Source: Mesostigma viride (taxonomy: Eukaryota > Streptophyta > Mesostigmatophyceae > Mesostigmatales > Mesostigmataceae). Taken from it: a stretch of 64,000 nt of DNA. The notes below the pieces were generated by a model. The model did not search any database. It was not told the origin of the DNA and saw nothing but the letters and a program-made list of their open reading frames with translations. Shown in pieces: positions 1 to 64,000 of this stretch. Position 1 is the first letter of the stretch; each line of letters begins with the position of its first letter. A program made the position numbers and the translations under genes. The stretch lies in contig RPFO01000579.1 in NCBI GenBank assembly GCA_009746045.1, positions 656,160 to 720,159 on the forward strand, written 5' to 3'.

Positions 1-822
1 GCCCGGCGCCAGCCAAAGTGAAAAATGGCTGAATGCGCTCTGTCAGCCAAAAGGCTGCGCCGGATCGAAAACGGCAACTTTGGGAGTGTGCTACGAGCTA
101 CGTTGGTTGTACGACACGTGGCACTTTTCGTAGCATCTCTTAGTAGAAGCTCTTAGTAAGCGATAATATTAGCATAGTCTCCAAGTAGAAGCAGTTCAAT
201 GATGATTCAACATTCTGTACTGCAGTGCTCCGCCTTCAGGCTGGTTGTTGGTGCTATGGCGGAAACTTGCAAGAATGACGTCAAGCCGGCGGAAATTTGA
301 TGCCTATCGCCTGATGCCAGGTCCGGTGTCAGAATCAACAACAACAACCTGACGCCTGCCTGAAAGTTGATACGTCTTCCTAGAATCAACCAATGCTTGG
401 TAAGTTCTCAGCGTAAGTTGTAAGTACAGCAGGGCCCAAGCGGACTCCTGCACTTAAAATCAAACGCCGGACCGAGCTAGCGGGATCACCAGAGCGCACT
501 CCTTTCCTAAAACCAGGCGCCGGACCGGCGGGAGGAGTTAGCTCCTGAAAATTTTCCTTCGCGCCGCCCTAAAAATTTCGACAGGAGTATGCTCCGTCGC
601 CAAAATTCTGCCGCCGGACACATTTACCCCCGTTTTGGGTGCTAGCTCCACGTCCGGAGGTGCCGCGCCGGACACACGACGGAGTGAGCTGTTTTGGCTG
701 GATGTCCCCCCTCCTGCCGTGGGTAACTGCACACTTTCCCCCCTTAACCTGCACATGTTTTTCCACTTTCAAAATTGTCTATAAATTCCTGCCACCTCCT
801 CCCTTCACACCAACACCCCCAG
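1..822. other. Intron (5' part cut by window edge) of the ThiD-ThiE gene
   Basis: No exon of the ThiD N-terminal half is visible here, so the first part of that gene must lie before the window. The stretch holds one local tandem duplication (about 425-480 and 488-540, both carrying an ACTCCT...CGCCGGACCG core) and further GCCGGAC motifs around 612 and 668. It ends in a C-rich pyrimidine tract leading to the acceptor AG at 821-822. Positions 1-60 resemble 12265-12310 (GCGCCAGCCAAA..., ...GGCT), so a dispersed repeat may begin at the left edge. Confidence 0.5.
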
Positions 823-3800
823 GTATGCGACCCCGTGATGGTCGCCAGCAGCGGCGCGAGGCTCATGGCCCCTGGGCTCCTCGAAGCCTTCAAGACCCGT
901 CTACTGCCCGCTGTAACGCTGCTCACCCCCAACCGCACGGAAGCGGAGGCGCTGCTGGGGCGGTCGCTGGCGTCGGCCAGGGACGTGGAGCGGGCGGCCA
1001 GGGACCTGGTTGCCGCGGGCGCCAGCAGCTGCCTCATCAAGGGGGGCGATGATGTGGATGAGGCGGGGGGGGAGCCCGAGGTTGGTGTCGTGGGATGCTA
1101 ATTATACTAGTGATGGTGCTAGTAGTAGTGGCGCTAGTCTATTGAGGCGGGGGGGGAGACCGGGGTTGGTGTTATAAATAATATGTGTTATACATGCAAC
1201 TGTTGTACAAATGTGCAAATGTGTCTTGCAACCGGCACAACCCTCCTTCCTTCTCATGGTGATTGCTGTGCTCAATGAGGCGGGGGGGGGGGGGGGGGGC
1301 GAGCTTGAGGTTGGTGATGTGGGACGGTCGTGAGGATAACAATGTTTCATGATGATAGCATAGTCATCGAGGGGGGAAGGGGGAAGGGGGGCGGCAGTGG
1401 GCCTGAGGTTTGGGTAATGCGCGCGATTTTTATTTTGAATTATGCATGCAAATACGTCTTGCGACCTACACGACCCAACATCACGCGTAGCAACCATGTA
1501 GGCACAGTAGCATGATATGACCCAAAGGGGAAGGGGGCGGGGGCGGGGGGTTGGAAGCCCGACATATGTGTCGTGCGATCGCTGGCGATTGGCTTAGTTG
1601 GGAGTTACGTCAATTAACTAGCATGTGGTCCCATCAGGCAGCCATTTGATGCTGATGGCCCAGTTTGGGGCTGGGACAGTGCCCAAACGGCTGCATATCA
1701 GCGACTGTGTGGTGCCTATGGGCAGCCGTTTGGGCAGGACTGCCCCCAATCATCGGCCAGCTGGGTGGGCTGGCGGCGTCTGTTTCTCCAGCCTTTCGCA
1801 CCGGCCTGCTAGCTAGCATTGATTGTGACAAATAGCTAGCATTTGTAGTAACAAATAGCTAGCATGGATAGTGACAAATAGCTAGCATGTATGTTGAAAA
1901 ATAGCTAGCATTTATGTTGTCAAATAGCTAGCATTTGTAGTCACAAATAGCTAGCATTGATAGTGACAAATAGATAGCATTGATAGTAACAAATAGCTAG
2001 CATGTATGTTGAAAAATAGCTAGCATTTATTGTAACAAATAGCTAGCATTGATAGTGACAAATAGCTAGCATTGATAGTAACAAATAGCTAGCATGTATG
2101 TTGAAAAATAGCTAGCATTTATGTTGACAAATAGCTAGCATTTATTGTAACAAATAGCCAAGCAAATAGCTAGCATTTATGTTGACAAATAGCTAGCATT
2201 TATGTTGAAAAATAGCTAGCATTTATGTTGACAAATAGCTAGCATTTATAGTAACGAATAGCTAGCATTGATAGTGACGAATAGCTAGCATTTATGTTGA
2301 CAAATAGCTAGCATTTATAGTAACAAATAGCTGGCCTGCCGTATCTTCGCGCCCCCCCACCAGACCGTTTGCGCAGCTTAGCTGTCCATACATTGGTGCT
2401 GACAGGTGCCCCCTGTTTACTCTGTTCTGTTGACCCACCTTTCGCTGGCCCCGCAACACCAGTTTGCGCAGGACTGCTGGAGTGACGGTGAGCAGGTTTT
2501 GTGGCTGACCTCGCACCGCGTGCGTTGCGGACGCCAGCACAAGACCGTGCACGGCACGGGATGCACACTGTCAAGCGCGATCGCCGCATGCCTGGCCAAA
2601 GGGCTCAGCCCGCTGGAGGCCATCGTCGCCGCCAAGACGTGCGTTGTGTCACAAGTGCCTTATTACATAGTCCTCTACCCAGTCACTTTAAATATAGTTC
2701 CCTACCTAGTGCTAAACTAATGGAAAACATCTATATGTGCCTTAAAACATAGTACCCTAAGGAGTGCTATACTACTATAATTATGCATCTCATGGCATTC
2801 TTGTAAGCATCAGTTTCCTTTTAATCATAACCTGCTCCTTTCGCCTCCTTGTAAATGTCCCCCCTTGGCAGATGACAGCTACGTGGCTGACTCCCAACCT
2901 CTTTCTTGCCTCTGTTCATTTGTCTATATTCTTATAACCACATTGTTCTTGTTCGTGTCCTCCCCTTCTTGTTTGTGTCCTCCCCTCCTTCTGGTTCGTG
3001 TCCTCCCCTCCTCGTTCGTGTCCTCCCCTCCTTCTGGTTCGTGTCCTCCCCTCCTTGTTTGTGTCCTCCCCTCCTCCAGGTTCGTGTCCTCCCCTCCTTG
3101 TTCGTGTCCTCCCCTCCTTGTTTGTGTCCTCCCCTCCTCCAGGTTCGTGTGCTCTCCCCCTCCGTTTTCTCGTCCTCCCCTTGTCCTTGTTTGTGTCCTC
3201 CCGTCGGCAGCTAGGTGGCTGACTCCCAACCTTTTGGGTGGCCTCTATTTATGCCCCTGTGTACTATGCCTACCGTCTTATACAATATTTTCATCCTCCC
3301 CTCGGCATGCCATATATACTACACCATATTCCCTATACCATGTGCCATATACCATATATATGACCTCTGTGTATATTGTTCTTGTTTGTTTTCTTCTTGT
3401 TTGTATCCTCCCCTCGGCAGCTACGTGGGCGAGGGCATCGCGCGTGCGGTCGGCGGGGGTGTCAACCAGCCACCCCCACAACGCGGGTCCACACCGCCAC
3501 ACGACAACTCACTCCGAAACGGCGGTGCGGAGCCACGGCTGGCATCCGTAAAAGGTCCCCAGCCCATCGCACCCACTACCTGGCCACCCGTCCACCGGCC
3601 CTCGAGGAAATCCAAGCCTCATGCAACCCCCCAAGGGACACCAAACTCGCGAGAATCAGCGAGTGCCAACGTGGATGACGTGGCCCGGCCGGGTCAATTG
3701 GACACCTCTTCTATTTCTGGCGACGCCACCACTTTCCCATGGATCACACAAATCGCTGCCGCGGGCCGGTGGGGCCACCCGGGTGGCGCGCTCGAGTTCA

Positions 3801-6800
3801 TTCGCATCCAGCCGGGCGAGGGACTTGGCTTCTACGTGATCCTGTGCCGGGCGGAGTCGTATCTGCGGGAGTTGCTGGCGGCGGGGTTGACCACGGTCCA
3901 GGTAGGGCGTGCCTACTCAACCACTATTTGTATAATTAGCGACTTGTAGTGTACTTCTGGTTGACCACCGTCCAGGTACTTCCATGCCTACTTAGCTGCA
4001 TGTTAAGTATCTGCTATCAAATCATCTGCTACTGACCACGGTCCAAGTAGGGCGTGCCTAGTCAGATAGTGCAGGTACTATTAGCTACTATAGTTTAAGT
4101 ATCTGCTATCAAATCATCTGCTACTGACCACGGTCCAAGTAGGGCGTGCCTAGTCAGATAGTACAGGTACTGTTAGCTACTAGTAGTGTACTTCTAGTAA
4201 TATAAGCTATTTGCTGTATGATCTCCACGGTAGCTTGACTCAGTGCTATCCGTGGGAGCTTCTGTCGGCCGGGCCGACCACCGCGCAGGATGCTGCTTGT
4301 CTATTATGTTATCAGCTTCAGCTAATTTGATTCGTGCTAGTCAGCCAACCAGCGGGCATGATAGCTCTCCGGGTAAATTTCTGTCTATATCATTAGCTAT
4401 CAGCTCCGTACTAACTCAGGCCGGTCGGTGGGAGATATCTAGTTAGTTTGTTGCTTTCTGATCTGACGACAAAGTTAGTGGCCGGCCCGATCATGGTTCA
4501 CCGCATGCATGCCTTGTTATTTTATTGCTTATCGCTAACTCAGCGAGGACTTGGCCAGCTGGCTTGCTGTACTGCCGGAGAGCAGCTATCTGCGGCCAAG
4601 GTAGCTGCCTCTTTCATTCAATTTGTTAGTCAGTTCGTTGGTCAGGTAGCTAGCGAGCTACACGGCTAGTTAGGCAGGCAGGTGGGCAGGCAGGCAGGTA
4701 GGCGGGCGGGTGGGCAAACACTAGCGTACGTACTTGCTGAGCGATCATGCCCCAAATCATCCGGTCACAAGATTTCATCTGCCCTAAAATGGTGACAGTG
4801 TCCAGATCTTAGCGCCCCGCAACGGGCAGTGTCCTCCTCCAGTTGATGTCCTGCAACATCTCTTATCTCCCGCAACATTTCCATTGCACAATGCTAGCAT
4901 TTGGCAGACTGTCCTTCTCTTCCTCTCCCCACCCAAAGAAGACAACTTCTGGGTGGGGAGAGGAAGAGAGGAAGAAGACAACTTCTTTGGGTGGGGAAAG
5001 GAAGAGAGGAACAAGATAAATCTTGAAAAGAAGATCTTTTCTTGAGAGAAGATAGCTTTTAACGCCTCTCTCCCTCGGCCCTGGGTTGGGGGCGTGCGGG
5101 TGTGCGTCCTGTGTTGTGGGTGGACAATACCTGCAGCTGCGCATGAAGCCGTCCGACGTGCCCGGCCTCTCCTCCCTCCCAACCCCGGAAGAAAGATCGC
5201 GTGCCTACCTCGCAGCGGTTGAGGCAGAAGCGTCCAAGTTCCTCCAAATCATCGACGAATTCTCTTCCTCGTCGTCGCCCACGACACCATCATCAAGCCC
5301 CGGCACAAAGGCCCCCCCCTTTACTGCCAATACCCAGCCCAGCCCTGGCGCCAACATCCCCGCGTCCCCCCCCAACCCCAGCCCCCGCCACGTCAAATTC
5401 ATCCTCAACGACCACTGGCAGATTGCCCTCCGCCTCAAGCAGACACCATCGGGCGCCGCCCACCTGTGGGGCGTGCACCTCGGCCAGGAGGACCTCGTCA
5501 CGGCCGACCTGTCCTCGCTGGCGTCTGCGGGGCTGGGCCTGGGCGTGAGCACGCATAACCTGGCTGAGCTGGCGATCGCGCTGGGCGTCCGGCCGAGCTA
5601 TGTGGCGCTGGGGATTGTGTATCCAACCACGTCAAAGGATATGCCGACGGGGCCCGTGGGCACGCCCGCGGTGGCGGCGTGGCGTGCGCTGGTCCCAGAG
5701 TCGGTGCGTTTCACTGATTTTTTCGTAATGTTAAATGTGGTTCTTAGAGAAATGTTAGGCTTTTTTTTCCACAGGGCACTGGTGCCAGAATTGGTGTTTT
5801 TTTCCCTACGTTCTAACACCTTGAAAAGCTATGCGATATCTTGGGAGCGTGCTGGTGCCAGAGTTGGTGCGGTTTTCGCTCCCTATTATTAGATAATACA
5901 GCTTTTGACGGTACTGGTTAGATGGTTCGAAAGTTTGTTAGAACGTGACAAGGTTGTTAGATCCTTTAAAAATGTATGTTTTCTCCTGAATGCGCTGGTG
6001 GTGGTCGGCAGCATCAACTTTATCATCGCCTACCTTGCTTGCATGCATTCGTGCTTACTTGTACGTGCACCTTTGATTAGGGATACAACAGGTTTGAGTA
6101 TAATGGTCTCAAGTCCCGTTATTTTGGTGGGAGTCCGCGGCATCAAGTTAAGTTAGTATGAATATGGGCCGGAATCCTTGTGCCGCTCGGCTCTAAGGTT
6201 CCGGACCAATATTTACCCACTGATAACCACTCGCTGGTTACCTGTGGTGCACATAAACTCATGTTACCAGCGAGTGGTTATCGCTGGGTAAATATTGGTC
6301 CGGAACCTTAGAGCCGAGCGGCACAAGGATTCGGGCCCAAATTCATACTAACTAGTTTATCGACCCCTACCACTGCGTATCCTCCACCGTTTCATGAGGG
6401 CGACTGTGATTGAAAAATATGAATCTGAGTCAGGGGGATCACCTTGCTTGGGCGTAGCAGTATGCATGTTCACACGCCTACTTGCATGTGCCTGTGTGGT
6501 CAAGGACCAAGTGTGATGTCGTCAGGTCTCCCTGGTGAAAATGATCGACAACAAATTGAAAATGAAGCTCTACCTGTATGCATGCACATGTACTGCTACG
6601 TGCTCGCTATAGTCACTTGCACATGCACGCGTGCCTACGTTCTACTTCATCCTACCCCGACCCGGTGCCGTAAAAGACGGATCGTGGGCAATCAGCGGCA
6701 TCCACCTGACCACTAGAAATGATGTTTACGTCATCAGGTCCCCTGGGTGTTTATCAGCGGCATCAACTTATGAAATGGATGGCTACCTGTACCCCACGAA

Positions 6801-7771
6801 TATCTTACGGATTGTATGTCCACGTACGGCGAGGTAATCTGTCACCTGGCCCCCCTGGTGGCCATCGGCAGCATCAACTTGGTTTAACCAGCGCCTACGT
6901 GTCATGCTTATTGACGTATATTTGCCTTACGACTTTGTAACTTTTATCATCACTTTGTGCCGTATTTGGGTTTATGCATGTAACTGTGCTTGTACTGACT
7001 TGTGTCGGACTATCAAGGAGACAACCAGCGCAGGCCAGAAATCGGGAGAATCTGGACTATGGTAGCTCGAGCCTGCCGTTATCTTTTCCGCGTTTTCGAG
7101 TCGTTCAGGATGATGAATATGAATGGAGATGGAAATGTGTAGCCTTGTGCATTGAAATTATGGCTTGCTTACGTGTAGAGCGACTAGATGACATAGACGG
7201 TGGGGCCGGAAACAGCTTGCTTGATCAGGGCGTGTGTTTCGAGCCTAAGTGGCCGGGAGTGTCTAGTGGTGAGCACCATTGCTGCGATCGCTCTCCCACC
7301 ATTTACGAGGAAGTACCCGCAAATGGAAAATCACTGAAAAGGTCTAGCTAGTCAGTCATTACGTTAGCCATGCCATGTTTCCAAACGTCCAAGAACTGCA
7401 CACGGTGCAAAGGCAAAAATCCGGAGGACAGCACATAATCATGATTCATGCCCGGACTCCACTCGTAAGCATCGGCCGCGTCCACCTAATTACATGCCTA
7501 CCCATACCCATGCACGCGCGCCTACCCATGCATCCACGCAAACCCACACCCATGTATACCTGCTAATGCTTGTATGTCCTTGGGGGTATTTCTTCGTGTG
7601 CATGAGTACTCACGTCACCAGGTCCCCCTGGTGGGCATCGGCGGCATCAACTTGGAGCGCGCCCCCAATGTGCTGGCGGCCGGCGCGGACTCGGTGGCCG
7701 TCATCACCGCCATCACGCACGCACCTGACCCGGTCAAGGCATGCCGTGATTGGCTGGCTTTGTTTAACTAG
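823..7771 (+). CDS. Bifunctional thiamine synthesis protein: HMP-P kinase (ThiD) fused to thiamine-phosphate synthase (ThiE), 5' partial
   Basis: Five exons join in one frame with GT-AG introns: 823-1080, 2472-2638, 3421-3901, 5137-5703 and 7622-7771 (540 codons plus stop in the window). Exons 1-3 carry the C-terminal half of ThiD: CDPVMVASSG, LTPNRTEAEALLG, LIKGG and the anion-hole motif HGTGCTLSSAIA, then KTYVGEGIARAVGGG. Exons 3-5 carry ThiE: GFYVILC, LLAAGLTTVQLRMK, then about 70 low-complexity residues, FILNDHW, WGVHLGQEDL, GLGVSTHN, RPSYVALGIVYPTTSKDMP and VGIGGINLERAPNVLAAGADSVAVITAIT. ThiD phosphorylates the pyrimidine precursor and ThiE couples it to the thiazole phosphate to make thiamine phosphate; in plants the fused enzyme (TH1 type) is plastidial. 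The pyrimidine-kinase N-terminus and any transit peptide lie before position 1. Introns carry decayed copies of the exon edges (see repeats). Confidence 0.93.
1142..1420 (+). repeat. Three decayed copies of the 3' edge of ThiDE exon 1
   Basis: The true exon end plus donor (about 1049-1095; GATGAGGCGG, poly-G, GAGCCCGAG, then GTTGGTG) recurs at about 1142-1172, 1273-1320 and 1366-1420. Each copy keeps the GAGG-polyG-...GAGGTT(G)GGTG order with growing mismatches and a variable G run. Confidence 0.75.
1657..2400 (+). repeat. Decayed copies of the 5' edge of ThiDE exon 2
   Basis: The acceptor region of exon 2 (2461-2480; AGTTTGCGCAGGACTGC) is echoed at about 1725-1746 (GCCGTTTGGGCAGGACTGC) and 2366-2388 (CCGTTTGCGCAGCTTAGC), and more weakly at 1657-1690. 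The 23-bp minisatellite at 1809-2335 sits between the echoes. Confidence 0.55.
1809..2335 (+). repeat. 23-bp minisatellite, about 22 copies
   Basis: The unit is TAGCTAGCATTTATGTTGAC plus AAA. It starts with the palindrome GCTAGC and has a variable middle (GATAGTGAC, TGTAGTAAC, TATGTTGAC and TATGTTGAA types). Variant types are interspersed rather than blocked, suggesting repeated gene conversion or segmental amplification. It lies in intron 1 of the thiamine gene. Confidence 0.9.
2866..3235 (+). repeat. Copies of the 5' edge of ThiDE exon 3 flanking a CT-rich minisatellite
   Basis: The true acceptor (3405-3430; CTCGGCAG then CTACGTGGGCGAG) is echoed at about 2870-2898 and 3204-3235. These two copies share GCTA(C/G)GTGGCTGACTCCCAACCT. 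A partial echo (TCCTCCCCTCGGCA) lies at 3294-3308. Between them, about 2945-3190, is a roughly 20-bp unit (GTTCGTGTCCTCCCCTCCTT and variants, about 10 copies) that forms a long pyrimidine-rich stretch on the sense strand. Confidence 0.8.
3885..4290 (+). repeat. Tandem copies of the 3' edge/donor of ThiDE exon 3
   Basis: The exon end plus donor (3888-3915; TTGACCACGGTCCAG then GTAGGGCGTGCCTA) recurs at 3960-3988, 4034-4062 and 4127-4155, and weakly at 4262-4285. The 4034 and 4127 copies belong to two nearly identical 93-bp units (about 3998-4170). In both, the donor G has mutated (CCAAGTAGGG instead of CCAGGTAGGG). Confidence 0.88.
4913..5060. repeat. Direct and inverted CT/GA repeats before ThiDE exon 4
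   Basis: CTCTTCCTCTCCCCACCC (about 4917) pairs with GGGTGGGGA(G/A)AGGAAGAG at 4951 and 4989, so the segment can fold into alternative hairpins. A second small palindrome (GAAAAGA-AGA-TCTTTTC) lies at about 5024-5042. No protein is implied; the acceptor of exon 4 follows at 5135-5136. Confidence 0.6.
5774..5876 (+). repeat. Two decayed copies of the 3' edge of ThiDE exon 4
   Basis: The exon end (5686-5712; GCGCTGGTCCCAGAGTCG then GTGCGTTT) is echoed at about 5776-5800 (GCACTGGTGCCAGAATTGGTG) and 5848-5875 (GTGCTGGTGCCAGAGTTGGTG). The intervening sequence is AT-rich and shares TTTTTC runs. Confidence 0.8.
6153..6351. mobile_element. Fold-back MITE in intron 4 of ThiDE
   Basis: Two arms of about 80-90 bp are inverted copies (TTAGTATGAAT...GGTTCCGGACCAATATTTAC on the left, its reverse complement ending ATTCATACTAA on the right) around a loop of about 25-30 bp. 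There is no ORF. Arm identity is high, so insertion is recent relative to the echoes around it. No clear target duplication was seen. Confidence 0.85.
7013..7330 (+). mobile_element. Full-length copy of a 317-bp retroposon-like repeat (TCAAGGAGACAACCAGC end)
   Basis: It matches the reverse complement of 21201-21517 along its whole length, from TCAAGGAGACAACCAGCGC to ...GCAAATGGAAAA. There are no terminal inverted repeats, no significant ORF and no poly(A). It lies in intron 4 of the thiamine gene. No flanking target duplication is evident at this copy. Confidence 0.85.
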
Positions 7772-8690
7772 GGATGAGGGGCGCGTGTGGCTGAAGCTGT
7801 GATGCTGAAGCTGCACCATTGATGCTGCACCATCAAAGCTGGATTACTGAAGCTGGGTTACGGAAGCTGCGATCGTGATGTGGTGGTACCTTTTTGTTCT
7901 CAGATACACTCCGATATGCCTGTATACTAGTATGTGTTGATATCGGCGATTATGATCGAAACCTCATAGCGACGTCCATTGACCCGCAAGGGGTCCCATC
8001 GATCGGGGTCCCCCTTAGGGGTTGTAGAGTAAGAGCAAGTCTTTTCGGGTGCATGTGTGCCCAGTGCTTAAATATGGCACCTTTTGCCAGATTTTGTTGC
8101 CACCGTGCGGCCTGGCCGTCACTTCATGCCTCACGGATGGGGCATCGACATTGCCTAGCTGCTCCAGACTTGGATTCAGACCTGAAGCGAAAGTTGACGC
8201 TGCTAAACTTTGGTGATTATAAATGCTGCTAAATTTTGGTGATCATTGTTATATGGTTAGAATGCAAGGCCCGACCCTTGTCCCATGGCCCTGGTATGCT
8301 TGCTGCGGCCTGGCGCTACCTGTTGTGGGATCCTCCACCGAGCGGACACTACATTTCGCCACCCCGGAAACTACACATATGCAAGAATGTGGTTCCGTCA
8401 ATACGGCAGGGGGTACAAAATTTTCCACCGTTCATACATGGGGTTCCTAGCATATGTTATTCAGATTTTCGCCATTGGACAAAAATCAATCGGGCCTGAA
8501 CAGTTGCTGAACTCGGAAGTCACTTCGTCGATATTGCGTTCCGGTATATATGACGAACGCTTTGCTGCATGAGTAGTGTAGTTAGGTTTTCTAGACTAGA
8601 TAGCTTAGAGTGAGCTTAGTTCGATTACGCGGCTTCGCCCACCTCCGCCCATCCAGCAAGGAATATGTGCTACATGATCTCCCAACAACA
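7772..8690. other. Downstream of ThiDE; no gene seen
   Basis: After the TAG stop there is a short GATGCTGAAGCTG-type direct repeat (about 7790-7870), possibly part of the 3' UTR, then unremarkable unique DNA. Short open frames here have no codon pattern or splice context that I can support. Confidence 0.4.
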
Positions 8691-8905
8691 TGATCTCCCA
8701 ACAAAATGAATGAAGGAGACCACCCCCAAGTCTCTTGGGGCTCCGCGTGTGACCGTGTATGGCATTCATAGCTATTCGGGCCGTGGTGCCCACAACCCTG
8801 TAACTAGGACCTAGATAGCTTACACCATCCATTCCATCCGGCCCATGTTCCCCTCCAACTGAGAACTTATGCTCACGTTGCGCAGTCACGTGGCTATTAA
8901 TTGAA
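8690..8905 (-). repeat. Dispersed repeat with CACGTGAC/GTCACGTG end, minus orientation
   Basis: This is homologous to 21818-22027 and 28774-28980 (opposite strand) and to the shorter 17360-17470. Shared landmarks are the GGAGACCACCCCCAAG end, CCTAGATAGCTTACACCATCCATTCC, and the end palindrome next to TTAATTAA, here damaged (CACGTTGCGCAGTCACGTG). Confidence 0.85.
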
Positions 8906-8990
8906 TATATTAATGATCTCCCAACGGAGTCGGGGTAAAATTGGCTCTTTTTTAGCAAATTTAGCAAATTAGCAAATTAGCGGAAGGCGG

Positions 8991-9593
8991 GGGCCGAGAT
9001 TAATTAAGAGGTACCTTGAAATTAAATAAGACGCACACCTCTATCGAGATATATGTTCGGAGGCGAATTTCTATTGGCGTTAATTTGTAGTATTGTACGA
9101 AAACATGTCAAGGGTGACGGAAAGAAGGACTTATGTTCCAATTCAATTCAATGCACGACGGTATTGGACGGAGTTCCCGGTCTGGCAAGCGGATTTTGGA
9201 TCTCACGTTCAGAAAAGGGCTTGGGTACACGACGCGGCGCGACGTACGTTGTAAAAACCGTGGCGACTATTTGGCGCCGCGTCGGTCTTGACGTTGTTTG
9301 CTCCGTTGGATCTGCATCTACGGCGTTCGTGGGTTGTTTCGAAACCCGGTCGATGAGATTTTACGGAGAAGTAGGGTATATAAGTGATCTTTATTGTTTT
9401 CTTGATATAAGTGATCCTTTTTTGACCAAGCGGTGAACTGAATGTAGAAGTCGGAATAAATTATACGGTCTGACACGTTGTCGTACTATACTACAACTTA
9501 ACGCCAATAGAAATTCGCCTCCAAAAATATATCTGGATAGAGGCATGCCTCTTATTTAATTTCAAGGTACCTCTTATTTAATCTCGGGCGGCG
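8991..9593. mobile_element. TIR transposon/MITE with about 105-bp terminal inverted repeats
   Basis: The left arm (CGAGATTAATTAAGAGGTACC... to about 9097) and the right arm (about 9485-9593, reverse complement) match over some 105 bp including GGAGGCGAATTTCTATTGGC. The first 9 bases outside each end are similar (GGCGGGGGC / GGCGGCGCC), compatible with a decayed 9-bp target duplication of Mutator type. An open frame at 9053-9436 (127 residues) starts inside the left TIR; it shows no recognisable domain and I do not call it a gene. A 19-bp sequence, GGAGTCGGGGTAAAATTGG, flanks the whole element on both sides (8928 and 9602). Confidence 0.8.
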
Positions 9594-9749
9594 CCCTCCG
9601 GGAGTCGGGGTAAAATTGGTTAATTTGTAAACTGGGGACAACCTAGTCAGTATAAAAAGTGTTTGGAGTCATGATATAAATTTAATTTATGGTTAATATA
9701 TGACGAAAATTCATTAATATGACGAAAATTAATTAATTAATTAATTAGG

Positions 9750-9890
9750 AACATCACTCCGTTGGGAGTCAATGTAGCACATATCCCTGAGAAGGGGCAC
9801 ATCCTAGGCTACCTCATGCAAGGGTGGGAATGTAAGCTACCCTTGCTCTAGGTGCACCAGGGCACCGGCACCACCATGCTGTCTCAGGTT
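9750..9890 (+). repeat. Dispersed repeat with CTCCGTTGGGAG end
   Basis: Starting at CACTCCGTTGGGAGTC beside TTAATTAATTAA, it shares ATGTAGCACATA...CCCTGAGAAGGGGCA, GGGTGGGAATGTAAGCTACCC and CTCTAGGTGCACCAGGGCACC with the reverse complement of 23440-23590. It is more distantly related to 13150-13330. There is no ORF. Confidence 0.8.
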
Positions 9891-10019
9891 CAACCCGCCT
9901 AAGGGGGGGATCCTGGCACGGGGGAGGAAGATCATCATGGCTATACAAGGGCTAGGGCATGGCTTCTCGGCAGAGAGCATCTCTCTGCATAGGCATAGCA
10001 TTGCTAAATTCTTAATGCA

Positions 10020-10346
10020 ACATCCATTTAAAAAAATTAAATTAAATTATAACATGCCTCCGTGGCCGGGGAGGTCATGTAGCACATATTCCATGATGGA
10101 TGGGGTGGAGGAAGCCGCGTGATCGAACTATCCTAACTCTATCTAGAAAATCCTAACTACACTACTCATCAAAACGCCTCCGCCGCTTGGGGGGAGGTGG
10201 CAGTTGCCCACAGGGTCGGGCGCGTGTGCGCCTTGACAATCTTCTTCCACCGCGTCTTGTCCTGCATGGCCGGCAGTCCAAAGACGGGAGAGAGAGTGGA
10301 TGCGGTGCTCAAACTGGGCTGGGACCACTAGGTCGTCCAGCAACAT
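10020..10346 (-). repeat. Dispersed repeat, copy 1 (copy 2 at 22370-22640)
   Basis: About 280 bp are shared with 22370-22640. These include the GGATGGGGTGGAGGAAGCCG and TCAAAACGCCTCC landmarks and a minus-strand reading LWTA(M/G)...DKTRWRKIVKAH...PDPVG. That reading, ending in MSSVVRIF, resembles the extreme C-terminus of a retroelement polyprotein, with an aromatic/basic DK-x-RW motif. A related reading, IWKKMMDKAKWAQVIEDNEP, occurs on the plus strand at about 17830-17890. The family assignment is inference only. Confidence 0.6.
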
Positions 10347-10626
10347 CTGAACGTAGTTCGTGACAGGTTTCCCTACCCTTTTGGGAATGTCCTCGGGGCC
10401 AGGCCAGGTCAGAATGTGCCGCCCTGGCTGGCCAAGCCGCTGGGGGCCGGCCAGACCGAGGGTGGTGTCAACCTAGCTGGCTGGGCAACATCCATGGGGG
10501 TCCCATTATAGACATAGCATGGCTAAATGTTGAAGGCATCGTCCATGGGGGCCATTATGGGCGCACATGCGCGGGGGCCACATGCTAGGCTAAGCCTTAC
10601 TAATCTACACTACTGGTATGGATTCC

Positions 10627-11137
10627 CTAGTCTGAGGTGGCAGGAGGGGGCTGCCAGGGCTTGTGGTCAACGTGGATGACCGCCCCCCTCCAGTATACCG
10701 GCTTCCCCCCTGCGCTCTGCCGGAGCTGAAGGTAGGTCGGCCATAGCTCGCGTCGCCGCTGTTGCTGGGCCAGGGTCAAGTCGTCGTCCAGCGTGAAGCG
10801 AGTCTCCGAGAGCTTCTTGCGGCATTTAAGGAACGCCAGCTTGTCAGCCATGTACTTAAAGGTGAGGAGCACGGGTGCCGGGCCATGCAGCCTTCCCCCG
10901 CACGCGGGGGAGGCGGACAGCCGACATGTCCAGCTCACCAGTGAGTAACATGGGGGCAAAAATGTCGCGCTTAAATGCCTCAAGAAGGCTCGTGGAGGTC
11001 TCACCTGCCGGCTGGTCGAAGTGCTTGACGATGACATTGTGGCTGCGCCGGGCGATGTCGGCTTCCTCGCGAAGGTCGAGGGCTTGTTGCTTGAGTTGTG
11101 ACGAAAATGATCGTACGAAATTCTTAGTATAGTCCAC
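10627..11137 (-). pseudogene. Decayed ORF1-type protein of a non-LTR-like retroelement, copy 1
   Basis: Two overlapping minus frames read as one protein with a frameshift near 10.87-10.9 kb. The N-part is MDYTKNFVRSFSSQLKQQ...HNVIVKHFDQPAGETSTSLLEAFKRDIF (helical, charged). The C-part is MADKLAFLKCRKKLSE, then DDDLTLAQQQRRRELWPTY, LQLRQSAGGKPVYWRGAVI. The C-part has the layout of the C-terminal domain of L1-type ORF1 proteins (short basic region, D-L-T-x-x-Q-Q-x-x-R, then K-x-x-x-W-R-G). A second diverged copy lies at 13575-14553. Family assignment rests on this pattern, not on a search. Confidence 0.6.
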
Positions 11138-12050
11138 CTCTCGCTTGCCTGACGGAGGCCAACTTCACACTATACTGCGACGCAAATTCATTTTGTACTA
11201 AAAATTACTACGCACGAGACGTCTGACTGAATTCCTGCTAGGTCCAACGGCTGCGGTGCTGGACGCATGCTGCAATTCACTGTGGTTCAGTCCGAGCGAG
11301 GAAATTTATCAGAATGTCATGCACTGGCGATACAAACGTAACGAAATTTCCAAGTATCTTACGCTCGGAGAGCTGCCAACTTCCCTGCACCACATTCCCC
11401 GCCAAAAAAAGGTGTCCTAGGCGCCGAAATGTAGTGGTCACTACACTGTAAGTGCCCCAAGCTGTGTTCCACTCCAGTTGCGTCCCTTTGTTAACTTAGC
11501 GCGGTACTCTAAAAAGATCTTTGATACAGTGCTGTATGTAAGATGCCGGCCTACTCCTCTGCTGTATACTTTTGTATATGCCGCGTCGCACACTGTACCA
11601 TGCATAACGTCTGACCGAGGCGGAGATATTTTCCTTTTCGTCCGACCATTTGCATGAGATATTTGTGGAAAGCCGTCCACTTGGAATTGGCGGCGGTGGT
11701 TGTATTGATCCGCGCCAAGTTTGCTGAGATTTTGGCAGCACACGTGGCTGTGGATTGTGGCTCAACGGCACACTTGGCAGTACAGACTGCACCGTGTGTG
11801 TTTCAGCAGGTTGTGTCGCACTGGCTTATGCGACGACAGTTCGTCAATACGTTTTGGCTGCGATAGTTCCATGCAGCAAATTGACACTTGACAGCAATGC
11901 ATTACAGTATGTGCCGATTTGTGAATGTCGGCACTGGAGTGCCCACAGCTTGTCGTTTTGCATGACGGCTGGCTTAGAGGTTAAAAAGGAGAAACGAGCA
12001 GCTTTGTTGGACGTCGTTCGTTTCAGTTCTTCACTCACAACGTAGTTTTA
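11138..12050. other. No gene seen
   Basis: This is unique-looking sequence with short open frames on both strands, none with splice context or recognisable motifs. Confidence 0.4.
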
Positions 12051-12330
12051 TCTGGCTGTCCGCGACACTCCCGAGATAGTGTATAGAGGGGGGGGGGTGA
12101 TGACCCCCCCCACCCCCCTACCCCCAAAGCTGGGGGGGCGGGGGGTAAAGGGTCGGACCCACACACACACACACACACAGAAAATCATGGGGTGGGGGGT
12201 GGGTGGGTGGGTTTGGATGCAGACCCCCCACCAACCCCCCCTGAAAAAAAGGGGGGGGGGGGGGGGGCGCCAGCCAAATTCTTTATTTTGGCTAAGGGAG
12301 CGGGTCCAAGAACACATCCGTCGCACCCAT
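12050..12330. repeat. G/C-run repeat, copy 1 (inverted copy at 14925-15150)
   Basis: It starts GGCTGTCCGCGACACTCCCG followed by TATAG and alternating long G and C runs. The reverse complement of 15095-15145 starts the same way. The far side of copy 1 reads GCGCCAGCCAAATTC, also seen near window position 7. The alternating poly-G and poly-C runs can pair as long hairpins. An ACACAC run lies at 12161-12178. Confidence 0.7.
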
Positions 12331-12412
12331 TCTCCTAGCCCTGGCTATGATGGTAGGCTGAGCACATCGTGCCTCTAAATTCACCCATTTGTGGCATTAA
12401 TTAGTTAATTCG

Positions 12413-12765
12413 ATCATTCATTCATTCATTCATTCATTCATTCATTCATTCATTCATTCATTCATTCATTCATTCATTCATTCATTCATTCATTCATTCA
12501 TTCATTCATTCATTCATTCATTCATTCATTCATTCATTCATTCATTCATTCATTCATTCATTCATTCATTCATTCATTCATTCATTCATTCATTCATTCA
12601 TTCATTCATTCATTCATTCATTCATTCATTCATTCATTCATTCATTCATTCATTCATTCATTCATTCATTCATTCATTCATTCATTCATTCATTCATTCA
12701 TTCATTCATTCATTCATTCATTCATTCATTCATTCATTCATTCATTCATTCATTCATTCATTAGA
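12413..12765 (+). repeat. (CATT)n microsatellite, about 350 bp
   Basis: This is an essentially perfect tetranucleotide array. It is followed directly by the TCGTGCTCCCGTTGGGGAGT end of the CTCCGTTGGGAG repeat family. Confidence 0.97.
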
Positions 12766-12804
12766 CTCGTGCTCCCGTTGGGGAGTCACGGAGCACTAAC
12801 CCCG

Positions 12805-12905
12805 ATGGATGGATGGGGGTGGGGGTGGGGGTGGAGAAGGGTAGTGCTGGAGGTGGGGGTGGGGGTGGGGGTGGGGGGTGGGGGGGAGGGGGACTGGAGG
12901 GTGGC
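12805..12905 (+). repeat. GGGGGT minisatellite
   Basis: Runs of G3-5 separated by T recur over about 70-90 bp (GGTGGGGGTGGGGGTGGG), with potential to form G-quadruplexes on the plus strand. Confidence 0.85.
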
Positions 12906-13149
12906 GATTGGGGTTAATTAATGCTTGTCAACGCATGGATCGAGTCTTTCTTTCAGGGCGGATATGCGTCGTCTCCGTCCTGGCTGGGGTTGCCGGCGTG
13001 TTGACTGGGCCTCATCCCGCTCAAGGCGGGCCAGGAGGCGTTTGAGGCTGGTAAATTGGCGGGAAGGTTGACCGTGGCGTGCCTGGCGACCTTGCATCCA
13101 AATCATGCTCGCACGGTGCGACATGAGGGTGGAAAGGGGCTTGTTTAAT

Positions 13150-13335
13150 TAAGAACATAGCTCCGTTGGGAGCGTATGTAACACATAGCCCTGAGAAAGT
13201 GGCATCTATGCATGGGGTTTTAATACATTCAGTCAGGTAAACAACCTGCAGGTGTATAGGATGTAAACTAGCACCTGCTCTGGGTGCACAAGGTGCACCT
13301 GCACCGCCATCATGGATCATGCACCCGATCAAGCT
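13150..13335 (+). repeat. CTCCGTTGGGAG-family repeat, diverged copy
   Basis: This shares AACATAGCTCCGTTGGGAG, the ACACATAGCCCTGAGAAAG block and CACCTGCTCTGGGTGCAC with 9750-9890 and 23440-23590, but is diverged and carries an extra internal segment. Confidence 0.65.
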
Positions 13336-13574
13336 CGCACGGGGTGGCTCGGGGAGATGGCCTAGCTAGAAGGCCTGCATGACATACAGGGTGGAAGATA
13401 TATAGGGCTATAGGCTATAGCTGGTACATGGCATCTCACCAGAGAGTAACTCCCTGCATGGGCAAAGCATGACTCAAAATTGCTACAGCTATATTGCAAG
13501 GGCTGGTGTGGGCCCATCATGTAGGCATCAGACTCAGATGGCCACGTCACTAAGCTTTCTAGTCTACACTACTG

Positions 13575-14553
13575 CTATATATTCCCTAGGCTGGGGTGGC
13601 TGGGGTGGCCGGGGTGGCAGGGGTCGCCTGCCAGGGCTTGTGGGCGACGTAGATGTCCGCCCCTTTCCAGTAGACCGGCTAGTTCTGCCCTGCCGTCTGC
13701 CGGAGCTGGAGGTAGGTCGGCCATAGCTCCCGTCGCCGTTGTTGCCGCGTCAAGGTCAAGTCGTCCAGCGTGTAGGAGGTTCCCCCAAGCCGCTTGCGAC
13801 GCTTGAGGAACGTACTCCATCTTATCCGCCATGGTGTCAAAGGTGAGGAGCAAGGGGAGCTTACCCCGCGAGCGGGGAAGGCGAGTCACCCCCCGCGGCT
13901 TGCCCTTACTTACCAGTGAGAGCCATGGGGACAAGGATTTTGTTCTCAAACGCCAGGGCAAGGGTCTCGGAGGTCTCGTCCTGCAGCTGGTCGAAGTGCT
14001 TGACTATGACGTTAAGGCTATGCTTGTCGAGCTCGGCCTCCTAGCGGAGGTCCAGCGTCTGCTGCATGCTGCTTAAGTTGGGCGGCGATGGCGGAGGTGG
14101 TGGTGGTGTGGTTCATCAGCATGGCTGCCCAGGTCTGGTTGGGACTGGGGGCATCGCCGGCCTGCAGGGCCAGCAGGGGCTGGCCGGGCAGCGATGTCCT
14201 TCACCGCCTGGGCAGTGATGCCTGCGGTGTTTTGCAGGCAATGATTCGATGGCGATGGCATTGTCCTGCAGGCGCTTGTCGATGGCGAGAAACTGGGCGG
14301 TGAGGGCGTTGGTGGTGGTGGCGGTGGAGGCCAGGAGCTTGGAGGTGGCGGTGGTGGTGGAGGAGAGGAGGGGAAGCTCGGCAGCCAGCGTGCCGCCCAT
14401 GGCCGCCACATCTGCGGCGAGGGGTGTCATGCACGTGCTGCACAAGGGCCTGGTTGATGATGGAGCGGATTTCGGAGGTGCATGGAATGCATGGAAGTGG
14501 GAGCCCAGATCTCGGTGACAGTTTGTGGCATTGGAATGAACTTGGTTTGACAA
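13575..14553 (-). pseudogene. Decayed ORF1-type protein of a non-LTR-like retroelement, copy 2
   Basis: This is paralogous to 10627-11137: HNVIVKHFDQ reads here as LNVIVKHFDQLQDETSE (13998-14030 region), and DDLTLTRQQRRRELWPTY, LQLRQTAGQN and PVYWKGADI follow in other frames. It extends further 5' than copy 1. There the minus frame gives a helical, alanine-rich coiled-coil-like part (PLAADVAAMGGTLAAELPLL, TTTATSKLLAS..., FLAIDKRLQDNAIAIESLPA). At least three frame changes and a stop break it. This copy looks older than copy 1. Confidence 0.6.
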
Positions 14554-14924
14554 TACCTACTTATTAAATCACATTAGACAACTCATACCTTGACCATGAT
14601 CATGTTGGACCGGCCGGGCCGGCCGCGCTACTAATTAACTCATAAGATTAACATTTGATGACCATATGATGGTGCCTTAAATTAAAAATTAAATTAAATT
14701 AAATACCATGACTCCGTTGGGAGATTAAAAAAATCAAATTAAAAGAGACAATCATTGGTAGACAATAAGGCCGGTGGCACGACATTTATGCAGTCGGTGA
14801 TGAGCGGTCGCCATGCACTCCACACACTTTTTGAGTTCTTGAGTGACAGCAGTGAGTGACCTGCAGAGCCCCGGCGGGAGAATTCCCGCCTTCAAAAGTG
14901 CCAGGGAGCATTCCCGCATTGTAG

Positions 14925-15150
14925 CAATGCCTGCGCAATTCCTGCGGTGAACCCCAATTGAAAAAAAAAATGGGGGGGGGGGGGTGACAACCCCCCCCCC
15001 CCCCCCCCCCGAACCCCCAAAACTGTCCAGAAGGGGGGGGGCGGGGGCGGGGGTCAAGACCCCCCCCACCCCCCACCCCAGGAAAACGGGGGGGCGGGGG
15101 GTGGTCTACACTATAGCCCCGGGAGTGTCGCGGACAGCCAGTTATGTTGT
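14925..15150. repeat. G/C-run repeat, copy 2 (inverted relative to 12050)
   Basis: Poly-A, poly-G, poly-C and poly-G runs are followed by TATAGCCCCGGGAGTGTCGC, ending in GGACAGCC. This is the reverse complement of the start of copy 1. The two copies enclose about 2.6 kb with the CATT array and the ORF1 pseudogene. Confidence 0.7.
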
Positions 15151-15420
15151 CGCCATGTGATGCACTAGGCGAACAACCCGGGTGCGGCCTCCGACATGGT
15201 CGCATTTGTGGTTCTTGTCTGACATAAGAGGGACATGTCAGTTGATGGAAAGAGTCGGGGCAACGCGTCATCCAAGGACGTGTGCTTGGGTCGGATACCC
15301 ACACAACTTTGGTGAGGATTCTAGAGGTCTTGTAGGCTGGTGTTGGGGGCTGAGAAATAGGTCTCCTCCGGCCCATCTCAGCTGCGCCGGGGAGGGCAGG
15401 TCGTGAATGGCCAAGGTCAG

Positions 15421-16513
15421 CTATGTCGGACACAGTGGCCAATATATGGCATCCGTCACCCTGCTTTGGGTGATGGAGTCCATGGCCTTAAAGTGCGCTG
15501 ACAGCGCTAAGGCGGCCACTGGGTCTTGGCCATCAGCATATTCAAGCTGATAGTCTGGATGTTTAAGGATGTCACGTAACCGCTCTGACAGTTGCCTCGC
15601 GGTACGCAGCTGCCATCGCCTGGTGTCTGGCCAGGCCGACGTGCAGCTTCCTCTTCTATCCGTTGCCTTTTTCAGCGAGACGGAAGGCAGCCTCACGGCG
15701 GACCTCCCTGTCACGCTGACGAGCGCGACGTTCCTCATTAGCCACCAGCGCAGCCTGTTCCACTGCCAGTAGCGCTGGGGTGAGGACGATGTCTTTATAA
15801 TTGCTCCCCGTCGGGGAGGCTGGAGGTGTCCGACACCTCATCATCGGACATGGGTTGTCCGGAGATGAGGGCGACGGGCCTGCGCAGCACCCGAGTGAGC
15901 TTGACGCTTTCCATGTCCTTCTTTTTACGTAAGGCCATGGTCACTTGCCCGAACTTGTGTTCGAGGAGGTTGCGTCCTGTTACGGACGGGATATTGAGAT
16001 TGGACATAGCGGGACAAAATGTTATCGTCTTGTCAGGAGCCACAGACGCCGTCTGTCGGGGCATAAGCTCCCGGATGGTTGTCGTCGCGGTGGTGCCTGT
16101 CCAGGCTGCGGGGGCGAGGAAGCCACAGGGGCCGGCGCGGGGCCGGTGCCGCCTGGGGGGTTGTTTTCCTGCCTTACCGCAGCCATGGCTGCACCAGCAG
16201 TGGTTGCTGCTGGCGCAGCCGCCGGGGAGGGGGCCGGTTGTTCGGTTCCCCGTGTCGGAACCGGCTCCTCCACCGGCTCAGCGCACAGGGGAGGGGGGTT
16301 CTGAGCCGGACTGCCTCTGGGCAGCCGGACCCTCCACCTGGCTGTTATTATTATTGTACGTTGTTGTTGTTCTTCTTTTGTTTTTTTTTTCTTTTTCGAG
16401 ATATTAGCCGCATCACCAGCCGCGGCTGCTTGTTGTTCTTGGGCATCCGCCGATCCTGCCCATCCTCATCATCATTGTATGTCAGCTTCTTCACGACCTT
16501 ATCGATAGCCATT
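15421..16513 (-). pseudogene. Frameshifted ORF, probably element-derived
   Basis: On the minus strand a plausible start at 16513 reads MAIDKVVKKLTYNDDEDGQ, a lysine-rich stretch, then (frame changes) a Pro/Ala-rich part. Next comes TITFCPAMSNLNIPSVTGRN...FGQVTMALRKKKDMESVKLT and RRPVALISGQPMSDDEVSDT. It continues as LLAVEQAALVANEERRARQRD and RQLSERLRDILKHPDYQLEY...DSITQSRVTDAIYWPL in further frames. Length and order suggest one decayed gene of about 330-360 codons. No domain is recognised. Position and orientation match the ORF1 pseudogenes downstream, so it could be the 5' part of the same kind of element. Confidence 0.45.
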
Positions 16514-16595
16514 GGATCGAGTGTTTGTAAAATTCAAGTTAGGAATGATAATGCACGAACGCGGTAAAGTTGCTTGCTTGGGAGCATGCAGGACA

Positions 16596-16640
16596 TCAAG
16601 GAGACAACCAGCACAGGATATGGTTGGCAATGAATTGCTT
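16596..16640 (+). mobile_element. Short fragment of the TCAAGGAGACAACCAGC retroposon
   Basis: This keeps only ATCAAGGAGACAACCAGCAC plus three bases of the constant end before unrelated sequence. It is one of several fragments with the same start and different breakpoints. Confidence 0.7.
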
Positions 16641-17359
16641 GATCATTCGAAAATAGGTTTACCCTTTATCAACACGTTCCTCTCACTGGCTGCGCCGCCA
16701 GTGACCGTTGGGTGCAGACCGTTGGCCCGAGGCCGCACGATGACAGGTAGCAGTCCAGTCACAGCATCGTGTGATTGATCACAGATCAATCCACTCTGCA
16801 GTACGTTCCCTATCTAGGATATTACTCTAGTACCGTCCAATGGTAGGACACTATGTATACTGGGTACTGACATCTGCCACGTACCCCAGAACCCAAAGTA
16901 CCAACGTATCTATCTAGGGAAACATATGTGACTCGACTAGCAGTCCTATCTGCATAGCCCAGTGACGTGGTATTTATATTCACATACCAGCGTAGGTTTA
17001 CAAGCCTGGCTTATTCATACGTTGTATTCACAATGCCTTAATTGAGACTTAGTCTGCAGCAAAGCATGCAGACTAACTCTAGTAGCCTTGACGAGCCGTT
17101 GCCCATGATTATTTTTTAAATACTGCATCTGAGGGTCACTACGCACTACGCACTACTATTTTATTTTGATCAGTAAGGAATGTTGTAGCTGCGATCGGAC
17201 CGTCGCGAGATTCCATTACCTGGCGCCCTAGTTTTTGTCGGGCATTCAGCAGGGTGACTGCTGTGTCGGCGTTTACATTTCGTGGAGGTGTTAGCATGGC
17301 AGCAATGTGCAAACCTTTTGTAAATGCCGGGAATTAATAGTCAACATTTACTTATCGAT

Positions 17360-17470
17360 ACCTGTAACTAGGACCTAGATAGCTTACACCATCCATTCCA
17401 TCCCATGTTCCCCTCCCACTGAGGACTTATGCTCACGTGACGCAGTCACGTGTCTATTAATTAATTAACT
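17360..17470 (-). repeat. CACGTGAC/GTCACGTG-family repeat, truncated
   Basis: This has CCTGTAACTAGGACCTAGAT, ACCATCCATTCCATCC, then GAGGACTTATGCT and the intact palindrome CACGTGACGCAGTCACGTG at about 17434, followed by TTAATTAATTAA. The far half seen at 8690-8790 is missing. Confidence 0.85.
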
Positions 17471-18126
17471 AATTTACTTATCGCCTTGCGTCCAGGCATA
17501 TTAGTTGTCTCACTTCATAGACATTGATATTGTGTTATAGCCAGTATTTAAGTACCGGTTCTGTCTGACAGGGAAACCGGGGAACCCCGGCCGGCCAGGG
17601 CAGCCCGGACAAACAATAGCTTATACCGGTCGAACGGGGGGGGTTTAATCCTGCTCTGAACACAGCAGACCGGTCGACTGGGGGGGGGGTTCCTGCTTGG
17701 CATATAGCATACTGGTTGGCCGGGGGGGCACCTCCTGACGTGGGCCGGGCCCCGTGATGTTAGACGCCGCAAGGCCCGCACCTTCAAAGAGCAGCTACTA
17801 GTAGAGGACATGGGGGGCCTAGGCCTCTCTGTGATTTGGAAGAAGATGATGGACAAGGCCAAGTGGGCCCAGGTCATAGAGGACAACGAGCCCCCCCCCC
17901 CGTGGGGAAGCGCCCGCGTGTGCAAACCCGCGGGAGGCACGCCAGACAGCTCCCCTAGGGTAGCGTGTTTGATACTAAATATGCGCGAAAAATGCGCTGA
18001 GGCGTGGAATATGCAGAGTCTCGAACTTGTAGAGTATCAATAACAACAACGAGTTTATCACCCCAGCTACTATACATAACATCTTGAAAAAAATAATTGC
18101 TTTGGTAAGCAAATAGGTGTGTTTTA

Positions 18127-18882
18127 CTAAGCATTACGAGGACCTCGACTTGAGGGCGATCCCGTCTGGAAATCTGAGGATACTTTCTTGATATCCCTGA
18201 CAGCATTTGGATCTGGGCAGAGCCAAGGGAAGAACCATCTTAAGAGGCTCATGCCAGTGTTGATTTCTTTCGCCCGTTTCCGGCGCTGTCGCTCCTCCTC
18301 CGAGATATCTGAATTTTCGTATCGAGCAAGGTCTTGCCAAAAGCCGAGTACATTTCTAGACACAGCCACTACACCCATAAATGCAATTATCCACATGCTC
18401 TGATTGCAGCCAATGGAAACATAAAGGCATGCAGCAACGAACAGAAGCGAGCTTGCTGCCATCATCGAGGCAACTGGAAATCCAACAACGTACGGAAACT
18501 TCAGCAAGTACCTCAAACACTCTTCCTCGCTCCACATCGCTGTATACATCATGGCAATTGAGCAGACTACCACTGTCTGACCAGCGTAGCCTGCAGATAC
18601 GGCGCATAAAGCCACGTAGACATTCCACGGGATGTTGGAAGGAACCAGCGGGGGGCGTGACGTCTGCATCATCTGCAGGCCAATGGCCAATATCAGCGCG
18701 GCGACAACTCCCGAATTTGTGTGAACAGTATTCATAAGGTCTTTTATTTTCGCGCCAGGAGACCTTTCCTCAACGACGTCCAATGCAATGCGATTCATAA
18801 CCTTGAATTGAGCGACTCCGACCATGATGAATATTGAAGCCTGAATGGCCAAGGTTACCGAGTGAAGTTGCGGCCTCGCCAA
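18127..18882 (-). CDS. Intact multi-pass membrane protein, family not recognised
   Basis: This is an uninterrupted 251-residue frame with no sign of an intron. It has about five hydrophobic segments: residues 7-25, 58-75, 87-112 (NVYVALCAVSAGYAGQTVVV), 129-157 (VVGFPVASMMAASSLLFVAA) and 163-180. A charged C-terminal tail of about 70 residues follows (DISEEERQRRKRAKEINTGM, then LLRWFFPWLCPDP). The N-terminus is short and mostly outside the membrane. The frame is clean, unlike every other long frame in this repeat-rich region, and base use is near 50% GC, lower than the exons elsewhere in the window. It could be a real intronless gene, a retrocopy or element cargo. I recognise no family. Confidence 0.55.
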   Translation of the reverse strand: MARPQLHSVTLAIQASIFIMVGVAQFKVMNRIALDVVEERSPGAKIKDLMNTVHTNSGVVAALILAIGLQMMQTSRPPLVPSNIPWNVYVALCAVSAGYAGQTVVVCSIAMMYTAMWSEEECLRYLLKFPYVVGFPVASMMAASSLLFVAACLYVSIGCNQSMWIIAFMGVVAVSRNVLGFWQDLARYENSDISEEERQRRKRAKEINTGMSLLRWFFPWLCPDPNAVRDIKKVSSDFQTGSPSSRGPRNA

Positions 18883-19019
18883 AGAATTGGTTTCCGAGTC
18901 GCCAAAGGATGGATTGCGGTCGCCAAAGGATGGATTGCGGTCGCCAGAAGTTAGTTTGTGGTGCTGGGCGGAGGGTTACAGCACAAAAACATTAGTTTCC
19001 TGCACCTTGGCGATGGAGT

Positions 19020-19235
19020 TTTATCAAGGAGACAACCAGCGCAGGCCAGAAATCGGGAGAATCCGGACCATGGTAGCTCGAGCCTGCCGTTATCTTGTCC
19101 GCGTGTTCGAGTCGTTCAGGATGATGAAGATGAATGGTGATGGAAATGTGTAGCCTTGTGCATTGAAATTATGGCTGGCTTACGTGTAGAGCGACTAGAT
19201 GACCTAGACGGTGGGGCCGGAAACAGCCTGCGTTG
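19020..19235 (+). mobile_element. Truncated TCAAGGAGACAACCAGC retroposon
   Basis: The constant end is intact (TATCAAGGAGACAACCAGCG). The match to 7013-7330 stops after GGGGCCGGAAACAGCCTG. GTTTTAT occurs immediately before the element and again 10-15 bp after it, so a short target duplication is possible. Confidence 0.8.
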
Positions 19236-19403
19236 GGTTTTATAGCCTGCGTTGGGCGACGCCAGCTGCTGTGCGATCATGACCGTGCGATCATAAGCAT
19301 CCATTTTTCACGGAACGTATAATGCAACGGTGCTCTGGCTTGTTTCGTTAATTTGGTCTTCTCTGCGTCTTCTAACAGATTCCCATCCCCCTCTCAACTC
19401 CAC

Positions 19404-20879
19404 GATGTCGACGCCAACACGCTGGAGGAGGGCCTCGGCGGAGTTGCCAGATCCCTCCACACCGAAGAAACAAAGCAAGAAAAGAGGATCGGGGAATTCG
19501 GCGGCCTCTCCGATATGCTTGGATTTCTCGCCTCAGCGCTCTTCCCCCGCGAGCAAGCCGCGGCTTGTGAGGACCCTGCCTCCTCTTCAGGCGGATCGAG
19601 CAAGTGCGAGTCTGCGCCTGTGTTCTTAATGTCGGTAGAATTTTTTGGAAAGCATCGTCTAACATAACGACATTGTTTTGCGTGGCATTCGTACTTCAGG
19701 GAGAATTCGAAGGGCCTTTGAGGGATCGCACTGGTGTGTTAAGGAAGAGCGTGGTCCGCCGGTGTCCCGAGCGACGTCTACCGAGCTGCCAGCTGTGATG
19801 GTATTGTGGTGACTTACTGGCGGTTAACTGTGCTTGTCTTTGTAGGCCTTTTCTGCAATTGGGTTTACTTTGCATCAGCCATTTACACATGCATTGCTAA
19901 ATGTTACATGGGGTTGATTGGCCAGCCTTTGTAAGAGATGACCATCACTTGTTTTTTTGAAGGCATTGCTCTTCTGCCTGTTTCAATAATAGGTTGCCCA
20001 TCATTCGCACCTACAGTCCATCTCAACTACATCGTTCATTTTTTCTGTGTGTGATGGCAAGTTTGCATTTTACCATACCAATAATGCTCGCATCGCTTGC
20101 TAAGGAATATGGTTCGCGGGTATTTTCACTCTGCATTATGAATGTAGGGGGGCACTGAGAGCATGTAAAGTGAGCAGGTATGCATCAAGGCTGAGTCGAT
20201 GAGTTTTCCCAAAGTGGGTGTGCCCATGCCGCACCATGGTTTACACCCCACCTTCATCTGTTGGAAACTTGCGGGTTTTTTGTTCTGTTTACATGTTTAC
20301 TGACACTTGGCGAAGTTTCTCAGAGATGTCTATTGGGTGTGGGGCAATTTGGTTTGCATTGCTGTGATGTCACATGGGACTGTGGTAATGATGAGTCACT
20401 TGGAGGGGGAAGCAAGTGTGCACACCTGCCATGGGTCGGTAGCGCCAGTATTGGATTCCTCTTCGTTATGGGGAGACATTCTTGTTACATGTCAGTCTAG
20501 TTTCATAATGGTGTTGTTCTTTGTGACAAATTGGCTACTTTCTCGCGTGCCCCACACCCGTCTTGTCCATCGCTTGATTTGCGCCCTTGCTTGTGCACAA
20601 TGATGCCACTTGCATTGACTTGCATTGCCATTCCTCCACCCCTCCTTATTTCGCCATGCAGGCATTAGCTGCCGCCCTCTTTTATTTCCTCTCTCATTTC
20701 CTTTAAATGCTTAGGGCTTGATTTAGGATTCAGTCGTGTACAAGAACATCAGTGGCTAAATTTGATTGTGTCATGATTGCGTTTGCTGTTGCAGGTGGGT
20801 GGCTGGACGAATGCGAAGATGGACAGCAGAAAGAGGGTTTGCGGCGGCAAGGGCGTGAACGCTAGTCACCATTGTCAGG
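19404..20879 (+). CDS. Tentative spliced gene, N-terminal part; product unknown
   Basis: Three exons join in frame: ATG at 19404 to about 19599 (donor GCAA|GTGCGAG), about 19700-19796 (acceptor TTCAG, donor ATG|GTATTG) and about 20795-20879. Exon 1 reads MSTPTRWRRASAELPDPSTP, KKQSKKRGSGNSAASPICLD, a basic, Ser/Pro-rich, nuclear-looking N-terminus. Exon 2 reads RRIRRAFEGSHWCVKEERGP. Exon 3 reads GGWTNAKMDSRKRVCGGKGV then NASHHCQ, weakly recalling a CXXC/R1-type zinc-binding start. I could not continue the frame convincingly after 20879: a candidate exon at 20987-21034 with good splice sites is in a stop-containing frame. It may be a real gene with missed exons, or a relic. Confidence 0.3.
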
Positions 20880-21180
20880 TGAAACTTGAGAATGGGTACA
20901 CATACCTTGCAATTGATTGCAGTACCTGGGTAAAGATTAATGATAAGCTGTCAAAAAGAAACCCAGGTCCGTTTTTTTTTTTCAGCAAGGCATGTGCAAA
21001 GAATCCTGAGATGAGCCTGCACTTGCCGGATGGTAAGGCCGTGCCTGCCTACTCCGGTTTATAAATGCCGCAATTTTGTTTTAGCGACCTTTGGGTCATT
21101 TGCATTTTGGGGCACAAATTTATATGGTATGGTATTTGATGATGCCAACTGGGATGTACCCTGAATAGGGCTGTATGCTC
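20880..21180. other. Possible further exon(s) of the 19.4-kb gene; otherwise nothing seen
   Basis: A T-run and CAG acceptor at about 20973-20986 precedes a GC-richer stretch with a GTAAGG donor at about 21035. Neither phase extends the 19.4-kb frame. It is listed as unassigned. Confidence 0.25.
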
Positions 21181-21200
21181 GTATGTACAACATAGAGTGG

Positions 21201-21517
21201 TTTTCCATTTGCGGGTATTTCCTCGTAAATGGTGGGAGAGCGATCGCAGCAATGGTGCTCACCACTAGACACTCCCGGCCAGTTAGGCTCGAAACACACG
21301 CCCTGATCAAGCATGCTGTTTCCGGCCCCACCGTCTAGGTCATCTAGTCGCTCCACACGTAAGCCAGCCATAATTTCAATGCACAAGGATACACATTTCC
21401 ATCACCATTCATCTTCATCATCCTGAACGACTCGAAAACGCGGAAAAGATAACGGCAGGCTCGAGCTACCATGGTCCGGATTCTCCCGATTTCTGGCCTG
21501 CGCTGGTTGTCTCTTTG
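21201..21517 (-). mobile_element. Full-length retroposon-like repeat with 12-bp target-site duplication
   Basis: The 317-bp element is bounded by a perfect 12-bp direct repeat, AACATAGAGTGG, at 21189-21200 and 21518-21529. In minus orientation it is the same as 7013-7330. With no inverted ends, a 12-bp target duplication and family members truncated at one end only, it behaves like a non-LTR-mobilised short element. The constant end, TCAAGGAGACAACC on the opposite strand, would be the 3' end, reading ...GGTTGTCTC(C/T)TTGA with no poly(A). Confidence 0.9.
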
Positions 21518-21534
21518 AACATAGAGTGGACACT

Positions 21535-21625
21535 CACTTCCATATTCCTCAACGACTCCAGAATTGTGGACAAGATAACGGCAGGTTTGAGCTACCATGG
21601 TCCGAATTCTTCCGCTGGTTGTATC
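21535..21625 (-). mobile_element. Diverged second copy of the retroposon end, in tandem
   Basis: CCTCAACGACTCCAGAATTG..., GATAACGGCAGGTTTGAGCT and CCGCTGGTTGTATCTATAG follow the corresponding segment of 21201-21517 with about 20% mismatches and an internal deletion. The younger element inserted beside an older relative. Confidence 0.75.
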
Positions 21626-21814
21626 TATAGTGATGGACTTTACAATGAATCTATTTTAACAAAATCGTTGCATGAGCCGTTAATGAATATCCATTATCAA
21701 GTAATAGTTGTCAAGATCACTCAAAATTAAGTGGGACAAGTCTACTTCAAGGTCTTGCACTTAGTAAGTACGTAAGTACTTGCGTGTCAAATGTTAATCA
21801 ATGATTTTAATTAA

Positions 21815-22065
21815 TTAATTAATAGACACGTGACTGCGTCACGTGAGGATAAGTCCTCAGTGGGAGGGGAACATATGGGATGGAATGGATGGCCGGTGGA
21901 ATTAGCTATCTACGTCCTAGTTACAGGGTTGTGAGCACCGCGGCCCGAATCGCTATGAACGCCATACGCGGTCACACGCGGAGCCCCCACAGACTTGGGG
22001 GTGGTCTCCTTCATTACTACTTGCCATTAATTAATTAACAAGCACGTGACTGCGTCACGTGGGTG
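21815..22065 (+). repeat. CACGTGAC/GTCACGTG-family repeat, full copy with a palindrome at each side
   Basis: The palindrome CACGTGACTGCGTCACGTG is at 21827-21845 and again at 22043-22061, each next to TTAATTAA. Between them is the shared body (AGGATAAGTCCTCAGTGGGA, CACACGCGGAGCCCCCACAG, GGGGGTGGTCTCCTTCAT). Arms of 8 bp around a 3-nt centre would extrude as a hairpin. Confidence 0.88.
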
Positions 22066-22369
22066 CCAATACAGAGTAAAGGAACCTTCAACCCTATATA
22101 CACAGTGAGAAGGAGGGAGGGCGCCCTAGCTTCTCTCACTGCCGCAGGTGGGCAGGCCACAGAGCGCTCTCTCCACGGCATGGTGCCGGGGCGCAACACT
22201 GTGGGTGCAATACAACCAGTGCAATACCATAGGTAGGCTGACGCATAGCTTATGCTACAAATGTGAGGTGGGCTCAAGACGTCGGCTAATTAAGGCGCAA
22301 GCTGATGGCCACAAGGTGCCAGAGCTAATTGAAGGTACTACTTGCCATCTATCCTTGCGTACCATCTGC

Positions 22370-22765
22370 CTCCATTAAAAATTAAATTAAATTATAACAT
22401 GCCGCCGTGGGGAGATCATGTAGCACATATTCCATGAGGGATGGGGTGGAGGAAGCCGCGTGATCGAACTATCCTAACTCTAAGCTATCTAGAAAATCCT
22501 AACTACACTACTCATATCAAAACGCCTCCTCCGCTTGGGGGGAGGGGGCTTGCCCACAGGGTCGGGCGTGTGCGCCTTGACAATCTTCCTCCACCGCGTC
22601 TTGTCCTGCATGGCAGTCCAAAGACGGGAGAGAGAGTATCCCCATATCTGCCTCCATATTACAGACAAACCAGGAGGCTGCCCGGGTGTGAGCCCGTCAC
22701 GTCTAGTGTAGCACATGTCCATGCCGAGTCTATCACGAAAAGTCCACGGGTGGCGGCCCTGCCGC
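22370..22765 (-). repeat. Dispersed repeat, copy 2 of the 10020 repeat, plus a segment shared with 28975-29112
   Basis: 22370-22640 matches 10020-10300. 22640-22765 (CTGCCTCCATAT...GACAAACCAGGAGGCTGCCC..., TCTATCACGAAAAGTCCACG) matches 28985-29112. In the minus frame it reads PWTFRDRLGMDMCYTRRDGL, possibly coding debris of an element. Confidence 0.75.
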
Positions 22766-23439
22766 GCGCAGCTTGGGGCACGTCAGGTGAGGACATATCG
22801 CCCAGGCTGGGCGGGCTTGGTGCCAGCTAGTCTATCTGATGTGTCTACCTGATCTGTGCGGGCCAGGCCGGTGCCCGGCTAGGCCCAGGCGCCTGTGCCT
22901 AATAATGTGGGAGACATAGGGCAAATCAGCGTACAAATCCTCATTAATTGCTAATGTGCAAACCAAAGGGGATGTTATGCGCATGGGCATGCCACGGACT
23001 ACTATCAAGGAGACAACCAGCTACTATATGCTAATCTCATTAGAAAATAATTACACCAATTAAAGTTACAAATATCGTCTGCATCATGCCCCAACCATGC
23101 ACTTAATACGTTAATATGCCGGATGTATGCCGTGATTTCATGTCAAGGAGACAACCAGCGCATGCCAGAAATCCGGAGAATCGCATGTATTTCGTGCGGG
23201 TCGGGCCCAACTGAATATTAATTAGTCAATTAATTACTTAATGATGCGGCGAGAGCGCTCTGTGGCCCGCCCACTCATGGCAGCATGAGAGCTCTAGGCT
23301 AGTGCACGCTAGTCAGGGGTGCCCGCTCCCTCCTTGTAATGTATGGGGGTTGGAGGTTCCTTTGTTGGCACCCATGTGACGCACTGATGATCTTCCCCCT
23401 CACAGGCATGCTCCCCCCTTACCCGGGCATAGCGTGATA

Positions 23440-23595
23440 GACCATGAGGGTGCGGGTGCCCTGGTGCACCTAGAGCAGGGGTAGCTTACATTCCCACCCT
23501 TGCATGAAGTAGCCTAGAATGTATTAAAAGCCATATGCCCCTTCTCAGGGCTATGTGCTACATCTACTCCCAACGGAGTGATGTTGATAATTAAT
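23440..23595 (-). repeat. CTCCGTTGGGAG-family repeat, minus orientation
   Basis: This is the reverse complement of 9750-9890, ending ACTCCCAACGGAGTGATGTT beside TTAATTAATTAA. Confidence 0.85.
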
Positions 23596-23645
23596 TAATT
23601 AATGTGACGCACTGGCGTGCCTATTAATCAATGACTGAGGATTAT

Positions 23646-23685
23646 ATCAAGGAGACAACCAGCGCAGGCCAGAAATCGGGAGAAA
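23646..23685 (+). mobile_element. 40-bp retroposon fragment with target-site duplication
   Basis: Only ATCAAGGAGACAACCAGCGC, AGGCCAGAAATCGGGAGAA of the constant end is present. It is flanked by 14-bp direct repeats differing at one base: TGACTGAGGATTAT (23632-23645) and TAACTGAGGATTAT (23686-23699). This shows that even a 40-bp tail can insert as a unit. Confidence 0.88.
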
Positions 23686-23784
23686 TAACTGAGGATTATT
23701 CTAATTTCTGATTTGGCACGCCGCAAAGGTGAAAACCATTTGCGTTAATTCAGTGCCGGTCCGCGGAAAGCGCGTTCTGCAAAT

Positions 23785-23885
23785 GAATCCAGGCCGGAAT
23801 CGAACTGGGGACCTCTCGCACCAACTTTTGCTGACTATAGGACGGACGTCTCCTGATCCTAAGGCATCGCTGTTTGCACCCATCC
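23785..23885 (-). repeat. tRNA-like repeat (SINE head-like)
   Basis: On the minus strand GATGCCTTAGGATCAGGAGAC is followed about 40 nt later by AGGTCCCCAGTTCGATTCC, which contains a near-consensus pol III B box (GTTCGATTCC). Two relatives lie at about 59436-59500 and 59845-59895. Their GATGCCTTCGGATCGGGAGAC (59436 copy) and GTTCGATTCC landmarks match but the middles differ. It does not fold as a full tRNA: there is no matching acceptor stem. Confidence 0.5.
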
Positions 23886-23892
23886 ATCCATC

Positions 23893-23970
23893 CATCGGGG
23901 TTAATGCTCCGTGACTCCCCAACGGGAGCACGAGTCTAATTAATTAATTAATTAATTAATTAATTAAGGC
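23893..23970 (-). repeat. CTCCGTTGGGAG-family end plus (TTAA)n
   Basis: GGGTTAATGCTCCGTGACTC then CCCAACGGGAGCACGAG is the reverse complement of 12765-12815, followed by an (ATTA)n run. Both neighbours have CATCCATCC/GGATGGATGG next to this end. Confidence 0.8.
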
Positions 23971-24419
23971 ATCGCCAACTGACACCTACAGTCCACCTGC
24001 AAAAGTTCTCCTTTCCGGGTTATTATGCTCATACATGTGACGCAGCCTACGTGTATTTATCAGTAATTAATTAAGTTGTCAGAAACTGTTATCCTCAAGA
24101 AAGGCAGCAAATGGACTAAATGCTGCCAACGGCCTGTACGCGAAAATATGCGAGAACTCACGGTAGCCAGAAAAATCAGGGTTCGAACTAGCTACCAACT
24201 GGAACATATGCCATAGATTCCGCGATAGGGCGATTATCAACGAGGAAACTGGTCGGCGCGGGTCAGATATCTGGAGGGCTCTATATAAACATCACTTAAT
24301 ATCAATGAGACAACCAGCACAGGCCAGAAATCTGGATCGATGTGTCATTAATGACATGTTTGAGAAAATAAATGCTTAATAACATCGTTTATCTATTACA
24401 TCAATTGGTACCAAAAGCA

Positions 24420-24500
24420 AACTTGTCCAAATAGGGTACCGTGGGGTGGGGGGTGGGTGGGTGGGTGTGTGTGTGGGGGGGGGGTTGGGGGGGGGAGGAG
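24420..24500 (+). repeat. GT/G-rich low-complexity tract
   Basis: GTGGGTGGGTGGGTGTGTGT is followed by long G runs. The AT-rich stretch around it (24000-25190) holds one fragment of the TCAAGGAGACAACC family at about 24301 and no gene that I can support. Confidence 0.8.
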
Positions 24501-25179
24501 CGACTTAAAATTTTCCACACCCATAGAACTTTGTCTCACTTAACATGACATCTCACACTGTGTGAGGAAACAGACACGGCTGTTTTCCAAGTCTGCCATT
24601 GGTCATCTTACTCCTAGGATGCCTCCGTAACATATGGCAATGACAATGGGACTGGTTATGCTTGGCAGAAACTGAAAACAGCAAGACATGTTGCCACTAC
24701 GCATGTGCAAGCATAGCTCTGCCCTGTGCAACACATAAGCAAGGCTACTCGGAATACGTGCAAAGCTTGCTATCTAGTGGACAGAAAATGCCCATGGTCT
24801 TCGGAAAAGCCTTGGATACCACTGTGGAGCTTTTCCCTGCATTCAATAGAAATAACTAAACATACATGTGCGCTTAAAAAATGCACAAAATGCAACAGCA
24901 CAACACAGTCAGCAATAACAGTCAAAGTAACCAACCCAACTTCCTATCCGAAAATAAATCAGAATTAGCATAGCCATGGTCCTATATTACATGTCAGAGG
25001 TCGATTTTAGAGACACTTTGGCTGCTAAGGTAGCAGAACAACCATAGTTACCCTGATGACCATGGCACTGCTGCGGCCACACATGGCACTATTGCCTTTT
25101 CAGCAGTGGGCCAACGAAAGAAAATTGTGCCCGACAGCGTGCCATGAATAGACGCAATGGGTGATAGAGAGTGGCGTGA

Positions 25180-25310
25180 TAGCTGGCTGATTTATTGGCT
25201 GATAGATTGGCTGGTTAACTGGCTGTTTGGTGGGCAGGTGGTTGGTTGGTTGGTGGCGGGCGGGCGGGCGGCGGGCGGGCGGGCGGGCGGGCGGGCAGGT
25301 GGAGGTGGGT
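25180..25310 (+). repeat. TGGCTGAT and GCGGGCGG simple repeats
   Basis: GATTGGCTGGTTAACTGGCT-type 8-mers pass into GGTTGGTTGGTGGCGGGC and (GGGC)n. The array abuts the 3' end of the transposase pseudogene. Confidence 0.85.
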
Positions 25311-25335
25311 GATAAACTGAGGAAGAGCTGAATCA

Positions 25336-26304
25336 TTAGAAGCCATCATCCCTAAGCATATGCCAGCAATGTACAAAGTTCCCTCCCATGCCGTTATCCT
25401 GATCAATACAATTTACCTTTGTGGTGATCATCAGAGTGAAGACGCCGTCATCGCCACGAGCAGGGTCTCCATCACTGTACACGACCCCATCTCTGAGCCC
25501 TAATCTAGGCGTGCCATCCTCGTGCTCGGGGACGCCGAAGAAGTAAAAGGCATGATCATCCAGATCATCGCGGCATAACTTGCCCTGAATGTACACGCTC
25601 ATTTTATCCAGCTCGTTGTTGTTGTTGCCATCCTCCCTGCGCATCCGCCTGCTCGCATTCTGACACTGGCCAAGCGAAGACAGCGGCATGTCGGGATTCT
25701 GGGTTCAAAATAGATTGCGAGCAGCGCTCGGTTGAAGCCCTGCGTCGACCATCAAAGGTTTCAGCTTCTCCTTCAGCTATTTGGTGAATTTCACAATCTT
25801 CTGAGGAGTGGGCACTGAGCCTCCTGGGGCATCATCCGGCAATGCGTGTGGAGCATCGCGCAGCGTGTACATCCCGGTCTTCAACGTGGCATGACACACA
25901 AGATACTTGACAAGGAACGGGCACTGGTAGTCCTCAGTGCCGAGATCCTGGCTCTCGCTGTGCAGCTTTTCAGCGCCGGATTCGGGGCTGCCACCAAGCA
26001 GCTGTTCGTCGGTGCCATCACGGAGAATTTCGTCACCGCCAGCAAGGTCGGCTTCACGGCCGCCCTCGTTGATGACATCGAGACAGCGGGTGCAGCTGCA
26101 CGTCCGCGTCGCATACCGCATCTTGTGGGAAGGGCCTCCTGGCGGGCAAAGTGTGCAGTTCTGATTGTTGCTCTTGTTGATAGGGCCGTTGCGGGATACC
26201 ACGCGTGAATAAGCATCAGCCCGCTCCCTGGCCGTTGCATAATCCACTAATGGAGGCAGCGCAGACAAAAATTCTGCGTGCTGCCATTGCTCATGTTCGT
26301 CCAT
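25336..26304 (-). pseudogene. Mutator-like/MULE-type transposase fragment with two in-frame stops
   Basis: One continuous minus frame of about 322 codons starts MDEHEQWQHAEFLSALPPLV at 26304. It contains Cys-rich blocks (CTLCPPGGPSHKMRY, CSCTRCLDVI) and QCPFLVKYLVCHATLKTGMY. It meets a TAG after KIVKFTK, continues KEKLKPLMVDAGLQPSAARN, meets a TGA after LF, and continues TQNPDMPLSSLGQC...FYFFGVPEHEDGTPRLGLRD...HCWHMLRDDGF. The order (Cys motifs, then a helix like those preceding MULE transposase domains) is my reason for the family call; the DDE core is not in the window. It sits in a region with Mutator-type MITEs (9-bp target duplications at 29.5 kb). Confidence 0.55.
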
Positions 26305-27130
26305 CTCATAACATCAATGATGCATTTTGTACTGTAGGCTTTCCTATTCTAGCCCGCAAATGTCCCGACTGACAGCAATGCCATTAAAAAGCCAAAGCTA
26401 CGGAGCTTCGTCGGTTCACTGGCGTCACAATCCGCTATTCTTAGTATTCAGGAAGGCTCGCACAACAGCAGCCATCGACGCGGCAAAAGGCCTTAAAGAG
26501 TGCGCGATGAATTCATGAAATAATACAGAGGTACTCAAGTGTACCGGCCGCCATCTCGCCAGCTGCTTATTGCTTATTCTCTTATATTCTCTTTTCTTTC
26601 AGTAAGGTAAAGGATCCTGAGTTCCTGACTGATCAAAGCCAGTCACGCAGGCTGGCCGGTCTGCAAGCAGGTTTGCTTATTCTTCTAGCTGACACAACAG
26701 TGAAAAATTCCGCTTATGCTGCCCGATTTCACCTTTGGCGACTAGGGATTCGCCTTTGGCGACTGGGAACCCATTTCTTTGGCGACTCCGGCCTTCCCCT
26801 CAAGGTTACCCACTCCTCGTTTTCTGCGTGTCTCATGAACGCCATTTTTTAAAGTGAACTGGCGTTAGTACAAGTGGAGTCGGCCAGTCGGGTCGCTCAG
26901 TGCTGAATTCACAGCATGCATATCTGGCATTAGACCCTAGCCTCAATTGAAAAGGCCATGGCGTCCTTGTGTGGAGACGGTTCCGGCGATGCGCGAGGTA
27001 AACTACCTACAGTAGGTGATATATCCGTCCTTTAAAAAATCTTGGGATTTAGACAAGACCCTCAAACGCCTGCGGGACATAGGAGGAATGGATGCATCGC
27101 CCAGGCATCTTCCTTATTCCATTTTTATCA

Positions 27131-27340
27131 GGCGGAGCCAATTTTCGGAAGAACCGTTAGGTTCGCCAGAATTGGCGAAGCTTATAAGGCCGTACACGTG
27201 AGAAAACATAGGAATAGGGGATGAAAATCCGTCAATCCATCCATACATCCATCCATCCATCCATCCATCCACCGAATTTGTCCCGAATTTGCAAGCATAA
27301 GGGTGAGGTTCTTCCGAAAATTGGCTCCGCCGTAGAGTTT
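27131..27340. mobile_element. MITE with 25-bp terminal inverted repeats
   Basis: GGCGGAGCCAATTTTCGGAA, GAACC on the left (27131) and its reverse complement on the right (ending 27337) enclose about 160 bp with a (CATC)n run. No clear target duplication was found. Confidence 0.8.
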
Positions 27341-27479
27341 CAACGGGCAAGTTGCAAACACGCACGTTACTTGATATTGTATATTTCGGGATCCAAAAAG
27401 ACGTATACTGTACGGGCTTCGCGCCAGCCGCCAAGCCGCCAACGCTTGGCAAAGTATGAGGTACGCAGTATGAACTGCA

Positions 27480-28770
27480 GTATGTAGGTCAGGCTGTGAT
27501 GATGTCAGGGAGCGCTAAAAAGCCGGCTGAAGCTGCCGTGCGCGTGACGTACCGCGCGTACTGTTGCGCCACGCGTCATGTGTCAACGTAGTCAACGTCA
27601 TCCAATGCAGTGGGCAGGGAGGCAGGAAGATGACTGGCACTTAAATCTACCAGTACTCAAATCAGTCAAATGCATTATCGCTTTCGGTCAAGCATAATTA
27701 CGCCATCTCCCGATGAATAACAATTAGCATTGCATGGTGGCTGATTTGAAAAGCGTCGTCACTCGTCCGTCGTGACGAAATGAGCCAACAAGGGCAAGGT
27801 CAGGCGCTGCGATGGCAACTCGCGCCAGTGGACGGCGCGTACTGCAGGGGAGTGGCGACTGTATACACAAGCTTCAATCATGATTAATGAGACAAGACTA
27901 GCGCATAATGGATTTCGTATTGCTTTTTCGTAAGTTACTGCACGGCGTATGTATGCGAGTCAAACATCAGACTCAGACGGTCTACGCGACGGTGCCCACC
28001 TAATGTGGTGTTTGGCCACAGGACGCCACGGCGCCGTGGCCTGGAGCTGGGTGACCTTCTTGCAGGCCGCTTCGATAGGCTGTGATGACGGTTCGCTCCC
28101 AACACACCGCTTAATGAAGGTGGGGAAGTCTGACGGGCGCTCTATGCGAAGCAAGATATTGCCTGATGCCTAGAAAAGACTTGAAGGCGCCGGGTCTAAG
28201 ATCTGGATACGGAAAGTACGTTTTCGTGAGCGTGGCCCGCACTGTCACCAGTTTTTGTTACTTATGCCATTTCCAGAAACGTACAGCGTCGCTCTGCAAT
28301 GTTTAACCTCGTGTGGACGGCTATCTCGGCATGGGAACACTTTTCTGTGTATATCCACCATGTTTGCGTTGCTCCGTTTTCATCAGCCTTGTAATCTGAA
28401 CCATAAATGTCCTGTGAATTTGGCCTACTGAGGGTTCACTGCTACGTGTCGCCTGGCATGACCCGGGTTCCTTTTTTTGGTTTCTTTTTCCTTTCATTTT
28501 TTGGGTTTCTTTTGCTTTTGTTCTTTACCACTTGCACCCGTTCACCTTCCACTGATTTGATTGCCTGAGCTGGCCCTAGATCCTAGCAAACCGACCCCTT
28601 GTTGTCCTTTCAGACTTTGAAAAGCCGGCAATAATTCTGGCACACCTGTAAAACCCCTGCCCGTCGAGACGGCCTTCCCACTCCCTGACACCCCTCCCTC
28701 ACACCCTGTCCCTCCTCCTCTGCACTGCAACGTGGCACCATCTGATTGGTCGGCACTAGACCCCCCAATT
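27480..28770. other. No gene seen
   Basis: This is unique-looking sequence. Short open frames (for example 27949-28173) have no supporting context. A poly-T/CTTT stretch lies at about 28470-28525. Confidence 0.4.
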
Positions 28771-28773
28771 AAT

Positions 28774-29112
28774 TAATTAATTAATAGACACGTGACTGCG
28801 TCACGTGAGCATAAGTCCTCAGTGGGAGGGGAACATGGGATGGAATGGATGGTATAAGCTATCTAGGTCCTAGTTACAGGGGTGTGGGCACCGCGGCCCG
28901 AATCGCTATGAATGCCATACTTGGTCACACGCGGAGCCCCCACAGGCTTGGGGGTGGTCTCCTTCATCACTACTTGCCATATATCCTTGCGCACCATCTG
29001 CCTCCATATAACAGACAAACCAGGAGGCTGCCCGGGGGTGAGCCCGTCACGTCTAGTGTAGCACATGTCCATGCCGAGTCTATCACGAAAAGTCCACGGG
29101 TGGCGGCCCTGC
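28774..29112 (+). repeat. CACGTGAC/GTCACGTG-family repeat plus adjoining shared segment
   Basis: The palindrome is at 28789-28807 after (TTAA)n. The body matches 21846-22020 and continues into the segment shared with 22640-22765. Junctions differ between copies, so the family carries modular parts. Confidence 0.88.
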
Positions 29113-29540
29113 GCGGCCGGGGGACCCCCCAAACAGGCTGTCAAAACGCAAAAAGCCCCCGCCTCACCCTGTTTTGGGTGACGACGAGGGCTCTCTGTGT
29201 CCGGATTCCAGCAGAAGGGGCCCGTGTCCAGCCAAACGGGACACCGGCCCCAGTGTCTGCAAAGGGTCTGGACCTTGGCCAAAGTGGCAAGGGTCTCGGG
29301 AAGCCACCAAACTTGAGCACTGTGCACCCACTCGCGGCTCGCGGCCCTTCCCGACCGCAGCGGCGTGGATACGTGACGAACCCGTTTTTTCCCCACCCAC
29401 TATCCACCTTAATCGTCGGCCCACCCGCCCTTGCCGCCCGATGAAGGCAGATTTAGACCGTTTTTGACGTTCCAACGAGTGGCGTCGAGAAACCCTTCTC
29501 GTTGGGCGCCATTCGGGGCATGCCTAGAGACACGGGTGCC
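29113..29540. other. GC-rich segment, nothing recognised
   Basis: Open frames exist on both strands without splice context or motifs. It may be further element debris. Confidence 0.35.
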
Positions 29541-29550
29541 GACAAGTGCC

Positions 29551-29733
29551 GGCGGATGGTCACTTTTGGATAGTGGTCTTTTTTTTACACCAAAAGGAAA
29601 TTTATTTTATGGTAGTGCAAAATGAAAAGGACTTAGCCGTATACAGCATACACCTGTACGCATGCATCACCTCCACAGAAATAAACTTGGAGACGGGGTT
29701 CAAAAAGACGCACTATCCAAAAGTGACTATCCA
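29551..29733. mobile_element. Mutator-type MITE with 9-bp target duplication
   Basis: Terminal inverted repeats of about 23 bp (CGGATGGTCACTTTTGGATA... left; ...TATCCAAAAGTGACTATCCA right, two mismatches) are flanked by perfect 9-bp direct repeats ACAAGTGCC at 29542-29550 and 29734-29742. There is no coding capacity. Confidence 0.88.
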
Positions 29734-30699
29734 ACAAGTGCCATCGATAACCTCACCGCGACAGGTGCCAGTAGCGCCACCCTCTGAAACGCACGTGCCG
29801 GGTCGCGACAGTGGATAGGCAAAAAGGGCGTTTTTTTACCGTTGACCTGCGAGAAGCCCGTGCCGGCCAGGGAAGTTGGATAGGCACGCGCCAAAATTCA
29901 GCATCCAAGCCGGCGACTCCTGCCCACCTGCCCACCTGCCCACGCGACGTGCACCGCTGCCAACTGCTGCCAACTGTCAACCAGCACGGGGGGCAACACG
30001 CGCGGAGCCTAGCCAAGTCCAGCGTCGACTCTGTTGGGGCCGGGGGGATACCGGTAACCGTGGGAGCTCAAACTAGCTACAAGCTGCTAGGTGTGGGTGG
30101 GTTATGGCTGCGTGTAGACCTTTTGCAGGGCCTAGTTCCCTGTTCCCTGGCGTCGCTGTTTCCTGGAACAGGGCGGCTGGCCCAAGATGTGACAGGGGAT
30201 GCCTGAATCATTTCGACGGATCCGATTGAGCACCCTGTGGCATCAGGGAAGGGGGGGGGTCTCTGCCCCCCTGCCCGTTGCGCACATTCAGGGATTAAAA
30301 ACACTCCGGTGCTCTGTGACTCCCCACCGGGAGCACGTGTTTAATTAATTAATTGAACGTCGGATCGATCGCGTATGCACGATCGAGAGACAACCAGCAC
30401 AGGCCAATTAGATCTGGAAGATTCGGACAATGGCAATGTGTAGTATGGCATGTAGCCTGCAATTTCCCAGCGCCAGAAAGCGTGTGTGTGCATGCCCGGG
30501 TAAATCAATGTGACAGCCATGCATGCCTGTCATATGGTGGTTGATAGGAAGGAACATCCAGAACACATGGAGTTGTGGTACTCATGGAAAGGGACGCGCT
30601 GAATTCATCAAGCATACAGAAAAACTCATCCAAGCATACAAGGTGTGCTTTACTGCGAACTTGTGACTGTAGGTTCACACACATATTGCATCAGCCTAG

Positions 30700-33600
30700 T
30701 TACAGGAGAGACTCCTGCTCATCAGACGGGAACAGCCCCGTCCCTGGCCCAGTCATGTTAGACTGCGACCTGCTCGCACCGTCCTGCCACCCCGGAGCTG
30801 GGACAGCCTCTCCAAAGGGAGGCTGGCTGGGATCGCCCACATCCGCCCATCCCACCAAAGGAGTTGGTTTCTCGCCCACCTGGCCACCCAGCACATGGCC
30901 TCCTGTGCCCATCTCTAGGGAAACCACGCTCCCGCTGGTAGGGGCACCCCATGCCGTGCTGTCAAAGATTCCTTGACCGGCACTCCCCGCCATTGCTGGC
31001 GATTGGTTCAATGGGAAAGGGTCCACTGAAGGCATCGGGGGCTGGTCCGTAGAAAAAGCTGGCGGCACACCGACACTAGTAGCAGCATTGGTGCCGTCGC
31101 CAGCAGAAACCATGGATGGGAATGACGGCGGCGAAGGCAGCATGTCAGCAAAGTCTTCTGGGGTCGCCTCGGCTGACGTGGCCCCAGCAGCTTGTTCTCT
31201 AGTCCCGGCCGTCTCACCGGCATTGTAGAGATAGGCAGGAGCAGAGCCAGTGTCAAAGGCAGGGGCAGAGCCAAATCCAGAGGCAGACTCAAAGCCAGGA
31301 GTAGGGTCAAAGCCACGGGCAGGGTCAACGCCAGGGGTACTGTCTAAGCCCGAGTTAAACGCAGGGGCAGAGGGAGAGATAAGAGCAGGGCCAGCGTCGA
31401 CGGTGGGCCTAGTGGCGGGCGTCGACGCAGAGTAGGACATGGAAGCAGAGGGGGTGAAGTAAGCGGAGCTGTCCCCGATGGCGGCTACGGGGGTGCCGAC
31501 CGGGGTGACAAAAGGGGCAGATACGGGGGCTGTGGGTGGGGCTGATACGGGGGCAGCAATGGGGGCTGAAAAAGGGGCAGTAGCGGCTTGAACCGTGCCA
31601 CCTGTAGCGGCCGCACCGATAGCAGCATTGCCACCAATACAAGTAGCGCCAGGAGCAGCAGTACTGCCGGCAGGAGCAGCGGCAGCGGCAGCAGCAGCAG
31701 TAGTAGTAGCGGCATCATCAATGAGCACCGCAGCGATGGCCTGCGTGAGCCGGACCAGGTCCTCCTCAGCGACGCCGCAGGGGCCCAGGACGCTCTCGGT
31801 GGCCCTGCGCAGCGCGTCCGCCATAGAACCATTGTCTGCCATTGAGCGAGAGCCAGAACTGCGGAATTCGACCCCTTCAAAGCCAGGCCCAGGCCAGTGT
31901 TGAGCAGAACCACTGTGCGATGATGAGGGCGGGTGCGGTTGACCAGGGTAATGTGAGGATGGGAGTGGGGGCGGGTAGGGAGCAGTAGGCGCCGTGGCTA
32001 AGCTCTGCCGCAGCTCCGCGATTAGCTTCTCCGCTTGCTCCAATCGTTGACGTGCCGCGCAGGCTTCTTTGTGGGCTGACTCAGCCCGCCTGTTTTCCTG
32101 CAGGGTGCATACGGGTGCCAGGTGGCGCAAGATTACAGGAGGCACTTACGCGATTTTTCAGTCGAGTGAAGAAGGATACCAAGTGATCAGTAATGCTGGC
32201 ACTTCCATGGCGTCAACTGGTCTCTGCGTACTCTAGATTTGTGAGACGCTCAAGTGAATGATACAAATGAAAATGTGCCGTAAAATATCGTCGAAGCAGG
32301 CAGTAATTGAAACCATCTACTAGAGCTATGAAATATGTGTACTACGTAGTTACATGAAATAGAGCTATGAAATATGTGTACTTCGTTGTGTAGTATGCTA
32401 CTAAACAATATGCCTGCATCAAACACACGCGTTCTGGCCTGCGCTGGTTGTCTCTTTGATAATCAAACATATGTCATTGCAAATTGCTGGGGCTAATTTG
32501 AAGGAGACAATACCCACCACCCCGCACATCATATCAAATGAGAACAATACATTTACTGAAGGAGAAAAATGAAAGAACCCACTGATACACGCGACCACAC
32601 AAACACCACACAGCGACATCCAACGCATGAAAGTTATACCAAGCACAATATGTAAAAAACTACCTGGTCCAGCGCCACCACAGCGCGGTCCCGGTCCCTT
32701 CGCAGCGCCTCCACCTCCGCCTCCAACCGCGCGACGTCCATGCGGTTCCCCCGGAGCGCCACCGCAGCCGCCTCCTCTATCCCTCTGGCCTTCCTGTCTG
32801 CGTCCCCCGCCTTCCTCTCCATCTCGACCACTCTCCGCTCCGCCTCAGCGGACTTCCTTTCCAACTCAGCGACCTTTCTCTCGGCATCGGCCGCCCTCTT
32901 CTCCGCGGACGCAAGCTTCCTTTCGGCGTCGGCGAGTAATGCTCGCGTCTGGCGGGAATCGGAGACAGCGGCCTCACGCTGCGCATGTGCCGCTGCCACC
33001 GCCGCCACATCACCCCCACCGCCAACCCCAGTAGCACCACCACCAGCCCCGCCAGAGGCAACAGCACCAGCGGACCCGCCTACGGCCGCCTGCCGCTTCT
33101 CCTGGAGGGAGAGCCGCTCCTCCATTTCTCGGCACGCCCGCGCGCACCGGTCGGCAACGGCGGCTGCGTCGTGGGCCGCGTTGCGTGCAGCAGCTGCTAC
33201 TGCCTGCGCGTCCTTCAGCTCCTGGTCGCGGCGGGAGAGGAGCGCCAGAAGGGCCTCTTGGCTGGGTAGCGGGTTGCCGGCCTGCATCGACATCAATGGG
33301 ATACACGAATAAGACGCAGCAGCATGAGCAGAATGCATGAACAAGTTGCTATCGAAATCAGCACTAGGCCGAACAGCATGCGTGCATCAATAGCATGCAG
33401 CACTGTGGACGGCATGGACAGCGGTCAGCATCACTATACATTTGGCACCATGGATTGCCAGTATTCGTCCACCCCCCAAATGCTTGATGGCAGTAAGCCA
33501 TTGACCTTAGTTTCACACTACATTCACACTACCTAGTCGTGTGAATCTAAGGTCATCAAAAACTTCATCACACGCTGGAGAACCAATGACCACATGAGCT

Positions 33601-36600
33601 CGTTACGCCCAGTTCTCGTGCCATGTGCAAGTCCTCACTCCTTCCTACCAGCATGGCTGCCCTTCCCCGCGGAGGCTTCTTTGGCCGAACAAAAGCTTGC
33701 CGCGAGCAGAAAAGAGACACCCATTGGAAAATTGAGACCCAAGAAACCCTCGACAACCACCTCTTAACCTTCCCCTTTTCCCCCTCCCCCCTTCAGGTTT
33801 CCCACCCTTCAGTTCCAAACAAGATAGATTAGATATCCATCCCCCCCGAGATACCGCCTGCCCCATCTAAAAATATGCACCAGAATGAAGACACAGAGAC
33901 ACCAAAAGACATGTCTATCTGGCGATGCATTCACACGACAACTTGAAGCACTACCAACAGCACCACACACAGACACACAACCACCCACACACCACCCGTG
34001 CACATCCAACCTCAACATGTACACGCGAGTGCAGCCACACACAGCCAATGACAACAATAACCCACCGCATCGAGAGCTCCCTGCACGGGCGTGGCTGACC
34101 CCGTGGATGACGGTGAGGTCAGATTCGCGGCGTCCTCCGCGCCTGCCAACGGACTTCTCCCATCCACGCTTGTTGAGGAACTTCTGGCATCCCCGTGCCT
34201 GTCCACCGCATCCCTTGTCGCCCCTGCCGCCGCCGCCGCTGTCGCTGCCCCGGCTGCCGCAGCCAATGATGAGGAAGAGGAGGACGCGGAGGATGACGAG
34301 GAGGAGGATGCGGAGCGGGCACCCATGAGCGCCGCGGTGATCAGAGCCTGCCTCGCCTCCTCGGTGAGGTCATTGCTCACCTCCCCGGAGGACACCGAGG
34401 AGGGCGGCGAGGTTTTCCTGGCGACTTGGTGGCTGGGTTGAGCGGAGGCGGAAGAAGGGGGCGGTTCTGAAGACTGGCCGTGTGAGCCGGAAGCATGGGG
34501 CCCCCGTTGGGGGTCGGCTTTTTGAGAGGTCACGGTGGAGTAAGGCGGGGGCTGTGGTGCAGCGTTGGCGTGACCGGAGAGTACGCGACCTAATACCTGC
34601 GGGTGGACCGGGCGCTGTGGGGGGAAAGGGCGCTGCGGCGGCGGCTGCCCCTTGAGTGCTGCGACCGCGACCTCATGTTTGCCCATGATGGACACTACCG
34701 CCCTGGGGGGGAGGGGGGGGCAACAGGGGCCAGAGGGATAGAGGGAAAGAAGGGGGGGGGGCAAGGAGGGAGGGGGGGGAGGAGCAAGGAGAAAGAGGGA
34801 AAGAGGGAAAGAGGGAAAGAGGGAAAGAGGGAAAGAGGGAAAGAGGGAAAGAGGGAAAGAGGGAAAGAGGGAAGGAGGGAAGGAGGGAAGGAGGGAAGGA
34901 GGGAAGGAGGGAAGGAGGGAAGGAGGGAAGGAGGGAAGGAGGGAAGGAGGGAAGGAGGGAAGGAGGGAAGGAGGGAAGGAGGGAAGGAGGGAAGGAGGGA
35001 AGGAGGGAAGGAGGGAAGGAGGGAAGGAGGGAAGGAGGGAAGGAGGGAAGGAGGGAAGGAGGAGGGAAGGAGGGAAGGAGGGAAGGAGGGAAGGAGGGAA
35101 GGAGGGAAGGAGGGAAGGAGGGAAGGAGGGAAGGAGGGAAGGAGGGAAGGAGGGAAGGAGGGAAGGAGGGAAGGAGGGAAGGAGGGAAGGAGGGAAGGAG
35201 GGAAGGAGGGAAGGAGGGAAGGAAGGAGGGAAGGAGGGAAGGAGGGAAGGAGGGAAGGAGGGAAGGAGGGAAGGAGGGAAGGAGGGAAGGAGGGAAGGAG
35301 GGAAGGAGGGAAGGAGGGAAGGAGGGAAGGAGGGAAGGAGGGAAGGAGGGAAGGAGGGAAGGAGGGAAGGAGGGAAGGAGGGAAGGAGGGAAGGAGGGAA
35401 GGAGGGAAGGAGGGAAGGAGGGAAGGAGGGAAGGAGGGAAGGAGGGAAGGAGGGAAGGAGGGAAGGAGGGAAGGAGGGAAGGAGGGAAGGAGGGAAGGAG
35501 GGAAGGAGGGAAGGAGGGAAGGAGGGAAGGAGGGAAGGAGGGAAGGAGGGAAGGAGGGAAGGAGGGAAGGAGGGAAGGAGGGAAGGAGGGAAGGAGGGAA
35601 GGAGGGAAGGAGGGAAGGAGGGAAGGAGGGAAGGAGGGAAGGAGGGAAGGAGGGAAGGAGGGAAGGAGGGAAGGAGGGAAGGAGGGAAGGAGGGAAGGAG
35701 GGAAGGAGGGAAGGAGGGAAGGAGGGAAGGAGGGAAGGAGGGAAGGAGGGAAGGAGGGAAGAGGGAAGGAGGGAAGGAGGGAAGGAGGGAAGGAGGGAAG
35801 GAGGGAAGGAGGGAAGGAGGGAAGGAGGGAAGGAGGGAAGGAGGGAAGGAGGGAAGGAGGGAAGGAGGGAAGGAGGGAAGGAGGGAAGGAGGGAAGGAGG
35901 GAAGGAGGGAAGGAGGGAAGGAGGGAAGGAGGGAAGGAGGGAAGGAGGGAAGGAGGGAAGGAGGGAAGGAGGGAAGGAGGGAAGGAGGGAAGGAGGGAAG
36001 GAGGGAAGGAGGGAAGGAGGGAAGGAGGGAAGGAGGGAAGGAGGGAAGGAGGGAAGGAGGGAAGGAGGGAAGGAGGGAAGGAGGGAAGGAGGGAAGGAGG
36101 GAAGGAGGGAAGGAGGGAAGGAGGGAAGGGGGAAGGAGGGAAGGGGAAGGAGGGAAGGAGGGAAGGAGGGAAGGAGGGAAGGAGGGAAGGAGGGAAGGAG
36201 GGAAGGAGGGAAGGAGGGAAGGAGGGAAGGAGGGAAGGAGGGAAGGAGGGAAGGAGGGAAGGAGGGAAGGAGGGAAGGAGGGAAGGAGGGAAGGAGGGAA
36301 GGAGGGAAGGAGGGAAGGAGGGAAGGAGGGAAGGAGGGAAGGAGGGAAGGAGGGAAGGAGGGAAGGAGGGAAGGAGGGAAAGAGGGAAAGAGGGAAAGAG
36401 GGAAAGAGGGAAAGAGGGAAAGAGGGAAAGAGGGAAAGAGGGAAAGAGGGAAAGAGGGAAAGAGGGAAAGAGGGAAAGAGGGAAAGAGGAAAGAGGGAAA
36501 GAGGGAAAGAGGGAAGAGGGAAAGAGGGAAAGAGGGAAAGAGGGAAAGAGGGAAAGAGGGAAAGAGGGAAAGAGGGAAAGAGGGAAAGAGGGAAAGAGGG

Positions 36601-39600
36601 AAAGAGGGAAAGAGGGAAAGAGGGAAAGAGGGAAAGAGGGAAAGAGGGAAAGAGGGGGGATTTTTTTTGGGGGGGGGAGAAAGAAGGGAAAGAAAGGGGG
36701 AAAGCGTGTGAGCGAGGGTGTGTGGGGTGGGGAAGGAGGACTTGGAGAAAAGCCGCAGAAGCACAAATGGCCATGGAAGTGAGCGCAGGGGGTGTGAACA
36801 GGCATTGGAACAGGAAGAACAGCGGTCGTATACTATAGCAATGAATACATCATAACAATGAAGATACATTAGTGCTAGAAGTATACTGTACATGTATACT
36901 ATGCTAAGAAGTATACTGTACTTGCATGAAGTATACTGTACAAGAGTGGCATGACGTGTTTCAGATCGCTTGAGAGGAAGCATTACTCACATGGATGAGT
37001 AAGGTGCCAACTGCCCCCCGTAATGGGCCCATCTGCCTCCCGTAATGAGCCCAGTTGCCTCCCGTAAATAGCCCAACTGCCTCCCGTAATTAGCCCAGCT
37101 CCCCACCGTAAATAGCCCAACTACCTCCCGTAATGAGCCCAGCTGCCTCCCATAATGAGCCCAGCTGCCTCCCATCACTGACGTTGGGAGCTATCTAACG
37201 TGCTGCAAACCATAATTAGACACCTACTATGTCATCCATTACGATAGATAGCAAGCATCGCAGCATCGACTTAGGTCATGTGCCTCCACTCATGAGGCCA
37301 AGAGCAGGGGAAGGACGCTGAAGCCACAATGTTGGCCCACTCACAACTGTATTTGGCTTGACAAATTGACTGACTAATCTAATCAGTAATCATGCGCGTG
37401 TCCCCGTTGGTGATTCATGATGCACGCTCAAGAAAGTGCTCATACAAATCGCTGTAACTATCGCCCTGTTGACAACCTGCAAAACAATGCCTCCATTGGT
37501 AGGCCATAACGCACCATCGTCGATCAAATGCGTTGTGAGCCTGATAGATCTCCTGTGGCTCTTGGCCTTGCCCCCCATGCTAAACTGCCCGCTCCTGCGT
37601 TGTGACTCGATCACTCTCAGTGGCCCCTTACCAGATCTTGTTAACCCATTCGGTGGCCAGCTCGGGCGTTTCGGCCGCCAGGAAATACTCCTTCCTCGCG
37701 CGTGGCACCGTGAAGTCTGCCGTGTGGAGGACCCATATTATTTTTGAATGGATGGTTCCGTAGTTGTGTTTTTTAAGGGATTCCCAAGGTTCGCCATTAG
37801 ACGGTTGAGAGTTGAGCGCCCATCACAAATGTTCGGGTAATTTCACACACAATGTGTTAAGGGTTCCAACAAGGATGTGGGGAACGCGCCGATCACAAAT
37901 GTTCGGTAATTTCACACACACAATGCGTTAAGGGTTCCAATAAGGGTGTGGGGAAAGTGCGCAGGTATACAAACAAGTGCAAAAGCACGTGTAACAGCGG
38001 GTGTAATTATGTGTGCGTAAGTGGATCAAAGGCATGTGGGGCGAACTGCACAATATTATGGATAATATTCGATATGAGACTATCTATTTATAAAAAGTAT
38101 CAAAATTCAATATAATACTTTCTATTCAATAGTATATATAATAGTAAGAGTGGTAGTAATACTGTAATAGTAACAGTAATATTCTATTCTTTAAATATAA
38201 TACACTATATATTAATCAATAATATTCGATGTAATCTTATTCGATTATTCAAGGTGGCACATGATATCAGGGGTCAGGTAAAGCCTTGCTCCAAAAATGT
38301 CATCCAGAAAATAAGAAAAAAAAATGCAGCAGTCCACACAATTTGGACACAACACATCACTCCCACGCTGGCCTAAACGGGTCTACACTTGCAAAGCAAC
38401 CCCGCACAACAACACAGAGGGAGGGAAAGTGTTCAAAACTTCTACAATCGAAACTTCTTCAAATCGAATTTTCTTCACACAAAATGTGCCCCCTTCCGCG
38501 CACGTGCGCACTGCTGACATGTACAGCGAGGCAAGTTCATGCATTCCAGATAGGCATTCGAAGAGGATACAAATGCAGCACCCCTCGTACTCAGGCCCGC
38601 CACTGGCATGCCGGGATAGTTAGCCGACCAACCAACGCCGCGACCCACCCGGGTGGCAACGCGGCACACGAGGTTGCAAGGTGGCAAGGTAGCAATGCAC
38701 ATTGTAACAAGATCAATAATTGGTTTTGTCACATATCAAGCAGAGCACCAGGATGTCACATGTAAGACAAGGTAAGACAAGGGACCGTTTTATGAGGGAA
38801 AAAGAATTTCAGTGAGGCCATCGCCACGATAGCATTGCAGCCACAGTCTTACTAGAATCACTGCTCAAGTGACAGGAATTAAGACAGGTAGGGTCCATCA
38901 ACAAGGAAACGACTAAACAGTTTGTACATCCAGGAGACAAGGGGAAGATCTGTTGGGGACAATGCAACAGATTTTTCCCAATTGAAGATTGGGGAGAATC
39001 CAAAAAAATCTCCCCAATCCATTCCACTCTCGGCTAACCGACACTGGAGTCTGTTACTTGTCCCTCAACGCAACCATAAGGAAACGAGTGCTGCAAGTTC
39101 CTTGCGTTCACAAAGCACGTCCTGAACATGACAAAACAGGGTTTGCGGGGACATAACGGAGCAGGTCTGATCAAAGACCATGCCGTGGTTGAACGCGAGA
39201 ATTCTGTCCGATAATTAAAATATTATGAAATAATACAAGTTACTAAAAAATTTAAAAACTAGAGGTTAAGGGCATCCACGAGACAGTGTCATATAACTAT
39301 TATTCATAAATACGAATGACTAAATATGTTAAAAAATAGAAGTAAAGGGCATCCACGAGACAGTTTCATTTTACTACTATTCATCTTATTACTTCAGCAA
39401 CTAACAACTGAACCAAATGATAAAAAAAAGAAACGAAGAGCTATAGGAAACAGGATTTTTGACGGGGACAAGAGTGACGAGCACCGAGTTGCTACAGGAG
39501 GTTCACTCCAAATAATTGGGCCGAATGAAGGTCGACCGTCTTGAAAACCACGTGGAAAGACAGAGAAAAGGAACGCACTGCAGGTTCATTGGCGACACGA

Positions 39601-40078
39601 TGACCGTGGTAGTGCCATCAAAGTTCATGTAGCCCTTAGGCTGCCGGTCGTTCTGGTTCACCCTGCAGGGTGCGTGAATTCATACAACCAGCCCGACAAG
39701 GGTTACCGGCAGGAAAGGGTTAGATAACGCAGCAACGCAGAAAGATAGCGTGTAATAAGGCAGCATGTGACAAGACAGCGAAGGGAAGCAGCATGAGACA
39801 AGATAAGAAAGAAGTATGAGACAACACAGGAAAGAAGCATCGTGGCGGGTGCGATGTTGGATACGCTGCTTGATGTCAGGGCAAAGGCGAAAGGAAGGAA
39901 ATAACAAACACGAGGGCGTGGTCTGGCCGTACCGGTACTCTATGCGGCCAAGGGTGGGATCCAGGGAGCACCAGCGCTTGTTCCATCTTCGGATCTGTGA
40001 ATACGGAAAAAGAGCGGGACAGCGAGGACTGGGTATGAGTGAGTGAACAGGTGTGCGTGTGTGTGTGTGTGGGGGGGG

Positions 40079-40143
<65 letters not shown>

Positions 40144-40155
40144 GGGGGGGGGGGG

Positions 40156-40250
<95 letters not shown>

Positions 40251-42053
40251 GGTCGAGATATTTTTGCTGACACATCTGTGACAGATGAGAAGAATTACGT
40301 GAACGTGTACACGTGCCAGAGCGAGCTCGAGTAAACAAGAGAGATAGAAAGAGGCAGTAGGGGGGGAGGGAGAAAAAAATGGGGAAGTAGGGGGAAAGGG
40401 TTCAGGATGTGTTGAAGCGTTCACTGTGACGGGGGGGAATTCAAAGGACAAAAGGGCATGCCATCCAGGCGCTGCAGGCTATGCCCATTGCACTGAGACG
40501 ACAAGCCGCACTTCGGCTGTAATTGCCATCACAGCTGAGAATTCTTCCAACCCCGTCTTGGTCGTCAAATAATCAATTATGTTATGAATTTACTGAATGT
40601 CCTCATTTTAGGTACACGAGTTCGTGAAATCTGTTTGCTCATGTGCTTACAACCATCACCAAGGTGACGCGGTCTACGTGCTTAGTAATGAATCACCAAG
40701 GTGACGCAGTCTACGTGCTTACTAATGAACCACCAAGGTGACGCACTACCATGGGTCCATTTTCATTACAAACTTCCTGATAAAATGCCGTGGTGGAACG
40801 GAATCCCTGACCGATGGGCGGAACATCACTGCAAAACAAATTTCTTGATTGTTGACACAGGGGGAGAAAATTCATTACTAGCCAGCATGCACGTGACCTT
40901 GGCCCCCTTGGCTATCATGGCCTTCAGGCCCTGGCCACAGAATGGGCTTCATATCAACGAGACAATCAGCCCAGGCCTGACGTACGGAAGATCCCTACCA
41001 TGCAAGCTCGAGCCTGCCATTACTGGCATAGTGCGGCTCGGACCAGGTGGGGCACCAGGGTCCACAACAATCTAAATCATCATTATTATTGTTATTACTG
41101 TTCTTCTTGTTGTTGTTATTATTGTTGTTACTATTAATACATCCAGGCCTCCCCCCCCAAATAGTGATAAGTTCATTCAACAACAAATCTATGAACCATC
41201 TAGCGCTCTTCATAGCAGCCCATGAAACGAAAGAGTTCAAAAAAGTAAAAACCTTGGGCCCAGAAACTGGGGAGCCCAATCCCTCAGACACCTGTCAACC
41301 ACCGTTCATCAATTTGAAGATAACCCATGCTTCACAGAAAGCAACCTTGCACTGGCGCGAGTCACAAGTGGTCAAGGGTCGCCCTCACAAAGCCTAGCAC
41401 AGCAAAGACAGATGGGCATATGCTGCATGCCCATTATTTGAAGGCTTTGTTCATTGGGCGCCAGTGGTATCATTCTAACCTCAATACTTCCATTCTTTCT
41501 ACTATGATTCTTGTTCCAAAACGTCTGGAACAGCGAAAAGGGCTAAATTAATCTGCTACTAACACGGTATCGCAGTGTGATTGGTAAGATACAAGGCAAT
41601 TATGCACCCCTTCAAGCCACAGGCTGATGCAATACAATTGTTAAGCGCCAATCTGCAACTATTATGATGACATAGCCAGTCTCACAATGCTGGCATGCGT
41701 GATAGCCAACCAAAAACAACTGGGCCTGATGATCTCGGGTAGCGAAAAGCCTCCATTAAGACGACAGGCGGCCATGCAATTTGCCATTGCAGTTCACAAT
41801 TACAATTATGGGGTAGGCATCTGTATCCAAAACCGTCTGGTCGAAAATGCCTGGGCAACTGCGGCCTAAAAATTAAGGAAATTGCCGCCTCTAGGCGTGT
41901 AGCACGCCCTCAGCTCCACCGTCCTCAGTTCTCACAAACCCCTGGCATGCCGGCCAGATCTATATGAGAACTCACCGTGTCGGATCTCTTCAGCAAATAG
42001 CCGCTTATCAGCAGCGTTGCTGGCGGAGGTCCATCCCAATTCGATGCAAGGTT
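30700..42053 (-). CDS. PH-domain protein with disordered middle and long coiled coil (N-terminus not found)
   Basis: Exons on the minus strand: 42053-41976, 39994-39912, 39662-about 39577, 37716-37632, 34702-34066, 33281-32664, 32097-30700. Joined, the first four give a pleckstrin-homology domain: LLISGYLLKRSDT-IRRWNKR, WCSLDPTLGRIEYRYGQTTP, VNQNDRQPKGYMNFDGTTTV, FTVPRARKEYFLAAETPELA, TEWVNKIW. The last holds the conserved C-terminal-helix Trp. PH domains bind phosphoinositides or partners at membranes. Exon 5 is Ser/Ala-rich. Exon 6 plus the start of exon 7 form a coiled coil of about 200 residues (DAERKLASAEKRAADAERKV, heptads), then about 430 residues of Ala/Pro/Ser-rich repeats such as DPTPGF/ESASGF. 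All phases fit canonical introns except the third, which needs a GC donor (CAGT|GCGTTC) to keep frame. No initiator Met was identified upstream of 42053. Confidence 0.82.
32098..32663. other. Intron of the PH/coiled-coil gene
   Basis: This contains a duplicated TAGAGCTATGAAATATGTGT segment (about 32320 and 32360). It also has a minus-oriented end of the TCAAGGAGACAACC retroposon at about 32430-32460 (GTTCTGGCCTGCGCTGGTTG, TCTCTTTGAT). Confidence 0.7.
34740..36660 (+). repeat. 1.9-kb GGGAAGGA microsatellite bracketed by GGGAAAGA
   Basis: About 9 units of GGGAAAGA (34789-34862) are followed by about 190 units of GGGAAGGA (to about 36378) and again by about 34 units of GGGAAAGA (to 36655). A handful of 1-4-bp slips are present (for example 35062, 35221, 35760, 36129). 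All six frames stay open because the unit has no stop on either strand; none of those frames is a gene. On the sense strand of the host gene it is an uninterrupted pyrimidine tract running almost to the acceptor of exon 5 (34702). Confidence 0.97.
37010..37178. repeat. 21-bp minisatellite, about 8 copies
   Basis: The unit is CTGCCTCCCGTAATGAGCCCA with variants (AAATAGCCCAA). It lies in the same intron as the GGGAAGGA array. Confidence 0.9.
37823..37960. repeat. Tandem duplication, 2 x about 73 bp
   Basis: GCGCC(C/G)ATCACAAATGTTCGG then TAATTTCACACACA and AAGGGTTCCAA occur twice. This is in the intron between PH exons 3 and 4. Confidence 0.85.
38980..39022. repeat. Small perfect hairpin
   Basis: GATTGGGGAGA pairs with TCTCCCCAATC across an 11-nt A-rich loop. 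It is in an intron of the PH gene; no function is evident. Confidence 0.6.
39245..39375. repeat. Tandem duplication, 2 x about 95 bp
   Basis: GGGCATCCACGAGACAGT(G/T)T and the surrounding TTAAAAA(C/A)TAGA occur twice. Intronic. Confidence 0.8.
40065..40247 (+). repeat. (GA)n - poly-G - (GA)n microsatellite
   Basis: GT run, G run, (GA)n about 52 bp, G run about 25 bp, then (GA)n about 88 bp. On the host gene's sense strand this is CT/C-only, about 70 bp upstream of the acceptor of PH exon 2 (39994). Confidence 0.97.
40655..40750 (+). repeat. 35-bp tandem repeat, 3 copies
   Basis: CACCAAGGTGACGC(G/A)GTCTA then CGTGCTTA(G/C)TAATGAA. The core GTGACGC..CTACGTG resembles a damaged end of the CACGTGAC/GTCACGTG family. 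Confidence 0.75.
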
Positions 42054-42870
42054 CTGTTAAGACAAGGCATCGACCGGCGCATAACATCCACGCAAACGAA
42101 CGTAGGTAAGATCCCGCTCACGGCACTACTATGGACGCTAAGGTCAAACTGCCCACCTAGCCAAGCTAAAGACTCAATGGCGCGCTAAAAGCGCGTAGAG
42201 CGAAAAATACAGCCCTGTATCCCTGGGAAAGCTCGTACCGAACTTTGCATGGCGGATTGTGCTGCCGACAGTTCAGGCCCAAATTGACAAGACGCGAAAA
42301 CGAGAGAACGTTAAAAAAAACGCGTGAAATCAATCTGGCTCTGCTGCACAACTATCTGATTGTTGAATTCATCCCGATACACAGCGCGAACGCTCCTCAT
42401 GGTGCTAGTAAACGCCATAGCATGCCAGCCTCGTGTGGATCTTGTGCAGCGCATCTTCTAGGCGGGTATGACGTGCTGCTCACCGCGTATGGGTATCGTA
42501 CCACGTAAGTTTTTACGCAGGGGAACCAGAAGGGGCGTGCAGCATGGCACGCACCACGTGGCAGGTAATCGAGAGCTTTTTCCGTACCAGTCACTTTCAT
42601 CGCTGAAGCTGACAGCGCCAGGTGGCAAGTGCCATGACAAGGTTCCCCGCAACTTGCCAATCGCACCGGGGGGTAAAAGGTTGGACAGGTGGCAGAAGAA
42701 AATCAGGTGGAGCTAATTATTACAGGCATGAGGCATTTGTGGATATTGCCATTTGCCAAGCACCGTCCGTAATTGTGGTAATTATCCGTGGCACATCCAT
42801 TATTGTATTTTACCACGCAGACCAGCAGATAAGCCAAAACGCCCAAGGAGTCCGTTAATTGTTTTGGGAA
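42054..42870. other. Divergent intergenic region between the PH gene (-) and the DUF3177 gene (+)
   Basis: This should hold the 5' exon(s) of the PH gene and the promoters of both genes. I found no convincing first exon. A minus-strand stretch ending AGTGCC|GTGAGC at about 42131-42170 could be one (reading LAWLGGQFDLSVHSSA) but has no Met. Confidence 0.4.
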
Positions 42871-45856
42871 ATGGCAGCGCTGCTCCAAGCCAGGTCGGTG
42901 TTATCATGTGCTCATTTGCAGTCCTCATTTCCACACGGCAATCGCAAGCTTGTCCGGGCTGTCGCTGCCATCAACCGGACTTCCAGTGCGTCCCCAAATG
43001 CCGCAACAAATTGCCGACTGGATAGCCCCCCCGACGTGGCGCGTGGTAAAGGGCAGCTTGATGTCGACACAGAACCTCGGCCAGACGCTAAGCAATCCGG
43101 CAGCGTGCTCAAACACGCTGCTCTGGGGTTATTCACAGTAGGCTGCAGCCTTCAGGCCGGCACAGCATTGGCCGATGCAGGGAATTCGCTAACTCATGGG
43201 TTGTCGCAGGTACGTCTCGTGATCTGAATTCACGACATCTGGGCCTGGCTAGGACGCAAGCAATGCAATGATGTCTGCAGTTAGTTCTGACATGTTACAA
43301 CTTAAAGACACGAGCTCGTGATCGTAATGCATGCTCCCATGTACACCGTTGGATCGTCTGTGCGCTGTGCGTTGCCAACTGCAGGCGCTGTCCTTAGGTT
43401 TCCCAGCGCTCAACCCCGAAAGTACGGACTTTGTACGGACGATTGTCTGGCTCGACTTCTGGCTTGCCGTGCTGTTCAACGTCATCGCTCCCCAATGGAT
43501 TTTTGTGGGTGCCCTCAAGGCTGATAATGGGACGTTGAAAAGGGCAAACATCGCCTATTGGCAGGTTAGTTGATCCGGGAAAAAGTTATCAGATAAAAAA
43601 ATGCCAACCAGCCTGCTCTAAAGTTTGCAGAATAGCCTGTTAATCTACTAGCCTACTTATGATCTCTCTGTTTACCCTTAATCTACTAGTCTAGTCCATT
43701 AATCTACTAGCCTACATAGTCTCTCTGTTTACCCTGGGTTCAGTCATGACGATGGCATTGGCCAAGTACTGGCAATCTCTGCACGTTGTGACTGTGGTTT
43801 CAAACTGTCTGTCTGAGGGACTACGTGTGACAGGGTGAGATACGCTGGCACATGAGTTACAACGAGGCGCCGTGTGCACTATAAGTAAGTAGGTTTCTTT
43901 AGCTTGCGTTGTCCAAAGGGATGCTGCTTTGTCTTGGGGTCATAACAACTGGCATGTGGAACGTACTCGAGCCTCAGTGTGTAGCAGGTGCTTATGCATA
44001 CCGCCATCTGGGCACCGCTGCGGAAGGCTCCTACCGCTGCACAAGCCAAGCCTTTGATACTCTGACTCTGTCAGTTTATTGGTGGGAGACGAATGGGGTG
44101 AGAAGCCGGCATAGTGAGTGGGCATTTGGTCGGTGGGAGAGTGGGCAAGTGACAGATCAGGTGCGTGGCTGTGTGCAAGTGGGCTAGCATGTATCGCGCA
44201 TGCAGCATGCTCTACGGGGTGATGGTTCTTTTTGCCCATGCTTATGGGGAGGCAGACCCCTGGACAGCGGCTTGCCTCTGGTCCTCTGACAAGTGCGTGC
44301 ACGCACCTCCACACGCTAGTGCACACCGGAGCATGACACACTGTGTCGAGGTTGGCATGCTGCTACATGGAAGTGAATTGATCGAATTTCAGTTCGTCGA
44401 TTCAATGGTAGTGGGCAGTTATCCTCTAGTTTTTCAACATGTCTTCTCTGTTGTGCCTCTGGTCACCTTGTTCTGCACGGGCATGCTCCCTCATTGAAAT
44501 CGACGTCTACTCCCCTGACTGGCTAACAAAAGGCGATTAGATTACTTCTATGCTTTCTTTTTTTACACCTCTGGCTTCCCATATGTAACCAGGGCGCTCC
44601 CTCTTGATGACCGATCCGTCTACTGCCCAAAAACCATTAACGAGATCTCAAGTATTTCTTCATGAAAGTTGCCCTCCTTGGGGTGTCCTGGCTCTTTGCC
44701 ATGACAGGCCTGCTCCCTGTTCATGGTCACCGTCTAGCTCCCAACAACCGATAACGGGATCACATCTATACATACTTTGCCCTCCTGGCGTTCTGGGTGT
44801 CTGGACCAGGCCTGCTCCCTGTTCATGGTCACCGTCTACCTCCAAATCGGTGGCTGGTCGCCCGGCTTCAACACCGAGCTGGCGAGCGTGCTGGTCACGC
44901 CGGTCGCGCTCTGGTGGTGGAAGGACCTGGGGGAAGAGATCGATGGCGCGGATGACCCCCTGACCGCCACCTGGCGCACCTGGCGCAACGTGGCCACGGT
45001 CGTGTGCCTGTGGATTGCCGCCTCACAGGTGGGCATGGTGGCCCGGGTTGGGTAGATAACGTCGCAGATTGTGGCGCGTGGCCATGGAGGTGTGCCTGTG
45101 GATCAATTGCCGCCTCGCAGGTGGGCCAGCATTCGTAATGCCCAGGTGTTAAGGCGATGTGACGCATGACCGCTCGCATGTCCCTGTGGATCGCACCTTC
45201 TCGAGTGGGCATCGTGGCCCGGGCTGGGGTAATAGTTACAGTGATGGGCTTGGGTAAATAACTGCCAGTCACGGGCTAGCGGGCGTCCACTATAGCTTGG
45301 CAAGGCAACCTCCGTTCAGGTGATTGGCATCTTTCGTGATTCTTTTTCTGTACAGCGTACATGTCTTGGTCGTTGCATCGGGTCTGTCCTATTCGTTTAT
45401 CTAGTACATCAGAAGGGTATACACCTTATTTGAAATATGGTAGCGTACTACCCACGCGTAGGATGGAATGTCACTTTGCCAAAAGCTTACAAACCCTCAA
45501 CCCTGCCCATGCCAACCCCACCACCACGGCCACCACCCTGCCAGGTGTTCACGGGCAATCAACAATGCGCGCTCGAGCCTTCATTCGCCGGCGGGATCGG
45601 CGGACCGATCCTTGCAAACCCGACGTGCGCCGCATGGCTCGAGCCCGAGTACTACTTCAACCAGCTGCTGCACCCCTGGCTGGACCCTGGCGCAGCACGG
45701 GCGGCCGCGCAGGTGGGCCTGGTGGTCTATGCGGGCCGCTGGCTGCAGCTCTTGGCATTTGAGCTGCCCGCGTGTGGGCGGTTCACGTACAAGAATGAGC
45801 GATCGTCGTCGGTGTGGCTCACGCGGGTGCTCGGGTTCCTGGGCAAGGACCAGTGA
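42871..45856 (+). CDS. Plastid-targeted DUF3177-type multi-pass membrane protein
   Basis: Exons 42871-43209, 43385-43564, 44810-45028 and 45545-45856 are all phase 0 and give 349 residues. The start MAALLQARSVLSCAHLQ leads a Ser/Arg-rich, acid-poor transit-like region. Then VLKHAALGLFTVGCSLQAGTALADA looks like a thylakoid-transfer or first membrane segment ending in an A-x-A site. The mature part has the cyanobacterial DUF3177 pattern: IVWLDFWLAVLFNVIAPQWI, NIAYWQACSLFMVTVYLQIG, LVTPVALWWWKDLGEEIDGA, a third helix (VATVVCLWIAAS), paired cysteines, WLEPEYYFN, and a last helix (GLVVYAGRWLQLLAF). The biochemical role of the family is unknown; a thylakoid or inner-envelope location is inferred. 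The gene is head-to-head with the PH gene. Introns and 3' flank carry copies of its exon edges. The family call is from memory of its motifs. Confidence 0.78.
43600..43735 (+). repeat. AATCTACTAG/TCTCTCTGTTTACCC tandem repeat
   Basis: AATCTACTAGCCTAC(T/A)TA, (A)TCTCTCTGTTTACCC occurs twice with an intermediate partial copy. It lies in intron 2 of the DUF3177 gene. Confidence 0.8.
44476..44740 (+). repeat. Three decaying copies of the 5' edge of DUF3177 exon 3
   Basis: The true edge is at 44807-44838 (CAG then GCCTGCTCCCTGTTCATG, GTCACCGTCTA). The nearest copy at 44705-44736 is identical over 32 bp but runs into a TAG. The next, from 44590, and the next, from 44476, are increasingly diverged. 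Spacing is 102, 115 and about 114 bp. The filler between them (CTCCCAACAACCGATAACG, TTTGCCCTCCTGG...) is itself repeated. Confidence 0.93.
45091..45240 (+). repeat. Two copies of the 3' edge/donor of DUF3177 exon 3
   Basis: The true edge is GTGTGCCTGTGGATTGCCGC, CTCACAG|GTGGGCATGGTGGCCC (donor at 45029). Copy 1 ends at 45120 (TGCCGCCTCGCAG|GTGGGC) and copy 2 is at about 45180-45235 (CCTGTGGATCGCACC, TGGGCATCGTGGCCCGGGCT). Copy 1 keeps a perfect donor but its reading frame is shifted by an insertion. Confidence 0.93.
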
Positions 45857-45908
45857 AAGAATTGTGTACTTATAGAAACTGATAGCATGATGAAAGAGCA
45901 TTATGCAG

Positions 45909-46092
45909 CGTGTCTGGGCAAGGACCGATGAAGGGAACAAGACAAGGGAGGAGAGTCAGGCGTAGGGAAGAGAGAGCCCTCAATGTGAGGTTTCTGAGCA
46001 CTTAGTCTGGTGACAAAGTTGTAGAAAGTAACCAGGGAGGAGGGAGCAGCATGCATAGTGTAGGGGTTCATGGGCAAGGACCAGTGAAGCGG
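45909..46092 (+). repeat. Two copies of the stop-codon region of the DUF3177 gene in its 3' flank
   Basis: The end of the CDS (TTCCTGGGCAAGGACCAGTG, A at 45837-45856) recurs at 45911-45930 (CTGGGCAAGGACCGATGAA) and 46067-46090 (TTCATGGGCAAGGACCAGTG). Here the duplicated boundary is coding/3' UTR, not a splice site. Confidence 0.88.
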
Positions 46093-46273
46093 TGAAATGA
46101 AGAAGTGAGAGGGAGCGCGTGGTTTCACCGAGATGGATTAAAGAAGCACTATCTTGACGTCAAGGGGAATCCGTCCCTTTACTATGTGCAGTACGCTATG
46201 CAGGTATGAAGAATCAAAGAGCAGGGAGCCCACCACCCTGAACCAGCTAAACTTATAACCCCAAACAATGGAG

Positions 46274-46383
46274 ACCTGAGGACTTATGCTCACGTGACGC
46301 AGTCACGTGTCTATTAATTAATTAATTAATTAATTAATTAATTAATTAATTAATTAATTAATTAATTAATTAATTAATTAATG
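46274..46383 (+). repeat. CACGTGAC/GTCACGTG-family end plus (TTAA)n
   Basis: GAGGACTTATGCTCACGTGA...CACGTG (palindrome 46291-46309) is followed by about 65 bp of (TTAA)n. GGAGACCTG is present on both sides of the insert (46269-46278 and 46382-46391), consistent with a target duplication. Confidence 0.85.
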
Positions 46384-46391
46384 GAGACCTG

Positions 46392-47297
46392 GGTTCTTTG
46401 GGTGAGAACCAATTGAAGTACTATATGAAGTACTATATGATCACTCTGCCCAGGCGCACTGGGCACGGTCAAAGTTATCGGTATCAACAAATTGGGTATG
46501 TTGGTGTTTGTCAATGAGCTGTACAATAATCAGTCCCCATGCATATCACGATTGCAAATGTTATATTACACGTTATGTAGTACAATATAGTTAATTTTTT
46601 CTAAATATGAATTAATCTCGTGCTCCCGTTGGGGAGTCAAGTTTTCTAAATACATGCGTCATGACCAGCACGCAGACGATTTATGATTAGTAAAAAAAAA
46701 GTACACGTGACATGCTGCGAGATGCCCGCACGTGTGCAATGACACATGATCCCAAAATGCATTATAACATGTGCATGTTTGCTTTTCTCACATATACTTC
46801 AGAATGTTTTACAGTTTTCTGGGGTTGTTTGCATGAAGGGTATTCGAAACCCAGACACCATGCACGGGAAGACCGCACATGCACCACGTGCACGTTTATC
46901 CGCATGCCCCTTGTGCATCCAGGTGGCTTTCACTGGCGCCCCCGCAGCCATCATACATGCATGCTTGCTAATTAGGCGCACTGCAAAAAATGGTGCATGG
47001 TCACGCTATGCGCAAAGTCAGAGCAGAATCTGTGGCCCAAGCACCCGTCGCATCCTGTGCATACGGTTTACTGATTCAGCTTAGATGGAGCCAGGTAACC
47101 CTCGATCTACACCAGCGATAGTGCATAGTGTATACCTTGGCATCCCGCACAATTTCCTAGCCTGCACCAATTTCCTTATTGGGATAGCCAGGGAATGCTC
47201 AGTTGTGACGGCAGCAGCTAGGCACTTTGCAGTCGTAGAAGGCATCAATAGCCTCATTACACTACCTGCGACACAATACGCGAGAGATCAGTCAAGA
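46392..47297. other. Intergenic, convergent; no gene seen
   Basis: This lies between the 3' ends of the DUF3177 gene (+) and the epimerase gene (-). It holds one CTCGTGCTCCCGTTGGGGAG repeat end at about 46618-46638 and otherwise AT-rich unique sequence. Confidence 0.5.
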
Positions 47298-50200
47298 CTA
47301 CGCCTCATTGACCGAAAAAGCTGCGAGCTTGCCCACGACTGACGCATGCACACCATCCATCACCTCGGCAAGACCCCCGGGGGCATCAGCAACGTCACCG
47401 CGTGGGCGTGCCGGGGGCAAACTACAGCCAGCGTTGTTGCAGCCAGCACAACTGTCAGCTGGCGTCGATCCATGATCACGGGCCTCCACGTGCTCTCGCA
47501 CCGCCTCCAAGTCCACAAAGGGCTTGTTCATGCCCCCTGGCTCTCGAAGTGCAGTGTGGAGGAAGGGCATGAAGCGGCTCGTGGCGTTGCCGTCGCCGTA
47601 GAGCAGCGTGGGCTCGAACCGCTTACCTGCGTGCGGGGTGGCCGCGGAGATGGTGACAGCATGGGAAAATGGGAGAGGATGAGAGGGTCGTACACTGAGA
47701 AAAAGGAGAGCAGCGCGGGCTCGAAACGCTTGCCTGCGGGACGGAACCAACCAAAAAAACGAGAGGCGGAAAGAAGCCAGAGTTGCAACTAATAAGCATG
47801 AAGAAATTACATCACGGGACATGGCAATGGAGCGTCCTTCCTAAAATATAGAGCGGACGACGGTGGCGAGGATGAGGGATGGAGCAGTACCAGGCCGGCA
47901 GGATAAGATTAAGCACAACGAGGGGGAAACCGAGGCGCTTACCCGGCAGGGAAGAACAACCCGGCAGAATGCAGAACGGAAGGCAGCCACTCTCATGAGG
48001 GCAGGGTAAAAACAGGCATTCAATTAGTCAAGGCATGCAAATCGAAGACGAATTCAGCTAAGCGAGGCAGTCGATCAGACTGCGCAGCCGACGTTACCTA
48101 TATCGGCCTCCCCTTCAGCCGAAAGCTTCATAAAGCAGCCCCTCACCAGGGGATTACTCCAGGAGTGGATTACGTTACTTCTATCACGAAATTCCCTCTT
48201 CTGCGTTAACACCAAGAAAAAAAAAAACACCACAGCTCAGAGAATATAACTCCACGATAAACCTCCAGCGTGCCTATAGGGCGAGGAGGTCAAGTAAATG
48301 CACAGCTCGCCACAAAATTCTCCCTGAGCGCCGCCCCCCCCACAACGAATGCTCATGCAAGAACTCTACAACGACCTTCAGCCTAAACTGATAGTAGTAT
48401 ACGTTATGTTTATAGTCTACAGTCACAGGGCCTCGCGCTTCTCAGTTCTCACCAAAATTGTCTTTCAGCGCCGCCTCCAGATTTGCCTCCGTCACGTTCT
48501 CCAGCCTCATTAACGACGCCCGCGCGCCCGCCCGGTTGGCCTGCCTGCCCCCGATGCTAATCGAAGGCACCCCCAGCGCGCATGCCTCCCTGGTCCCTGC
48601 GCTACTGTTGCCCACCATGCACCCGCAGCTGCGCATGAGGACTGCAAACTCGGGAAACGGCATCGTGGTCACGGGGCGGATGAGCTGCTGCGGCGCCGCC
48701 ACCCGGCCATCCACTGCCAGGAGGCCGTTCCCTCGTCCCCCCATGACATCTCTCCTGTCCGCCACCATGTCGAGCACATTTTCCCCAGAATCGGGGCCCC
48801 GATCGCGGCTCTCTTGTGCCCTGTTGGAGTCTCCCTCGCCCGCCCCAGTAATGGGCACATCTTTCCAGTCCAACCCCGAGTGGTCATTCCCTTCCGCACC
48901 CTGGGCGCACACATCCTGATCATGTCCCCCCAGATTGCCATTCCCTTCTGCACGGAAGGGCGCAACTCTCCCGGCCTCCCCTGTGTGTACATCGCTCTCG
49001 TCTGCTCCCACATGGCCGTAGTTCCATACCGATGGACCCGGCACCATGCCCGGCATCAAGTAGCCACTGGCCACGTCCCCACTGGCCAAGTTCCCAATGG
49101 CCAGGTTTCCGCTGGGCCCGTTTGCGCGGGGCATGTCTTCAGCGGGCACATTTCCCCCGGGCACGTTGATCCCTGGGATAGCACCATGAGATGCCGGGGG
49201 TTCCATGTCTGCCGCGCCGTCGAGGCCCCCACTTTCTGAGCTGGAGCCTTTCTCCCGCCTGGGACCGGAATGCTGCGCAGATTCTGGGTGGTACCCGTGC
49301 CCACCCCCATGTGGGTTCCGTGGAGCGCAATCATGGGCCGAGCGCCGTGACGGCTGCAAGAAGCGATGAATCTCCGCGATCAGCGCCTTATTCCCAGGGT
49401 CCGTGTTGGGATAGAATAGGAGCGTGCGGAGGCCCATGCGCGTGGCGACGGTCAGGATTATGCGGAACTCCCGCACGGACGCCTCCATGTCGTTCGTGTC
49501 CGGGTGGTGCTGCACGAGGAGGAACTTGCGCGGCTCCACACTGTAGTGCTGCAGGACCTCGTCCTCTGATCGGCTCATCGGCAGGTGGACGTTGCCCAGC
49601 AGGACGTCGTAGGAAGGGCACCCCGCCAGGCACACGCGCGACGGGTGCTCGCCCAGCTGGAGCACGCGCCGGCGCGCCTCCTCGTTGCAGACCAGGTGGA
49701 AGTGGGCCAGCTTTGTGATCGCGTGGCGGAGGACACCGTCGGCGCTCCCGGATAGCTCACCGCCCTCCAGGTGGAGCACGCGGATGCCTGACAGGGAGGC
49801 AGCGGAGACGGCCGCGAACGCATCGTAACGGTCCCTGTTTGGGGGGGGGGGGGGGGGGGGGGGGGCGTGTTACATGAATAAAATGTTACTACTGTACATA
49901 TGCGGTACATACACTGCGCATATACTGTACATAAACTGTAGTATTTGGATGAGATCAAATGGATAAGATGTTAATGTGTTCATGTTAAAGAGATTTGTGA
50001 GACTTGTTGTGCTTTGGTCATGGTGGGTGGGAAGGAGGGGGGGGGGGGGGAGTGGCATGGAGGGAGAGTGTGGGCATAGGGGTGTTGTCTCCTTGATAGG
50101 GGTGTGCTCATATTTATTATCAATTAGTGGTATGTTCTCGTGATGATGGTAATACTCTCATGGGTGGGGGAATATGAGAAAACGAGGATTGACAGCGCTA

Positions 50201-51772
50201 TGTTCTCATGGTAGTGATAGGGGTGGGGGGAATAGGAGGAAATGAGGTAATTCCTGGGTAATTAGGGTTATAAGTACTATGTTCTCATGGTGGTGGTATG
50301 GTATTGGTGAGCCAAGGGTACAAACGTGTTCCGAGAAGAGGCAGGAAGATTGTGTTCAATGGGATCGATGTCAGTCGATCTGTGGGGGCAGGGGGGCGCA
50401 TTTACGGATGTGAGGGGCGGTGCGGTGAGTTGGTCAGAAGCAATAAGACTTGCTTAACCCTTGGACTTTGTCCAACTCCCCCCTATAAACAGGGGCCAGA
50501 TGGAGTAGGTGTTGCTTCATAGGAGTTGCTTAACCCTTGCACTGAGTCCGAATTCCCCTCTGCAGATAGGGGCCAGATGGAATAGGAGTTGCTTAAATGG
50601 CGAGACAAAATGTAGTGTGGGGTAGCGGAAATAAATGCAGCTGAGCTGTCGCTAACAGATGGTGACAATACCACAAAAAGCTACTTGCGTCGTGACGACG
50701 CTTGGAGCTGGCTCCTGGGCACTGCGATGGCATCATGATTCATACATTATTCATTGCTGATGTGAGCTCATGATCCAGCCGAATCGATGACTTTGCTGTG
50801 ATTAAACGGCCGACTCAAAACTATAGCTCATTGATTGAACAAATGACTTCGCTGTGATTGAATGTGCTCAATTAAGCCATAGCTATGATGAAACGAGCAT
50901 GGGGATAACCTCATTCTAATCCAGTTGGGGCCCGATTGAATAGATGCTAGCAGTTAGCCAGCTGTTGTTTGCATGCACCAGGGTGAAGTAAGATGAATAA
51001 AAATAGAAACAGTTGGGAACTTACTGATAGTGTATAGGTGCCTGCGGTCGACTTATAAACATACTAATGAAACATACTAATGAAACGTACTAATGAAACA
51101 TAAAAACTTGCATGCGGACCAGCTCGAAGCATATACATGAAATTGTGACAATGGACACCTGTCGCTGCTGGAAGGCTCGTGTGATAGAGTGTAATCAATA
51201 ATTAGGATATAGTGCAATCATCAATTAGGGTGCTACAAATGCACATTCCATGAGCATTAGGAGACTCTGGTACACTAAGCACACAGCTAGCAGGGGACAT
51301 TAGGACAAGTGGATTGATAAATCAGTAGACCATCTACCCATAGACAATAGCATCGTCAAAGGCCCTGTGGGCACTTAATGGGCATAAAGCCCCGGTTGAG
51401 GATTGCAGCCTAGCTGGGCGATAAAAATAGCATTATCTATGGGGACACCTACCCGTGGACGACGACAATGTCCGGCCTCAGCTGCCGGAAATTGGACGAG
51501 AGTTTGATCATGGCCATCGCGACACTGTCCACCATGGACTCGGAGGAGTCGCCCGCGACCAGCGTGTTGGTGGCGATAGACACGGGATATCGGGCCCGAA
51601 TCGTCTCGACCGTCCAGCCGAACTCCATGAGGAGGTGGCACCCAATCACCAACAGCTGCAGCTCCACCTTGCTGTCCTCATGCAACGCGGCGACGAGCGG
51701 CTCGAGCTTGGACCAATCCGCCCGGTTGGACGTCACCACGCACACCCGGGAACGCTCGTGCTGCTGGCCCAT
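47298..51772 (-). CDS. UDP-N-acetylglucosamine 2-epimerase, NeuC/GNE type
   Basis: Exons 51772-51453, 49834-48453 and 47626-47298 join in frame (676 residues). Motifs in order: VCVVTSNRADWSKLEPLVAA (N-terminal Rossmann start), LVIGCHLLMEFG, DIVVVHGDRYDAFAAVSAAS, VLHLEGGELSGSADGVLRHA (the family's H-x-E-G-G-E...RHAITK block), LGEHPSRVCLAGCPSYD, LLVQHHPDT, then MPFPEFAVLMRSCGCMVGNS, SAGTREA, PSISIGGRQANR and LLYGDGNATSRFMPFL. These enzymes epimerise UDP-GlcNAc and release ManNAc, the first step to sialic-acid-type sugars. A Gly/Asn/Asp-rich insert of about 200 residues (48.7-49.3 kb) splits the two Rossmann lobes, and about 85 extra residues follow the usual C-terminus. The start was chosen at MGQQHERSR to fit the family; the frame stays open to another ATG at 51916. 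Confidence 0.9.
47715..47960 (-). repeat. Two copies of the 5' edge of epimerase exon 3
   Basis: On the minus strand the true edge (CGCAG then GTAAGCGGTTCGAGCCCACG, CTGCTC, from 47630 down) recurs ending near 47715 (CGCAGGCAAGCGTTTCGAGC, CCGCGCTGCTC) and at about 47930-47955 (CCGGGTAAGCGCCTCGGTTT). The outer copy is the more damaged. Confidence 0.85.
49841..51452. other. Intron 1 of the epimerase gene
   Basis: A poly-G run (49841-49865, poly-C on the sense strand) abuts the exon 2 acceptor. Other contents: a second G run at 50036-50050; GTGTTGTCTCCTTGAT, an end of the retroposon family, at about 50081-50098; a TGTTCTCATGGT repeat (50130-50300); a two-copy 75-bp tandem duplication at 50447-50600 (GTTGCTTAACCCTTG..., AGGGGCCAGATGGA); and ACTAATGAAAC(A/G)TA repeats at about 51060-51105. 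Confidence 0.75.
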
Positions 51773-52445
51773 ATTGCCGGTAAACTTACCGCCTATATAA
51801 GATGTTTTCGACGCGTACACTAGCTGGGAAGGCGGCACTTCAGGTAGCCGGGGCTTTAGCCATGCTCGTCCCAACGCACGCGGATAGTGCTTCTCACGTA
51901 AAATGGCGCCAACCACACTGCGACGAGCTGAGCTGCCTCATTTGTAGGCGACTGTCAATTGTACTGGCCACACGATGCCCGTCGGTCTTTCATATCCCTA
52001 CATGTAAAGACTGTCAATGGTTAATTACGTCAGCGGCGCGCTGTCTCTGCAACCTGCCATTGTCCGCACAGAAGTCACTGCTGACAAGTTACCCAGGGTC
52101 AAATCCAAAGTAATGACCATGATTATCCATCAATCTGTTACGTGTTAATTAATCCATCAAACCAGAGACGAACAGAACGCGCTGGATGCGAGGTATATTT
52201 AGCGACAGGCTGATCCTGAGACGCGCTGCGCAAGCATTCCATTCAGCACGAAATACAGGAAAGCGACACTTTCTATTGCTTTCGACTACCGTAATCTTGC
52301 CCCTAGTGTACCGACCTCCAGTGTAGATAAATCTGTTCTCAATCTCAAATCAAGTGGAGCAATATGGAATTGTTTGAGGACGCCCCGTCCTCACAACCTG
52401 TTGTTGTGTTGTTGTACTGTACTGTAGGAGGTGCCCCACTCAGTG

Positions 52446-52690
52446 TCGGGTACAGGCATTCACGCCTTAAGTTGGGTTCGAGGTTTTGAGGGGGGTCAAC
52501 CCAACTTAAGGCGTGAACCCAACTTAAGGCGTGAATGATTCTACTAAATTCTACTAGTTTGAACTAAAGATACTTTAAAACTTTATTCTGAACTACTTTG
52601 AACTTGGAATGCCGAAACCCTATTTGACCCAACTTAAGGCGTGAACACAACTTAAGCCAACCCAACTTAAGGCGTGAATGCCTGTACCCC
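52446..52690. mobile_element. MITE with about 31-bp inverted ends
   Basis: GGTACAGGCATTCACGCCTT, AAGTTGGG at about 52449 and its reverse complement ending near 52688 are near-perfect. Extra copies of CCCAACTTAAGGCGTGAA lie inside (52498-52535, 52627-52645). CCCCACTCAGT occurs just outside both ends (about 52434 and 52687), a probable 9-11-bp target duplication with 4-5 bp extra on the left. Confidence 0.82.
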
Positions 52691-53099
52691 ACTCAGTCAT
52701 TCACGCCTTCAGGCGCGACTCACATCAGGCATGAGGCTTGGTGAACTGCGACGGTGAACTGTAGGTGAACTGGGTCGACGGCCGGGTCGTCGGTCCTATT
52801 ATAAGCACCGGCGCTTCACCGGCCCTTCACGTCTTCGAGTTCTCTGAATCACATGGGCGCAACTCACTGCGCAAGGGTCGCAACCACGTACGTCCAGTCG
52901 AGTACCTAGTGAACTGCTCGCTAGTGATCTGAGTGAACTGGCTCTGGAGGCGCGGGAAGTCGGCCCAGATTTCGCGGGAAAGGCGGGGCGCAAACGTCAC
53001 TGAAGCAAGTGCATGATGCATCCGGGCCAACATGCACGTGTTGTCCAGCCGGCTGTAAACCACTAATTTCTGCACCACTAATTTATCACAGCCGACTAC

Positions 53100-53400
53100 A
53101 GAAATATGATAAAAACGCGCCGTTGACCTGTCGTGCATGTCGCTTCTCCAGCTACCTGTCTGCGTTCGCTTTTTTTGCAAGTTTTTCCAGGTGTTGGTGC
53201 GAGTGCTTCTCTGTCAATATTGTTTCAAAGCCGGTTTGTTTATTGGCTGGGGACGACCCCAGAGCCGCCCGCCGTCACATGCACAAAACATGGCACATGG
53301 CGCAAGAGGCGTTCGGTTATTTACTGGAGAAAATTGGCCCGATCAGCGAGCCGAATCTCCAGACAACAGCGGGCAAGGGCTCCGGTTGGACGTGGTAAGA
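53100..53400 (+). other. Possible exon, unassigned
   Basis: The plus-strand frame ending DPRAARRHMHKTWHMAQEAF, GYLLEKIGPISEPNLQTTAG, KGSGWTW runs to a GTAAGA donor at about 53394. Its last 25 bases (ACAGCGGGCAAGGGCTCCGG, TTGGACG) recur at 53552-53580, the exon-edge echo pattern seen in the real genes here. I cannot identify a product or joined exons. Confidence 0.25.
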
Positions 53401-53695
53401 CCCGAGCAAATGCTCATGGGTACATTATGAGAATGGCTTTCTCATAGCTGCGACTATGGTACCTTGGAGCGGGTATATGGCATCGCTTCAAACACGTGGT
53501 CCAAAAATGGGGAACGCCCTGGCATTCTGCGAGAACTTGTAGAAACAGCAAACAGCGGGCGTATGTTCCGGTTGGACGCCTATGGTAACCTGGACAGTGT
53601 ATACGTCGTCGCTGGCTCCCTGCAAACACAGTGCCCTGCCCACCCATACGTGCATGTGCACATGTGGCATGTGCGCATGCACACGCACATGCACT

Positions 53696-54060
53696 ACACG
53701 CACACGCACACGCACACGCACACGCACACGCACACGCACACGCACACGCACACGCACACGCACACGCACACGCACACGCACACGCACACGCACACGCACA
53801 CGCACACGCACACGCACACGCACACGCACACGCACACGCACACGCACACGCACACGCACGCGCACGCGCACGCGCACGCGCACGCGCACGCGCACGCGCA
53901 CGCGCACGCGCACGCGCACGCACACGCACACGCACACGCACACGCACACGCACACGCACACGCACACGCACACGCACACGCACACGCACACGCACACGCA
54001 CACGCACACGCACACGCACACGCACACGCACACGCGCACGCACACGCACACGCACATCTA
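53696..54060 (+). repeat. (CACACG)n hexanucleotide array with a CGCACG core
   Basis: About 360 bp of CACACG units have an internal block of pure CGCACG (53860-53920). It alternates purine and pyrimidine throughout, so Z-DNA formation is plausible. Open frames on both strands (His-Thr, Cys-Val and Arg-Thr dipeptides) are artefacts. Confidence 0.97.
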
Positions 54061-54062
54061 GA

Positions 54063-54325
54063 GTCCCTCCCTCCTCCCTCCCTCCCTCCTCCTCCCTCCC
54101 TCCCTCCCTCCCTCCCTCCCTCCCTCCCTCCCTCCCTCCTCCCTCCCTCCCTCCCTCCCTCCCTCCCTCCCTCCCTCCCTCCCTCCCTCCTCCCTCCCTC
54201 CCTCCCTCCCTCCCTCCCTCCCTCCCTCCCTCCCTCCCTCCTCCCTCCCTCCCTCCCTCCCTCCCTCCCTCCCTCCCTCCCTCCCTCCCTCCCTCCCTCC
54301 CTCCCTCCCTCCCTCCCTCCCTCAC
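54063..54325 (+). repeat. (CCCT)n array with periodic CTCCTCC interruptions
   Basis: The tetranucleotide run is interrupted by one-base deletions at about 54074, 54088, 54138, 54190 and 54241. The last three are 51-52 bp apart, indicating higher-order duplication of a block of about 51 bp. Confidence 0.95.
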
Positions 54326-54540
54326 ACACACATTCTTTTCATGGATGGGCATCTGATTTCCCATATTAGAGTGGGCATAAGCAAGAGTTTGTTTAATACC
54401 TTAACTCCTCACTTCATTTTGCAAATGTGAGTCAACTTTTCAGAATTATAATAATGGAAATTCCATTAGCTTACCAATCAGCCAATGTTTTCTAATGCAC
54501 ACGCGTGGCCACCAATGACCAACGACGAAGCAAGCAACGG

Positions 54541-56206
54541 CTACAAGTCATCGAAGAGCGCCTCATTGCCACCGTCATCATCGTCGTCATACCGCTTCCC
54601 CATGACCCCAATGAACTGCGAATAATCCTGCCCACCACTAACATCTGCGCTGCCATCATCCCCATCGTCCTTCTTGACATCCCTGTCTCTCCGCCGCGCC
54701 CGCTTGTCCTTAATCCCGACACCCGTCTCGCTCTCGCGGCCCCTCTCCTCGCCACTGGCCCCTCCCTCGCCCTCCGTCCCCTCCAGGGAATCCGATGACG
54801 GGGGCCGCGCCACGCCCCTGCCAGCTGTCACGATCGTGTCCCTCGGCACGAGCTTGACGGCGATCCGGCGGCGGCGGTTGAGCGTGTCGGGGTCGGCGCC
54901 CTCAGGGAGGACCTCGACGCGGCAGGGGCTGCGCAGGCGAGGCACAAAGTATTCGCCGCCGGCCTCCAGCTGCATATACCGGCGGGGAAAGAAAAAACTA
55001 GGCAAATCGGCAGGTTAAGTAGGCCTGCTACTAAGGTTAAGGTCAAAGTAAAGTTAAGGTTCAGGTGCAGGTTCAGTTTACCTAGACCGGCTTCTAACCG
55101 CAAACTCAAGTGGTTCCTTTCTGAGATAATTTGTCATACACAAGAGATGAAGCACGGTTACTTCAAAAGTGATGAACATGTTGTCGGAAAGGATAAGGGT
55201 GCCGCCATACGAGTTCACAGAACAACGAATCCATTCGTCAAACCTTGGTACTGAATATTTTCTAGGCCATACAAACCCAAACCCATCCTCGGCACCAGTC
55301 ACATGAGCATGAGGTAGAGTAGCATACTGATGAGAAACAATCACAATCACATTATAACCATGACACTTACCACCATTTACTAACCGGCCGACGCATAGCC
55401 ATCTCATCCTCATTTTAAGTATAATATTCACATCCTCGGCGGAGACCCCTTCTCAGTACCACACCATTCGACACTGTTATTACAATACCATGCCATTCGA
55501 CACTGTTATTACAATACCATGCCATTCGACACTGTTATTGCAATGATTGTTGTCATACTTACATCTTACATCCTCGGCGGGGACGTAGCCGTCCAGCTCT
55601 CACCCCATCTCCATACCATACTGACTATGACGATAGCAAATTTAAAACTAATGCTAAATATACTTTCGCTAGTACTGCTAAATATACTTTCACTAGTACT
55701 GCTAAAGATACTTTCACTAGTACTGCTAAATATACTTTCACTAGTACTGCTAAATATACTTTCAATACCACCGCTAAAATCACTACTGCAAATAATACTC
55801 ACATCCTCGGCGGACACGTAGCCGTCCAGCTGGCACCCCATCTCGACAAACATGCCGCCCCGGGGCTTGCCCGCCTCGAGCTCGTCGCTCTCGCTTCCGT
55901 CATCCGCCACAAACTTCTTCACCTTGGCCGCATGCACCTGTCCCTCCTCCAGATCCTGCCCGACAACATGTGTGGAGACATGAGACAAGCAAAGGGGTAA
56001 CAAGGGGCTTGAACAAGTCACAGGTAGACAACAAGGGACGAGGGACGAAAGGCCCCTTGCCTCATCCTGTGGGGTTCCGACCGCGAGCCCCATTGAGTGA
56101 CTCAGTAGAGGCAGAATGATCAACAAAGAGGGTCAGGGGATACCTGGCCCGTGGCCAGATCCTGCGTGTCCTCACGCAGGCACAAAATAATAATAATAAT
56201 AATAAC

Positions 56207-56238
<32 letters not shown>

Positions 56239-59200
56239 CAACACACAGTAGAAACAAGTATGAGTTGACAATGACAGCTGTATGATAAGTAAACACAGCA
56301 GAAACAACAAGGAAACAAGGTGATTAAGTCACAACAGTTACCGAAGGGCTCATCATGGGGTTTACCAAAGGGTGAGACATCAAGCCTCATGCAAGTCCTT
56401 CAGGACCGCACGTGCGGAAATACGCAGAGTACAAATTGCTTCAGGACCGCAAGTGTGAGGCATGAAAAGGTGCACAAAGTCACATACGAACGTAATCAAG
56501 GAATAGATTGACGTCATACAGGGTCAAAAGGCACCTGACATTCGCACCAGTCCTGCGTGTCCCTCGGGGACACTGGAGTCATGAATTAACAGCTAACACA
56601 CAGGCACGCAATAAGACACCCATGACCAGATGAGCAAGTAAACAATTCACTAAACAACTGACGTAATAACAAACTGACTAAGTCAATTAACTGACAAAGT
56701 CACAAATCAACCAAGTCCCCCTCGTAGTGGGCCCACACTCCACGCACAAGCACAGAGTCAGAACTCAGGCGACAAGGAACATTCCCAGTCATGAGCCGCA
56801 ACTTAGCAAAGTTGTTAACCTACGAACCTACGAAAGAGCATAGGGATCTAAAGACACTTACCACCCACCAGCCATCCAACCAACCATCTCCCCAATCCCC
56901 CCCCCCCCCCCCCCCACTCACCACCGCATGTACATTCGCACACATGCACGGATTAATTAACGCACACATATGATCAGCCACCAGCCATCAGCCACCAGCC
57001 ACCACCGTGTCTAAGCACACACACATGCACGCATGCCCCCCCCCCCCCCCCCCCCAAAGTTCTTGGAAAGAAACAAACTAGGCACCTTGAGGCGGAAGCG
57101 CCGCTGCTCCACCTTGCCGCCGCTCTTGAGGGAGAGCCGCAGCGTCTTGCGCCGCGCGTCGACCGCGATCACGCGCACACGCACACGGGTGCCGCGCTCG
57201 AGCCGCCGATCCGTCGGCTTACGCTCGCCGATCTCGCTCACGTGGAGCAGCCCGTCCTGTTATAGAGGGGATGGGCCCACATGCGCATATAAAATGGGTT
57301 GTTTCCCGTGTCAATGGCATGAATACACCCAATACCCATGTCACTCAGGTAGAGAGCCCGTCCTGTTAGAGGGGATGGGTCGATATGCATGAGGCAACCA
57401 TGAGGCAATAATGAGACCACTACTTATATATAACAATACACAACTACTTCTAGAGGCAACAATGAGACCACTACTTATATAACAATACACAACTACTTCT
57501 AGAGGCAACGATGAGACCACTACTTATATAACAATACACAACTACTTATATAGGCAACCATGAGACCACTACTTATACATAGCAATACACAACTACTTAT
57601 ATAGGCAACAATGAGACCACTACTTATATAACAATACACAACAAATACTTATACAGGCAACAATGAGACCTTTACTTATATATGTGTGTATCATGGGTTA
57701 ATACGTGTACCGGTTGAGAACCTTTTCAATGCAAATGACGACGATATAAACCGATCTCGCTCACGCGGAGCCAGCCATCCTGCTATAGAAAGAATGGGTC
57801 AATATGCGTGTACAGTATCATCCAGCGCACAGCTTGTAATGACACCGACACAAACCGATCTCGCTCACGCGGAGCCGTCCTGTCGTGATTCCAATATTTT
57901 GATAGTTTGTCATAAGGATCGCTGCGATGCAGATGTTCAGATGTTCAGATATTCAAAAGTTCAGAAGTTCAGAACACCTGGGAATTGCTTTACTACAATC
58001 GGCCTGGCAGGTGCGGCAGGCAGTCCTATTATATTCATGGGTCCTATTAAACTTTAGGGATCCTACTGTGTTGAATGGTCCTATTATAGTAGCAGTGCAT
58101 GAGTCCTACCATATTACATGGGTCCTATTTCTAAATGGGTCAATGCACGTATCGTTCGTTGGAGCAACGTTCAGGCCAACAGAAAACTGGGTGCTGCAAA
58201 TCTCTCTGTTGGCTCGGTTCACCAATCTCACCCACACGCAGCAGCCTGTGCTTTGCCGATTGGATGAATCGTTTGCAACTACGCCCAAGCAAGCAGACCC
58301 CTGACCCCATGGAGGCCGCCCTCCGGGAGCTAGAATAATACATAGAATAACTATTTGAATAATCATTGATAGCCCAGGGACGGTCACACAAACGAATTGC
58401 AGCGCGCTGGGTGTCGCAACGCCAATCTCAGTCACGGGGAGCTAGCCGTCCCTGATTGGGCGGGCGGGCAGCACATACTGGATAGATTGTGGGGATAGGG
58501 GAAGGTTAGTCTGTATACGGGTGTTTATTTTGTGCTCCCTACCGCCACACGAATGGACCCTGTTCGTCACCTTAACAAGAACGTGGCATCTGGGCACTAG
58601 CAAACCGTCCTGTTAAGATGGGCGGGCAGGCACGTGAAAGGATTGTCGCGAAGCTTTGTTGTAAGCTACTGTGGCATATAATGTTTATTGCAGTACACAG
58701 TGACTAAGCGACTGTTAGCGGATAGGGGGACGCTGTAAGGAAGCTCTGAAGCTTCAATTTTTCTTTCTTACCTAAAAGCTTTTTCATTCCATTCACAGTA
58801 TAACGCCCTTTCCTGCAGGATAAGGGGGACCATGGACATGGATCCATTAGAAACGGTAAGTAGGACCTACCATGTACAATGGCGAGGGGAGGGAAGATTG
58901 CTGTCCTGTTACCGCGGCACAAAGCACCGGATGGTGGCTCAGGATGCTGCCTCGCCCCCCTCCCAAAGCCCGAAAAAAAATAAATAAAAAATGATTGACA
59001 ATACGTATAGTAGCAGTAATGACGATAGTAATAGTGAAACAAAGAATGTGATAAAAGTAATAACAGGAATCTAGATAATAATATTAGGCATCCTTCAACA
59101 GGACATACTTAGGGCTTACGGAGTAGACATATTTGAAATTTTGAACTATGATGGTCCTGCACATGGCAACGATACGCATGACCGAGAAGAACCGGCCCGC

Positions 59201-61027
59201 AGTCCTATTCGATACATGAGCTATGTGAAGCGGCGAGGTAGATATGGTAGTTCAGGGGGTTGCCTTGCGGGGCCGTAGGGCAACCCACCTGGCTATTCAA
59301 TACACGAGCTCTTTGTGGCGGCGACCCATCTCGTCGTCAGAAAGCAACAACCGTGAAAACGCTAGCTGCCCAAATCCGAGATTCCGCGGAACACAGAAAG
59401 TAAGAAAACCTAGAAGCTACCAGCAAGGAATCGAACGTAGGACCTGTGGCATGATTTCGCGGCTGTGTGAGTCTCCCGATCCGAAGGCATCTCACTTAAC
59501 GTGTCGAAACACCCCAACTGCGAAAAACCTCTTTACCGGAGAGGGGTGCCAATATGTCCGATATTGCTGAATCTATAGAAGATGACTCACCACTAGACGT
59601 AAGTGCGCAGGTGTACTACGCACGGACCTACACGATATTCTAGTATCGCCGAAGTAGGCAGGTTGACCACGGCTGGAATCTGGTTTTAGTGTAACGTACA
59701 AACCTAGAGGACGTAGCCGAATCTAACTAATACCAACCGATCTTACATCGTCGTCAGAAAGCAACAACCGTGAAAACGCTAGCTGCCCAAATCTGAGATT
59801 CCGCGGAACACAGAAAGTAAGAAAGCCTAGAAGCTACCAGCTAGGAATCGAACATAGGACCTTTGGCATGATTTCGCGGCTGTGTGAGTCTCCCACCTGG
59901 CTATTCGCTACACGAGCTCTTTGTGCGGTGACCCACCTGGCTCGCGCCGACGTCGACGATGCACCCAAACGGGAAGCACGCGCGCACGCGCCCGTCCAGC
60001 ACCTTGCCGCGCCGGATCTCCTCCAGAGGGACACGGTCCGGCCCCTCACGCGTGATTGGCCCAGACTCCTCTACCCGTGCGCCAGCATTACTATCGTTGC
60101 CCTGCTTTCCGCCAGCATTATTGTTGTTTTTTACCTGCCTGGAGCCGCCTTGACGGGGGGGGGAGGAGGAGGCATTACCGCTGTCGTTGGTGGCGCCGTC
60201 GGCAGAGCCTGATGCTTTCGGGCGGCCCGCTGCGTCTTTTTTCTTGTTGTTGGGCTTGGCCTTGGGGGGGTTGTCGTCAAAAAGGGAGATGGTGTACCTG
60301 CAGGGGGGGGTGGGTGTGATGGTGGCATGTGTGTGTGCGTGTGGGGGGGGGAATCGATGAATTTCAAAAGGGGAGGAGGATTGTTCATGCAACCCCTTAG
60401 GGCACGACGAGCACAGCAACTTCCAGTCGGCCACTGCAGCGGTTGCCAGTATCCATGTTCAAGCAGCCACCAGGCGCTTGAGTGCGCGCCGAGGCTATGC
60501 TGCACGCTGAAGCTAGAGTGCACGCCGAGGCACGGGGTGGAGTGGCAGAGTGTGCGCCTGCAAACACGGCCTATATATCCCGACAGTTAGGGCGTACATT
60601 GAGCGTGGGCACAGGTATCATTACAGAGATATCCCGGGGACCCTGGGGCATTCATCATAATAGATTGAAGGATACGGGTTAAGTTGGACACGAAAAGGAG
60701 GAATGGGGCTGCCGGTAACGTGATAGCAACCTTTTAAATGTCGCAGCAGCGACGACAGTCGAGACCGCCGGCTGGCCTGGCTGGGACTTACCGAGTGCCA
60801 CGTACGGGTTTTGCCCCTGCAGCGCTCTTCTTTGCGTCGCTGCCGCCAGCACTGCAGATGCACCGGAGAGGTGCCTCGGTATGCTTCCGTAGGGGGGCTG
60901 TCAGCTGTCTGCTGGAGCTTTTCACTGCCCGGCCCAGACTAGACTTGAGCTTGGAGGGGGCCGCTGTCAAACAGCCAACTTGAGCAGATGCAGCATTTAG
61001 AAGCCCAATTGGATTCGCTGGGGCCAT
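54541..61027 (-). CDS. Chloroplast S1-domain RNA-binding protein
   Basis: Five exons join in frame with GT-AG introns: 61027-60792, 60297-59937, 57256-57086, 55955-55803, 54969-54541 (449 residues). Exon 1 is a transit-peptide-like region, MAPANPIGLLNAASAQVGCL then TAAPSKLKSSLGRAVKSSSR (Ser/Ala/Lys-rich, no acidic residues early on). Exon 2 has a low-complexity linker and begins the S1 fold (LEEIRRGKVLDGRVRACFPF, GCIVDVGAS). Exon 3 completes it (DGLLHVSEIGER...LERGTRVRVRVIAVDARRKT, LRLSLK). Exon 4 carries GGMFVEMGCQLDGYVSAED, possibly part of a second, degenerate S1-like unit. Exon 5 ends in a charged, acidic tail (GKRYDDDDDGGNEALFDDL). S1 domains bind single-stranded RNA; a role in plastid translation or mRNA stability is inferred. 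It could be a plastid ribosome-associated S1 protein or an rbcL/psb mRNA-binding S1 protein. Confidence 0.88.
55427..55612 (-). repeat. Two copies of the 3' edge of S1-protein exon 4
   Basis: On the plus strand the true edge reads CACATCCTCGGCGGACACGT, AGCCGTCCAGCTGGCACCCC (55799-55840). It recurs at 55563-55605 (ACATCCTCGGCGGGGACGTA..., TCACCCCATCTC) and, shorter, at 55429-55449 (CACATCCTCGGCGGAGAC). The donor base pattern is kept in each (GAGGATGT on the sense strand). Confidence 0.9.
55640..55795 (+). repeat. 25-bp tandem repeat, about 5 copies
   Basis: TGCTAAATATACTTTCACTA, GTACT and variants, in the intron between S1 exons 4 and 5. Confidence 0.9.
56184..56238 (+). repeat. (AAT)n microsatellite
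   Basis: About 17 AAT/AAC units, intronic in the S1 gene. Poly-C runs lie at about 56897-56916 and 57037-57055. The latter is poly-G on the sense strand just after the exon 3 donor. Confidence 0.95.
57338..58640 (-). repeat. Six or more decaying copies of the 5' edge of S1-protein exon 3
   Basis: On the plus strand the true edge is GATCTCGCTCACGTGGAGCA, GCCCGTCCTGTTATAGAGGG, GATGGG (57226-57272). Copies lie at 57345-57375 (AGCCCGTCCTGTTAGAGGGG), 57748-57800 (CGATCTCGCTCACGCGGAGC...CTATAGAAAGAATGGG), 57858-57888 (same start, CGTCCTG end), 58221-58260, 58420-58460 (CAATCTCAGTCACGGGGAGC) and 58603-58635 (ACCGTCCTGTTAAGATGGGC). Spacing is irregular, 90-400 bp. Confidence 0.88.
57415..57690 (+). 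repeat. About 50-bp tandem repeat, five to six copies
   Basis: AGGCAACAATGAGACCACTA, CTTATATAACAATACACAAC, TACTTCT. It starts directly downstream (on +) of the first exon-edge copy and appears to be a secondary amplification within one echo's spacer. Confidence 0.92.
59205..59936 (-). repeat. Copies of the S1 exon 2 donor edge and a 145-bp duplicated tRNA-like segment
   Basis: ACCCACCTGGCT (plus strand; the exon 2 donor edge at 59931-59942) recurs at 59284 and 59892 followed by ATTC(A/G)(A/C)TACACGAGCTCTTTGT. A third, weaker relative of that filler lies at 59207-59235. Between them 59327-59475 and 59750-59892 are about 93% identical and carry GAGATTCCGCGGAACACAGA and, on the minus strand, a GTTCGATTCC B-box-like motif. 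Confidence 0.85.
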
Positions 61028-61747
61028 TACTTCCCACAACAACTGGTACCAAGGTCCTGACAACCAAACACAGCTCAGTTTATAGAGAAACGGGGGCACA
61101 ACCAGAAAAAGGCAATAGATGCCGCTATTCAAATAAGCCGTAGCCCATTTGCATATACCAAGCGAAAACTCCACACGTTTCTAGCTTTTTCGGATTTTGG
61201 CAAGCCTGCCCTATGTCACAAAAGCATGCAAAGTGCTCACTTCGGCATGAGACGGCAAGATATCGTAAATTCCACGCATGAAATGGCCATTGCCACTGCA
61301 GTAGCAGAGATGCGCACTGTGGCAAGCCTGTGGTGTTACTCCAAGGAAAATGGATCGATCGATAGCCTAACGTGTCAAGACGTGGCAATCGGCAGAATTA
61401 ACAAAAAATCGATCACCATGGACGGCAGGTGGCCGCAAAAGCGCGCACGACGAGCCAAAACCTGTTTGAGTCGACTATCACCCACTTATTACTCGCCAGG
61501 TGGAGGCATGAGATGCGGCCAAATACACCGAATGCTGGCAGCCATGACAGTGCTGCCGGGCTTTTGAGAGAAATCAGAAATGCCTTAACCGGTGCGAAAA
61601 ATTCCAAGATTTTGCGGTTAAGTTTGAAAATCCATGGCCGGCCATATGGCCTAGCATACTGAGATCCAATGTCTGTGCGTGACATCATGTATATCTTGAA
61701 TAACATACACGTCTGGGACCTTTCTTTTTGGCGGGCGTCCCCGCAAA
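61028..61747. promoter_or_regulatory. Divergent promoter region between the S1 gene (-) and the codanin-like gene (+)
   Basis: 720 bp separate two start codons on opposite strands, so both promoters and 5' UTRs must lie here. I see no clear TATA box or repeats. The segment is lower in GC than the flanking exons and is free of the microsatellites that fill other spacers. Confidence 0.5.
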
Positions 61748-62947
61748 ATGGAAGGGCCAAGTCGGTTTCTTCCCCTAGAATTATCGATGAAAGAAGCGGA
61801 ATGGGGATATGCTGACGAGTCGGCGATGGAAGATGCCGACGAAGATGCGCTGGAAGACTCCGCCAACACGGCAGAAGGAAAGCTATTGGAAGCTTTCCTC
61901 AAAGAAGAGGTATCTTTGAAGGCCCTTCTGCAGTGGGTGAAGTCACCGGGGTTCAACCTTCCCGAGCCCCACGCGTACCTCGGCAGCTCCCTATCTCGAC
62001 ATGTGTTCGCATCATACTGTGCAAATTTCATTGCTCAGTCGTGCGAACGAGCAATTTGGAGCAGCGCTAGCCAGTCGCCGTTCCCCCGAAGCAGTCTACC
62101 TAGCCACGACACGCCCGACGGGATTACCACCGCCGAGAATGTCTCCGCGTCTCCCGCAATCCCCCCGGACGGCCTCCGACAACGCAGCTGGGGCGATCTG
62201 CGTGCAAACGACACGCCACCACCTGCTTCAATCTCCAGGGCTGCACCAGGGAGGCCGCTCGCTTATGCTGGTGACGTCCAACAGCAGCCAGGCCCCAGCG
62301 GCGCTAATCCTGGAGCACGCCCTGCGACGGCCAGCGGCGCTCCCTCTCTGGCCCCAGGAACCGCGCGGATCAGCGCCGATGCCAGCGCACCATCCGCGAT
62401 CTCAAATGCTAGCAAGCCGCAGTGGGCCAGCCTGGCCAACCGCCCAGGGCATGCGCTGGTTCCTCCAGGCCTAGCCGCCAGAGACACCGCCTCGGGTGAT
62501 GTAGCACGGCCTAACACCAACCCAGGTGATGTCACACGGCCTCATGTCGCCCCAGCTGACGTGGCAATACCACGACCAACTGCCAATCCAGGTGATATGG
62601 CGCCGTCACGGCCTCGTGCCGCCCCAGGTGACGCCGGGCGGCCTACAACGACCTCAGCTCAGTGGCCGCTGCAAGGCAAGCCGGCCGTGACTTTGGACGC
62701 GCGCGCGGTTAGGCCTCACGCATCTGGAGGGGCTGGCAGGGACAGCGGCGCGCCCAGGGACGCGGCGGTATCCCTGGATGACCGGGACTTCCCCTCGCTG
62801 GGTGCTGCCGTCGTCACGAAACCCGCACGGGCGGGGGAGGCTCCTTGCAGCCGCAACCAGGCAAGGGGTGCTTGCTATCGTTACAACTTACACAGAAACA
62901 TGCTTCCTAGTGTGTATACTTTCTATAGTAAGCATGTGTTCTATTAA
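61748..62947 (+). CDS. Codanin-1-like protein, first exon (3' partial; true exon end probably about 62860-62873)
   Basis: A 399-residue frame starts MEGPSRFLPLELSMKEAEWG. Residues about 45-100 (KLLEAFLKEEVSLKALLQWV...SRHVFASYCANFIAQSCERA) match the N-terminal helical block of codanin-1 as I remember it (L-L-x-E-E-V-S-x-x-x-x-x-W). A disordered Pro/Ala/Gly-rich stretch with NPGDV/APGDA-type repeats follows, then LDDRDFPSLGAAVV, like the short D-F-P-x-L motif of that family. Codanin-1 binds the histone chaperone Asf1 and restrains its nuclear import. The remainder of the protein is beyond the window. The last about 25 codons (CYRYNLHRNMLPSVYTFYSK) look intronic; a donor near 62860-62875 (CCAG|GCAAGG or AAGGG|GTGCTT) is likely. 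Confidence 0.52.
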   Translation: MEGPSRFLPLELSMKEAEWGYADESAMEDADEDALEDSANTAEGKLLEAFLKEEVSLKALLQWVKSPGFNLPEPHAYLGSSLSRHVFASYCANFIAQSCERAIWSSASQSPFPRSSLPSHDTPDGITTAENVSASPAIPPDGLRQRSWGDLRANDTPPPASISRAAPGRPLAYAGDVQQQPGPSGANPGARPATASGAPSLAPGTARISADASAPSAISNASKPQWASLANRPGHALVPPGLAARDTASGDVARPNTNPGDVTRPHVAPADVAIPRPTANPGDMAPSRPRAAPGDAGRPTTTSAQWPLQGKPAVTLDARAVRPHASGGAGRDSGAPRDAAVSLDDRDFPSLGAAVVTKPARAGEAPCSRNQARGACYRYNLHRNMLPSVYTFYSKHVFY

Positions 62948-63084
62948 GTATAAAAATAAAATGACTAGCCAGTTCATTTAAGTTATGGGGTCGCTTTGCC
63001 CAGTTCTAGTTTGGAGAAGAGAACAAGTTGCTGTCTCCCACTCTAGCTTAGTGTTGTTGAATGAGTACATGTGATTATCTGTGT

Positions 63085-63210
63085 GAACATGATCTGCTAT
63101 GGCAGAGACTAGGCGTATATTTATGGTATATCTATTTATGGCAGAAACTAGGCGTATATTTATGGTATATCTATTTATGGCAGAGACTATCTGTCTATTT
63201 ATGGTTAGTT
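63085..63210 (+). repeat. About 39-bp tandem repeat, three copies
   Basis: TATGGCAGA(G/A)ACTAGGCGTA, TATTTATGGTATATCTATT. It lies in the presumed first intron of the codanin-like gene. Confidence 0.92.
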
Positions 63211-63249
63211 GATATGGTGGCTGCAAAGGAATCCTGTGCTGTGTCATGC

Positions 63250-63460
63250 ACAAGTGGCTAGCCAGGTCGATCCCATCGTACTCTGTCTATCTATTTGAAT
63301 AGCCAGGTTGATCCCATCTTACTCTGTCTATCTATTTGAATAGCCAGGTTGATCCCATCTCACTCTGCCTGTCTATTTGACTAGCCAGGTCAACCCCATC
63401 TCACTCTGTCTATCTATTTGACTAGCCAGGCCGATCCCATCTCACTCTGTCCATCTCCTG
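63250..63460 (+). repeat. About 46-bp tandem repeat, five copies
   Basis: TAGCCAGGTTGATCCCATCT, CACTCTGTCTATCTATTTGA with graded divergence. It ends at CCTGTACAG|GTGCTGCTTGCACC (about 63469), which could be an acceptor or a further edge copy of CAAGGGGTGCTTGC at 62862-62880. Confidence 0.92.
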
Positions 63461-63629
63461 TACAGGTGCTGCTTGCACCTGGGTTGCGGGCTGCACTAAG
63501 GCGTAGAGGTCTGATGCGGTGTTTCCCTGCTTCTAGCCGTGTGGCGCGCTTCTTAGTGGTACCGTTGAGTCATCATATCCAAGACCTGCCTTTGAATGGA
63601 AGCAGCAGCGGGGGCCACAGTGCGGCGCA

Positions 63630-64000
63630 GACAGGTGCAGAGAGGGGCAGAGAGAGGCAGAGGGGGGCAGAGAGAGGCAGCGAGAGGCAGCGAGAGGCAG
63701 CGAGAGGCAGAGAGAGGCAGAGAGAGGCAGAGAGAGGCAGAGAGAGGCAGAGAGAGGCAGAGAGAGGCAGAGCGAGGCAGAGAGAGGCAGAGAGAGGCAG
63801 AGAGAGGCAGAGCGAGGCAGAGAGAGGCAGAGCGAGGCAGAGAGAGGCAGAGAGAGGCAGAGAGAGGCAGAGCGAGGCAGAGAGAGGCAGAGAGAGGCAG
63901 AGAGTGCCAGAGAGAGGCAGAGAGAGGCAGAGGAAGGCAGAGGAAGGCAGAGGAAGGCAGAGGAAGGCAGAGAAAGGCAGAGTGAAGCTGAGAGAGGCAG
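63630..64000 (+). repeat. (GAGAGGCAGA)n minisatellite running out of the window
   Basis: A 10-bp unit with GCGAGGCAGA, GGAAGGCAGA and GTGCCAGA variants. All frames stay open, so the 129-residue Arg/Glu/Gln frame starting at 63596 is not accepted as a gene. Confidence 0.95.

Follow-up and report, generated by a model that had tools for sequence, protein, structure and literature searches.

The closest described systems are the 'mirage' minisatellites of lancelets, whose name reportedly goes back to a paper on lancelet Adh (Nucleic Acids Res 2002). As described in two publications (PMC3087553, PMC3902484), these arrays occur in Adh3, the globin genes BflGb6 and BflGb9, TnC, and PGBD5, where tandem repeats lie over exon-intron boundaries at both 5' and 3' edges, with several units per array and units of about 10-160 bp. 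In these lancelet arrays, AG or GT is kept in many, not all, of the copies, alleles differ in copy number (6 vs 3 in BflGb6), and splicing is normal (PMC3087553, PMC3902484). Among the literature matches listed, judged by titles and the openings of abstracts and with subscription literature thinly covered, none dealt with boundary-spanning tandem repeats outside lancelets.

The exon-edge copies analysed here, termed echoes of the master copy at the intact edge, belong to this known kind of phenomenon, here seen in a new lineage and with its profile quantified; the suggestion in the preliminary description that the pattern might be undescribed had to be given up in light of the lancelet arrays. 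As in lancelets, the unit spans the exon-intron boundary (in full tandem form here in the fresher cases only), donor edges (15 of 70) and acceptor edges (9 of 71) are both affected, and the nearest copy lies at a distance comparable to the lancelet unit. Unlike the lancelet arrays, which are known from single genes, the algal case comes from a survey, is mostly diverged, and includes two stop-codon edges. In the literature found, we met neither such commonness in an alga nor a nearest copy whose exon part rarely exceeds 45 bp.

Two further comparisons are relevant. Ordinary intronic minisatellites occupy the same introns with similar units; unlike them, the unit here includes coding bases, which keeps the master intact and makes it a reference for the copies. 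Rogers, and Gao and Lynch, are said to have proposed intron gain via tandem duplication of AGGT-containing exon sequence. Tandem duplication involving splice signals is common to both situations, whereas in the present case existing introns lengthen and the copies lie beside their own edge.

Window and genome sample

The window, i.e. the whole stretch of 64,000 nucleotides of Mesostigma viride DNA that was analysed, corresponds to contig C1813:656160-720159 of a 440-Mb genome comprising 2243 contigs. Nine introns in four genes were defined via reading frame and GT-AG, which gave 18 splice edges. Exon-only 40-bp edges were aligned to three kinds of target: the intron in question, the reverse complement of that intron, and 100 dinucleotide shuffles. 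Echo coordinates were counted at a score of at least 14, the first six of at least six being listed for the S1 acceptor. The DUF3177 gene was identified by a Pfam match; the thiamine (ThiD/ThiE-like), epimerase, and S1 genes carry putative names read off their translations.

The wider sample was assembled from exon matches to kinesin, dynein, and myosin in the same genome, plus the window. Exon matches entering the pairing numbered 86 of 129 for kinesin, 36 of 44 for dynein (one dynein exon matching best to DHC2 of structure 8glv, from Chlamydomonas), and 18 of 22 for myosin. Introns of these families were obtained by pairing consecutive exons that covered adjacent profile positions, with splice sites chosen by frame, motif, and length using generic splice-site weights; 30 of the 43 adjacent kinesin pairs were joined. 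Introns with a join score of 3 or less were left out (7 of 70; 3 of 30, 3 of 28, and 1 of 12 in three pairing rounds). The total including the window was 72 introns in 39 stretches, with a median intron length of 620 bp. Windows of 30 bp were each aligned to the corresponding intron, and a score of at least 14 was taken as an echo. Low-complexity windows were left out, and 141 of 144 edges were retained at offset 0.

Echoes in the window

When exon-only edges were aligned to their own introns, 5 of the 18 splice edges, in three genes, beat all 100 shuffles, namely thiamine donor 1080, DUF3177 acceptor 44810 and donor 45028, and S1 acceptor 57256 and donor 55803; the reverse-strand scores of these five were 8-10. 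The features are as follows.

1059..1088, + strand: donor edge of the thiamine gene (ThiD-like), exon end 1080, master copy; exon-only echo score 18 vs shuffle maximum 13
1143..1573, + strand: thiamine donor edge, three echoes, at 1143-1172 (score 26), 1275-1316 (19), and 1542-1573 (16)
1081..2471, + strand: thiamine intron 1, boundaries by reading frame and GT-AG
1810-2332: 23-bp minisatellite inside thiamine intron 1
3201..3218, + strand: short echo of thiamine acceptor 3421, mostly splice signal, score 14
44807..44846, + strand: DUF3177 acceptor edge, exon start 44810, master copy
44472..44744, + strand: DUF3177 acceptor edge, three echoes, at 44705-44744 (score 36, 95% identity), 44588-44630 (19), and 44472-44513 (15)
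44989..45034, + strand: DUF3177 donor edge, exon end 45028, master copy
45077..45212, + strand: DUF3177 donor edge, two echoes, at 45077-45126 (score 33) and 45171-45212 (19); spacing 92 and 84 bp
45833..45857, + strand: DUF3177 stop-codon edge, master copy
45908..46088, + strand: DUF3177 stop-codon edge, two echoes in the 3' flank, at 45908-45932 (score 15) and 46064-46088 (23)
48303..48478, - strand: epimerase, stop-codon edge at 48443-48478 with an echo at about 48303-48338, score 18, reverse 8
49835..51452, - strand: epimerase intron, neither edge echoed
55798..55842, - strand: S1 donor edge, exon end 55803, master copy
55422..55609, - strand: S1 donor edge, two echoes, at 55565-55609 (score 35) and 55422-55467 (23)
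57228..57266, - strand: S1 acceptor edge, exon start 57256, master copy
57335..58618, - strand: S1 acceptor edge, at least six echoes, at 57335-57371 (score 23), 57751-57789 (28), 57855-57887 (22), 58219-58252 (16), 58420-58451 (19), and 58599-58618 (14)

The preliminary description had placed echoes in all four genes. Splice-edge echoes stood in the thiamine, DUF3177, and S1 genes, and the DUF3177 families were recovered independently in a second display. The epimerase gene retained its stop-codon echo only: at its single mapped intron, neither donor nor acceptor was echoed in the shuffle test or in the scan at a score of at least 14, and the donor edge scored higher on the reverse strand than on its own (14 vs 10). 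Two thiamine acceptor echoes, at 1728 and 3201, scored just 14 with 6-8 exon bases each. For acceptor 3421, the exon-only score was reached by 14 of 100 shuffles and was not significant, and the score rose to 19 vs a shuffle maximum of 11 when 15 intron bases were included. The scan at a score of at least 14 gave no echo at the acceptor at 823 and none at the S1 start codon; the S1 stop-codon edge was not echoed either.

Stop-codon edges bore echoes in two of the three genes tested in the window (DUF3177 and epimerase). Among light-harvesting genes elsewhere in the genome, 0 of 11 stop edges echoed, three of the 11 having a common protein tail. A light-harvesting protein matches green-lineage chlorophyll a/b proteins; its top match is a multi-domain LHCI chain of entry 9vfj, and the best single-domain matches include siphonaxanthin complexes. 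Together with the dynein match, this suggests a green alga. Contig C1457 (2339969-2879318) carries four light-harvesting genes whose match scores are identical, and a fifth lies on C1459.

Other repeats were also seen in the window. A direct repeat in S1 intron 2, at about 59300-59480 and 59700-59900, was spotted by eye; it includes a stretch similar to a tRNA B box, so that it may be a tRNA-derived SINE. A dispersed repeat at 18866-19150 and 21347-21655, in opposite orientations, has translations sharing a run like NQRRPEIGRIRTMVARACRY and is possibly transposon-derived. Very long simple repeats occupy 34733-36656, 12414-12762, and 53679-54323 (an 8-bp unit about 242 times, TCAT 87 times, and GCACAC and TCCC arrays).

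Rates, form, and decay of copies

Across the 72 introns, the first 30 exon bases echoed in the adjoining intron at 24 of 141 edges. The counts then fell inward, to 10/142 at 15-45 bp, 3/140 at 30-60 bp, 2/138 at 45-75 bp, 0/136 at 60-90 bp, and 0/134 at 90-120 bp inside the exon. Only 2 of 408 windows at least 45 bp inside thus echoed in their own intron; the exon interior was not copied with the edge, as whole-exon duplication would require. On the reverse strand, echoes numbered 0/141 at the edge, 1/142 at offset 15, and 7/841 across intron windows. Against the introns of other genes, 2 of 1647 comparisons reached the threshold. Where both introns flanking an exon were known (59 edges), the echo lay in the adjoining intron in 12 and in the opposite intron in none. 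Several statements and expectations of the preliminary description are upheld by these counts: duplications cross boundaries on the same strand and leave exon interiors nearly free, acceptors are echoed upstream and donors downstream, and hits exceed those to other genes' introns.

Chance or convergence of splice signals was ruled out by the counts in other genes' introns and on the reverse strand at edges. Introner-like elements, in which related intron sequence would recur between genes, were likewise not found, only 2 of the same 1647 comparisons (30-bp exon and intron windows, sampled introns only) having reached the threshold. Capture of intron sequence by exons was ruled out as well: some echoed edges encode conserved motor-domain residues (e.g. 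the TGSGK edge on C1635), and copying therefore ran from exon to intron.

By family, edge echoes numbered 15/63 in kinesin, 2/38 in dynein, 2/22 in myosin, and 5/18 in the window. An earlier kinesin-only run using 40-bp segments and a score of at least 16 gave 10/54 edges, 0 on the reverse strand, 0 in exon interiors, and 68/432 in intron interiors. In the full sample, windows inside introns echoed in 126 of 841 cases, vs 24 of 141 at edges (p=0.53). From the edge inward, the intron-side counts were 20/112, 16/122, 15/128, 18/130, 19/133, 20/118, and 18/98, a rate of 12-18% by position. The echoing fraction of interior windows was 0.23 in introns with an edge echo and 0.11 in the others, a difference that was not significant (p=0.077).

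The nearest copy lies at a median distance of 116 bp (interquartile 88-160); a quarter lie farther out, up to 409 bp, with intermediate copies possibly missing. Fresh cases are full tandem units in which the intron part is copied too, including an identical unit of 70 bp (23 exon and 47 intron bases), units of 83-88 bp in three successive copies, and another of about 97 bp. The threefold array of 83-88 bp units lies in a kinesin intron on C1502; its unit spans the donor, and the copied donors are identical. Among the 20 arrays in which at least two copies occur, at least 6 are clearly regular in their spacing, with successive distances of 70/70, 88/83/83 (initial part), 92/84, 102/115, 117/106, and 126/119 bp, and others are not. 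In many older copies, the intron part is no more similar than random introns (0.58 +/- 0.07), and their tandem origin is therefore invisible.

Decay with distance, also claimed beforehand, holds as a trend (29 concordant vs 5 discordant copy pairs) and not universally, the top-scoring copy of the S1 acceptor not being the closest one. Divergence from the master was 0.162 in exon parts and 0.353 in intron parts, a ratio of 0.46 (51 echoes, 61 introns) that is subject to saturation and to the choice of copies on their exon part; a ratio of 0.5 is expected if the exon-side master alone is frozen. Mismatches at the first, second, and third codon positions numbered 63/349, 65/361, and 92/350 (p=0.021), counted in the copies past the identity cut, about 53 of the 63, and a third-position excess is expected if the copy drifts everywhere and the master solely at synonymous positions. 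Both results agree with a master held constant and a copy free to drift.

One duplicate contig pair was compared directly. The small contig segment C622:16550-22450 and C2:6329400-6335200 are 99.96% identical over 4.9 kb and then diverge abruptly; no array differences were found across those 4.9 kb. The pair may be a recent segmental duplication or a redundant contig.

Explanations and exon reach

The arrays are very probably the product of local direct tandem duplication throughout introns, with some units straddling exon edges, i.e. the 'mirage' pattern in a new lineage. Direct duplications in tandem, usually between some tens of bases and about 230 bp long, would arise throughout introns and in some flanks, and some of the duplicated units would reach across an exon edge. 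Selection would preserve the copy still attached to the remaining exon while the outer copy would turn into intron and decay, and repeated rounds would leave an array of fading echoes, downstream of donors and upstream of acceptors. This reading covers the observed echoes with their strand and side, the tandem form of the fresh cases, the decay, and the equal rate inside introns, in view of which the edge copies appear to belong to a general process of tandem duplication. It would involve splicing at the innermost site, neutral copies, and an origin by slippage or unequal exchange. Since stop-codon edges in the window echo too, though light-harvesting stops do not, splicing is not required. 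Counterpoints to a simple tandem model are the limited reach into exons, the older copies, the low dynein and myosin rates, and the 11 silent light-harvesting stops.

The reach was measured as the exon length b in the nearest copy at 32 echoed edges, with a median of 27 bp and a 90th percentile of 44 bp. Lengths above 45 bp occurred in 3 of 32 (54, 57, and 69 bp), vs about 20 expected under uniform placement of the observed units, which points to some filter or breakpoint bias absent from that simple model. With units of at most 130 bp the count was 2/19 vs 9.3 expected (P=0.00015), and with units of at most 100 bp 1/12 vs 4.5 (P=0.015). Decay could shorten b in old copies, but high-scoring cases are just as short (23, 28, 37, and 38 bp). 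Tentatively, and with some doubt, a sharp filter may operate, such that boundary-crossing duplications survive mainly with less than about 45 bp of exon even though units are about 115 bp.

A mutational bias added to the general process, with breakpoints clustering 15-45 bp inside exons, e.g. via chromatin or RNA-DNA hybrids, is a variant of the tandem-duplication explanation and not its opposite. It would account for the shortage of long exon parts, and at the splicing-free stop-codon edges of the window b was 18, 24, and 37 bp, values that lean toward breakpoint bias over selection against splice competition, though they come from two genes only. The same limit would follow, however, if long exon copies were selected against, and when farther copies are counted, 8 of 51 exceed 45 bp (up to 92 bp, mostly with low scores). 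On balance, such a bias seems rather unlikely.

The preliminary description had favoured a ratchet acting specifically at exon boundaries, where duplications would be promoted or tolerated so that introns lengthen from the ends. The clear edge echoes agree with it, as does the greater length of introns with an edge echo (median 833 bp, n=27, vs 552 bp, n=45; p=0.016), although longer introns also offer more room for matches. The ratchet is nevertheless improbable: intron interiors echo as often as edges, and the stop-codon edges of two window genes echo as well. Because a frozen master keeps edge copies detectable for longer, equal rates would suggest that edges are, if anything, less prone to duplication.

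Function of the copies, as alternative exon ends or decoy splice sites under selection, would agree with the GT or AG kept in 48 of 63 copies and with the third-position excess of mismatches, the latter being equally expected from synonymous drift of the master. For 45 of the 48 with an intact GT or AG, however, use of the copied site would change the reading frame or introduce a stop (the stop check being approximate at acceptors), copied donors that retain GT score below their masters (2.50 vs 4.10, n=32), and scores fall with distance. Judged from sequence, the outer copies appear to decay with little sign of use, and a functional role is very improbable. Hardly credible is a remnant of intron birth via tandem duplication of an AGGT-containing exon stretch (the Rogers model), for which tandem duplication and splice signals are both present, but which reportedly predicts that the duplicate of an exon edge sits at the opposite end of the newly formed intron, whereas the nearest copies lie at a median of 116 bp from their own edge in introns of median length 620 bp, often with several decaying copies per edge.

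With local tandem duplication as the preferred explanation, 'mirage' arrays are extended beyond lancelets. If about one in six exon edges of the genome bears decaying copies, as sampled, the alga would offer a large natural experiment in stepwise intron lengthening beside a frozen reference, with many tandem-duplicated splice sites whose use by the spliceosome could be read from RNA. The limit on exon reach is a specific puzzle concerning splice-site competition or duplication breakpoints. Should the filter be real, such duplications would be a readout of the exon length at which a copied splice site becomes a harmful competitor; should the same limit hold at stop codons, they would instead be a readout of breakpoint positions.
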